Part shown: positions 1 through 64,000 of the stretch, piece by piece | Numbering within the stretch: position 1 is the stretch's first letter | Layout: each line of letters begins with the position of its first letter | Origin: Xestospongia bergquistia | Lineage: Eukaryota; Porifera; Demospongiae; Haplosclerida; Petrosiidae | Assembly (NCBI GenBank): GCA_963965975.1 | Contig: OZ014422.1 | Location: forward strand, 6,365,701-6,429,700 | Length of the DNA: 64,000 nucleotides | Direction: 5' to 3' | The notes under the pieces: generated by a model | What the model saw: the letters and a program-made list of their open reading frames with translations, nothing else | Databases searched by the model: none | What the model was told of the DNA's origin: nothing | Translations under genes and position numbers: made by a program

Positions 1-1655
1 CTATCTCATGTGAAAGTCCTCCTTGTGGAGTAAGTGACCTTATAACATATTGTGGACTATGTCAACTAAACAGACTAGACCACATCTCCTGATCTTGATG
101 GTTTTCATACTTACATTTATAAGCTTTTTCTTGACTAATTTTTTAAATTGAACTTGCTGTGCAATTATTTAATATTAATTAATTGAAGGTAATTATATGA
201 TCAATTAACCTGTTAGCACGTTTTCAGGGCCATTGTGGATAAGATCCTCATTGTCTTGAGTTACTAGTTGTATGATGCACTCTATCTTGATAACACTACA
301 GGTCTTTATTTCTTCATTTTATACCTTCAGAAAGGAAGAATGTATATTATACAAAGTTTAATTAAGGTATATAATTATATACTGGCTCCAAATATTGCCC
401 TAAAAGTTTGTATCATTTTAGAAAAATCTCAGATGTTTTTAAAGAGGACGTTATCTTTATGTAGACTGGATCATTCAAATGTACTTTTTAAAAGGTACAG
501 ATATCTCTTCTTATACAAGAAGACTCTAAATTGTGGGTGAGGCTATTGTGATAATAATCTCTACACCCTGAACCCTATAATCCCTTAATTTAGTAAGGTT
601 TATCACACGTTGTTATTTATGGTAGCAAGTGGATACACGGAGAAAACTCGTCTCCTTTTCCCGTTAAGCATCTGACCATGCACGCAAGACCAGTGTGATA
701 TTATGTAGAATTACAAATACTAGAACGTTTCCTGGTGTGATTTTTATTACATACTTTTATCCAGAAGTATAAGATTTTGTACCAACCAGTAGCCAACTAG
801 CTGAAAAGTTTCATTTTGGTTACAACTATTGTTCAGGCTGTTATATCATATTCTGTACAAAATGTAAGAAGGTTAATGATGTCATCCTGTATTTTATAGA
901 TCTTACCTCATAAGAGATCAACCTATGTTATAATAATGAAGACTCAAGGAACATGTGAGTTGAGAATATTAGAAGCCACTTCAGTCAATGTAAGTACATA
1001 CTCCATGCATAATCTGTGACATCATGTGACTTGACATATGCCGGATTTTAACCACAGACTCCAGTCCATGTTTTCATAGTTAAATATAATTGCAATATTG
1101 ATGAGGACTATCTTTATAGCTATGTACTCATTAAATTAAAGCAAAGAAACAAGTGATACACAACATTATTATGTATCATTTTAACACGTGGTATAGACAG
1201 ACACTCACCCTTTTTCTATAACGTGCTTGCAAACATCAAGTATCAAGAGTGACTTTTATTACTTAAAAAAACGTAAAAGACCTTTGAAAATACTGTGGAC
1301 ATTTTATCAAGAACACCATTATACAAACAGCTGCTACATGAGGCATTGCCAAGTGATTCTATGATCTTCAGTGTTTTGTTGACAGAAATAGTGAAGATCT
1401 TGAATTACCAAACAAAGTCACAAACTTATTTAATACAAGATTGGATATGACTTGAACAGAAGTTGACTAGATAAATCATTATTTGTGAAGACAATAATAA
1501 ATTTTTGATTATTGTAAAATTTGCTAATTAGTTGAAAATTGAAAGAAAATATTCTACCTAACAAACCCCTCCCCCTCCTTATTTGTTACAGCAATTATTA
1601 ATGATATAAAAGAGTACCTAATAATGATTTCCTATCTTTAAAAATAGAGGTTCGG
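1..1655. other. AT-rich stretch without a recognisable gene
   Basis: I see no coding region with family resemblance here. A 90-codon open frame near 268-540 begins at a non-ATG codon and has no family features. The stretch is the 3' flank of the minus-strand sulfotransferase. Confidence 0.6.
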
Positions 1656-2453
1656 TTAATTAAGCACATATGCTTTGAGCCATTCTAGTGTCAGTACTGT
1701 AGGGTAGTTCTCCTTTTTAGTTAACGCAGTGATTTCTTCATAATTACTCACTTTTTTCTCTAATGTGTGAGGGTTTTGGCGTTTGGAACTTGCTTTCACT
1801 GGAAAAGGCTTGATTTTTAAAAAGTCAAATATTTTATTCATTGTCTCGTCTTGATTAGCTGTCAAATCTTCAAATGAGACGAAAAGTTTCTGACTACCAG
1901 ATAATTCAGACAAACTTTCTTGCCATCTCTTCCTTTCTGTTTCACAATACTCTTTAAACTCCTCCCAATCAACTTCAATACAGCATTCATTAACAAGAGT
2001 TTCTGAATACCATATTTGATTTTGTTCAGCTATCTTCAATGAGACATAAGTCTCTAATAAGTTTTCTCTATATAGTATTATCACTGGAGGAGAGTAGAGA
2101 GATGATATCAAAGTTTTTAGTGAGAGCTGACAGTACTCTACTTGCTCATTGAACAATTTAAATCCAGTGTATGGTAGCCACAATTTAAATGGCAACAATT
2201 TTGCTAAAATGTAATTAATTAAAACTTGATTGGTAGCTTTTTTTAATCCATGCTCTTCAAGTTTTTCTCTGTTTAACAGCTCACCCCAGCAATGTACAGA
2301 ATAGTGACAATTTAACAGTATCCTTAACAAAGTAGAGCCTGACCTGCCAGAACTGAGAATTATGAAGCTTTTGTTCACAAAGGGTAACCACTGAAGTGTA
2401 GATTTAATCTGGGCTAATACCCACCAAAAGAACATCTTCCATTGAGGTATCAT
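1656..2453 (-). CDS. PAPS-dependent sulfotransferase family protein
   Basis: Predicted sulfotransferase of about 265 aa that would transfer sulfate from PAPS to a carbohydrate or other hydroxyl/amine acceptor. The 5'-phosphosulfate loop SSGRSGSTLL is at residues 34-43. A candidate 3'-phosphate site has Arg129 and Ser138 within LYRENLLETYVSL. Both are hallmarks of the sulfotransferase superfamily (Sulfotransfer_1/3, Stf0-like), which is typically 250-300 aa. The open frame extends 7 codons further upstream but starts at GTG, just after an in-frame stop; the first ATG, at 2453, has A at -3, so I chose it. An upstream 5' exon cannot be excluded. The N-terminus holds a short hydrophobic stretch (FFWWVL) that could be a weak membrane anchor. 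It lies 148 bp downstream of GT1 on the same strand, so a shared role in glycan modification is plausible. Acceptor unknown. Confidence 0.8.
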   Translation of the reverse strand: MIPQWKMFFWWVLAQIKSTLQWLPFVNKSFIILSSGRSGSTLLRILLNCHYSVHCWGELLNREKLEEHGLKKATNQVLINYILAKLLPFKLWLPYTGFKLFNEQVEYCQLSLKTLISSLYSPPVIILYRENLLETYVSLKIAEQNQIWYSETLVNECCIEVDWEEFKEYCETERKRWQESLSELSGSQKLFVSFEDLTANQDETMNKIFDFLKIKPFPVKASSKRQNPHTLEKKVSNYEEITALTKKENYPTVLTLEWLKAYVLN

Positions 2454-2601
2454 CTTTTTCAATAAAGAAAGCACAGTCTACTCAAGTTATATTACTAGTG
2501 ATAACTCCTCCCTCTAAGTAATACTTTCTTTGAATTTTAATTCACTTGATCAATTCAAACAAATTAAATTCCTTGCCTATATTTATATTATAACAACAAT
2601 A

Positions 2602-4453
2602 TCAATTTGTCCATGTGAAAAAGTTATGGGCAGGCCATCCTTGTCTCATGTGGTAAACATAAAAATTCACTCTTTCGTTTGCAACCTTCTTGTTATAAAA
2701 AAGAGCTATGTCAGGATTTTCTGCACAGGGCGTTGACTCGTAGATGTCATTTCCTTGTATTTTCCAGAGCGGAACTTTGAGATGATGAGAAAGGACAAAT
2801 GATAACCAGTAGTCATCAACTAAGATAGTGTCAGGGCTAGGTAGGTTGTAAGCACTGGCTTCAAGGAGTAGGTCCCTAGGTATAAAGCAATTGTCAGCAT
2901 GTATAAAATGAATCTGTATAATAAAATAGTGAAGATTTATTCAAAACTTGTTTTTATTTTACCTCTCTGTCTGGTTTGCTCTCATCAAAAAATCTAATAT
3001 CTTCATAATCTTTCCAGATCTTTTCTGGTTCTTCTTCATTGATTTCATGCTGGGTGAATACATGTCCTCGGCAACAGAGAACAGCTCTAGGACCATACTC
3101 TTTATATTTTGACACAAACTTGGTGATATAATTTGGTTTAGGAATGATATCATCATCACACAATAATAAGTGATTGCTTCTAACTAATTGCACAACTGCT
3201 AGTCTTATGATACAATAATAGTTCTCTGAAGACTGGATCAATCGAATATTTAACTCCTTCATAAAAGGTGCTGTAATAGATTCTACCGCTTGTTGTGTTT
3301 CATGATTATTGTTCCAAATAATAACCTCAAATGTGCCAGTAAAATCTTGATTTTTAAAGCATTCTAGTTGATACTCCAGATTGTATACCCTCTTGTAAGC
3401 ACAGATAACAACAGAGACATCAAACTGAGGAAAATGTATTTGATCAGAGCTACTTTGTTGAGAAGGAGGAAGAGGAAGATAACGATAGATTGCTGTATTT
3501 GTGAATTTTTGTAGAAATGATTCTCTTGTCAGCTTCCATTTCATTGGACTCTCTTTTAAGAAGTGAATAGCACTTTGAAGCTTCTCTGCATTTTTCAAGA
3601 GAGTAGTAGCTTCTTCAAGTGTGTCATAAAACAAAGGATAGTCAACTCCAAGGTATTCTTCTATACCTGGAAGACGATTTACTATTAGTGGAGTATTTCG
3701 TCCTAAGCACTCAACAACAGTTGTATTAGCAGGAGCATCATAAAGGTTTAGGAAGACAATGCTTGAACTCAATAAATTATCATACTCCTCATTTGAAACT
3801 CTTTCTTTGATGATGACACTGTCATTTATTTTGAGTTTAAATGGTTGTCTGTTACAATCACGTAATCTGTCAAAATTGACATCTGCAGATTTAAGTAAAT
3901 ACTTCTGGTAACCCGTTGGTACCTGCAAATCATAAAAGGCTTGATAATTACGAAGAAATTCTCCAATAAAGATAATTTTCCTCTCTCCTTCGGTAAATAA
4001 ATTCCAATTGAACTCCTTTTCTTTTGGATATGGTGTCAAAGGATAAAGAACTGTAGCAACTGGAGTCTTCTTGTTAAGATGATTGATAAGATAATCTTTA
4101 ACAGTTTGTGAAAGAACAAAAAGGCCATAGCAGTTGGACAAAGACTTGTTGAAGAACTCATTCATCACTAAGCGTTCAAGATCAGGATAATAAAAGTAGT
4201 TGCTTCGGGGGACTTGGTGCACAAATCCAATCCATGGTTCATCGATACATTTCTCTTTCAAAGCCCATTCCTCTACTGCACTTATACACAACACACCATC
4301 TGGGGCATACAACTCTTGGAGTGTTTGAAAAGCATAGGACCAACCTCCTCGATGATGATCCCAAGAAGTAGGATCATCTTCAAACTTGATTTTTCGAGGC
4401 AACTGGACTGGACAAGTCATCTTTTTTTGCACACTGCATGCATGAGAAATCAT
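2602..4453 (-). CDS. GT1: double-domain glycosyltransferase, two exons
   Basis: Two exons, 2963-4453 and 2602-2913, separated by a 49 nt GT-AG intron in phase 0, give 600 aa. The N-terminal half (about residues 1-320) resembles a GT-B fold enzyme; ECLGRNTPLIVNRLPGIEEY matches the donor-binding region of GT4-like proteins. The C-terminal half (about 340 onward) resembles a GT-A/GT2 domain: it opens with VSVVICAYKR, has a DDD metal-binding motif in LLLCDDDIIPKPNY, and exon 2 supplies LVDDYWLSFVLSHHLKVPLW. No signal peptide or membrane helix is seen, so a cytosolic enzyme is likely. The start has an alternative ATG at codon 12. It is divergent from the aminotransferase (187 bp between starts) and upstream of the sulfotransferase. 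GT2 and GT3 share its exon structure. Donor and acceptor sugars unknown. Confidence 0.82.
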
Positions 4454-4640
4454 ATGAATGCAACCTACCTTTTATGACAACAATAGGTGGAATCACAAGC
4501 TTATCACATGTTTGAGGTCAGAGTTGAGGTTGTTTGTCACATTGTACAGCGATAACATTTTTACTTTTGATTTCAACTTCTCTATTGGAACTGATCTTTA
4601 CTGACTTACCAACTTTAATCAAATTGACTGACCTTGTACC
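4454..4640. promoter_or_regulatory. Shared divergent promoter region of GT1 and the DegT aminotransferase
   Basis: Only 187 bp separate the ATG of GT1 (minus strand) from that of the aminotransferase (plus strand, in an ACCATGG context). The region must hold both 5' UTRs and core promoters, suggesting co-expression. No TATA element or factor site is convincing. Inferred from spacing only. Confidence 0.45.
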
Positions 4641-5828
4641 ATGGCATACAAGATTGAAGAGTTACCTGAAGAATTGAAACTGAAAATCCCTGAGCCAGAA
4701 CCTCAAAATGATGCTGGTTTTCGTATACCAGTATCTTATCCTTATATTCCTCCAGGCGCTAAAGAAAGAGTAATAAAAGCAATTGAAGAGGCAACTATAT
4801 CTTCAGCTACCTCTGTGGTTAACGAATTTGAGGAGGAACTAAGAAAATTCTTCAAAGTACCATTTGCTAAGGCCTGTAATAGCGGTTACTCTGCTCTTGT
4901 ACTTGCATTAAAGTTGTCTAATATTGGCCCAGGAGATCATGTTCTTGTCCCTTCTTTGACCATGGTTGCCGTGGCCAATGCTGTTATTACTGTTGGTGCA
5001 AAGCCTGTATTTGTTGATTGCGAAGAAGGGCAATTCAATCCTTCAGTTGCAGAATACCAGAACCAAATAACTTTGAAATCACGAGCGCTAATAGTTACTC
5101 ATACATATGGTATTGCTGCCAATTGTGAAGAACTTGTGTCATTTTGTAAGGAAAAGGGTTTAGTGTTTATAGAAGACATTGCTGAGGCAATTGGTACTGA
5201 CTACAAAGGAAAAATGGTTGGGACATTTGGTGATTTTGCTTGTGCCAGTTTGTATGCTAATAAGACCATTACGTCTGGAGATGGAGGGTTTATTCTGAGT
5301 ACCAAGAAAACTGATTTTAACATAGCGGATCGTGCCGATAGTTATGTCAATCATGGCTTTACCAAGAAGTACCACTTCCTGCATTTTGAACATTCTGGTA
5401 ACTACAAGATGTCAGGCTTAGTAGCAGCATTTGTGCTTCCTGCTGTAACTCAAATACCAAAAGTCATGGAAGATCGTACACGAATTTCAAATCTATATCG
5501 CAAATATTTAGATGGAGTACCTGGCCTCAAACTGATGCCCAGGAACCCTAATGGTAGAGATGCACCTTGGATGTTTGGAGTCATGGTAAAATCTATAAAC
5601 AAGAGACATATTGTTCGTAATAAATTAGCTGAGCAAGGAATTGAAACTCGAGGTTTCTTCTTTCCTCTTCATCTTCAACCAATGATGCTTGATCCAACCA
5701 ATGGGAAGATTGCTGAACTTCCAAACTCAGAGAAGATTGGTACAACTGGCTTTTATTTACCAACATATTACAATTTAATGGAGGAGGATATAAAGGATGT
5801 GTGTGAATGTTTAAAGAAGGCACTATAG
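4641..5828 (+). CDS. DegT/DnrJ/EryC1/StrS-family PLP-dependent sugar aminotransferase
   Basis: Single-exon 395 aa protein, the normal length for the family. These enzymes convert keto-sugar nucleotides to amino-sugar nucleotides; the perosamine synthetase subgroup is the closest motif match. The PLP Schiff-base lysine is Lys208 in SLYANKTITSGDGG; the dehydratase ColD has His here, so an aminotransferase is favoured. The PLP-ring aspartate is Asp179 in FIEDIAEA. The cofactor phosphate region begins at CNSGYSALVLAL (79-90), and PFAKACNSG precedes it as usual. The start lies in an ideal ACCATGG context. It is intronless, unlike its neighbours, and the family is mainly bacterial, so horizontal transfer is possible. 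It is divergent from GT1 and convergent with GT2. A decayed copy lies at about 39.18-39.99 kb. The sugar-nucleotide substrate cannot be read from sequence. Confidence 0.88.
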   Translation: MAYKIEELPEELKLKIPEPEPQNDAGFRIPVSYPYIPPGAKERVIKAIEEATISSATSVVNEFEEELRKFFKVPFAKACNSGYSALVLALKLSNIGPGDHVLVPSLTMVAVANAVITVGAKPVFVDCEEGQFNPSVAEYQNQITLKSRALIVTHTYGIAANCEELVSFCKEKGLVFIEDIAEAIGTDYKGKMVGTFGDFACASLYANKTITSGDGGFILSTKKTDFNIADRADSYVNHGFTKKYHFLHFEHSGNYKMSGLVAAFVLPAVTQIPKVMEDRTRISNLYRKYLDGVPGLKLMPRNPNGRDAPWMFGVMVKSINKRHIVRNKLAEQGIETRGFFFPLHLQPMMLDPTNGKIAELPNSEKIGTTGFYLPTYYNLMEEDIKDVCECLKKAL

Positions 5829-5883
5829 ATAGCACTTACAACTTACTAACAAGTGTATTATATAATATATAGTTAGCCAAACG

Positions 5884-6466
5884 TGTCTTATAGGTATTAT
5901 ATAAGTTTCTTCTTTTCAAATGTTAAAAGTCAGTACACTAAAGATGTTACAAAAATCAGCCAAAAATATAAAAACCAAACACAATGATTGCATACTTCAT
6001 AAACAAGTACGATACAATATGAAAAGACAGCTTAAGTTGTAGGTATTGTCAAAAATAACAATGAATAACAGCTTAAATGTAAAAAATAGAACAAGGATAG
6101 AATTTGTCCAAATATGGAGATTTCAGGAACTAGCCAGAACGACTCTAATTAAGTCTATTCATCTTTGTGATAGTAATAGGCTTTCTTAAGTTGTTTATTC
6201 ATTGTTATTTTTGACAATACCTACAACTTAAGCTGTCTTCTCATATTGTATCGTACCTGTTTATGAAGTATGCAATCATTGTGTTTGGTTTTTATATATT
6301 TGGCTGATTTTTGTAACAGCTTCGTGTACTAACTTAACTTTTGAAAAGAAGAAACTTATATAATATTCAATCAGGAAAAGAGCCGTAGAGAGCTGTTAGC
6401 TCTGGTGAAGCTCTCCCTTTGTATATAGCCCAGTGAATGATTTCTATCAATTGTCTTATAGGTATT
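5884..6466. mobile_element. Foldback (MITE-like) element flanked by a 15 bp direct repeat
   Basis: Two inverted arms of about 170 bp, at roughly 5895-6070 and 6193-6368, are near-perfect reverse complements around a spacer of about 120 bp. The arm ends are GTTTCTTCTTTTC and GAAAAGAAGAAAC. The 15-mer TGTCTTATAGGTATT occurs at 5884-5898 and 6452-6466, in direct orientation outside or at the edge of the arms. There is no coding capacity. This is typical of a non-autonomous foldback or MITE insertion between the convergent DegT and GT2 genes. Confidence 0.7.
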
Positions 6467-6706
6467 TGTTTTCTTATTAATATGTCATATTACTTATTAT
6501 CTAACCAGTAACAGGTTTTATTAATTTTGCAATCCTAAGTACAACCCCCACTCAAAATATTCATTGTTCCTAATTAATAAAATATTTATTAGGAAAATGT
6601 AGTCTCATTAATTATTATATATTAGTTAATAACCTGTATTAAATAAACACACTAATAAGTGAGGTACATGTGTATATGTAGAAGTTTGTTGCATACTATG
6701 ATACTA
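6467..6706. other. AT-rich 3' flank of GT2
   Basis: Short spacer between the foldback element and the stop codon of GT2, with TTAATTAATAAAATATTTATTA-type AT-rich dyads (partial motif). No gene seen. Confidence 0.5.
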
Positions 6707-8543
6707 TTACTTCCAAATGTTCTCACTATATCCCAGTGGCATACTTGCAGGCCATCCTTGCCTCATGTGGTAAATATACATCTTCGTCTGCTGCTCTTTG
6801 ACTTTTGGCTGCTTCCAGAGAGCCTTTTCTGCATCATCTGCGCAAAGTGTTAGGTGAAAGATATCATCACCTCGAATCTTCCAAAGCGGAACTTTGAGAT
6901 GATGAGAAAGGACAAATGATAACCAATAATCATCAACTAAGATAAGCTCGGGAGAAGGCATTTTGTATGTACTGGCTTCAATGAGGATCTGTCTTGGGAA
7001 GAGGCTTGCACAGGCATGAACAAAATGGATCTGTACATTGCAATCATAATTAGTAGAGTAATTATGTATTAGTTTATACCTGTCTGTCTGGTTGATCCTG
7101 ACCAAAAAACTTCTTGTAGTATCCATCATCTGGGTCACTCCAAAATTCTTCTGGGTTTTCTTCATTCATTTTGTGCAATGCAAACACTTGTCCTCGACAA
7201 CAGATAACAGCTTTGGGACCATACTCTTCATATTTGGACACAAACCTGGAGATGTAGTTGGGTTTAGGGATGACATCATCATCACACACTAACAAGACAT
7301 CACTCCTCATCAGATTTGCAACAGCTAGTCTTATAATACAATAATAGTTCTTTGAGGACTGGATCAAACAGATGTTTAACTCCTTCATAAAAGGTGCTGT
7401 AATAGATGCTACTTCTTGCTGTGTTTCATGATTGTTGTTCCAAATAATAATCTCAAATGTGCCAGTAAAATCTTGATTTTTAAAGCATTTTAGTTGATGC
7501 TCCAGATTGTAAACCCTCTTGTAAGAACAGATGACAACAGTAACATCATACTGAGGGAAATGCATTTGGCGGGGATCATTTGGTTGAGAATGAGGGAGAG
7601 GAAGACTTTGATAGATTGCTGTGTTGGTGAAACTGTTTAAGAACTGTTCCCCTGTTAGTTTAGCTTTGATAGATAAAGACTTCAAATATGTAGTTGCTGC
7701 TGTAAGCTTAGCTTTATTACGTATAACATCAGCAGCTTCTTCAATTGTGCCATAAAATAGTGGATAGTTAACACCAAGGTACTCTTCTAGGCCGGGAAGA
7801 CGATTCACAACAACTGGAGTGTTTCTTCCAATGCATTCAATAACTGTAGTGTTGATGGTAGAATCATAAAGGTTGAGAAAGACAATACTAGAACTCAGCA
7901 AATCATCATATTCTTCATCTGTCAACCTTTCTTTAACAACAACTGTACCATTTACAGCTAATGTGACTTTCTGCTTGTTTAAATCATACAGATCTTGAAA
8001 ATCTACATGTGGAGGTTTGAGTAGAATCTTCTGATAATCGCCTGGTACCTTCAAATCGTAGATTGCTTGGTAATTTCTAAGAAACATGCCAACATTTACA
8101 ACTCTCTTTGATAGATCAAAAGAGTCCCAATTGAAAACTTTATTACCAGGAAATGGAGTTATTGGGTAGTGGACCTTAGCAACAGGGATCTCTTCTTCCA
8201 ACTTCTGCACTAAGTAGTCTTGGACAACATGGGATATAGCGAAAAGACCTTGACAATGTGGTAGTGACTTCACAAAACATTCATCTTTTACTAGGCGTTC
8301 AAGGTCTGGGTAGTTGAGCAGGTTACTACGAGGAACATGATGTACAAAACCAACCCAAGGTTCTTCCAGTACTTGTCTTCTTAAGATCAGTTCTTCTAGC
8401 GCACTAATACATATAACACCATCATCAGCAACAAGATACTTCAATTGCTCTAGTACATATCCCCATCCACCTCTATGATACCAACTTGTAAGATACTGAG
8501 GATCTTCAAGCCTTATTTTACGACAAATTCTGCGTTTAGCCAT
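6707..8543 (-). CDS. GT2: double-domain glycosyltransferase, two exons
   Basis: Exons 7080-8543 and 6707-7030 around a 49 nt phase-0 GT-AG intron encode 595 aa. It is a close paralogue of GT1 and GT3, and the intron position is identical in all three. The GT-B-like N-terminal half contains GFVHHVPRSN, the TDEEYDDLLSSSIVFLNLYD block and ECIGRNTPVVVNRLPGLEEY. The GT-A half begins at VTVVICSYKRVYNLEHQL and carries the DDD metal-binding motif (LLVCDDDVIPKPNY). The last exon carries LVDDYWLSFVLSHHLKVPLW and ends near YHMRQGWP, shared with GT1. The start ATG (MAKRRICRKIRLEDPQ) lines up with the internal ATG of GT3. No signal peptide or membrane segment. It is convergent with the DegT gene; a foldback element lies between them. 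Substrates unknown. Confidence 0.83.
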
Positions 8544-9260
8544 ATTAGATTCTTTTGCTTGAATAAAATGACATAAAATATGTTAGAGTATAATTTCAGC
8601 AATAACATTATTATTAATGTAAACATAATTTGTTGATATAACTAATATGTGGTTATACAGATAGAATGGTGCAAATTGAAAGTAAAAGCATAATACTGTT
8701 TGATTACTATTGCCCTATGAAATTGGCTGTTTACAAAAATTTATGATATCTAAAAAAACATTATCATTAATATATATTGATATATTTACTTGAACTTACC
8801 TATGACAAGGAATTTTCCTGTTTATGACTGCAATGATTTTAGTCTAGATATTTATCTGTTACATCAAATATATAGATTGTGAAAAGAGATTCATTATGGA
8901 AGATCAGACTAGGTAGTGAGCCTATTCTTACAATTCGTACCACCTCCTTTCCTCTCTTAATGATATCATGTCACTATTCACAGCATACATGTGTATTGAT
9001 TTATCAGACAGTCTTAATAGTTTTTGACGTCAATGATATCCACCTCTTTTAAAGCATACATTCCTTATTTGTGAGTATTATAGAATTCCATATTGAATTG
9101 CAGAATATCGCAGTATTGATATCATTATCAGCATTATTCTTGGCCGCAATTGCCATCAATCCACCCCTCCAAAGTCATACATTCCTTATTGGTAAGTATA
9201 TAGTTTTCCATATAAGATGTATTATTTATATACATGTAATAATGCGATCATAGGTTTCTT
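8544..9260. other. Upstream region of GT2 with a short direct repeat
   Basis: No gene seen. Two diverged copies of a segment reading CATACATTCCTTATTkGTrAG are present near 9055-9076 and 9176-9197, about 120 bp apart. This may include the GT2 promoter, but I cannot point to core elements. Confidence 0.4.
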
Positions 9261-9261
9261 A

Positions 9262-10306
9262 GTCCTAACCCCTTTTGTAGTAAAAGGCTGGCATATGTCT
9301 ACTGCTATTACAACAACTGTTATGATGATTTTATGTGGTATTATTATGTCAACTTGCTATACATGATAATATTTTATTCCTGATCTAATAAAAGAAACTA
9401 AAATTACAAAATCTTGTTATTGTGCATGCATAGGTTAATAGTGAAGTAGCTATCTTAGAGGAAGCTCTAGTATGACATTTAGTATTTATGTCTTGCAATA
9501 CAAAATCATCATTGAATAGTAATATGACATAATAATGCCACAAAATTGTCATAACAGTTATCCAGTTATGAAAACAATAGGTCTATATACTTGTAAAGTA
9601 ATAGTGTATGCACTATTCTTTATGATGAAGCCAACTAAATTTTCATAATATTCAATATATGCTATAGTTAATACATAATGGAAATATATACCTACATATT
9701 TAGAAAGAATGATACCAAAGGGGTGGATACTGAATGGCTAAACTGTGCTTTTATCTATTTAATACTAGCCACATGACACAAGATTTGTGTTGTGAACAGT
9801 TATTTGTTTTCATTACAAATAGCAAAAGAAGTTATTGTATTTATGCATGATATATAATCTCTTTTATGTTTGGATTATTTACATGTTCCTTAACCTCCTC
9901 ATTTTGTGCTTTGTACAGGTTTTTCTCTTGCTTCCTTAATTCATAAATTGTAAGTAAAACAAGGCATCTGTAGTCACAAAATAGTCTATGAAAAAGAACA
10001 AGTTATTTTTATAAATAATGGCATGTATACATAATCACAAATGACTTCACTCATATTGATCAAGGTAAATTGTTAATTCTGATGCATCTTATAGAGCAAT
10101 CCAAGGAATTTGGTATATAGACTACTGTTTCAAAAGGAGCTACTAAACATTTCATATTATGCTTACAATATCAATGATTAGAATAACAAGTAGTAAGTTG
10201 ACATAGAATTGCTATAGAAATTCATCATTACGTATACAGCTGTTCAGTTGTCATAGTAGTGACATATGCCAGTCCTTTACTATAAAAAGGAGTGACTATA
10301 CTGCAA
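9262..10306. mobile_element. Probable non-autonomous element with imperfect terminal inverted repeats
   Basis: The left end (about 9270-9330, containing GGCTGGCATATGTCTACTGC) and right end (about 10237-10305, containing AGTAGTGACATATGCCAGTCC, split here as AGTAGTGACATATG and CCAGTCC) are inverted with few mismatches over about 50 bp, roughly 1 kb apart. The interior has no coding potential. The same terminal sequence (ACTCCTTTTTATAGTAAAGG) recurs several times upstream of GT3 at 42.85-44.07 kb, so it is a dispersed repeat. Confidence 0.5.
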
Positions 10307-10589
10307 TGTCACATATATAACTAATACTTGTCATATAGAACTTAATACAGTTACTAATAGGGAATGTATAGCATAAGAGGGGTGGTTGAACAAAGCAGTA
10401 TATAAATATAATTGAAGCCAGTCAGTCACACGATGTCACAGATGTCTGTGTAGTGACCAGTTATGTGATACCAGGATAAGAAAGAGGAATATTGTATTAC
10501 ACTGAAGGGATTTCTGAGTGCTTTATCAAAGTTGAGCATGAATCTCTTTTTACAATCGCTAACTGACAGTCCCCAAAGATTGCAATCTA

Positions 10590-11290
10590 TCGATCTGTAT
10601 CTCCCACCTTCTCAACCAAACTTATTTCCCTCAGTTTGATGTGATTGTTGCCATCCGTTTATTGAAGAAAGTTTACAGTCAGAAGCATCAGCCTACTGTT
10701 TCAAAAACCATTATTTTACTTGTGCATATGAGGTGATCATTTGGAAGAACAATCACAGAACACAACAAGATGTAGTATCTATTACAGCACTTTTCATGAA
10801 GGAGTCAAATATCCAATCCTCAAAGAACTGTTATTGCATCTTAAGACTAGCTGTTGCAAGTTGGATGAAGAATGATTTAAAAGTGTGTGATAATGGCATC
10901 ATCGAACCATCTCCAGGTTGTGTCCAAATATGAAGAATATATATATGATCCCTAAACTGTTCTTTGCTACTGAGTAAAAGTCTAAACACCTCACAAAATT
11001 AATGAAGAAAAGCTGCAGGAATTTTGGGATAACTCAGATGATGGATATTACAGGAAATTCTCAGAACATGATCTGACATAATATGATTTACTCCATATAG
11101 ATTGGTATCCAATTACTGCGTTATATACAGATTAATTTTTTGCATGGTGATGCTAGCCTCTTCCTAAGACAGCTTCTCCTTGAAGTCAATGCTTACAAAT
11201 GCCTACTCCTGACCTCATTTTATTTGATGATTATTGGTTATCATTTGTTCTCTCTCGTTGTCTCAGAGTCCCTCTCTAGACTATTGAAGA
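10590..11290 (+). pseudogene. Decayed glycosyltransferase fragment (GT1-3 family)
   Basis: Plus-strand remnants in different frames match the C-terminal half of GT1-GT3. About 10618-10650 reads like the FPQFDV entry into the GT-A domain. 10733-10933 reads IIWKNNHRTQQDVVSITALF then RLAVASWMKNDL, with the DDD motif degraded to CDNG. About 11030-11060 matches the FWDNSDDGYY region, and 11140-11250 matches SLFLRQLLLEVNAY and the LMIIGYHLF remnant of DDYWLSF. There are several frameshifts and stops, and no N-terminal half. It is inverted relative to GT2. Clearly a pseudogene. Confidence 0.8.
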
Positions 11291-11834
11291 CTGTTCTACT
11301 ATCATGCATGCACGTGTATACTATAAACATCTATTTTTTTAAATTATGGTATTTATTATTCATTGAAATGGAGCAGAGAGAAGCATTTTATCCTACATTG
11401 TACCTTGTGAAGCAAGGAGTCCTTTGTGGCAGTTAGAATCTTTCTTGAGCAATATCAATGAATAACTTAATTTAATATCTTAATAGCACTGACCCTTTTC
11501 TCGTGCCTCATTTATCATGACAGGCTCTAAGCCATAACATGACAGCACAGATGGGTTAGTTTGTCATTATGGAACTATGAAAATTTATATAGCAAGAACT
11601 TTTCTGTATTTTTTAGTATATACAATTGAGCTCTAACATCTACATACTTTTTTATTTTAGACTCTGTATATTTTTAGAGAGATGCTTGACCTGATAATCC
11701 ATCAATCTTTAATACTTCTTTGTTGCCATAAGAGGAAATTGTGTCATTAGTTCCACCCCTAATTTATCCACCTATGAATATTGTAGATTTTGGTTCCAAT
11801 TAAGAAAGGCGGTGGATTTAAGTTCTTCATTGAG
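11291..11834. other. Spacer and promoter region of gene A
   Basis: No gene seen. The last 100 bp (AATTAAGAAAGGCGG, then the CACCC motif) are shared with the region just upstream of gene C, so it probably holds the gene A promoter and 5' UTR. Confidence 0.45.
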
Positions 11835-11842
11835 CCCCACCC
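11835..11842 (+). promoter_or_regulatory. Conserved CCCCACCC box just upstream of the gene A start
   Basis: GAGCCCCACCCTAA lies about 12-20 bp before the ATG. Equivalents precede gene B (CCTCACCC, 17261-17268), gene C (CCCCACCC, 25457-25464) and gene D (CCCCACCC, 30584-30591). It resembles a CACCC/KLF-Sp-type element, but in A-C the surrounding 5' UTR is simply duplicated; only D, whose flanks differ, is independent support. Confidence 0.4.
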
Positions 11843-11853
11843 TAAGTTTAGCA

Positions 11854-14800
11854 ATGGCTACCGCTTTTGAAAGTAAGCTAGAAGAGAAACCAGACCTTGA
11901 TGAGTTAATCCAACATGTTAGAGTTGGTAGTAACTGGTACTCGCTTGGTGTACTCCTCAAATTGGATGAAATTAAACTAAACGATATCAGAAAGATGGAT
12001 GAAGACAGTGATTTTAAAGCATCACAAATGTTTCAGTTATGGCTTAGGACCAACCCCAATGCTACAAGAAGACAAGTTATTAACACATTAAAAAAGGAAC
12101 CTATTAAAGCGGTTACTGTTGCTGATAATTATAAAAAAGCATTACAGAGTGAGCCTTCTGGTAAGGGTAGACTATTTTTTTAAAGAAAATACATTTAATT
12201 TTCTTTACTTTTCAATATAGCTCAAGTATTTGAAGATACAACTGATCAGATTGCACCATTAGATCAAAATGACAGAACTAGTGATGAACGCAGTGCTATT
12301 TGTATATTTCAATGTCACTTTGGAAGATTACAACAATCTTTACAGAATCTTATCGATGTAGCTCATATTCTTCATGATGAGAAGATAATATCAGAGAAAG
12401 TGCTTAATAATAGTATGGAAATTGCCTCACAGACACTATCAGACAGAAGAAGAATTCTGCTAACTGCTTTACGTGATGCTATTCACACCGACCACCAATT
12501 TCTAAAGGTGTTTGCTGAAGTGCTTTTAAAGTTCACTGAAAATGTACCATTAGCTAATGCTATTTTGAAAGATTACAGTAAGTGTGTTAGTTTTTAATGC
12601 ATATGTATGTATGTTAACCATTCACAGTCCATGTATAACTGTGTATGTGTGTGTGTGTGTGTGTTGTGTGTCATGCATAATTAATATATTATACCTTCGG
12701 TAATTGTGTTCTCTTAATTATAGGATCAATCATTGAAAATGACGGTCATGAAGATGAATACAATGATGGTAAATCATTAGATACTAGAACATAATCTTTA
12801 TATAATATGCACCAAGTAAAAATAGGAAATTCATTATATTGTTAATTTTATATATTAAGTCTTTGCTGTAGATCTAGAGCCTGCTTTATCTGACAGAGAA
12901 ATTGAGCAAGGACAGCCTACTACTGAGAGTCAAGGTAAGAAGATAGCATCCAACTGCATTATTTGATATCAATTTTAGAAGTAATGTCAAGTCATGTTAT
13001 TCCTATTGCTATGAAACCCGTATTTAATGAAATTAGAAGCAAGTTTGGATTAGTACTCTTTAAAGTCCGAAATGCTATTTTAAAGAAACCACCCCCATTA
13101 GAGGATGTGAAAATGTTACTTGAAGGCACTTATGTTGAGCTGAAGTCTCAAATAGCTCATGCTACTACCATTAATGAAGTCATCAAAATAGTACAAGATA
13201 AATGTACACTTATTGATATCAGTTATCTGGAGATAATAGTTAAGGCATTCGATATCCAAGAAGCCAAAAGCCATATTGATGAATACAAAAGTGCAAAAGA
13301 TCAGTTTTGTAAAACTGTGTCTGTTCATCTTTGTCTTGATCAAAGTTTTAAAGAAGCAAATACCTCATCTTCTCTCAGATGTGAAACAGCCACGTTCACA
13401 TTGGACTGGGAACCTGAGAATTGTGTGATAAATTACATCAAAGAAATCCTCTCTGAATGCTTTCAAAAACTCTCTAGATATGTTCAAGTTGAAATTATTA
13501 AAAAGACCAATTCCATTGAAGTGGTCTGTACATTTCCACTTAGTTTGGCTGTTCTATTGATTGCTAAAGCTCACGAAACTATTGACCATATTAAGAAGAG
13601 AGGATTGATTAGACTAAAAATTGGTCATTGCCTTATTTATGATAAACGCAAAACAGACAAGGTATTAAGACATAAATGCAAATTTCATTTTTTATGTTCA
13701 TGTTGATAGGACAATGAGATAATAGACCTTAAGAAGAAAGTAAATGATTTAGAAGACAGACTTAAGAAAGTGACAACTGAAAAAGACCAGAAGACAAAAG
13801 AATTGCAAGGTATAATGGTGATAGATTGTTAAGTAGTCAATTAACTTTATCAATATGTTATAGATTCTAGCATTGAATTAGAAATGTTAAAGAAAGTGAG
13901 CAGAGCAAAAACACTAGAGACAGAGCGGTACCGATTGACATCTGTTCTACAAGGAAAAGAATGTAAGCAGTATGATACTAAGCTACCTTTCTAATAATTA
14001 ATAATATTAGTAGACAGACAAGAAGAAATAAATCAGTTGACTAGAGAAAAAGAAGGTATTAAGTTATAATACATTTAGTAATATGTATAGTATCTATGTT
14101 TTTATTAGCTGCTAATAAACTATTAGTAGACTCACAAGAAGATGTAGAAAAACTGCAGGAAATAGTTTCAAGACTAACTGTGGAACTAAATGAAAAAAAG
14201 ACAATGATCACCAAATTGATAGAGAACAAGAAAAGTAAAATATAAATACATTATAATTGTTTTAGTACATGGCTTCATGTACAATGAATATCCAATAGGC
14301 CTGATATCTCGCATAGCAGAAGTAAGTGCTTGGTTCAAGTCTGACAAAGTCAAGTCAGACAAAGTCAAGTTTAGTCAGAGTCTTGATGAGATAGTAACTG
14401 ATGAAACATCAGCAGACAAACAAAAAGAGATAAATCAGTTTACTAGAGAAAAAGAAGGTATTAAGTTATGCTACTTTTAGTAATGTGTATAGTATCTATG
14501 TTTTTATTAGTTACTGATAAACTACTAGTAGAGACACAAGAAAATATAAAAAAACTGCAGGAAAAAGTCTCAACACTAACTTCGCAATTAAATGAAAGAG
14601 AGACAAAGATCACCCAATTGATAGACAGCAGGAAAAGTAAAGTATAAATACATTTATAATTGTTTTAGTTCATGACTTCATATATAATGAATATCCACTA
14701 GGTCTGATATCTCGCATAGCGGAAGTAAGCGATCAGTTCAAGTCTGACAATCTTGAGTTTAGTCAAAAACTTAATGAGATAGTAACTGATGAAACAGAGG

Positions 14801-16152
14801 AGGTAGGAATATCAGCCACTCAAGGTATATACATGCTCATGTTGTATACTGTTGTCTTGGCTATTTTTATTTATAATATCAACATTTATTCAGGCATATT
14901 AGTGATTATTGTTTTTTTACCTCTATAAATTGATGGTTTAAATAGATGTACAACTAGAAATGCAACATTCAGAATAATAGACCTTTCAATTGCTTTTATT
15001 AATTCATAAATGAAAACTGACTTACAGGTCAAAGGCCTGTAGGAGCCCATACTCATGGATTGTGGAGTACCCCTATTGTGGTTTCAGGCTACACCCTAGG
15101 TCACTTTTCTCACAAGTATTTTATGCCATAGCATTTTACAGACAGACAGATATTTAATACTTACCTCACTAAGAAAGATTGTATTCAAGTACTAATTAAG
15201 TGAAATAATCTTTCTGTTAAATGCCTGTTTGTTGCCAACTTTATTCACAAAGTAGTAAACATTTATAGCTACATCTAACTTATTATTTTAACAGTAAATA
15301 TTTATATAAAATGTTATATCATTATGCTGCTTACTTGTATGCTAAAATGTTCATATAATAGGATACTCTGGATTTATTGAGTGGTGTGATGATAGAATTG
15401 TTGAGCTTAGCTCACCAAATATGGAACAATGTGAAAAAGTAGTCACTAAATTAAAGGAAGAAAAACAATTAGGACAAGAATGGAGCATTCGCCTTAAAAA
15501 GTCATCTTCTAAGATTGCTCTAGCAATTATTAATGATCTTAATGAGTGTGCAGTGACAACTCTTGATATACGATACACTCCATTGACTAGTTCTTTTATG
15601 TCTACACTATCTGACATTCTCAGCGAAAATAAAACATTGAAGAGATTAGTCTTTTTTGACTCTCCATTTCCTGGTGGTGATATGAAGCAGCTAACTAGAG
15701 CTATCTCTACTAACAATACACTTGAGGAGTTAGTCTTGGAAAATGTTCCTGTCAATGATGAAGATACAACTTACTTGTCCGACATGTTAAAAAATAACCA
15801 AACGCTAAAGTTACTACGTCTCATTGCATGTAATATCACTGATAATGGCATTCACAATATATATGAAGGGCTAGTAAAAAATAAAGCAATGACCAGATTA
15901 TTCTTCAGTAATAATCCTCAAATCACTTCTGCTAGTACTAATGTAATAGTAGACCTAATGCGGAATACTAAATCGTTACAAGAGCTACATCTTGCAGCTA
16001 CTTCACTTGAAGAGAAGGACATTGAAACTATTTGTAATGCACTTGTTAAAATTGATACAATGGAGATACTAATGTTGTCTAAAAGACATCAGAAGCATTG
16101 TCAGACATTTGACTGTTATGATTATATTAAAAGCAAACTTCATTTTTGGTAA
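11854..16152 (+). CDS. Gene A: Death-CARD-module X-coiled coil-LRR protein
   Basis: Thirteen exons stay in frame and give about 1029 aa: 11854-12160, 12221-12577, 12724-12768, 12872-12934, 12979-13661, 13710-13809, 13864-13962, 14011-14055, 14109-14234, 14266-14457, 14511-14636, 14669-14824, 15362-16152. Nearly all junctions are phase 1; the module X/coiled-coil junction is phase 0. Death domain: residues about 15-100 (LGVLLKLDEIKLNDIRKM, then FQLWLRTNP). CARD-like helices: about 135-220 (VFAEVLLKFTENVPLANAIL). Module X: 258-485. Coiled coil: 486-766. Ribonuclease-inhibitor-type LRRs of about 28 residues: 800-1015, e.g. NNTLEELVLENVPVNDED. The start codon (AGCAATGGC) is conserved in B and C; an in-frame ATG 42 nt upstream is less likely. 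No NACHT. Likely a cytosolic death-fold signalling or sensing protein; ligand unknown. Exon calls are by eye. Confidence 0.8.
12643..12672. repeat. (GT)n microsatellite in intron 2 of gene A
   Basis: A run of GTGTATGTGTGTGTGTGTG lies in the intron after the CARD exon. Genes B and C have shorter GT-rich tracts at the same place (18084-18100 and about 26265-26282). Confidence 0.8.
14825..15361 (+). other. 537 nt intron before the LRR exon of gene A
   Basis: This is the largest gene A intron. It contains a segment (TTACAGGTCAAAGGCCTGTA, about 15024-15043) also present in the same intron of C (about 28616-28635) and D (about 35180-35199). The LRR exon therefore duplicated together with its upstream intron. 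No gene within it. Confidence 0.6.
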
Positions 16153-17259
16153 TATAACAAACTCTGAAATGATACATATATAGTAGCTATTGTCTGTAGA
16201 ACACACAACACACAGTGTCTATTATTACTAACATTATGAATTTTGCTTTTTTTACTAGTAGTTCTGATTTTACTTTTTTTAATGATATTTATTATTTCTC
16301 TTTTATGTAACAGTTGTTGAATATTTATAACTCTCATTGTTGTTCTAAACTTTAACTATCTGATTTTTATTGTTGTTAAAAAGGCTTAGAGTGGGGTCTA
16401 GCAACAGTATCAAAGTAATATAAAGCTTATCCTCAGAACATTTTGACACAAACAGTGTGCCACACTCTAAAATTTTCACTTCTGCTTCCATAAAATTAAG
16501 GATTGTTCAATACATAATTAATTTAGCACCCTCAATAACACATTATGTTTAGCATCAAAACTATACTATTGCTTTCACTTAATCTGCTCATGACAGAACT
16601 CATAATAAAAATGGAGTCTCATCCCCAGACTTGCTGTGAAGAGTGGGTACTCTGGGGATGAGACCATGGAGGGAATGAGTAGGTATACTTCCCACATAAT
16701 GAATGAAATTTGTGTAGCCCAAGAGCAGTTACTGTTTCATAAACAATGTAACCTATATTCTATACAATCTATGAAAATAGTAGCTACTTTGCACAAAATG
16801 TCAATTTTTGGTACTTGCTATTTCCCTCACATTTTATTTTAGTCTTACATCGCCTACATTTAATTTCTGGGGGAGAGAGACTCTGTAAGTGAAAAATTGT
16901 TCCTGCACAGATCTGTACTGTGCTAGTCAAAATGCTTTCAGCAATGCTACATCATTACGTCATTGCTATTAGTCTGTTAGAGTGCAGCAATCTCATGTAT
17001 CCTCTTTATATAACGACAATATAAGACAGGAGAATCTTCAAACAAGTAGCTTTCCATCATAAACAGGTGTACTTGTCATCATATACATAAGATATATTCG
17101 TTAGCAATAAAAAAATTATTGCCATGTTTACTCTCTGACACACCCATTCACTGATTAGCACAGAGTATCACTCCCAAGAAACTTGAGATTATTTATGACT
17201 CGTGAATATTGTATCTATGCATAATTTCTATTATGGCGTGATTTGAGTTTTTTCATTGA
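16153..17259. repeat. Gene A-B spacer, duplicated before gene C
   Basis: From about 16381 (AGGCTTAGAGTGGGGTCTAG) to the gene B start, this is near-identical to 24509-25475 before gene C, with small indels. It includes a hairpin: GTCTCATCCCCAGA at 16616-16629 and its perfect complement at 16651-16664. The 5' part (16153-16380) is the 3' flank shared by the LRR genes. No coding region seen. Confidence 0.75.
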
Positions 17260-17279
17260 GCCTCACCCTAACTTTAGCA

Positions 17280-20200
17280 ATGGCTGAAAACAAGCTAGAA
17301 GAGAAACCGAACCTTGCTGAGTTAATCCAGCATGTTAGGGTTGGAAGTAAATGGCACCTGCTTGGTGTACTCCTCGAATTAGACGAAGTTAAACTAAATG
17401 ATATCAGAAGGATGACAGAAGGCAGTGATTTTAAAGCATTAAAAATGTTCCAGTTGTGGCTTAACACCAACCCCAATGCTACAAGAAGACAAGTTATTGA
17501 CGCATTAAAAAAGGAACCTGTTAAAGAGATGACTGTTGCTGATAATTATGAAAAAATATTACAGAGTGAGCCTTCTGGTAAGGATAGATTATTTTCTTAA
17601 AGAAAATAATTTCAATTTTTTCACTTCTCATTATAGCTCAAGTATTTGAAGATACAACTGATCAGATTGCACCATTAGATCAAAGTGACAGAACTAGTTA
17701 TGAACACAATGCTATTAGCATATTTCAATGTCACTTTAGAAGACTACAACAATTTTTACAGAATCCTATCAGTGTAGCTCGTTTTCTTCATAATGAGAAG
17801 ATAATATCAGAGGCGGTGCTTAATAGTGTCAAATCTGCTTCACAGACACTAGGAGACAGAAGAATAATTTTGCTAACTGCTTTACAGGATGCTATTAACA
17901 CCAACTACCAATTTCTAAAGGTGTTTGCTGAAGTGCTTTTAAAGTTCACAGAAAATGTACCATTAGCTAATGCTATTTTGAAGGACTACAGTAAGTGTGT
18001 GTGTATTTACTGCATATGTATGTATGTTGACCATACAGAGTTTAATTGCATGTGTGTATTTATGTACATGTGCTTGCATGCGTGTGTGTGTGTGGGTGGG
18101 TGAGTGCATAATTAGTATATTTTACTTATGGGTAATTGTGTTCTCTTATAGGAACAATTATTGAAAATGATACTGACTACTATGATGGTAAATATTATAC
18201 TATGTAAATAAGTATCATCTTAAAATTGTTTTGGAATATACTGATCTCACAATAAAACCTTTGAGTTGTGAAGATTAGAAAATTGGTAGCAGTGCCTTTA
18301 TTATATAGAATTCAGAAGTATAACTTAAAAGCCAAAGAAGCATGATCAGTCATGCATTTTGAATACCAGTTTCAGTTCAATATAACACACACAGACCTCA
18401 TGCCAGTTATGAATATACATAAAGTCTGAGTTCTTAAATTGCTAGTTCCTTCATTACAAAATAGTAGCAGGTTTATATGGACCTAATGACAAACTTTATC
18501 TTTTCTGTCATTGTTGATGGGTCTATAAACCTGCCAAGTTTAGATTTATATCCACACCTATTTGATAAACATATCACATGATCATTTGCTTGCTTGCTGT
18601 TGTTTGATTGTGTGTTATCTTCAGGACAATTATAACTAAACTATTGTCAATTGCCACACTTGTTGTTCATATTTTATGTTTGAAACATCATCTGTTGCCT
18701 ATTCCATTCAGTAGATTTTCATGAAGTTGCAGTGATCAATGGATCTGCATGAAAGCTTGCTAAATATTAGGCTGACTAATATTACTGTATAATACTATGA
18801 CTGTGTCTAAGGTTCTACTTTGTATTATAATACATATTTTCTTATACATAGTACCTACTTCTCCAAATATAACTATGGCTCCAAGTTTGAATCTATCTTT
18901 TTCTGATAATACTAGAACTGTTAATATCATTATCACATTATGGCCTCTTGGCTTTATTTATGGCAGGATTGGTTAATATATACTTTCTTATAGGTAATGT
19001 AGAGTATTTGTCACTCTCAATACCAACATGAGATTGATCAGGAGTTTTAATAGAATAAGAGTCATTCTAAGAAATTGTGTTAGTTGACTGAAAAATATCA
19101 TTATAAATTTGTACAAAGAACATGATATATACATATATGCACCAAAATGAAAAATGGATCATGTGTTTGTTCATTGTTATAGCTCTAAAGCCTGCTTTAC
19201 CTGACAGAGAAATTGAACTAGGACAGCCTACTACTGAGAGTAAGGCTAAGATAATGATAGAATGCAGCTATGTTATTTGATCCTTCTTTTAGATGCAATG
19301 TCATGTCGTATTACTCATGCTATGAAACCTTTATTTACTGAAATAAGGAGCAAGTTTGGAAGGACATTCTTTAGAGTCCGAAAAGCTATTTCAAAGAATT
19401 CTCCACTCATAGAGGACCTCAAAACGTTCCTTCAAGACAGCTTCCCAGATCTGAAGCCTCAAATATCTCATGTTAAAACTATTGATGAGATCCTTGATAT
19501 AATACTAAAAAAGTGTACACTTATTGATATCAGTTACTTGGAAATAATTGTTGAAGAATTTGACATCCAAGAAGCTAAAAGTTATATTGAGGAATACAAA
19601 AGTTATATAAAAGAGATTTGTAAAACTTTGTCTGTTAAGCTTTGTCTTGATGAAAGTTTTAATGTGAAGAATTCATCTTCTCTCAAAGGTGAAACAGCCA
19701 CTTTCATATTTGATTGGGATCCTGACGATTGTACGATAAATGATATTGAAGAAATCCTCTCTGTATGTCTTGAAGAACTGTCTATACATGTTCAAGTTGA
19801 AACCATTAAAACAATTAATATAGAAGAGAGACTTAAGAAAGTGACAACTGAAAAAGACCAGAAGACAAAAGAACTGCAAGGTGATAATAGTGATGGATTA
19901 TTAAGTAGTCAATTAACTCTTTCAATCTGTTACAGATTTTAACATTGAACTAAAAATGTTAAAGAAAATGAATGGAGCAAAAACACTAGAGTACCAATCT
20001 GTTCTACAAAGAAAAGAAGGTAAGTTGTATGATACTAAGCTACTTTTCTAATAATTAATTTTAATAGTAAAGATAGATCAGTTGACTAGAGAAAAAGAAG
20101 GTATTAAGTTATGCTACTTTAAATAATATGTATGGTATATATGTTTTTATTAGCTGCTAATAAGCTATTAGTAGACTCACAAAAAGATGTAGAAAAACTG

Positions 20201-23200
20201 CAGGAAATAGTTTCAAAACTAACTGGGGAACTAAATGAAAAAAAGACAATGATCACCAAATTGATAGAGAGCAGGAAAAGTAAAATATAAATACATTATA
20301 ATTGTTTTAGTTCTTGGCTTCATGTACAATGAATATCCATTAGGTCTGATATCTCGCATAGCAAAAGTAAGTGCTTGGTTCAAGTCTGACAAAGTCAAGT
20401 CTGACAATCTTGAGTTTAGTCAAAGACTTGATGAGATAGTTACTGATGAAACATCAGCAGACAAACAAAAAGAGATAAATCAGTTGACTAGAGAAAAAGA
20501 AGGTATTAAGCTATGATACATTTAGTAATATATATAGTATATATGTTTTTATTAGATGCTAATAAACTATTAGTAGCCACACAAGAAAATCTAGAAATAT
20601 TGCAGGAAAAAGTTTCTACACTAACTTGGCAACTAAATGAAAGAGAGAAAAATATTACCCAATTGACAGAAAACATGAAAGGTAAAAATATAAATACATT
20701 TATAATTGTTTTAGTTCATGACTTCATGTGCAATGAATATACATTAGGCCTGATGTCTTGCATAAGAGATAATGGTGCTAGATTATTAAGCAGTCAATTA
20801 ACTCTTTCAATCTGTTACAGACTCTAACAAGAAACTAGAAATGCAAAAGAAAATGAATGGAGCACAAACACTAGAGTACCAATCTGTTCTACAAAGAAAA
20901 GAAGGTAAGTTGTATGATACTAAGCTACGTTTCTAATAATTAATATTGATAGAAAAGATAAATCATTTAACTAGAGAAAAAGAAGGTATTAAGATATACT
21001 ACTTTTAATAATATTTATAGTATATATGTTTTTATTAGCTACTAATAAACTATTAGTAGACACACAAGAAAATCTAAAAATACTGCATGAAGAAGTTTCT
21101 ACACTAACTTGGCAACTAAATCAAAGAGAGAAAAATAGTACCCAATGGACAGAAAACATGAAAGGTAAAAATATGAAGACATTTATAATTGTTTTAGTTC
21201 ATGACTTCATGTGCAATGAATATCCATTAGGCCTGATATCTCGCATAAGAGATAATGGTGCTAGATTATTAAGCAGTCAATTAACTCTTTCAATCTGTTA
21301 CAGACTCTAACAAGAAACTAGAAATGCAAAAGAAGATGAGCAGAGCAAAAACACTAGAGATAGAGAAGTACCGAGTGAGATTTGTTCAACAGCAAGGAAA
21401 AGAAAGTAAGCAGTATGATATTAAGCTGCTTTTCTAATAATTAATAATGTTAGTAGATAGACAAGGAGAGATAAATCAGTTGAGTAGAGAAAAAGAAGGT
21501 ATTAAGTTACGCTACTTTTAGTAATATGTATAGTATATATGTTTTTATTAGCTACTGATAAACAAGTAGTAGACACACAAGAAAATCAAGAAATTCTGCA
21601 GGAAAAAGCTTCACCACTAACTTGCCAATTAAACGAAAGACAGACAAAGATCACCCAATTGATAGAGAGCAGGAAAGGTATGGTAAACTTCAATGATGAG
21701 AAATAAATCATGACTTATGTATTCACATGAAAGAGAGTCACATATTATAGCTTTTATTAATATATTTTTTACATGTAATGTAGAGAACCATTTCTCTTTG
21801 TACCTGTCACACTGTTTTACTATGACAATTTAATTATTATAATTATTAATTTTTAATACCATTCATTGTAAAAGTAATTTTTTACAAAATGTTCATAATT
21901 AGAGGGCATATAGTTACAATAAAAATGTTACTGCATTACTTAAACAGTTTATAAAACCATCACAACACATTACTGTCTATATAATTTTTAGGTTTAGAAA
22001 CATTAAAACAAACTGATTCATTAATTCAAGAAAAAGGAGAAAACAGCACACAAGTATCTATTATAGCAGGTGGTACAGCAGTGACTACTAAAGATGTTGA
22101 ATGTCAGTTCAATTATCTTGTTCCTTCTCTTGGTACGTGAATAATATTATCTATTATATTGTCATATTGATATATCTTACATATTAGATCAACTAGAGTA
22201 TCTTGATGGTACTGGTGTTCATTTAGCAGGTAAAACACTATTCCTTATACAAGGAGAATCTACTCAGTTATTAAATTGGGAGGAGTATGGTTTAAGGATT
22301 AATGTACCTCATGGAATGACACCTCCTGGAGAAATATGTGAAATATCTATTGCAGCAATTGTAGGGGGAAAGTTTGAGTTTCCCTCTGGTACATCACTAG
22401 TCAGTGCTATTTACGCCATTTCTGTTTCCAGAGCCCTCCTCCAACCTGTCCAGTTATCCATTCAACATTGTGTATCTTTAGAGACACAAGAACACACTAG
22501 TTACCTCAGTTTTGTTACAGCTGATCTCTATCAATCTGTACTACCATACAAGTTTAAACTAGAGCAAGGAGGGCAGTTCTATCCTGGACACCAATATGGC
22601 AGTATTTCTACTCAGTTCTCTTTAAAAGCAATTGTTAAAGCTGTCTTGAGACCAATAAGATGGCTATTAGGTTATGAAGATGATGAAGATAGTACTAGTC
22701 CTGAACAGGTTCCTCTGTCACAATCTTCATCATCTGATGATGATTCTCTTTTTGTGGATGCCTCAGAAGTAACAGTTTCTATGATGAACAAAGGTTTTTA
22801 AACAACATATTTTTATAGTTATCATATTAATATTTCATTAGATGAGCCTTCTTTAAGATGTTCTCCAGTCAATCTGTATGTTGGTCAAGTAGTGTATGAA
22901 GTGGAAAGCCAAACTCAATGGTTGATGAGATTTTTGGTTTCACTACATCTTGATGCTCTTTTACAGGTAAGAGTTTTGTAGTACTGAGTGACTCTGATAT
23001 TTGTTCCAATTATATATAGTATATTCACACTTCACTTCCAAATGCCAAAAAAGATGTCCATATATACTTCAAATTTCAAGAGGAGAATGGATATATTGAA
23101 TTAATTATTAGAGAAGAAGATCATCCTTTTCCTCAAGGATGGAATATTTATCCACATTTCTATCCTACTAGGGTACATGACAATGTTTTAATAACTAGAT

Positions 23201-24065
23201 AGCATTATTATCTTATAACATAGATTAGTCAAGTTGATGTAGACATGTTAAGTGATCAAAGTCCTCCTCAGTTTCCTTCCTGTTTGATGACAGTGTCTGC
23301 TACTCCCAGGGATACTACTGTCCCAGTACTTCAATATCGTATCACTTTAAATGGTATCAAGTTAAATGTCATTAATGAAGGAGAAGCCCTCATTCCAGAG
23401 ATTTGCATTGTACGATCTCTTGGTAAGGATAACAATCAACTAATATCATTAATCTCTTTATTTTTATAGCTACTAGTACAAGACAATCTGTAAGAGGATT
23501 AGAAAATACTGATAGTAAGTTCATCATGTAATTGTGTTGTTGCTATGGTCGCGAAAACATGAATAACTTACTTATACATCTTTAGCTTTATAAAAAATGT
23601 GATTAACTATATTAACATTGTAATTACTATTCATCATTGGAGCTCCAATTTAAATCATTAATACTTTAAAATATTTTCAACGTAAAAAATATAAACGTAA
23701 GATTTAACAGCTGTATGTTTTGTCTCTTTACTCTAGATGGTACTCAAAACTGTGAAATAGGTAGAAGGGCATTAGTTCAATGTACCGATATTATTGTTGA
23801 GTCTAACATTGACCCCATCACCCTAGCAAGGAGACTGTATTCAAAAGAAATTATTTCTGAGGATGTTTACAAAATTGTTAAAGACAAGAAAACAGGATAT
23901 ACTAGTACTGATCGTCTTGACTATATTCTGGATGATCTAAAGGATCGTGTCAAACATGATGCTAGTGCCTTCACATTTTTTTTAGATATTTTGAGAGATG
24001 ATAGTTTTAATCGACAAGATTTAGCTGACAAAATAATGTCAAAATATAAAGGTATGATATATTAA
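17280..24065 (+). CDS. Gene B: Death-CARD-module X-coiled coil-ZU5-UPA-like-CARD protein
   Basis: Twenty-three exons stay in frame for about 1335 aa: 17280-17577, 17637-17990, 18152-18187, 19183-19239, 19293-19880, 19936-20019, 20068-20100, 20154-20279, 20311-20502, 20556-20681, 20821-20904, 20953-20985, 21039-21164, 21304-21405, 21454-21498, 21552-21677, 21992-22132, 22188-22793, 22842-22966, 23020-23172, 23224-23422, 23470-23514, 23737-24065. Death domain: 1-99. CARD-like: about 130-215. Shortened module X: about 250-425. Coiled coil: to about 803. ZU5 core: about 870-1000 (YGLRINVPHGMTPPGEICEI, QPVQLSIQHC). UPA-like segment: 1055-1205. C-terminal CARD: about 1235-1330 (STDRLDYILDDLKDRVKHD, FLDILRDD). 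It ends like NLRP1/CARD8, whose ZU5-UPA (FIIND) self-cleaves before Ser of His-Phe-Ser; here the matching strand has Gln993-Phe-Ser. No NACHT or LRR. Exon calls are by eye; a further 3' exon is possible. Confidence 0.78.
18188..19182 (+). other. 995 nt intron 3 of gene B
   Basis: No gene seen. The first part, to about 18340, is near-identical to 26373-26525 in gene C. The rest aligns with indels to 26526-26965, showing the duplication included intron DNA. Confidence 0.6.
20511..21478 (+). repeat. 483 bp tandem duplication of a coiled-coil exon block inside gene B
   Basis: The block of 126 nt exon, remnant exon and 84-102 nt exon (20556-20904) recurs at 21039-21405. Acceptors before ACTCTAACAAG lie at 20820 and 21303, 483 bp apart. 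Each copy holds a dead exon (about 20719-20765 and 21202-21248): the start of a 192 nt-type exon fused directly to intron sequence and so lacking a donor. Confidence 0.75.
21678..21991 (+). other. 314 nt intron separating the coiled coil from the ZU5 half of gene B
   Basis: Very AT-rich intron. It is the point where gene B departs from the A/C/D paralogues, so it probably contains or borders the exon-shuffling joint. No gene seen. Confidence 0.5.
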
Positions 24066-25456
24066 ATGCTTACTTTAGTAATTACTCTTTCTTGATTTAG
24101 AATTGTCCACATGAAAGTTAAAAAAGTAATCACTTTCATTTCACTATCAAACAAACAGTTTACACACTTTACACATTATAAACACAATTATGATGGTAAT
24201 GTTTTGTTTGTTATTGTCAAGTTTGTATAATTTATTACACCAAAAATTGTTAGAAATGTTAAAATGATCTAATTGAAGTTATAATGTATTTATTTTGATC
24301 ATACATTTTGACATTATTTCTCCCTCTCTGGTAAATTACAATTCTGTAATTGCTCTAACTTATTGAATGCTGATTTCTACATTCACTCTTTAGACAACTC
24401 CTGTATTCTCCTATCTCTAGTATGGTGTGCCTTCTGCGTCAAATTAATATCACAATAATGTGAGTAGTTCCCTACTGACATAAGCTTGAGTGTTTATATA
24501 GAGTTAGAAAGGCTTAGAGTGGGGTCTAGCAACAATATTAAAGTAATATAAAGCTGATCCTCAAAACATTTTGACACAAACAGAGTGTCACACTCTAAAA
24601 CTGTCCATACTCCACTTCTGCTTCCATAAAATTAAATTAAGGATTGTTCAATATATAATTAAATTTAGCACCCTCAATAACACATCATTATGATTAGCAT
24701 CAAAACTATACTATTGCTATCACTTCATCTGCTCATATGCATGACAGGACTCATAATAAAAATGGAGGGAAGATAGTCTCATCCCCAGACTTGTTGTGAG
24801 GAGTGGGGATGAGACCATAGAGGGAATGAGTAGGTATCTTACATAATAAATGAAAATTTGTGTAGTCCAAGAACAGTTACTGTTTTCATAGACAATGTAA
24901 ACTGTATTCTATACAAAATAGTAGTTACTTTCTGCACAAAATGTCAATTTTGGGGGTGTGAGAGGTACTTGCTATTTCCCTCACATCTTGCATCGCCTAC
25001 GTTTAATTTCTGGGGGAGGGAGACTCTGTAAATGAAAAATTGCTCCTGCACAGATCTGTACCAAAATCCTTTCAGCTAGCAATGCTACATCATTATGTCA
25101 TTGCTATTAGTCTATTAGAGTGCAGCAATCTCATCTAGCCTCTTTATAACGACAATATATAAGATAGGAGAATCTTCAAACAAGTAGCTTTCCATCATAA
25201 ACAGGTGTACTTGTCGTCAATACATAAGATATATTCGTTAGAAATAAAAAAAAATTATTGCTATGTTGACACAACCATTCACGTGATAGCACAGACGTAT
25301 CCTAGCCTCTATCGAGAAAGTCTGGGTACGAGGCTAAGACCTATCGCTCCCAAGAAACTTGAAACCAATTTTATTTATGCGCTCCTACTCGTGAATGTTG
25401 TATCTACGCATGATTCCTATTAAGAAAGGTGGCGTGATTTGAGTTTTTTCATTGAG
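24066..25456. repeat. Gene B-C spacer, 3' part duplicated from the A-B spacer
   Basis: 24066-24508 shows nothing recognisable. 24509-25456 is the second copy of the A-B spacer. The hairpin arms here are GTCTCATCCCC at 24776-24786 and its complement at 24805-24815. Near 25297-25345 this copy has extra sequence with its own inverted pair, TAGCCTC and GAGGCTA, and the motif CTGGGTACGAGGCTA, probably a small insertion. Confidence 0.7.
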
Positions 25457-25475
25457 CCCCACCCTAACTTTAGCA

Positions 25476-28400
25476 ATGGCTACCACTTTTGAAAACAAGC
25501 TAGAAAAGAAACCGAACCTTGCTGAGTTAATCCAGCATGTTAGGGTTGGAAGTAAATGGCACCTGCTTGGTGTACTCCTCGAATTAGACGAAGTTGAACT
25601 AAATGATATCAGAAGGATGACAGAAGGCAGTGATTTTAAAGCATTAAAAATGTTTCAGTTGTGGCTTAAGACCAACCCCAATGCTACAAGAAGACAAGTT
25701 ATTGACGCATTAAAAAAGGAACCTGTTAAAGAGATGAATTATGAAAAAATATTACAGAGTGAGCCTTCTGGTAAGGATAGATTAAAGAAAATAATTTCAA
25801 TTTTTTCACTTCTCATTATAGCTCAAGTATTTGAAGATACAACTGATCAGATTGCACCATTAGATCAAAGTGACAGAATTAGTTATGAACACAATGCTAT
25901 TAGCATATTTCAATGTCACTTTAGAAGACTACAACAATCTTTACAGAATCCTATCAGTGTAGCTCGTTTTCTTCATAATGAGAAGATAATATCAGAGGCG
26001 GTGCTTAATAGTGTCAAATCTGCTTCACAGACACTAGGAGACAGAAGAATAATTTTGCTAACTGCTTTACAGGATGCTATTAACACCAACTACCAATTTC
26101 TAAAGGTGTTTGCTGAAGTGCTTTTAAAGTTCACAGAAAATGTACCATTAGCTAATGCTATTTTGAAGGACTACAGTAAGTGTGTGTGTATTTACTGCAT
26201 ATGTATGTATGTTGACCATACAGAGTTTAATTGCATGTGTGTATTTATGTACATGTGCTTGCATGCGTGTGTGTGTGTGGGTGGGTGAGTGCATAATTAG
26301 TATATTTTACTTATGGGTAATTGTGTTCTCTTATAGGAACAATTATTGAAAATGATACTGACTACTATGATGGTAAATATTATACTATGTAAATAAGTAT
26401 CATCTTAAAATTGTTTTGGAATATACTGATCTCACAATAAAACCTTTGAGTTGTGAAGATTAGAAAATTGGTAGCAGTGCCTTTATTATATAGAATTCAG
26501 AAGTATAACTTAAAGGCCAAAGAAGCATGATCAGTCATGCCTTTTAAATGAAAGTATCATTTTAATATAATATGCATAGACCCCATGCCAGTTATGAATA
26601 TACATAGGTCTGAGTGCTTAAATTTCTAGTTCCTTCATTAAACTAACACAGTAGCAGGTTTATATATAATCTGACAAGCTTTATCTTTTCTGTTATTTTT
26701 GATGGGTCTATAAATCTGCCAACTTTAGGTTTATATTCACACCTATTTGATTAACATATCACATGATGATTTGCTGCGTGCTTTATGTTGCTTGATTATG
26801 AACTATCTTCAGGACAATTATGGCTAAACTATTATCAATTGTCACACTTGTTGAATCATAATATTCATATTTTATGATATTATATCTGTTTGAAGCAGCA
26901 TCTGTTGCCTGTAGATTTTCATGTAGTTGCAGTGACACTGCATGCATCTGCATGAAAGCTTGCTGCATAAATAAAATATTAGGCTAGATAAAATAAAGCT
27001 AGGACAGCCTACTACTGAGAGTAAGGCTAAGATAATGATAGAATGCAGCTATGTTATTTGATCCTTCTTTTAGATGCAATGTCATGTCGTATTACTCATG
27101 CTATGAAACCTTTATTTACTGAAATAAGGAGCAAGTTTGGAAGGACATTCTTTAGAGTCCGAAAAGCTATTTCAAAGAGTTCTCCACTCATAGAGGACCT
27201 CAAAACGTTCCTTCAAGACAGCTTCCCAGATCTGAAGCCTCAAATGTCTCATGTTAAAACCATTGATGATACCCTTGATATAATACGAGATAAGTGTACA
27301 CTTATTGATTTCAATTACCTGGAGACAATTGTTGAAGAATTTGACATCCAAGAAGCTAAAAGTTATATTGAGGAATACAAAAGTTATATAAAAGAGATTT
27401 GTAAAACTTTGTCTGTTAAGCTTTGTCTTGATGAAAGTTTTAATGTGAAGAATTCATCTTCTCTCAAAGGTGAAACAGCCACTTTCATATTGGACTGGGA
27501 TCCTGACAAGTTTACGATAAATGATATTGAAGAAATCCTCTCTGTATGTCTTGAAGAACTCTCTATCCATGTTCAAGTTGTAACCACTAAAAAAGCCAAT
27601 TCTATTGAGGTGGTCTGTAAATTTCCGCTTAGTTTGGCTGTTCTATTGATTGCTAAAGCTCAAGAAACTATTGATTGTGTTAAGAAAAGAGGATTGATCA
27701 AACTAAAAATTGGTCATTGCCTTATTTTTGATAAAAGCAAAATGGACAAGGTATTAAGACATAAATGCAAATTTCATTTTTTATGTTCATGTTGATAGGA
27801 CGATGAGATAAGAGATGTTGAGAAGAAAGTAAATGAATTAGAAGACAGACTTAAGAAAGTGACAGCTGAAAAAGACCAGAAGACAAAAGGTATAATGGTG
27901 ATGGATTATTAAGCAGTCAATTAACTCTTTCAATCTGTTACAGATTTTAACATGGAACTAGAAATGTTAAAGAAAGTGAGCAGAGCAAAAACACAAGAGA
28001 CAGAGCAGTACCGAGTGACATCTGTTCCACAAGGAAAAGAATGTAAGCTCTATAATGTTAAGCTACCTTTCTAATAATTAATAATATTAGTAGACAGACA
28101 AAAAGAGATAAATCAGTTGACTAGAGAAAAAGAAGGTATTAAATTATGCTACTTTTAGTAATATATATAGTATATGATTTTATTAGCTGCTAATAAACTA
28201 TTAGTAGACACACAAGAAAATCTAGAAATACAGCGGGAAAAAGTCTCTACACTAACTTGGCAACTAAATGAAAGAGAGAAAAAGATTACCCAATTGGTAG
28301 AGAACATAAAAGGTAAAAATTTATAGACATATCTAATTGTTGAGTTTATGACTTCGTGTACAATGAATATTCATTAGGCCTGAAATCTCGTATAGCAGAG

Positions 28401-29744
28401 GTAAGTGCTCGGTTTAAGTCAGACAACATGAAGTTTAGTCAAAGACTTGATGAGATAGTAACTGATAAAACAGAGGAAGTGGGAATATCAGGTATATACA
28501 TGGTCATATTGTGTATTATTGTCTTAGCTATTTTTATTTATAACATCAACATTTATTCAGGCATTTCAATGATAACCTTATTATTGTCTCTGAATGCAAC
28601 ATCCCAAAACAATACTTACAGGTCAAGGGCCTGTAGGAGCCCATAATAATGGACTCTAGAGTATCCCAAGTATTGATTTTAGGCCACATCCTAAGGCACT
28701 TTTCTCACAAGTATTACATGTCATAGCATCCTATTTGCAAGCAAATATCTACTACTAACCTCACTAAGAAAGATGTATTCAAGTATGAATGAAATTAAAT
28801 AGTCTTTTGTTAAATGTCTACTTATTGCTGGTTTTATTCATAGAGTAGTAAACATTTGTAGGTACATGTAAGTTTTTATTTAACAATAAAAAATTATACA
28901 AAATGTTATATTGTTATTCTGCATACTTGTATGCTAAAATTTTCATTTAATAGGATACACTGGTGATATTGAGTGGTGCGATGATGGAGTTGTTGAGTTT
29001 AACTTACCAATTATGGAACAATGTGAAGAAGTAGTCACTAAATTAAAGGAAGAAAAACAGTTAGGACAAGAATGGAGCATTCGCCTTAAAAAGTCATCTT
29101 CTAAAGTTGCTTCAGCAGTTATTAGTGACCTCAATGAGTGTGCAGTGACAACTCTTAATATACGATATACTCCATTGACTAGTTCTTTTATGTCTACACT
29201 ATCCGACATTCTCAGCGAAAATAAAACATTGAAGAGATTAGTCTTTTTTGACTCTCCATTTCCTGGTGGTGATATGAAGCAGCTAACTAGAGCTATCTCT
29301 ACTAACACTACACTTGAGGAGTTAGTCTTGGAAAATGTTCCTGTCAATGATGAAGATACAACTTATTTGTCCGACATGTTAAAGAATAACCAAACATTAA
29401 AGTTACTACGTCTTTTAACATGTAATATTACCGATAATGGCATTCACAATATACATGAAGGGCTGGTTAAAAATAAAGCAATGACCAGATTGCTCTTCAG
29501 TAATAATCCTCAAATCACTTCTGCTAGTACTAATGTAATAGTAGACCTAATGAAGAATACTAAATCGTTAAAAGAGCTACATCTTGCAGCTACTTCACTC
29601 AAAGATAAGGACATTGAAACTATTTGTAATGCACTTGTTAAAGTTGATACAATGGAGATACTAATGTTGTCTAAAAAACATCAGGAGCATTGTCAGACAT
29701 TAGACTGTTATGATTATATTAAAAGTAAACTTCATTTTTGGTAA
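25476..29744 (+). CDS. Gene C: Death-CARD-module X-coiled coil-LRR protein
   Basis: Eleven exons give about 892 aa in frame: 25476-25770, 25822-26175, 26337-26372, 27003-27020 (tentative), 27074-27750, 27799-27889, 27944-28042, 28091-28135, 28187-28312, 28345-28491, 28954-29744. Same architecture as gene A: Death domain 1-98, CARD-like about 130-215, module X 235-460, coiled coil 461-629, LRRs 630-892. The first half is near-identical to gene B, the LRR half to gene A. Oddities: a 4-residue deletion late in the Death domain compared with B (VKEMNYEKI against VKEMTVADNYEKI); a 51 nt first intron with no stop in frame, so retention would insert 17 residues; and a probable 18 nt micro-exon left after 5' deletion of the exon 4 equivalent. 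Function inferred as for gene A. Confidence 0.78.
26373..27002 (+). other. 630 nt intron 3 of gene C
   Basis: Homologous to gene B intron 3 but about 365 nt shorter. The deletion also removed the start of the following exon. No gene seen. Confidence 0.5.
28492..28953 (+). other. 462 nt intron before the LRR exon of gene C
   Basis: Homologous to the equivalent introns of genes A and D (shared TTACAGGTCAAgGGCCTGTA, here about 28616-28635). No gene seen. Confidence 0.55.
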
Positions 29745-30583
29745 TATAACAAACTCTGAAACGATACATAAACAGTAGCTATAGTCTGTATAACACACAA
29801 CACATTGTTACTAACATTGTAGATTTTGTTTTTTTTTACTGGTAGCTATGATTTTACTTTTTACTTTAGTTTGTGATATTTATGATCTTTCATAGTTGTT
29901 TTGTTGTTCTAAACTTTAACTATGAGTTTCCTTGTTGTTATACTTGCATTTCTTTTTTTTTCATTAAAACCTTCCTATTTTAACCTTTTGTATCCCATGT
30001 GTTGAAGATCATACCAAATTTAATATCCAAATGTTAACTCTGTGTCTAGCTGCTGTTGTATAATCTAAAATGCTGATAATTTCCTGATCACATAAGTTAC
30101 ATATACCCCTGAGGGACTTAAAGGTCACTGTATTGTACTGCTATTCCTCATTAGCTTTAGTGTACACTTAAGATTGTGAGAGTCTATGTTATCTTATTCA
30201 CTTCATGCAGTGCCAGGATCAATTAATTAGGGCCAATATTTTTGTTGTACATTTTGTTAACTACTGATGCATAAACTCCTCTTGAACTTCAATGTTATTT
30301 ACCTGTATTCATTGTTTTACTCACTTCATATTTTTAGTTTAATTCATGTTTTGTTAAAACTTTTGTTTATTTCTTTGAATGTGTTTAAGCATTTTTGGCT
30401 ACCACTATTTTAGTTTAGACTATATACACTACAGTACTTACTTATCTTTACAAAAAATGTATTAAGAGAGTAGTATCTCCATTTCCTTGTAGCATCAAAG
30501 AACTAGGTAATACTCTCCAATAACACATAAGGTGAGTCTGTTTACGATCAATGAATGCGATTAATGCGATTAATACTGGTCAG
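29745..30583. other. Gene C-D spacer
   Basis: The first 300 bp is the 3' flank shared with gene D (CCAAATTTAATATCCAAATG at about 30016 and 36594). The remainder is AT-rich, ending in the gene D promoter with CCCCACCC. No gene recognised. Confidence 0.55.
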
Positions 30584-30618
30584 CCCCACCCTACTTTCTA
30601 CGTATTCAAGGCTGTGCC

Positions 30619-33600
30619 ATGGAAGTATTACAATCAGAAAATATAGAGGACATCTTATTTGATGAAACAATCAACACTGATCCTCTATCTTCTATTTCTC
30701 AGCAACAAAATGAGACTGTGACAGAATTAAACATGTCAAACTCAAGAAAACGACAAAGAGAAGTTAAACAAACAACAGAGGAAACATTAAGTGACAAAAA
30801 AAGTTAAGTATGAGTTTATAACATCATTGATTCCTTCTATATGTCTTGTTAATTATACAGACCAAGATGAGGATGTTAAAGAGTTTCAAAGAGATCCTTT
30901 CAATATGATAACAAATTGTGAATTGGGTGAGTTGAAAGTACATTAATTAAACAAAGTCTGAAGAATATCATCATTTGAAAATTCCTTTATGTAATTTTAA
31001 TTTAGATATTAGTGACTTAAAAGATGTTATTGAAGCATTGAAACAAGGCTACTTTCCAAACCATAAGTTTATCCCTCTTGGTCTTCAATTGGGTCTACTA
31101 CAACCTACTTTAGCTGATATTAAAGCAAACCATAAAGATGATGTGGAGAGTGGTCTTCGGGAATGTTTAACGCGGTGGTTGCGTAAAGCTGACAAGGTTA
31201 CTGAGAATGGAGGCTCTACTAGGAAGTCATTAGCTGATGCTCTACACAAAATAGAAGAAAATTTTGCTGCTAAAAAAATAATGGAATTTGGTGAGAATTT
31301 CAACAATGGACATGTCAGAGCATTTCACTTATTATTTTTTCTTGTAGAATTCTCTACTCCAGCATACCAAATGTTCCAGAAAGTCAATGAGAATTTTATT
31401 GCTGAGGAACACAAGAGACCATTGGTAGAAAGTAAGTCAAAGAAATACTGTGTAGTGGATAATTTTGGAGAGAGAAAATATTGGTGAATTTATATAATTA
31501 ATATATTTTGATGAGTGACTTCTAACTACTACTACACCCCTAGTTAAAATATTGGACAATTTACCAAAAATTCACTGATATTGTCTCCCTAAAAAATTCC
31601 CTACACACAGTAGATTGTTTTAATATGACAATATATTATTTCTCTTCCCTCACAAAAATAGTGCAAAAAGAGGTTCTATGTCGACTATTACAGAAACACT
31701 CTGAAAGTCTCTTACAAGTTGTGTTTCCAATGGAGACGGTTTGGAAGTTACATAAAGAGGGAGTTATTTCTAAGGAGACATTAGATGAACTTGAAAGATC
31801 TGAAGGATTACTAACTGATGATTCATTGAGAGCACTGTCTAATACAGTATCTGAAGACCCCAACCAGTTAAAAGTATTCAGTACTGTATTATTACAATCA
31901 GAAGATACAAGACATTTTGCACAAGATATACTCAAAGAATACAGTAAGTGGTTTGAGCTTTTACTGTTAATACCAAAATTTTATATTATAGATCAAAATT
32001 TTCTTGAAGTACCCTCACTACTAAGTCAATCAGGTATGTATCTACAATGTATCTGTTCCATTTAATGATGTATTATATGACATAATAATTTTAGTAACAG
32101 ATACAACTGTTCAGACCTCTCAACAAGTTACATCTACAACCACTCAAAGTTAGATTATTAAATGATTGTTTATTTTATAATGACAGTTGTACACAGGTAG
32201 TGTGATGACACATCATCTTTCACCTACTTATAAGTATGATTTTGATCAAATGAGAACAAAATTAGGAGATCTTATTCTCACTGTGTTACCTCTTATCGAA
32301 TCTGCTGTCACATCAAAATTGAAAGAATTGAAAACATTTCTTCGAATGTCATTCCAAGAGCTAAAACCTCAGTTAGCAATAGCAGAATCATTTGATGATG
32401 TCATGGATATTGTGCGAGAGAAATGTACCATTATCAATATTGCTTGCCTAGAGGCTATTATCAATCGTTACAAAATTGAAGAGGCTAAAAGTCATATCAC
32501 AGCATACAAAATGGAAGTTGATCAGTTTTGTGAAGATGTCAAACTCCGTGTGTGTGAAAATGAGGATTTCATGCCAAATCAATCTTCTCTTCTCAAATGT
32601 GAAACAATGAAGTTTCTCCTGGAGTGGGATATTGATAAACACACACTTAGTGAAGTACAAGATCTGTTATGGAAAGCATTTGGAAGTATGGCTAAGAGAG
32701 TTTTAGTTAAAAAAGCAGAAGAAAGTAACTCTATCATTGTGACCTGCTATGCTCCATATAATATAACGGATATTCTACTAATGGAAGCTGAGAAGAATCT
32801 TGACATACTAATAAAGATGGGCTTAATGAAATTAAGTATTAGCTATCACATTGTTTATGATAGATGTACAAGAGATAAGGTATAAGAGATAACTAGTACT
32901 ATTGATGTTATATTATATATATTGATATATAGGAGGTGAGATGTCTTATGGATGAAGTGAAAGGTTTAGAAGAGAAGCTTGTTTTACAAAGAAAGTCGTC
33001 AGCTGAAAATGATCAGCCAATACTCAAGTTGAAATCATCTCTAGAAGGTAGTATATGCATTATGCAATAATAATATTGTCATTATATTACATATTAGGAA
33101 CACAAGATCAATCATTAACTGACACTTTATCAGGTACATGTACATTAATTGAGATATAACTATGTACCTAATTTAAATAGAAAAGCTGAAATTATCAGAG
33201 AAAATGAGTAAGGCAAAGACCTTGGAGATTGAAAAGTTAAACATATATAAAGAAAGTTAGTTAAAATATTATTACAGTAGCACATACCATATATGGTTAT
33301 GTTCTATAGCTACTGATAAAGTATTACTAGAGAAACAAGAAGAGATTGAGAAGTTGACCAGAGAGAAAAAAGGTAAGCTTTAGTACTGTTAATAGTACAT
33401 ACCATATATGGTTATGTTCTATAGCTACTGATAAAGTATTACTAGAGAAACAAGAAGAGATTGAGAAGTTGACCAGAGAGAAAGAAGGTAAGCTTTAGTA
33501 CTGTTAATAGTACATACCATATATGGTTATGTTCTATAGCTACTGATAAAGTATTAGTAGAGAAACAAGAAGAGATTGAGAAGTTGACCAGAGAGAAAGA

Positions 33601-36304
33601 AGGTAAGCTTTAGTACTGTTAATAGTACATACCATTTATGGTTATGTTCTATAGCTACTCATAAAGTATTACTAGAGAAACAAGAAGAGATTGAGAAGTT
33701 GACCAGAGAGAAAGAAGGTAAGCTTTAGTACTGTTAATAGTACATACCATATATGGTTATGTTCTATAGCTACTCATAAAGTATTAGTAGAGAAACAAGA
33801 AGAGATCGAGAAGTTGACCAGAGAGAAAGAAGGTAAGCTTTAGTACTGTTAATAGTACATACCATTTATGGTTATGTTCTATAGCTACTCATAAAGTATT
33901 AGTAGAGAAACAAGAAGAGATTGAGAAGTTGACCAGAGAGAAAGAAGGTAAGCTTTAGTACTGTTAATAGTACATACCATATATGGTTATGTTCTATAGC
34001 TACTGATAAAGTATTAGTAGAAAAACAAGAAGAGATTAAGAAGTTGACCAGAGAGAAAGAAGGTAAGCTCTAGTACAAAAGAATTTCAAGGTGATAATGG
34101 TGATAGATTGCTAAGTACGCAATCAATAACTCTTTCATTCTATGATAGATTCTAAAATGGAACTAGAATTGCAAACAAAACTGGGTGGAGCAAAAACATT
34201 AGAAACAGAGCAGTCATCTGTTCAACAGGGAAAAGAAGGCAAGCTGTGTGATACTAAGTTACTTCTGATAATTAATAATATTAGTAAGAGATCTTGAGAA
34301 GAAAGTAAATGATTTAGAAGACAGACTTAAGAAAGTGACAGCTGAAAAAGACCAGAAGACAAAAGAATTGCAAGGTACAATGGTGATAGATTGTTAAGTA
34401 GTCAATAAACTCTTTCAATCTGTTACAGATTCTAATGTGGGACTAGGAATGTTAAAGAAAGTGAGCAGAGCTAAAACACCAGAGACAGAGCAGTACCAAG
34501 TGACATCTGTTCTACAAGGAAAAGAATGTAAGCTCTATAATGTTAAGATAGCCTTCTAATAATTAATAATATTAGTAGACAGACAAGATGAGATAAATCA
34601 GTTGACTAGAGAAAAAGAAGGTATTAAGTTATACTATACTTTTAATAATATGTACAGTACCTATGCTTCTATTAGCCGCTAATAAACTATTAGTAGACAC
34701 ACAAGAAAATTTAGAAATACTGCAGGACAAAGTTTCTAGACTATCTTGGCAACTAAATGAAAAAGAGAACAAACAATTGTTAGAGAACATAAATGGTAAA
34801 AATATAAAGACATTTATAATTGTTTTAGTTCATGGCTTCATGTAAAATAAATATCCATTAGGTCTGAAATCTTGCATGAGAGAAGTAAGTGCTCGGTTCA
34901 GGTCTGAGAATCCCGAGTTTAGTCAAAGACTTGATGAGATAGCAACTGATGAAAAAGAGGAAGTGGGAATATCAGCCACTCCAGGTATATGCATGGTCAT
35001 ATTGTGTATTATTGCCTTAGCTATGTTTTATTTATAACATTAAAATTTATTCAGGCATTTCAGTGATAGCCTTCCTCTGTAAATGGATGCTTCGAATAGA
35101 TTTAAATGCACAACTAGAATTCAAGATCTCAAAACAATAGCCCTCAAACCTTTAATACAGCATATATGAAAACTGACTTACAGGTCAAGGACTTATAAGG
35201 AGCCCATACTCATGGACTACGGAGTATCCTAAGTATTGATTTCAGGCCACATCCTATAGCTAAGCCACTTTTCTCACAAGCATTATTTGTTATAGCATCT
35301 TATTTGCAGGCAAATATCTACTACTTAGCTCACTAAGAAAGATGTATTCAAGTATGAATGAAATTAAATAGTCTTCTGTTAAATTCCTACTTATTGCTGG
35401 TTTTATTCATAGAGTAGTAAACATTTGTAGGTACATGTAGCTTTTTATTAAACAATAAAAATTATACAAAATGTTATTCTCCATACTTGTATGCTAAAAT
35501 TTTCATATAATAGGATACACTGGTGATATTGAGTGGTGTGATGATAGAATTGTTGAACTTAACTTACCAAATAAGGTACAATGTGAAGAAGTAGTCACTA
35601 AATTAAAGGAAGAAAAACAGTTAGGACAAGAATGGAGCATTCGCCTTAAAAAGTCATCTTCTAAAGTTGCTTCAGCAATTATTAGTAACCTCAATGAGTG
35701 TGCAGTGACAACTCTTGATATACGATACACTCCATTGACTAGTTCTTTTATGTCTACACTATCCGACATTCTCAGCGAAAATAAAACATTGAAGAGATTA
35801 GTCTTTTTTGACTCTCCATTTCCTGGTGGTGATATGAAGCAGCTGACTAGAGCTATCTCTACTAACACTACACTTGAGGAGTTAGTCATGGAAAATGTTC
35901 CTGTCACAGATGAAGATGCAACTTACTTGTCCGACATGTTAAAAAATAACGAAACACTAAAGTTACTACGTCTCATTGCATGTAATATCACCGATAATGG
36001 CATTCACAATATACATGAAGGGCTGGTTAAAAATAAAGCAATGACCAGATTGTTCTTCAGTAATAATCCTCAAATCACTTCTGTTAGTACTAATGTAATA
36101 GTAGACCTAATGCGGAATACTAAATTGTTAAAAGAACTACATCTTGCAGCTACTTTACTCAAAGATAAGGACATTGAAACTATTTGTAATGCACTTGTTA
36201 AAGTTGATACAATGGAGATACTGATGTTGTCCAAAAGACATCAGGAGCATTGTCAGACATTAGACTGTTATGATGATATTAAAAGCAAACTTCATTTTTG
36301 GTAA
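30619..36304 (+). CDS. Gene D: Death-CARD-module X-long coiled coil-LRR protein with tandem cassette exons
   Basis: In-frame exons (about 1234 aa): 30619-30802, 30861-30926, 31006-31290, 31348-31431, 31662-31943, 31992-32033, 32095-32148, 32197-32879, 32933-33047, 33098-33133, 33181-33255, seven 63 nt cassettes in 33310-34062, 34149-34238, 34285-34374, 34429-34527, 34576-34620, 34676-34795, 34862-34984, 35514-36304. An extra charged N-terminus with a basic patch (SRKRQR) precedes the Death domain (about 95-170, FIPLGLQLGLLQPTLADI). CARD-like: 207-300. Module X: 333-560. Coiled coil: 561-971, including cassettes 636-782. LRRs: 972-1234. The N-terminal half is strongly diverged from A-C, while from exon 34285 onward it is nearly identical to A and C: a chimera. 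One intron (34239-34284) appears to use a GC donor. The penultimate exon has a TAA if the usual acceptor is used, but a downstream in-frame acceptor at 34860-34861 avoids it. Exon calls are by eye. Confidence 0.77.
33310..34062 (+). repeat. Seven-copy tandem exon array, 115 bp period (63 nt exon + 52 nt intron)
   Basis: Exons 33310-33372, 33425-33487, 33540-33602, 33655-33717, 33770-33832, 33885-33947 and 34000-34062 repeat at exactly 115 bp. Each starts CTACT and ends GAAG before GTAAGC; introns begin GTAAGCTTTAGTAC and end TTCTATAG. Each exon is phase 1-1 and adds 21 residues (ATDKVLLEKQEEIEK then LTREKE), three heptads of charged helix. Copies differ by only a few bases: Asp/His at residue 3, Leu/Val at residue 7, one Glu to Lys in the last copy, one in the first. 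Introns are as alike as exons, which points to very recent unequal exchange. Confidence 0.92.
34985..35513 (+). other. 529 nt intron before the LRR exon of gene D
   Basis: Closely related to the matching introns of A and C, supporting a block transfer of the 3' half of the gene. No gene seen. Confidence 0.55.
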
Positions 36305-38380
36305 TATAACAGACTCTGAAACAATACACATACAATAGCTATTGTCTGTATAACACACAACACATTGTTACTAACATTGTGGATTTTGTTTTTTTTTAAT
36401 TGGTAGCTATGATTTTACTTTTTACTTTAGTTTTTAGTTTTTTAGAGATATTTAGGATCTTTATTTTATGTAACAGTTGTTTTGTTGTTCTAAACTTTAA
36501 TTATGAGTTTCCTCGTTGTTATACTTGCATTTCCTTTCTTTTCATTAAAACCTTTCTATTTAACCTTTTGTATCTATTTGTTAAAGGTCATACCAAATTT
36601 AATATCCAAATGTTAACTCTGTGTCAGCTGTTGAATAATCTCAAATGTTCTTACTGACATCTAGGATTTTACTACTAGTGTCTGTTATTATAATCCTATT
36701 GTATGAACCCTTGAATGGCGTGTCTGATGAATAATTCTGAAATTAATGTTTACTAGTTAATGTATTGAATGTACTGTCAATCATTGGCTCATTCTCCATA
36801 ACTAAACATTGGATGTTATCATACTGTAGTTCTCTTGTTGGCTTGTTTTCTGGTATTCTTCATGGCATCTAAATTATTTGACTTTGTTTTCTGATGTTAC
36901 CATCTTCTATGGTTGCAATGATGACACTGGTACTATAATATTAGTACTACTGTCTAGCCAGTCTTAGTAATGGGATAATCTTTCATTTTTTAGTTTTTAT
37001 CTTATTAAACTACCTTCTCTTTTAGTTGATAATTTATATTACCATTTGCACAATTATTTTATTTCATTCTCTTATTATGATAGAGCAGATTCATACATAT
37101 TCCTTACTCTCAGACTGGCTCGTTACGTTTTGTTGCAAATTAAAGTTATAGTTATCAAATATTATTATTAGTTAACAAAACCCCTTCATTTCATGGGTTG
37201 TGGTTCATATGGTGTGGGAGGTCAGTAACTATGACATATTTAAGCTAGCCCCACATTCCTAAGAAAACCATATCATAGGCATTCGTGACACTTACTCAAA
37301 TGGTTATTAAATGTGATTTCAATAGGCTTTAATGCAGATGAGGGTGGTTTAAGATTCTTGGCATTTATCAGTCTGTTAATGACAAAGTTCATTTTCTGGT
37401 AACAGTTTTGGTATTTAGTCTTTTTTATTTTGGTTTTAATTTTATTTGATCACCTTTCTTACATACTTTCTTTCTTTTCTTTCTCTCTTGTAGCTCTATT
37501 CTCACTCTATTATTACAAGTTTGTTCTTTCAATTTATTAATAGTTAATAACACTATTCAGTCTATGGGGTGTGGTACAAATCATAACGCGGGAGATTAGT
37601 ACTATATGTCTCATAGTTTAGTATTCTCAAGGAGATACACAAGAATCTTTGAAACTTATTTACCAAAATTTTATTTCACAAGACAAACTTAACCATCACA
37701 TCAAGATATTAATATGGTGCAATGATGGTTGCTCTCAAGAACTAAAAGTTATTGGTATTCAACATACCACTTCTAACTGCAGTGAAGTACTGCTGTTAAC
37801 AAGGAACATTTCCTTTTAAATAACCTGCCCTCATTTTGGCATTTCTAAAACAATTTAACTGTACTAGTGTTCTTTTGTGTTCTTGTGGTGTTTGTTTAAA
37901 GCCAAATTGTCTTTCATTTCTTAGTAGGGAAGAAAGTTGAGTATGAGGACAATGTTGTCTTGACTGCTTTCAATTTCTAAGTATTTCCACATACAAACTA
38001 AAGTTGGAGAACCATTAAAATCACTTAAAGATGGCCTCCATTGCAAACCCTACAACAACAACTCCAACTCAGATTGTCCCCTTTATATCTTTACTCCTGA
38101 ATTTGTTTTTACAAATATGTGTATCCTCATCAAAATCTTGTCATAATGCAGAGATACTAACTTTACATCATTAGGTCATTTGTGGTGCTCTTATGTTACT
38201 GAGCATAAATTAAATGTAGGTCACAGCATATGGAAAATTAAAACAGATGATTTCATATGTCCAGCAACAACAGCTAATTACTACTAGTGAAAAAGACAGT
38301 CAAATTTTCCCTGAATTTTATTCTTATTTATGAACATAATTGGCCTAGAAGCACAACAAAACCATGACATCAAATACCAA
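36305..38380. other. Gene-poor AT-rich region downstream of gene D
   Basis: 36305-36650 is the 3' flank shared with gene C. The rest shows no recognisable gene. A diverged direct repeat (TGGGTTGTGGTTCATATGGTG near 37192, split as TGGGTTGTGG and TTCATATGGTG; TGGGGTGTGGTACAAATCAT near 37564) lies about 372 bp apart, possibly old repeat ends. Confidence 0.5.
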
Positions 38381-38388
38381 TTGGAAAG

Positions 38389-38789
38389 ATGGTACCTTCT
38401 ACCACTAATACTGAGTCTTCATTATCAATATGGAATAATGGGTTTGGTGGTGTAAACATGTCATCTGAACCACCTACTGAGTTTGATTTGTTGCAACATC
38501 TAATTATTGAGTCAAAGTGATTAGAGTAGGTGCTGTTTCTGATGCTCAAGACTTAAATTATCTCTTAAATCCACATGCTAAGAACATTGAAGATGATAAT
38601 AAGCATCTCCAAAAGATTCTTCCTCGATTCCGTCAAGCAATAAATAAAGGTGGTAGAGCCATGCATGGTTTGAAAGTAATCATTACATTAACTTCTACCA
38701 AGTGCTCCATTTCAAAGCAAATATGGACCAAGTTTTGGGAGTCTGAAAAGGTCAGAGTCCATGCAGCCAATTTTGGGGTTGATTGTTGA
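38389..38789 (+). pseudogene. Orphan, probably broken coding fragment
   Basis: Two short plus-strand frames abut: 38389-38520 (ATG start, contains NGFGGVNMSSEPPTEFDLLQ) and 38517-38789 (non-ATG, contains DAQDLNYLLNPHAKNI and LPRFRQAINKGGRAMHGLKV). Amino-acid composition of both looks protein-like, and the second overlaps the stop of the first in another frame, as if one frameshift split a gene. I do not recognise the family. It might be a transposon or a gene remnant. Confidence 0.35.
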
Positions 38790-38848
38790 AGCACTGGTAG
38801 ATGTGAATGAGTTGTCATTCTTACCTCTTGTTTGTTTGCTAACCCTCA

Positions 38849-39006
38849 GAGAAACAAGAAGAGATTGAGAAGTTGACCAGAGAGAAAAAAGGTAAGCTTT
38901 AGTACTATTAGTAGTACACACCATATATGGTTATGTTCTATAGCTACTGATAAAGTATTAGTAGAGAAACAAGAAGAGATTGAGAAGTTGACCAGAGAGA
39001 GAAAAG
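38849..39006 (+). repeat. Detached copy of gene D cassette exons (1.7 units)
   Basis: 38849-38891 is the 3' 43 nt of a cassette exon, 38892-38943 a 52 nt intron, and 38944-39006 a complete 63 nt cassette, followed by GTAAGC. The 115 bp period is kept. It lies about 4.8 kb past the array, outside gene D, directly upstream of the DegT pseudogene, and so marks a duplication or rearrangement joint. Confidence 0.88.
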
Positions 39007-39175
39007 GTAAGCTAAAGTATTGAGGCACTTTATCCACTAAGGATTCCTATATTGCTTATTCATTTCATATGTATACTCACCCTCATCTCACTTTACAACG
39101 ACAATTTGGTAGTCCAGGTTACATGTATCCTGGTTTTATACAATCTTGGCTTGATTGTCCTTAAATTGTTGTTAT

Positions 39176-39988
39176 AGTTGATACAGTTATTAATATTGGT
39201 TCAAAGCCTGTATTTGTTGATTGTGAAGAAGGAGAATTCATTCATTCAGTTACAGAAAGTCAGAAAAAAATAACTTTAAAATCACAAGCATTAATAGTTA
39301 CTCATACATATGGTATTGCTGCAAATTGTGAAGAACTTGTGTCATTTTGTAAGGAAAAGAGTTTAGTGTTCATAGAAGACATTGCTGATGCAATTGGTAC
39401 TGACTACAAAGGAAAAATGGTTGAGATATTTGGTGATTTTGTTTGTGGCAGTTTGTATGCTAATAAAACCATTCCATCTGGAGATGGAGGGTTTATTCTG
39501 AATACCGAGAAAACTGATTTTAACATAATGGATGATGCTGATAGTTGTGTCAATCATGGCTTTACCAAGAAGTACCACTTCCTACATTTCGATCATTCTA
39601 CTAACTACAAGATATCAGGCTTAGAAGCAGCATTTGCACTTCCAGCTGTAACTTAAAATACCAAATGTCATGGAAGATCGTACACAAATTTCAAATCTAT
39701 ATTGCAAATATTTAGATGAAGTGCCTGGCCTCAAACTGATGCCCAGGAACCCCAATATAGTAGAGATGCACCTTGGATGTTTGGAGCCATGGTAAAATCT
39801 ATATTATTTGTAATAAATTAGCTGAGCAAGGAATTAAAACTCGAGGTTTCTTCTTTTCTCTTCATCTTCAACCAATGATGCTTGGTCCAACCAATGGGAA
39901 GATTGCTGAACTTCCCAACTCAGAGAAGATTTGTACAACTGATTTTTATTTACCAACATATTACAATTTAACAAAGAAGTCACTATAA
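39176..39988 (+). pseudogene. Decayed copy of the DegT-type aminotransferase
   Basis: It matches residues about 113 onward of the intact gene at 4641-5828; the first 110 or so residues are missing. The first part is open, from the GSKPVFVDCEEG region through SLYANKTIPSGDGG (catalytic Lys kept), to an in-frame TAA at 39654-39656 replacing a Gln codon. A frameshift follows near 39750 and a small deletion near 39800, then KLAEQGIKTRGFFF to the end (39988). Convergent with GT3, as the intact gene is with GT2. Not expected to make a working enzyme. Confidence 0.9.
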
Positions 39989-40618
39989 CCTATATTACAA
40001 CCCTCAATGACATCTAGGTCCTTTGTTTCTGTAATGTTAGTTGTAAATAAATTGTTCTATTTGTTGGCAAATAACATTACCTAGAATATACTTAACCCCC
40101 CAACCACTCACTTACTATTCATCATTATTAGGCTTAGCTTAATCCCACCCCTTTATTTACTATTCATCATAATTAGGTTAAAATTCTTTTAACAAGTGAA
40201 TCCTTTCACTTACTATTCATCGTATTGGGTTACTATTAATAGTAAGTGAAGGGATTTAGGGAATCCCTTTATTTACTATTCGTCATGTTTGGGTTACTGT
40301 TAATAGTAAATGAAAGGATTCACTTGCTAAACCAATTTTAAACTCTCTAACCCAATAATGATGAGTAGTAGTAAAGGGATTCATTTGCTAAACCAATTTT
40401 CATCATTCTTTGGGTTGGTTGCTTAAAATGTCTTTAATAAATGAAAAATGTTGTCGATGGTGTATTTATTCAGAAAAGAACTGTTGACTTATAGCTAATA
40501 TAAACATTGTGCTAATAAGTCCTATTTTAATGTGTTCCTACTAGGTGTGTTCATGGCTACAAGAAGATGTATGTACATGTATAGAGAGTTAGTTCCTTAA
40601 TGTAACTAATTGTTCTTA
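39989..40618. repeat. Spacer with nested short hairpins
   Basis: Between about 40105 and 40400, units such as TTTACTATTCATCATAATTAGG occur several times in both orientations (written here in part: TTTACTATTCATC), including CTTACTATTCATCG with ACTATTAATAGTAAGTG. They can fold into stems and resemble a decayed foldback element. No gene seen. Confidence 0.55.
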
Positions 40619-42433
40619 CTACACTAGGGGCGTGCTAGCAGGCCATCCATGCCTCATGTGATAAATGTACATGTTTGTCTGCTGCTCTTTGACTTTTTGT
40701 TGCCGACTGAGAGCTTTTTCTGGGTCCCATGTACAATCAGTAAGTTGAAAAATATCACCACCTTGTATCTTCCATATAGGAACTTTGAGATGATGAGAGA
40801 GAACAAATGACAACCAATAATCATCAACTAAGATAAAATCAGGAGTAGGCAAATCATAGACACTTGCTTCAAGGAGGAGCTGTCTTGGAAAAAGGCTAAT
40901 CATTCCATGTATAAAGTGAATCTATGGATAATGTAACAGTTAAATGATCTATATTTAAAGACTGCCTACCTGTCGATCAGGCTGATCTTGGTCAAAGAAT
41001 ATTTTGTTGTATTCGTCATCTGGTTTTTCCCAAAACTCTTGAGGCTCCTGTTCATTAACTTTATAAGATCCAAACAGATGTCCTCGACAACAGAGAGCAA
41101 CTCTAGGACCATATTCTTTGTATTTTGACATAAACTTGGATATGTAGCTAGGATTGGGGATTACATCATCATCACATACTAGTAGGAGGTCACTCCTCAT
41201 TAATTTGGCAACAGCCAGCCTAACAATGCAATAATAGTTTTCTGAGGACTGAATCAAACGGATATTTAACTCTTTCATGAAAGGTGCTGTAATAGATGCT
41301 ACCTCTTCTTGTGTATCATGATTATTGTTCCAAATAATAACCTCAAATATGCCAGAAAAATCTTGATTTTTAAAGCATTCTAGTTGACGCTTCAGATTGT
41401 AAACCCTCTTGTAAGAACAAATGACAACAGAGACATCAAACTGAGGGAAATGTGTTTTATTAGGATCCCTTTGTTGAGAATGAGGGAGAGGAAGAGATCG
41501 ATAGATTGCTGTGTTGGTCAAACTGTTTAAGAAGTTTTCTCCTGTTAATTTACCTTTAATAGGTAAAGACTGCAAATATGTGGTTGCTGCTATGAGCTTA
41601 GCTTTATTATGTAAAATATCAGCTGCTTCTTCAATGGTGTCATAAAATAGTGGATAGTTAACACCAAGGTACTCTTCTAGGCCGGGAAGACGATTCACAA
41701 CAACTGGAGTGTTTCTTCCAATGCATTCAATAACTGTAGTGTTGATGGTAGAATCGTAAAGATTGAGAAAGACAATACTAGAACTCAGCAAATCATCATA
41801 TTCTTCATCTGTCAACCTTTCTTTAACAACAACTGTATCATTTACAGCTAATGCAACTTTATGCCTGTTTAAATCGTACAGATCTTGAAAATCTACATGT
41901 GGAGGTTTGAGTAGAATCTTCTGATAATCGTCTGGTACCTTCAAATCGTAGATTGCTTGGTAATTTCTAAGAAACATGCCAACATTTACAATTCTCTTAG
42001 ATAGATCAAAAGAGGCCCAATTGAAAAATTTGCCATCAGGAAATGGAGTTATTGGATAAAAGACCTTAGCGACAGGGATATTTCCTTCCAACATCTTTTC
42101 TAGGTAGTCCTGGACAACACAGGATATAGAAAAGAGACCTTGACAATATGGTAATGACTTCACAAAGTATTCATTGATTACCAGACGCTCAAGGTCAGGG
42201 TAGTTGGGCAAGTTACTACGAGGTACATGATGCACAAACCCAATCCAAGGCTCTTTAAGTACTTCTTGTCTCTGGACAAACTCTTCTAGTGCACTGATAC
42301 ACAGTACACCATCATCAGCAACAAGATGCTTTAATTGTTTGAGTACATATCCCCAGCCACCTCTATGATACCAACTTGTAAGATATTGAGGATCCTCAAG
42401 CTTTATTTTGCAGCAGCATCTGCTTTTATCCAT
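40619..42433 (-). CDS. GT3: double-domain glycosyltransferase, two exons
   Basis: Exons 40970-42433 and 40619-40921, around a 48 nt phase-0 intron, encode about 588 aa from MDKSRCCCKIKLEDPQ. The frame continues 16 codons upstream to an ATG at 42481, but the internal ATG matches the start of GT2. Very similar to GT2 throughout: GT-B-like half with ECIGRNTPVVVNRLPGLEEY; GT-A-like half opening VSVVICSYKRVYNL with the DDD motif (LLVCDDDVIPNPSY); last exon with LVDDYWLSFVLSHHLKVPIW. No signal peptide or membrane helix. It lies convergent with the DegT pseudogene, so the DegT/GT pair was copied as a unit. GT3 itself is intact. Substrates unknown. Confidence 0.83.
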
Positions 42434-42481
42434 ATAAAATGGTCTGTTAACATGCATAAAATGAATTATAGTGACATGCAT

Positions 42482-43424
42482 TCATAATCTTCTTACCTTG
42501 TCACAGCAAGAAATCTGCACTTGTGTTATCCTGCTTTCAAAAGTGAAAATATTAGGCTTGTCATACATATAGCAGCTGTCTAACTAAAGAGATTCATGTT
42601 TAATTTGCGATTTCCGGACTCCACTTCGATTGATACCGTATCTTCTCTGTTTTGATAAGAACATACTACATTTCTATGGTCATCTGTCACATCACATGAC
42701 TAGTAAAGTGAACTGGCTTCATATATAGTAATTTTGCTTCATGGACGATAGTTTTCAGTACTTTCCTTATAGGAAACTGCATTATCTTCCATATGTCATG
42801 CATTAACTGTACGTGTAACATTATGTACTATGAGTTACTTGTCACTCCTTTTTTGTGGTAAGAATCACTCCTTTTGTAGTAACGATTGTTCACAAACATA
42901 TTCTATTACAACTGCACAGCTGTTATGCTGATTTTTTGTGGCATCATTAAGTCAACTTACTACTACTACATGTAATAGTCATGATAGTAGTAGTATATTA
43001 CACAGAATGTATACATAATTATAATATCTGATGCTGCATATGGTTTCTTGATTCCCTTCTTTATACAATAGCTAGAAGAAAGAACTCCATGGAGTACTAT
43101 ATAAGGAATAGGAAAGAGAAATGTGTCTTTGCCATTTTTATGTGAGTGAAGATCTAGGTCTAGTTTGAAGTTTTGTTTCAATATAGATATGTATTTAGCA
43201 TGATTGTCACCTTCCATGTAGCTCGTCAACTATTTTAAAAATTTAATACAGTCAATTACCATTTCTGATGTATTTAATTTTGAAAATTACTTTTATGAGA
43301 TCTGTGATGAACCTAGTAAGAAATTGAATTAATCCAAATATGTATGATATCAAAAAACTTTAAGAACTAATCCATTTTTAACAGTATCACGTGACATTTC
43401 ACTAAGTATGGGTTATAATACAGT
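42482..43424. other. Upstream region of GT3
   Basis: No gene seen. Near 42856-42960 it carries sequence related to the repeat upstream of GT2 (CACTCCTTTTGTAGTAA, TTTGTGGCATCATTAAGTCA), so the flank belongs to the same repeat family. Confidence 0.5.
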
Positions 43425-44085
43425 ATTGATAACATCATTATTGCCAAATGGTATACATGGCTGTACATGTCCATTCCACCAGTACAATACTTCCGTTATT
43501 TGTAAGAATATTGATTTCTATTTATGATATATAAGTTATACACATAATATTACCTACATATGTTGTCTAAGTCACTCCTTTTTATAGTAAAGGATGGATT
43601 GTAACCTTTGATAACATCATTATATGGCCGTACATGTCCATCCCACCAGTACAATACTCTGTTGTTTGTAAAAATTTTCTATATGTGATATATAAGTTAT
43701 ACAAGTTTTTATAGTAAAGGATGGATTGTAACCTTTGATAACACAATTATATGGCTGTACATATCCATCCCACCTGTACAATACTCTGTTGTTTGTATAA
43801 AGTTTGTTTTCTATGTGTGATATATAAGTTATACATGTAATATTACCAACATCAGTTGGCTAAGTCAATCTTTTTGTTATAGTAAAGGCAGATTGTAACC
43901 TTTGATAACACCATTATTTCCAAATGGTGTATATGGTATACATGTCCATTCCACCAGTACAATACCTCTGTTGTTTGTATAAAGTTTGTTTTCTATGTGA
44001 TATATAAGTTATACACGTAACATTACCTACATCAGTTGGCTAAGTCACTCTTTTTTAAAGTAAAGGATGGATTGTAACCTTACTG
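43425..44085. repeat. Tandem repeat of about 125-185 bp, four copies
   Basis: Units begin near TTGATAACA(T/C)CATTAT at about 43427, 43607, 43733 and 43897. Each contains TCCAcCCCACCAGTACAATAC-like sequence (CCACCAGTACAATAC), GATATATAAGTTATACA and, between units, TATAGTAAAGGATGGATTG. Length differences are due to internal deletions. It lies 1-1.6 kb upstream of GT3. Confidence 0.75.
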
Positions 44086-46381
44086 TTACAACAACTTTGA
44101 CATATATCATTTTTTGTGGCATTATATAAACTTACTATGTAATTATGATAATACTTGTATGATATGAAGACCTGTAAATCCGGTAAGTAATGTATAGCCT
44201 GAAATGTTACTACATGGTTAATAAAGAATCAGTAATCAAACTGACTGACAATAGGTTAATAACAAAGTAAACTCAATGTCCTGGAATATTGATACTGATA
44301 ACTGAGCTGTACTAACCATATATTTTACTTTATACTGGGCATAAAATTATCACAATATAAGTCATCATAACAGTAATCTATTTGCATAATGAAGGAATTA
44401 TGCTAGTACTTTATTTCAAAAGGTTAATACCTACCAAATCATATAATATGGTGGTAAAAATTAATTCTTAAGTGGGTGGGGTGGATGGTTATATGTCTGG
44501 AAATACTAGCGATAACGTTAATACTGTGATAAAGTATGTATCATATGTAAAACAACAACATCTTAAAAGTAAAGAATAAAATGACACTGGAGGGGTGGAT
44601 AGATGGCCATACATTAAACTATTAATGATTATGATAAAATCAATGCTGCACTGCCTTTATTCGTATCCAATAGAACAGTTATGTGATACTATTAAAAATA
44701 GGTGGAAAACAAAAAACTATTACTCAGAAAATGATTATGTCTATGCTGAAAATAAATTTAGAATTCCTTAATGATACACTAATTTTGTTTATATGTGAAA
44801 TTGCACAAGAAAACCTAACTGTTTTACAAGTATAAACAATTAAAATAATTATTTTCACTTTATTATAATGATACCATGTATTACTGTTACAAATTAGGGG
44901 AATTAAATGTATGCATTTTATATTATGAAATATACCTGTAATGATCTCAGTGGTTACAATATGTGAACAAACTACATAAACAAGAGAGAATGTTCAATTG
45001 TCTTTACACAACAAAACAGCACAGATATTCTTTGTTGCCATGACAACCTAGTACTATAACTATTTGGTCTCCATGACAACCTTGATTCTAATATAATCTC
45101 AGAAAAATCTGTAACCTGATAGAGGTAATACATACGATATTGTTAAAAAGCATTTTTTCAGCAATTAAGTATGTCATAATTAAGGTAGTTGTTAATTTGT
45201 TAATAATAGTAAATCAATTGTTGTTTCTTTCTTATTTAAATAAGTAATGCATGTTCAAGTGATGACTGAATCTGCTAGCTAAATTTTAACTTGGGAGTGG
45301 TAAATCTTTTCCCTTTTAATATTTCTCCTAGTTTTAATCATTAATGATGTCACATTTCTATGGAAGTAATTGATACTGAATTGATATTAATGCATGGATG
45401 AATGTGAACAAGCATTAATAGTTTTGTAGCATTTAATAACAATTATTTAAGTGGGAATTACAGAATACAGAAATATGCAGTTTTTAAAAAAATACTGTGT
45501 AAATAATATTCTCTATCTCATAGTACAAACATTTCAAACCTTTAGATGTAAGGTTTTTAAATTTCTTGAGCGTCTTCTAGTAAAGCTTGCAAATAGTTGC
45601 CACTGCTTCACATATGCATCTTACCTAATCTTGACATAATGGTAACCCATTTTATTTTCTATACATGTAATGAGAGACTTTAAAAACTAGAATATTCCTC
45701 GTACCTCTGGTGTAATAACAGACCATCAAAAGCATTTGTCAAAGTATTAGGTTTAAGATGAGTAAAAAACAAAACAAAACAAAAGACAAAGAATACCTAC
45801 CAGAAAAAGGGAAGAGAAGAGGTTAAAAACAGATAGGAGAGAAAGAAATAAGAACAAGAAAGCAATCAAACAAACTGAAAAAGAACAACTTGAAAGTTCT
45901 GCTATAACAGTTGCATGACAATCTGAGAACATGACACATAGTGATGTCATCATACTGAGAACATCATACACTATTATTAACCCTATGACACAATGATGTC
46001 ATCATCATAGTACAAGTTACATCATCAATAAGTTACACCAAGAAGCACCACAATCCGAGGTCAATGACAAATCTAAATATGTCAACTGCTGAGTGCATGT
46101 CAAATCAATTTTTATGATAACTAGTACTGCTCAGACTCAGAATGGTTGGATGTGATGGGCATATATAACAGATGGTTATCTCTCTAGAATTGGTTGAACT
46201 TATGTCTACATTATACTATATTGTGGATATTTTGCTGAGATTTGATAACTTTTAAGGTGATACTAAATTATATTTTGTTCTAAAAGTTACCTTTAAAATG
46301 AAAAAATAATGAAACTTTTTTTTTATTATACGTATGCAAAATACTGAGTAAACTTGATTGTCCAATAATCAGATTCTTATT
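44086..46381. other. Long intergenic region between GT3 and the kinase
   Basis: No gene recognised. It includes two RFX X-box-like sites (45034-45080), an A/G-rich tract at about 45770-45880, and two copies of the near-palindrome TGATGTCATCA (about 45942-45952 and 45994-46004). Confidence 0.5.
45034..45080 (+). promoter_or_regulatory. Pair of RFX X-box-like motifs
   Basis: GTTGCCATGACAAC at 45034-45047 fits the X-box pattern GTTRCC-N-RGYAAC well. GTCTCCATGACAAC at 45067-45080 is a variant 33 bp further. X-boxes bind RFX factors and often mark ciliary gene promoters. No gene start is seen within 1 kb, so a role is uncertain. Confidence 0.4.
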
Positions 46382-48142
46382 CTATGTAGTATTTATAATG
46401 CCTTTAATTCTTATCACAAGGTTATTAGTATGTGGTCTACACTCTGGTAGATTGTTAAGACAGTCCTTGGCTAGTTGCTTTATTGCAACATTATCCACCT
46501 TATCTAGCAAATGTTGCCGTCTCTGAACCTCTGTCCTTGGGACATTATGTTCATTAAATATATCATAAGGTTTTGGCCATAGTTGTGTGTAGACATAAAG
46601 TATGAGAACACCAAATGAGAACACATCTAATTTAGCAAAGTTATCAATTGTGATTGTATAGCCATCTTTAGACTGAAGTGCCTCAGGTGGTATAAATGCT
46701 GGTGTTCCAGGACAAGTGGTGATTTTCATGTAATGCTTAGCAGGTTCAGGCTCAAAAATACAAGATTCTCCTAAGTCAGCTATTTTCGCTTTCATATCTG
46801 AATTAAGTAGGACATTGCTGTCTTTAAGATCTCTATGAATTATAGGTGGGGTTTGCGTATGTAGATATAGTAAACCAAGAGATACATCCAGTAATATTGA
46901 GTTTTTAATATGATTAGGAATCATCTTGTACTGCTCCAAATACTCAGTTAGTGACATTGATAGACATTCCATTAATAGAATGAGTACACTTGACTTGTAG
47001 TGGACTCCAAGGAATCTAACAATATTTTCATGATGAAGTTGACTCAATCTGAGAATGAAAAGTAGTGATAATAAACAGTTTTAAAAATTAAACAATTATA
47101 ACTCTGAAATAAATAAGAAAATTATTAAACATCACAATATGTTGTAATATATATTTGTTTCACAAAATGTCTTGGAGAGTATACACTGCAAAGACAGTAC
47201 ATTTGATTGTAGATAGATTTGTCTTAATCAAAAAAATATCTACAAAAAAATTTTCATTGGAAATTTTACTGTATAAGTATGTTTCATTTTACTATTAGAT
47301 GTGTGAAGAAAACAAAGGGATCATATGCACTGAGAAGTATGTGAATAAGCAATATGAATATTGAATAAACTGTTTTAATTTGATGGATATGATAAATCAA
47401 GAAATACGTTTATTAATAGATTGGGTTAGGTAAAGGATCTATCAAAAGTTACCTATATATAAATATAATCAAAATGAAAAACTTAAAACAACTTGGTTGT
47501 GATGTCTACATTCTAACATAATGTCTAGTATACTAATAATAGTTGTACATACTAGTACATTTAGAATCAAATATTAGTACATAAAATTTAGATTAACAAG
47601 TTCTAATTTTAATAAGCATTATTTTAAGTGTGTTTGCTCAGCTACATGTTGAAACTGAAAACAATTGACCATACAAGAGATAATTGTGTGTTAAACATGG
47701 TACATGTATAATATACACATATAGATAGTCCATATGAACTAACTTGATATGAAGCTACATTTGTGGGCTACTGTGCACATAATCTCATATATGGTATAGT
47801 ATATAACATCTATGTACATCACTTAAACTGTTTGTCTTGTAAAAATCAATAAGTTATAAAAATGCGATGTTGTAGATTCAATTAGCTAACACCATAATGT
47901 CAACATACTCACCTCATGCATTCCTGTTCAAATTTCTCTTTCATTGTCCTGTCATTATTTAGATCACCACTTGACTCAATGAAAGAATTGTTGATCTTCT
48001 TTCCAGCTACTACAGTACCATCTGGTAATTTCATCTCTACTACTACTCCATAAGCCCCTCTTCCTATTACTCTGTTTGTTTCCTCTACTTCAGGACACAG
48101 TCTAGATCTGAGTTGAGTCTGTTGTAATAATCTATCAGCCAT
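46382..48142 (-). CDS. Protein kinase (tyrosine-kinase-like group), two exons
   Basis: Exons 47913-48142 and 46382-47048, around an 864 nt GT-AG intron in phase 2, give about 298 aa, almost all kinase domain. The Gly-rich loop is GRGAYG (residues 27-32), the ATP lysine is in VAGKK (about 48), the alpha-C region ends before LHHENIVRFLG, and the catalytic loop is HRDLKDSN. The metal-binding motif is DLG (IADLGES) instead of DFG, tolerated in several TKL kinases. The activation segment ends GTPAFIPPE, and subdomain IX has DVFSFGVLI. The start MADRLLQQ has A at -3 and G at +4; upstream in-frame ATGs add a hydrophobic MIIMYLIILIL stretch that is probably untranslated. No transmembrane or death-fold partner domain is seen. 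Likely an active cytosolic Ser/Thr or Tyr kinase; substrate unknown. Confidence 0.85.
47049..47912 (-). other. 864 nt intron of the kinase gene
   Basis: AT-rich, no gene or repeat recognised. The donor GTGAGTATG and acceptor TTCTCAG fit well on the minus strand. Confidence 0.7.
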
Positions 48143-49420
48143 CGTACATAGACCTGCCCTCTGCATACCCTTTTCTCTTTTAAGGATTAAAATTATTAAA
48201 TACATGATAATCATCCACTTTAATAATACTTCATCTAGATTATCTATCTCTACCTGTTAACAGATCATCTAATGATCCTATCGTATTTTCTTAGAAATTA
48301 CCAAGCATAATGTTATGTAATTTACAAACTGTTTAAGTACATATAAATAAAAATAGGCCACACGCCTAATAATTATTAATTATTAATTTTAATGATTATT
48401 AAATTAATAATTAATAATTATTAATTTTCCATCATGTGAGTTAACAAAGAGATAGATGGAAACATAAGAGTATGTAAAACAAATAAAAGTGCTAATATAG
48501 CTAACCTTTATAACAAGAACAGGACTCAACACGCACATAAGTAAGTAGTAGTATCAACAATGCACATTTCTAGAGTCGCGAGTTCAGAAACCGCACCCAT
48601 CACTAACCTACGACACCCACTCATTCAATTAAACAAAATGGTTGTCTGACAGAGAGAGACAGCATTAGTCGGAGAAAGTGCTGCAAAATTTTAAAACTTG
48701 ACCAGCAAAAAATGAACAGTAAATACATGTAAATGTACTTATTTCAGAATTAAAAAGGAACACAAAAAACAAAATATTATTAATTTTACATTAAAGTATG
48801 GTGCAGGCTACTACTCTAGCAGCACATTCCTCAGGTACTAGAAAACCACTCCTTATTAAATATTTGTGGTTTCAAATATTTTTGATAGAGTGGAGCTGCA
48901 GTTGCTGTATACGGAAAACTTACAACAACGTTGTATGTAGGGTGGAGCTGCAGATACGGAAAACTTACAACAACATTGTGTGTAGGACAGAACATTCCAT
49001 CGATTTAGTTAATATATTATAAATGATAGCCAATTAAATCCTTTCTAAACAGTTTGTTTAATAATTTTTTAAAAAATCACTTTTCATATTTTCTTAAAAA
49101 CAAAATTTTGGGATAAAATTGTTAGTATAAACAATAATCGAGAAACTAGCACTGCAGTTACTGGTCTCAAGGAACGTTTGTCCTTAATTTCTTACACTAG
49201 ATTGTTTTGCATACAAATTTAAAAAAAATTAGGTTATTATAAACATTTACATGGATTTTATTACTGAGTTAAAAACAGTAGTTAAAAACAGTGACAAGCT
49301 TCACATTCTAATGTGCAAATATAAGATCATAATGGCTTGTAATATACAAGGTGACAACATCATTCAATGTGATTTCTTAATATATATCATTACAACGGTT
49401 CACAAAAAATGGACTCAATA
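48143..49420. other. Intergenic region between the kinase and the satellite block
   Basis: No gene recognised. 48368-48427 is an AT-only palindrome-rich tract of TAATTATTAAT type. 48890-48941 and 48942-48986 are a short tandem duplication starting GTGGAGCTGCAG and containing ACGGAAAACTTACAACAAC; the second copy lacks a few bases. Confidence 0.55.
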
Positions 49421-49421
49421 G

Positions 49422-49621
49422 CCAGCAATAAGAGGAAATGTACTAAAAAATAAACAAATGGCCTTATTGCTGGGTGGTAAAGACACACCCATATCAAAAC
49501 AACAGACGAGAGTATTTGTACACACTTGAATATCATATCATAGTTCACATTCATAGTCTCAAAAGCCAGCAATAAGAGGAAATGTACTAAAAAATGAATA
49601 AATGGCATCATTGCTGGGTAA
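49422..49621. mobile_element. Left boundary element of the satellite array (X-Y-X)
   Basis: X is a short hairpin: CCAGCAATAAG at 49422-49432 with its complement CTTATTGCTGG at 49463-49473. Y (about 49482-49563) contains ATATCAAAACAAC and ACACACTTGAATATCATA. A second X starts at 49566. The satellite array begins right after it. The same Y then X follows the array at 63896-64000. Confidence 0.7.
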
Positions 49622-52600
49622 TTGCTAAGAAATGTTGTTAAAATCTATAAAAAATTAAAGATATTCATTGATTACCTTTTTACATTAATGTACATGTACT
49701 AGTAAAAATACAAACAATTATATAATTTTTAAATGATTAATAGAACATTTAACAGCAGTGATATTAATGTTACTTAACAATGACCTATAAGTCTAACTTC
49801 ATAAAAAAATTCAAGTGATTTAATGACTTTACTTGATTCTTCATTTTTAAAGAAAAACCATATACTTTAATCCATGGTTTTTTAAAAATGGTCAAACATA
49901 ATAGGTAACGAAATCACTTGAAATTTTTTATGAGGTTAGTTATATATGTCCTTGTTAAACTGAGTAATTTGTTGTGCTAAGAAATGTTGCTAAATCTATA
50001 AAAAATTAAAGATATTCTTAGATTACCTTTTTTTACATTAATGTACATGTACTAGTAAAAATACAAACAATTATATAATTCTTAAATGATTAATAGAACA
50101 TTTAACAGCAATGATTTTAATATTACTTAACAAGGACCTATAAGTCTAACTTCATAAAAAATTTCAAGTGATTTGATGACTTTACTTGATTTTTAAAGAA
50201 AAACCATGTACTTTAATCCATGGTTTTTTAAAACTGGTCAAACATAATAGGTAACGAAATCACTTGAAATTTTTTATGAAGTTAGCTATATATGTTCTTG
50301 TTAAACTGAGTAATTTGTTGTGCTAAGAAATGTTGTTAAAATCTTTAAAAAATTAAAGATATTCATTGATTACCTTTTTTACATTAATGTACATGTACTA
50401 GTAAAAATACAAACAATTATATCATTTTTAAATGATTAATAGAACATTTAACAGCAGTGATATTAATGTTACTTAACAAGGACCTATAAGTCTAACTTCA
50501 TAAAAAATTTCAAGTGATTTGATGACTTTACTTAATTCTTCATTTTTAAAGAAAAACCATGTACTTTAATCCATGGTTTTTTAAAAATGGTCAAACATAA
50601 TAGGTAACGAAATCACTTGAAGTTTTTTATGAAGTTAGCTATATATGTCCTTGTTAAACTGAGTAATTTGTTGTGCTAAGAAATGTTGTTAAAATCTATA
50701 AAAAATTAAAGATATTCATTGATTACCTTTTTTTACATTAATGTACATGTACTAGTAAAAATACAAACAATTATATAATTTTTAAATGATTAATAGAACA
50801 TTTAACAGCAATGATATTAATGTTACTTAACAATGACCTATAAGTCTAACTTCATAAAAAATTTCAAGTGATTTGATGACTTTACTTAATTCTTCATTTT
50901 TAAAGAAAAACCATGTACTTTAATCCATGGTTTTTTAAAACTGGTCAAACATAATAGGTAACGAAATCTTTTAAAACTTGTCAAACATAATAGGTAACGA
51001 AATCACTTGAAATTTTTTATGAGATTAGTTATATATGTCCTTCTTAAACTGAGTAATTTGTTGTGCTAAAAAATGTTGCTAAATCTATAAAAAATTAAAG
51101 ATATTCATTGATTACCTTTTTTTACATTAATGTACATGTACTAGTAAAAATACAAACAATTATATAATTTTTAAATGATTAATAAAACATTTAACAGCAA
51201 TGATATTAATGTTACTAAACAAGGACCTATAAGTCTAACTTCATAAAAAAATTCAAGTGATTTGATGACTTTACTTAATTATTCATTTTTAAAGTAAAAA
51301 ACCATGTACTTTAATCCATGGTTTTTTAAAACTGGTCAAACATAATAGGTAACGAAATCACTTGAAATTGTTTATGAAGTTAGCTATATATGTCCTTGTT
51401 AAACTGAGTAATTTGTTATGCTAAGAAATATTGTTAAAATCTATAAAAAATTAAAGATATTCTTTGATTACCTTGTTCATATTAATGAACATGTACTAGT
51501 AAAAATACAAACAATTACATAATTTTTAAATGATTAATAGAACATTTAACAGCAATAATTTTAATGTTATTTAACAAGTACCTATAAGTCTAACTTCATA
51601 AAAAATTTCAAGTGATTTGATGACTTTACTTAATTCTTCATTTTTAAAGAAAAACCATGTACTTTAATCCATGGTATTTTAATACTGGTCAAACATAACA
51701 GGTAACGAAATCACTTAAAATTTTATATGAAGTTAGGTATATATGTCTTTGTTAAACTGAGTGATTTGTTGTGCTAAGAAATGTTGTTAAAATCTATAAA
51801 AAAATTAAAGATATTCATTGATTACCTTTTTTACATTAATGTACATGTACTAGTAAAAATACAAACAATTATATAATTTTTAAATGATTAATAGAACATT
51901 TAACAGCCATGATATTAATGTTACTTAACAAGGACCTATAAGTCTAACTTCATAAAAAATTTCATGTCATTTGATGACTTTACTTAATTCTTCATTTTTA
52001 AAAAATAACCATGTACTTTAATCCATGGTTTTTTGAAAATGATCAAACATAATAGGTAACGAAATCACTTGAAATTTTTTATGAAGTTAGTTATATATGT
52101 CCTTGTTAAACTGAGTAATTTGTTGTGCTGAGAAATGTTGTTAAAATCTATAAAAAATTAAAGATATTCATTGATTATCTTTTTATACATTAATATACAT
52201 GTACTAGTAAAAATACAAACAAATATAATAATTTTTAAATGAATAATATAACATTTAACAACAGTTATATTATTGTTATTTAACAAGGACCTATAAGTCT
52301 AACTTCATAAAAAATTTCAAGTCATTTGATGACTTTACTTAATTATTCATTTTTAAAGAAAAACCATGTACTTTAATCCATGGTTTTTTAAAAATGATCA
52401 AACATAATAGGTAACGAAATCACTTGAAATTTTTTATGAAGTTAGCTATATATGTCCATGTTAAACTGAGTAATTTGTTGTGCTAAGAAATGTTGTTAAA
52501 ATTTTTAAAAAATCAAAGATATTCATTGTTTGCCTTGTTCATATTAATGTACATGTACTAGTAAAAATACAAACAATTTTATATTTTTTAAATGATTAAT

Positions 52601-55600
52601 AGAACATTTAACAGCAATGATTTTAATGTTACTTAACAAGGACCTATAAGTCTAACTTCATAAAAAATTTCATGTGATTTGATGACTTTACTTACTTCTT
52701 CATTTTTAAAGAAAAACCATGTACTTTAATCCATGGTTTTTTAGAACTGGTCAAACATAATAGGTAACGAAATCACTTGAATTTTTTTAAGAAGTTAGTT
52801 ATATATGTCCTTGTTAAACTGAGTAATTTGTTGTGCTAAAAAATGTTGTTAAAATCTTTAAAAAATTAAAGATATTCATTGATTACCTTTTTTTACATTA
52901 ATGTACATGTACTAGTAAAAATACAAACAATTATATAATTTTTAAATGATTAATAAAACATTTAACAGCAATGATATTAACGTTAATTAACAAAGACCTA
53001 TAAGTCTAACTTCATAAAAAATTTTAAGTGATTTAATGACTTTACTTGATTCTTCATTTTAAAAGAAAAACCATGTACTTTAATCCATGGTATTTTAAAA
53101 CTGGTCAAACATAATAGGTAACGAAATCACTTAAAATTTTTTATGAAGTTAGCTATATATGTCTTTGTTAAACTGAGTAATTTGTTGTGCTAAGAAATGT
53201 TGTTAAAATCTATAAAAAATTATAGATATTCATTGACTACCTTTTTTTACATTAATGTACATGTACTAGTAAAAATACAAACAATTATATAATTTTTAAA
53301 TGATTAATAAAACATTTAACAGCAATGATATTAATGTTACTTAACAAGGACCTATAAGTCTAACTTCATAAAAAAATTCAAGTGATTTGATGACTTTACA
53401 TGATTCTTCATTTTTAAAGAAAACCATGTACTTTAATCCATGGTTTTTTAAAACTGGTCAAACATAATAGGTAACGAAATCACTTGAAATTTTTTATGAA
53501 GTTAGCTATATATCTCCTTGTTAAACTGAGTAATTTGTTGTGCTAAGAAATGTTGTTAAACTCTATAAAAAAATAAAGATATTCTTTGATTACCTTGTTT
53601 ATATTTATGTACATGTACTAGTAAAAATACAAACAATTATATAATTTTTAAATGATTAATAGAACATTTAACAGCAATGATTTTAATGTTATTTAACTAG
53701 GACCTATAAGTCTAACTTCATAAAAAATTACAAGTGATTTGATGACTTTACTTGATTCTTCATTTTTAAAGAAAAACCATGTACTTTAATCCATGGTTTT
53801 TAAAAATAGTCAAACATAATAGGTAACAAAATCACTTGAAGTTTTTTATGAAGTTAGCTATATATGTCATTATTAAACTGAGTAATTTGTTGTGCTAAGA
53901 AATGTTGTTAAAATCTATAAAAAATTAAAGATATTCATTGATTACCTTTTTTTACATTAATGTACATGTACTAGTAAAAATACAAACAATTATATAATTT
54001 TTAAATGATTAATAGTACATTTAACAGCAATGATATTAATTTTACTTAACAAGGACCTATAAGTCTAACTTCATAAAAAAATTCAAGTGATTTGATGACT
54101 TTACTTAATTATTCATTTTTAAAGAAAAACCATGTACTTTAATCCATGGTTTTTTAAAAATGATCAAACATAATAGGTAACGAAATCACTTGAAATTTTT
54201 TATGAAGTTAGCTATATATGTCCTTGTTAAACTGAGTAATTTGTTGTGCTAAGAAATGTTGTTAAAATTTTTAAAAAATCAAAGATATTCATTGTTTGCC
54301 TTGTTCATATTAATGTACATGTACTAGTAAAAATACAAACAATTTTATATTTTTTAAATGATTAATAGAACATTTAACAGCAATGATTTTAATGTTACTT
54401 AACAAGGACCTATAAGTCTAACTTCATAAAAAATTTCATGTAATTTGATGACTTTACTTACTTCTTCATTTTTAAAGAAAAACCATGTACTTTAATCCAT
54501 GGTTTTTTAGAAATGGTCAAACATAATAGGTAACGAAATCACTTGAAGTTTTTTATGAAGTTAGCTATATATGTCCTTGTTAAACTGAGTAATTTGTTAT
54601 GCTAAGAAATGTTGTTAAAATCTTTAAAAAATTAAAGATATTCATTGATTACCTTTTTTTACATTAATGTACATGTACTAGTAAAAATACAAACAATTAT
54701 ATAATTTTTAAATGATTAATAAAACATTTAACAGCAATGATATTAATTTTACTTAACAAGGACCTATAAGTCTAATATAATAAAAAAATTCAAGTGATTT
54801 GATGACTTTACTTAATTATTCATTTTTAAAGAAAAACCATGTACTTTAATCCATGGTTTTTAGAACTGGTCAAACATAATAAGTAACGAAATCACTTGAA
54901 ATTTTTTATAAAGTTAGCTATATATGTCCTTGTTAAACTGAGTAATTTGTTGTGCTAAGACATGTTGTTAAAATCTATAAAAAATTAAAGATATTCATTG
55001 ATTACCTTGTTCATATTAATGTACATATACTACTAAAAATACAAACAATTATATAATTTTTAAATGATTAATAGAACATTTAACAGCAATGATTTTAATG
55101 TTACTTAACAAGGACCTATAAGTCTAACTTCATAAAAAATTTCAAGTGATTTGATGACTTTACATGATTCTTCATTTTTAAAGAAAAACCATGTACTTTA
55201 ATCCATAGTTTTTTTTAAATGGTCAAACATAATAAGTAACGAAATCGTTTGAAAGTTTTTATAAAATTAGCTATATATGTCCTTGTTAAACTGAGTAATT
55301 TGTTGTGCTAAGAAATGTTGTTAAAATCTTAAAAAAATTAAAGATATTCATTGATTACCTTGTTCATATTAATGTACATGTACCAGTAAAAATAAAAATA
55401 ATTTTATATTTTTTAAATGATTAATAGAACATTTAACAGCAATGATTTTAATGTTACTTAACAAGGACCTATAAGTCTAACTTAATGAAAAATTTCATGT
55501 GATTTGATGACTTTACTTACTTCTTCATTTTTAAAGAAAAACCATGTACTTTAATCCATGGTTTTTTAGAACTGGTCAAACATAATAGGTAACGAAATCA

Positions 55601-58600
55601 CTTGAATTTTTTTAAGAAGTTAGTTATATATGTCCTTGTTAAACTGAGTAATTTGTTGTGCAAAAAAATGTTGTTAAAATCTTTAAAAAATTAAAGATAT
55701 TCATTGATTACCTTTTTTTACATTAATGTACATGTACTAGTAAAAATACAAACAATTATATAATTTTTAAATGATTAATAAAACATTTAACAGCAATGAT
55801 ATTAACGTTAATTAACAAAGACCTATAAGTCTAACTTCATAAAAAATTTCAAGTGATTTAATGACTTTACTTGATTCTTCATTTTAAAAGAAAAACCATG
55901 TACTTTAATCCATGGTATTTTAAAACTGGTCAAACATAATAGGTAACGAAATCACTTAAAATTTTTTATGAAGTTAGCTATATATGTCTTTGTTAAACTG
56001 AGTAATTTGTTGTGCTAAGAAATGTTGTTAAAATCTATAAAAAATTATAGATATTCATTGACTACCTTTTTTTACATTAATGTACATGTACTAGTAAAAA
56101 TACAAACAATTATATAATTTTTAAATGATTAATAAAACATTTAACAGCAATGATATTAATGTTACTTAACAAGGACCTATAAGTCTAACTTCATAAAAAA
56201 ATTCAAGTGATTTGATGACTTTACATGATTCTTCATTTTTAAAGAAAACCATGTACTTTAATCCATGGTTTTTTAAAACTGGTCAAACATAATAGGTAAC
56301 GAAATCACTTGAAATTTTTTATGAAGTTAGCTATATATCTCCTTGTTAAACTGAGTAATTTGTTGTGCTAAGAAATGTTGTTAAACTCTATAAAAAAATA
56401 AAGATATTCTTTGATTACCTTGTTTATATTTATGTACATGTACTAGTAAAAATACAAACAATTATATAATTTTTAAATGATTAATAGAACATTTAACAGC
56501 AATGATTTTAATGTTATTTAACTAGGACCTATAAGTCTAACTTCATAAAAAATTACAAGTGATTTGATGACTTTACTTGATTCTTCATTTTTAAAGAAAA
56601 ACCATGTACTTTAATCCATGGTTTTTAAAAATAGTCAAACATAATAGATAACAAAATCACTTGAAGTTTTTCATGAAGTTAGCTATATATGTCATTATTG
56701 AACTGAGTAATTTGTTGTGCTAAGAAATGTTGTTAAAATCTATAAAAAATTAAAGATATTCATTGATTACCTTTTTTTACATTAATGTACATGTACTAGT
56801 AAAAATACAAACAATTATATAATTTTTAAATGATTAATAGTACATTTAACAGCAATGATATTAATTTTACTTAACAAGGACCTATAAGTCTAACTTCATA
56901 AAAAAATTCAAGTGATTTGATGACTTTACTTAATTATTCATTTTTAAAGAAAAACCATGTACTTTAATCCATGGTTTTTTAAAAATGATCAAACATAATA
57001 GGTAACGAAATCACTTGAAATTTTTTATGAAGTTAGCTATATATGTCCTTGTTAAACTGAGTAATTTGTTGTGCTAAAAAATGTTGTTAAAATCTTTAAA
57101 AAATTAAAGATATTCATTGATTACTTTTTTTACATTAATATGCATGTACTAGTAAAAATACAAACAATTATATAATTTTTAAATGATTAATAGAGCATTT
57201 AACAGCAATGATTTTAATGTTATTTAACAAGGACCTATAAGTCTAACTTCATAAAAAATTTCAAGTGATTTAATGACTTTACTTGATTCTTCATTTTAAA
57301 AGAAAAACCATGTACTTTAATCCATGGTATTTTAAAACTGGTCAAACATAATAGGTAACGAAATCACTTAAAATTTTTTATGAAGTTAGCTATATATGTC
57401 TTTGTTAAACTGAGTAATTTGTTGTGCTAAGAAATGTTGTTAAAATCTATAAAAAATTATAGATATTCATTGACTACCTTTTTTACATTAATGTACATGT
57501 ACTAGTAAAAATACAAACAATTATATAATTTTTAAATGATTAATAAAACATTTAACAGCAATGATATTAATTTTACTTAACAAGGACCTATAAGTCTAAT
57601 ATAATAAAAAAATTCAAGTGATTTGATGACTTTACTTAATTATTCATTTTTAAAGAAAAACCATGTACTTTAATCCATGGTTTTTTAGAACTAGTCAAAC
57701 ATAATAAGTAACGAAATCACTTGAAATTTTTTATAAAGTTAGCTATATATGTCCTTGTTAAACTGAGTAATTTGTTGTGCTAAGACATGTTGTTAAAATC
57801 TATAAAAAATTAAAGATATTCATTGATTACCTTGTTCATATTAATGTACATATACTACTAAAAATACAAACAATTATATAATTTTTAAATGATTAATAGA
57901 ACATTTAACAGCAATGATTTTAATGTTACTTAACAAGGACCTATACGTCTAACTTCATAAAAAATTTCATGTGATTTGATGACTTTACTTAATTCTTCAT
58001 TTTTTAAAAAATAACCATGTACTTTAATCCATGGTTTTTTGAAAATGATCAAACATAATAGGTAACGAAATCACTTGAAATTTTTTATGAAGTTAGTTAT
58101 ATATGTCCTTGTTAAACTGAGTAATTTGTTGTGCTGAGAAATGTTGTTAAAATCTATAAAAAATTAAAGATATTCATTGATTATCTTTTTTTACATTAAT
58201 ATACATGTACTAGTAAAAATACAAACAAATATAATAATTTTTAAATGAATAATATAACATTTAACAACAGTTATATTATTGTTATTTAACAAGGACCTAT
58301 AAATCTAACTTCATAAAAAATTTCAAGTGATTTGATGACTTTACTTAATTCTTCATTTTTATAGAAAAACCATGTACTTTAATCCATGGTTTTTTAAAAC
58401 TGGTCAAACATAATAGGTAACGAAATCACTTGAAATTTTTTATGAAGTTAGCTATATATGTCCTTGTTAAACTGAGTAATTTGTTGTGCTAAGAAATGTT
58501 GTTAAAATCTTTAAAAAATTAAAGATATTCATTGATTACCTTTTTTTACATTAATGTACATGTACATGTAAAAATACAAACAATTATATAATTTTTAAAT

Positions 58601-61600
58601 GATTAATAGAACATTTAACAGCAATGATTTTAATGTTACTTAACAAGGACCTATAAGTCTAACTTCATAAAAAATTTCACGTGATTTGATGACTTTACTT
58701 GATTCTTCATTTTTAACGAAAAACCATGTACTTTAATCCATGGTTTTTTGAAAATGGTCAAACATAATAGGTAACGAAATCACTTGAAATTTTTTATGAA
58801 GTTAGTTATATATGTCCTTGTTAAACTGAGTAATTTGTTGTGCTAAGAAATGTTGTTAAAATCTATAAAAAATTAATGATATTCAATTATTATCTTTTTT
58901 TACATTAATGTACATGTACTAGTAAAAATACAAACAATTATATAATTTTTAAATGATTAATAGAACATTTAACAGCAATGATATTAATGTTACTTAACAA
59001 GGACCTATAAGTCTAACTTCATAAAAAATTTCATGTGATTTGATGACTTTACTTAATTCTTCATTTTTAAAAAATAACCATGTACTTTAATCCATGGTTT
59101 TTTGAAAATGGTCAAACATAATAGGTAACGAATTCACTTGAAATTTTTTATGAAGTTAGCTATATATGTTCTTGTTAAACTGAGTAATTTGTTGTGCTAA
59201 GAAATGTTGTTAAAATCTTTAAAAAATTAAAGATATTCATTGATTATCTTTTTTTACATTAATGTACATGTACTAGTAAAAATACTAACAATTATATAAT
59301 TTTTAAATGATTAATAGAACATTTAACAGCAATGATATTAATGTTACTTAACAAGGACCTATAAGTCTAACTTCATAAAAAATTTCATGTGATTTAATGA
59401 CTTTACTTGATTCTTCATTTTTAAAGAAAAACCATGTACTTTAATCCATGGTTTTTTAGAACTGGTCAAACATAATAGGTAAAGAAATCACTTGAAATTT
59501 TTTATGGAGTTAGCTATATATGTCCTTGTTAAACTGAGTAATTTGTTGTGCTAAGAAATGTTGTTAAAATCTTTAAAAAATTAAAGATATTCATTGATTA
59601 CCTTGTTCATATTAATGTACATGTACTAGTAAAAATACAAACAATTTTATAATTTTTAAATGATTAATAGTACATTTAACAGCAATGATTTTAATGTTAC
59701 TTAAGAAGGACCTATAAGTCTAACTTCATAAAAAATTTCATGTGATTTGATGACTTTACTTAATTCTTCATTTTTAAAAAATAACCATGTACTTTAATCC
59801 ATGGTTTTTTGAAAATGGTCAAACATAATAGGTAACGAAATCACTTGAAATTTTTTATGAAGTTAGTTATATATGTCCTTGTTAAACTGAGTAATTTGTT
59901 GTGCTAAGAAATGTTGTTAAAATCTATAAAAAATTAATGATATTCATTGATTACCTTGTTCATATTAATGTACATGTACTAGTAAAAATACAAACAATTA
60001 TATAATTTTTAAATGATTAATAGAACATTTAACAGCAATGATTTTAATGTTACTTAACAAGGACCTATAAGTCTAACTTCATAAAAAATTTCATGTGATT
60101 TGATGACTTTACTTAATTATTCATTTTTAAAAAATAACCATGTACTTTAATCCATGGTTTTTTGAAAATGGTCAAACATAATAGGTAACGAATTCACTTG
60201 AAATTTTTTATGAAGTTAGCTATATATGTCCTTGTTAAACTGAGTAATTTGTTGTGCTGAGAAATGTTGTTAATATCTTTAAAAAATTAAAGATATTCAT
60301 TGATTATCTTTTTTTACATTAATGTACATGTACTAGTAAAAATACAAACAATTATATAATTTTTAAATGATTAATAGAACATTTAACAGCAATGATTTTA
60401 ATGTTACTTAACAAGGACCTATAAGTCTAACTTCATAAAAAATTTCACGTGATTTGATGACTTTACTTGATTCTTCATTTTTAAGGAAAAACCATGTACT
60501 TTAATCCATGGTTTTTTGAAAATGGTCAAACATAATAGGTAACGAAATCACTTGAAATTTTTTATGAAGTTAGTTATATATGTCCTTGTTAAACTGAGTA
60601 ATTTGTTGTGCTAAGAAATGTTGTTAAAATCTATAAAAAATTAAAGATATTCATTGATTACCTTTTTTTACATTAATGTACATGTACTAGTATAAATACA
60701 AACAATTATATAATTTTTAAATGATTAATAGTACATTTAACAGCAGAGATATTAATGTTACTTAACAAGGACCTATACGTCTAACTTCATAAAAAATTTC
60801 AAGTGATTTGATGACTTTACTTAATTATTCATTTTTAAAGAAAAACCATGTGCTTTAATCCATGGTTTTTTAAAACTGGTCAAACATAATAGGTAACGAA
60901 ATCACTTGAAATTTTTTATGAAGTTAGCTATATATGTCCTTGTTAAACTGAGTAATTTGTTGTGCTAAGAAATGTTGTTAAAATCTATAAAAAATTAAAA
61001 ATATTCATTGATTATCTTTTTTTTACTTTAATGTACATGTACTAGTAAAAATACAAACAATTATATAATTTTTAAATGATTAATAGAACATTTAACAGCA
61101 ATGATATTAATGTTACTTAACAAGGACCTATAAGTCTAACTTCATAAAAAATTTCAAGTGATTTGATGACTTTACTTGATTTATAAAGAAAAACCATGTA
61201 CTTTAATCCATGGTTTTTTAATACAGGTCAAACATAATAGGTAACGAAATCACTTGAAATTTTTTATGAAGTTAGTTATATATGTCCTTGTTAAACTGAG
61301 TAATTTGTTGTGCTAAGAAATGTTGTTAAAATCTATAAAAAATTAAAGATATTCATTGATTACCTTTTTTTACATTAATGTACATGTACTAGTATAAATA
61401 CAAACAATTATATAATTTTTAAATGATTAATAGTACATTTAACAGCAGAGATATTAATGTTACTTAACAAGGACCTATACGTCTAACTTCATAAAAAATT
61501 TCAAGTGATTTGATGACTTTACTTAATTCTTCATTTTTAAAGAAAAACCATGTGCTTTAATCCATGGTTTTTTAAAACTGGTCAAACATAATAGGTAACG

Positions 61601-63895
61601 AAATCACTTGAAATTTATTATGAAATTAGCTATATATGTCATTATTAAACTGAGTAATTTGTTGTGCTAAGAATTGCTGTGAAAATCTATTAAAAATTAA
61701 AGATATTCATTGATTACCTTTTTTTACATTAATGTACATGTACTAGTAAAAATACAAACAATTATATAATTTTTAAATGATTAATAGTACATTTAACAGC
61801 AATGATATTAATGTTACTTAACAAGGACCTATAAGTCTAACTTCATAACAAAATTCAAGTGATTTGATGACTTTACTTAATTATTCATTTTTAAAGAAAA
61901 ACCATGTACTTTAATCCATGGTTTTTTAAAAATGATCAAACATAATAGGTAACGAAATTACTTGAAATTTTTTATGAAGTTAGCTATGTATGTCCTTGTT
62001 AAACTGAGTAATTTGTTGTGCTAAGAAATGTTATTAAAATCTATAAAAAAATTAAAGATATTCATTGATTACCTTCTTTTACATTAATGTACATGTACAT
62101 GTAAAAATACAAACAATTTTATATTTTTTAAATGATTAATAGAACATTTAACAGCAATGATTTTAATGTTACTTAACAAGGACCTATAAGTCTAACTTCA
62201 TTAAAAATTTCATGTGATTTGATGACTTTACTTAATTATTCATTTTTAAAAAATAACCATGTACTTTAATCCATGGTTTTTTGAAAATGGTCAAACATAA
62301 TAGGTAACGAATTCACTTGAAATTTTTTATGAAGTTAGCTATATATGTCCTTGTTAAACTGAATAATTTGTTGTGCTAAGAAATGTTGTTAATATCTTTA
62401 AAAAATTAAAGATATTCATTGATTATCTTTTTTTACATTAATATACAAGTACTAGTAAAAATACAAACAAATATAATAATTTTTAAATGAATAATAGAAA
62501 ACTTAACAACAGTGATATTAATGTTACTTAACAAGGACCTATAAGTCTAACTTCATAAAACATTTCAAGTGATTTGATGACTTTACTTAATTCTTCATTT
62601 TTAAAGAAAAACATGTACTTTAATCCATGGTTTTTCAAAACTGGTTAAACATAATAGGTAACGAAATTACTTGAAATTTTTTATGAAGTTAGTTATATAT
62701 GTCCTTGTTAAACTGAGTAATTTGTTGTGCTAAGAAATGTTGTTAAAATCTTTAAAAAATTAAAGATATTCATTGATTATCTTTTTTACATTGATGTACA
62801 TGTACTAGTAAAAATACAAACAATTATATAATTTTTAAATGATTAATAGAACATTTAACAGCAATGATATTAATGTTACTTAACAAGGACCTATAAGTCT
62901 AACTTCATAAAAAATTTCATGTGATTTAATGACTTTACTTGATTCTTCATTTTTAAAGAAAAACCATGTACTTTAATCCATGGTTTTTTTGAACTGGTCA
63001 AACATAATAGGTAACGAAATCACTTGAAATTTTTTATGGAGTTAGCTATATATGTCCTTGTTAAACTGAGTAATTTGTTGTGCTAAAACATGTTGTTAAA
63101 ATCTTTAAAAAATTAAAGATATTCATTGATTACCTTGTTCATATTAATGTACATGTACTAGTAAAAATACAAACAATTTTATATTTTTTAAATGATTAAT
63201 AGAACATTTAACAGCAATGATTTTAATGTTACTTAACAAGGACCTATAAGTCTAACTTCATAAAAAATTTCATGTGATTTGATGACTTTACTTAATTCTT
63301 CATTTTTAAAAAATAACCATGTACTTTAATCCATGGTTTTTTGAAAATGGTCAAACATAATAGGTAACGAATTCACTTGACATTTTTTATGAAGTTAGCT
63401 ATATATGTCCTTGTTAAACTGAGTAATTTGTTGTGCTAAGAAATGTTGTTAAAATCTATAAAAAATTAAAGATATTCATTGATTATCTTTTTTTACTTTA
63501 ATATACATGTACTAGTAAAAATACAAACAATTATATAATTTTTAAATGATTAATAGAACATTTAACAGCAATGATTTTAATGTTACTTAACAAGGACCTA
63601 TAAGTCTAACTTCATAAAAAATTTCAAGTGATTTGATGACTTTACTTAATTCTTCATTTTTAAAGAAAAACCATGTACTTTAATCCATGGTTTTTTAAAA
63701 CTGGTCAAACATAATAGGTAACGAAATGACTTGAAATTTTTTATGAAGTTAGCTATATATGTCCTTGTTAAACTGAGTAATTTGTTGTGCTAAGAAAGGT
63801 TGTTAAAATCTATAAAAAATTAAAGATATTCATTGATTACCTTTTTTTTATATTAATTTACATGTACTAGTAAAAATACAAACAATTATATAATT
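49622..63895. repeat. Satellite array, about 352 bp monomer, about 40 copies
   Basis: Head-to-tail monomers fill 14.3 kb. The marker TGCTAAGAAATGTTG recurs at 346-353 bp steps at the left end (AAGAAATG at about 49627, 49979, 50325, 50678). Monomers are very AT-rich and differ by scattered substitutions and small indels. Each includes TTAATGTACATGTACTAGTA, GACCTATAAGTCTAAC and a foldback of about 147 bp. There is no coding capacity. It could be pericentromeric or heterochromatic DNA, or a repeat-filled mobile element. Confidence 0.95.
49793..49939. repeat. Foldback unit inside each satellite monomer (first copy)
   Basis: The outer arms CTAACTTCATAAAAAAATTC..GTGATTT and AAATCAC..TTTATGAGGTTAG are near-perfect inverted copies of about 29 bp. 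An inner pair AAAAACCAT(G) / CATGGTTTT surrounds TACTTTAATC. The same layout recurs in each monomer, so the satellite probably arose from a MITE-like sequence. Confidence 0.8.
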
Positions 63896-64000
63896 GCACA
63901 CTCACATCAAAACAACTGACGATAGTATTTGTAATAATTTGACACACTTGAATATCATACTGTCGTTCAAGTTCAAAATCTCAATAGCCAGCAATAAGAG
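63896..64000. mobile_element. Right boundary element of the satellite array (Y then X, cut by window end)
   Basis: Sequence after the last, truncated monomer (CACATCAAAACAACTGACGA..CACACTTGAATATCATACTG, shortened) matches the Y element at 49482-49563, then CCAGCAATAAGAG begins an X copy. Same orientation as on the left. Confidence 0.8.

What the first reader, a model, noticed from the sequence alone, without database searches (positions are those of the whole stretch)
11854..36304. Cluster of four modular death-fold proteins without NACHT, with exchangeable C-terminal halves
Four tandem genes share Death, CARD-like, module X and a coiled coil of symmetric micro-exons. Three then carry LRRs and one carries ZU5-UPA-CARD. 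The exons are almost all phase 1-1, so any can be gained, lost or swapped without breaking the frame. This looks like an innate-immune-type locus analogous to NLR or death-fold receptor clusters, but with the coiled coil where a NACHT would be expected. Seen: domains, phases, paralogy. Inferred: immune role.
Basis: partly seen in the sequence, partly recalled or inferred. Interest (0 to 1): 0.85.

Follow-up and report, generated by a model that had tools for sequence, protein, structure and literature searches.

The report
TRADD-N death-fold gene cluster
Four neighbouring, probably sponge, genes encode cell-death-type signalling proteins from a very large, already described family, and two of them look like hybrids in which the front half of one gene was joined to the back half of another beside a short coiled-coil exon.

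Summary
Four open gene models (13, 23, 10 and 24 exons) lie at 11854-36304, with 53 of 62 internal exons in phase 1-1. Death, CARD, ZU5 and NLR-type LRR assignments are supported, and no NACHT match lies on this contig. 'Module X' is not new. Its second half is most likely a TRADD-N domain of the NCOA6 clade: ferredoxin-like predicted fold, a conserved serine at the beta2-beta3 turn in 31 of 31 complete copies checked, and all 8 genome-wide matches of Pfam NCOA6_TRADD-N falling on X exons, though all 8 score below the cut-off. Kaur et al. 2021 already describe 357 such proteins in the sponge Amphimedon: Death-like domains, TRADD-N, then a variable C-terminus. This genome holds at least 263 X exons. 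The immune role remains inference. 'Coiled coil in place of NACHT' is misleading, because the TRADD-N unit occupies the hub.

The parts
11854..16152 (+). Gene G1: Death (11854-12160), CARD (12221-12577), helical domain + TRADD-N = module X (12979-13661), coiled-coil micro-exons (13710-14824), LRR exon (15362-16152)
   Evidence: gene model; Pfam Death; CARD fold; TRADD-N; LRR
17280..24065 (+). Gene G2, hybrid: Death (17280-17577), CARD (17637-17990), truncated module X fused in frame to coiled coil (19293-19880), coiled-coil micro-exons (19936-21677), linker (21992-22132), ZU5 (22188-22793), UPA-like (22842-23422), C-terminal CARD-like (23737-24065)
   Evidence: ZU5; C-terminal CARD only E 0.11; UPA by position only
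21678..21680 (.). Joint of hybrid G2: homology to G1/G3 ends and homology to Death-ZU5 genes on contigs C5 and C3 begins, at the 5' splice site of the last coiled-coil exon
25476..29744 (+). Gene G3: Death (25476-25770), CARD (25822-26175), module X (27074-27750), coiled-coil micro-exons (27799-28491), LRR exon (28954-29744)
30619..36304 (+). Gene G4, hybrid: leader (30619-30926), Death (31006-31431), CARD-like (31662-31943), module X of a divergent subfamily (32197-32879), coiled-coil micro-exons (32933-34984), LRR exon (35514-36304)
   Evidence: X 34% identical to G1 but 92% to a gene on contig C3; LRR exon 92% identical to G3 in protein
33278..34076 (+). 115-bp tandem array, 6.9 copies, 97% matches; each full unit holds one 63-nt phase 1-1 exon (21 residues); 7 such exons
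34063..34088 (.). Joint of hybrid G4: the tandem array and left-type homology end at 34076; G1- and G3-type homology starts at 34075 and 34088, just after the last tandem exon
19805..19820 (+). Place in G2 where TRADD-N is cut at the beta2-beta3 turn, before the conserved serine, and runs on in frame into coiled coil (homology to G3 breaks at 19811-19813)
   Evidence: a cut at the same turn in 3 other genes

Best explanation
The four genes are members of the NCOA6-clade TRADD-N death-fold family that is hugely expanded in sponges. The N-terminal Death and CARD domains are the assembly ends. The helical-plus-TRADD-N unit is the hub between a constant and a variable part. The coiled-coil micro-exons form a spacer, probably for oligomerisation. 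The C-terminal module (LRR, or ZU5-UPA-CARD) senses or relays. Most likely mode of action: an LRR-bound or ZU5-held closed protein opens on a danger or non-self cue, TRADD-N rearranges, and Death/CARD nucleate a signalling complex leading to defence or cell death. Shown here by sequence and prediction: gene structure, domains, likely family membership, genome-wide expansion and hybrid joints. Inferred: intracellular location, sensing, switch, assembly and immune outcome. At gene level, C-terminal halves are exchanged by joints next to the 5' splice sites of phase-1 coiled-coil exons, which keep the frame.
For: Gene models. Death, CARD fold, ZU5 8 of 8, NLR/RI-type LRR. TRADD-N: predicted beta-alpha-beta-beta-alpha-beta part, Ser178 in 31 of 31 complete copies checked, 8 of 8 PF13820 matches on X exons. 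Published description of the same architecture (PMC8195603, sections 8, 10, 12). At least 263 X exons; next listed feature downstream is this LRR type in 115 of 263 against a mean of 3.2 (maximum 10) in 200 random placements. Joints at 21680 and about 34076. Frames mostly open: no stop in 145 of 150 X matches and 141 of 150 listed in the second X search. dN/dS below 1 in all exon pairs but two short ones and one undefined. A phase-1 acceptor at the homologous place of the LRR exon in 8 of 8 loci.
Confidence: 0.7

Rival explanations
1. They are NLRs or NLR derivatives that lost the NACHT domain and work as inflammasome-like receptors through the LRR.
For: G1's LRR exon matches ribonuclease inhibitor and NLRP LRRs; N-terminal Death and CARD; 95 NACHT matches exist in the genome.
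Against: No NACHT in the protein parts scanned or on contig C12. 0 of the first 150 X exons and 4 of 263 had a NACHT match as next listed feature, at 8.5-10.7 kb; in the one of these four read, X is followed by an NHL-like frame and then by exons that look like another gene. A TRADD-N-like unit sits in the hub.
Confidence: 0.1
2. The family serves self/non-self (allorecognition) or developmental cell-death control rather than defence against microbes.
For: Large, recombining families in a sessile animal fit histocompatibility (inference); Kaur et al. note that such expansions are found in marine, mostly sessile animals (passage).
Confidence: 0.25
3. The hybrids G2 and G4 are assembly artefacts or non-functional fusions.
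For: The G4 joint adjoins a 115-bp tandem array, which is hard to assemble; G2 has lost part of TRADD-N.
Against: Both hybrids keep long open frames and consistent splice phases over 23 and 24 exons. G2's ZU5 exon differs from three relatives with dN/dS 0.33-0.65. A second locus with truncated TRADD-N, coiled-coil-like and ZU5 exons exists on C3.
Confidence: 0.12

Closest known systems
NCOA6-clade TRADD-N proteins of the sponge Amphimedon (Kaur et al. 2021, PMC8195603)
   Same: 1-3 Death-like domains, then TRADD-N, then a variable C-terminus that may be LRR; hundreds of copies; serine in the beta2-beta3 turn.
   Different: In the parts I saw (sections 8, 10, 12 and search passages), coiled-coil micro-exons, phase 1-1 exons, hybrid joints and genes with a cut TRADD-N are not described, and ZU5/FIIND fusions are mentioned for the DEDD2/TRADD-like clade, not for Amphimedon. 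Its supplementary tables were not readable here.
NLR receptors (NACHT-LRR) of sponges and vertebrates
   Same: N-terminal Death or CARD; ribonuclease-inhibitor-type LRR at the C-terminus; clustered, expanded genes.
   Different: No NACHT; TRADD-N unit and coiled coil instead.
CARD8 / NLRP1 C-terminus (FIIND = ZU5-UPA, then CARD) and PIDD (recalled, not tested)
   Same: G2 ends in ZU5, a UPA-like stretch and a CARD-like domain; an F-S pair lies after ZU5 in G2 and in 7 of 7 close relatives.
   Different: Preceded by Death-CARD-cut TRADD-N-coiled coil; autoproteolysis not tested; the flanking motif is not H-F-S.
CARD9/CARMA1-type adaptors (CARD-coiled coil; recalled)
   Same: Death-fold domain followed by a long coiled coil.
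   Different: TRADD-N hub and LRR or ZU5 C-terminus.

Membership tests
NCOA6-clade TRADD-N expansion (Kaur et al. 2021) | N-terminal unit with 1-3 Death-like domains | tested here: met
   Death by Pfam in G1 and G2, sub-cut-off in G4; CARD fold
NCOA6-clade TRADD-N expansion (Kaur et al. 2021) | RRM-like (ferredoxin-like) alpha/beta domain | tested here: met
NCOA6-clade TRADD-N expansion (Kaur et al. 2021) | Conserved serine in the beta2-beta3 turn | tested here: met
   Invariant in the 26 copies of alignment A1 and in 31 of 31 complete copies; the truncated copies G2 and C3:1393104, not among these, lack it
NCOA6-clade TRADD-N expansion (Kaur et al. 2021) | Sequence match to Pfam PF13820 (NCOA6_TRADD-N) | tested here: inconclusive
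   0 of 26 members in direct scan; genome-wide all 8 reported matches (E up to 10) fall on X exons, best 18.0 bits against cut-off 22.5
NCOA6-clade TRADD-N expansion (Kaur et al. 2021) | Large lineage-specific expansion with variable C-termini | tested here: met
   At least 263 X exons; seen behind X: LRR, ZU5 + UPA-like + CARD-like, ZU5-like + Roc-like GTPase frame, GTPase-like frame, NHL-like frame, an unnamed 305-residue module; that each lies in the same gene as X is modelled only for the window genes
NLR | NACHT NTPase domain | tested here: not met
   None by Pfam in G1, two parts of G2 and the first 618 residues of G4; 0 of 95 genome NACHT matches on C12
NLR | C-terminal ribonuclease-inhibitor-type LRR | tested here: met
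   G1 LRR exon against PDB: 5.2e-18 to ribonuclease inhibitor, 2.4e-11 to NLRP5; G3 and G4 LRR exons 90% identical to it
CARD | Six-helix CARD fold | tested here: met
FIIND / PIDD-type ZU5-UPA | ZU5 domain | tested here: met
   Exon alone 22.6 bits against cut-off 21, longer fragment 20.5; G2 and 7 relatives all match
FIIND / PIDD-type ZU5-UPA | UPA domain | tested here: inconclusive
   No Pfam UPA match; position only
FIIND / PIDD-type ZU5-UPA | Autoproteolysis at F|S | not testable with these tools
   F-S pair in G2 and 7 of 7 close relatives, absent in the ZU5-like exons at C6:8443583 and C3:1099727; needs an assay

The most novel reading that the evidence does not exclude
The block of short phase-1 coiled-coil exons is an exchange hinge: a place where whole C-terminal sensor or relay halves are repeatedly joined to death-fold/TRADD-N fronts without breaking the frame, while tandem gain of 63-nt exons (21 residues, three heptads) lengthens the rod. 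Because the swapping may be ongoing, individuals could carry different front-back combinations, a germline combinatorial repertoire for immunity or self-recognition. A side branch replaces the serine half of TRADD-N by coiled coil and puts ZU5 at the back, so that ZU5 rather than TRADD-N would be the switch.
Probability: 0.2. Interest if true: 0.75.

Novelty: new member of a known kind. Interest (0 to 1): 0.45.

Why it matters
The locus shows, to within a few bases, how a huge invertebrate death-domain family can make new domain combinations: by joints beside the splice sites of interchangeable coiled-coil exons. It gives concrete genes (G2, G4) for testing whether TRADD-N is a switch, whether ZU5 can take its place, and whether the repertoire varies between individuals. 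It also corrects a likely misreading of such loci as NLRs without NACHT.

Tried and rejected
NLR origin: rejected for lack of NACHT and because a TRADD-N-like unit is in the hub. I suspected X-NACHT fusion on C2, where 4 X exons precede NACHT matches by 8.5-10.7 kb; the one stretch read shows an NHL-like open frame after X and then exons that look like another gene; the other three were not read. Pfam on the 26 copies of module X gave scattered names, the commonest RIH_assoc in 7 of 26 (best E 5e-4), and no TRADD-N; I have no explanation for RIH_assoc and did not pursue it. PDB profile search with X: best E 0.058, unrelated names. With the CARD alignment: best E 0.096, to 4irl, a fusion carrying a zebrafish CARD. 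phmmer of the ZU5-UPA-CARD part against PDB: nothing below E 0.37. Ankyrin co-location was uninformative: 6319 candidates, most listed hits on C14. An LRR hypervariability test was not run. Universal phase-1 exchange is contradicted by the C8 module, best acceptor phase 2 in 2 of 2; in the LRR check one of the 8 loci (L052) has a better-scoring acceptor elsewhere.

Limits of counts: each genome search scores only its best 150 or so candidates, so 263 X exons and 115 X-to-LRR neighbours are lower bounds; 'none' means not in my lists. The random-placement control used guessed lengths for contigs C9, C14 and C15. Alignment A1 is my choice of 26 copies: G2 and L022 (truncated) and L027, L031, L032, L033 were left out; one search added the last four and L074 and found the serine in all 31. 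Alignment A2 is likewise a choice of 26 domains. The hit lists were pasted by hand; one Death coordinate was entered under the wrong contig and corrected. The link between cut TRADD-N and ZU5 (2 of 3 X-to-ZU5 pairs within 4 kb, 2 of the other 260; P about 5e-4) was noticed after the fact and is exploratory; a fourth X-to-ZU5 pair 11.9 kb apart was left out, and a fifth, earlier-truncated X (C3:264807) raises P to 9e-4.
Full report
CHECK OF THE OBSERVATION. Exons were placed by hand and verified by script. Four genes on the + strand are fully open: G1 11854-16152 (13 exons, 1029 aa), G2 17280-24065 (23 exons, about 1335 aa), G3 25476-29744 (10 exons, 886 aa), G4 30619-36304 (24 exons, 1253 aa). 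All introns are GT-AG except one GC-AG. 53 of 62 internal exons are phase 1-1. The exceptions are the module X exon (phase 1-0 in G1, G3 and G4), its successor (0-1) and three ZU5-UPA exons of G2. The coiled-coil blocks encode about 281, 359, 169 and 411 residues; they were recognised by eye.

GENOME-WIDE PICTURE. The genome is 146 Mb in 21 contigs and holds at least 263 X exons, mostly on contigs C4 (109) and C3 (80). The next listed feature within 12 kb downstream on the same strand is this LRR type in 115 of 263, another X in 43, ZU5 in 4, NACHT in 4 and none of my lists in 97; 200 random placements give LRR 3.2 times on average, at most 10. No stop interrupts 145 of 150 X matches of the first search or 141 of 150 listed in the second. 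Other modules were seen behind X in fetched stretches: a 305-residue module without Pfam match after 5 X exons on C8, a ZU5-like exon and then a Roc-like GTPase frame on C6, an NHL-like frame on C2, a P-loop GTPase-like frame after a truncated X on C3, and coiled-coil-like and ZU5 exons after a truncated X elsewhere on C3. The NHL-like and C3 GTPase-like labels are from reading the sequence, and no gene models were built for these loci.

HYBRID GENES. G2 matches G1 and G3 up to 21680; from 21680 it matches ZU5 genes on C5 (85.6% over 1907 bp) and C3 (82-90%) instead. The joint lies within 3 bases of the end of the last coiled-coil exon. Read by eye, three of those relatives (L056, L057, L059) carry coiled-coil and Death exons upstream of the same linker and ZU5 exons. 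Of the 7 relatives, 3 have a listed Pfam Death match within 3 kb upstream and none has a listed X exon within 12 kb. So G2 has an X-LRR-family front and a Death-ZU5-family back. G4's front half resembles a gene on C3 (X 92% identical; 87% DNA identity over 2233 bp) and its X is only 34% identical to G1's, while its back half is 93% identical in DNA to G3 over 1267 bp. The switch lies at 34075-34088, just after the last of seven 63-nt exons in a 115-bp tandem array that ends at 34076. A stretch matching the end of a G1 coiled-coil exon now lies in the G4 intron. So two of the four genes look like front-back hybrids, and both joints are beside the 5' splice site of a coiled-coil exon. A phase-1 acceptor lies at the homologous place of the LRR exon in 8 of 8 loci checked, five of them outside the window.

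CUT TRADD-N. In G2 and in three genes on C3 (1393104, 1096061, 259074) homology to X stops at residues 172-178, at or just before the conserved serine 178 (the same number in G1 and G4). In G2 and C3:1393104 the frame runs on into coiled coil. Two of the three X-to-ZU5 pairs within 4 kb are of this kind (exploratory).

SELECTION. dN/dS is 0.28-0.78 for most exon pairs; two values above 1 belong to one short UPA-like exon with a single synonymous change each, and one pair (CARD of G2 and G3) has no synonymous change. Between the window genes the LRR exon (0.34-0.41) is more constrained than Death, CARD and X of G1-G3 (0.51-0.78), but G4's X and CARD against the C3 relative give 0.30 and 0.41; none of this was tested for significance. 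dS differs along G1-G3 (0.13-0.33), consistent with patchwork exchange.

MECHANISM. Best supported: an assembly-competent front (Death, CARD), a TRADD-N hub, a coiled-coil rod and a C-terminal sensor or relay. Kaur et al. propose that TRADD-N holds its flanks inactive and rearranges through the serine; G2, which lacks that serine, may use ZU5 for the switch. Sensing, assembly and an immune outcome are inferred. The family may instead serve self/non-self recognition or cell-death control.

NOVELTY. The kind is known. I did not find coiled-coil micro-exons, joints or cut TRADD-N genes described in five paper searches (listings and abstract beginnings) or in the parts of Kaur et al. seen; for a paper on Dysidea NLRs I saw passages only ('TRADD' and 'coiled' occur 0 times in its main text). 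The library lacks most subscription papers, so this is weak evidence of absence.

Noticed in passing
window 49623-63895: A 354-bp tandem satellite, about 40 copies at 92% matches, G+C about 22%, ends the window.
   Followed up: no
window 1656-8582 and 39165-42481: Long single-exon frames that look like a sulfotransferase, glycosyltransferase-like proteins (three of about 500 aa, - strand) and a DegT/DnrJ-type aminotransferase flank the death-fold cluster on both sides; 39165-39656 looks like a partial copy of the aminotransferase (names by eye). Possibly bacterial-like genes and a flanking duplication.
   Followed up: no
window 46382-47080, - strand: An open frame that looks like part of a protein kinase domain (by eye).
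   Followed up: no
L067 4628-5653 and 6627-7730 (contig C8, about 7.02-7.06 Mb): A module of about 305 residues with HVTH motifs and no Pfam match; 35 matches in the genome, and 5 of 5 listed X exons of this cluster are followed by it. Fold and function unknown.
   Followed up: partly
L022, L076, L077 (contig C3) and window G2: Four genes have TRADD-N cut at the beta2-beta3 turn before the conserved serine, two of them running in frame into coiled coil.
   Followed up: partly
L069 4498-6861 (contig C6): Behind X and a ZU5-like exon lies a 788-residue frame with weak, sub-cut-off Roc/Ras GTPase matches.
   Followed up: no
L075 (contig C2, 8985000-8994999): An X exon followed by an NHL-like frame (by eye) lies inside a NACHT gene cluster, one of at least 5 X exons there.
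   Followed up: partly
module X copies of alignment A1: 7 of 26 copies give a weak Pfam RIH_assoc match (best E 5e-4), unexplained.
   Followed up: no
contig C12 6439400-6445723, beyond the window: The same family goes on about 10 kb past the window: two LRR exons and one X exon.
   Followed up: no
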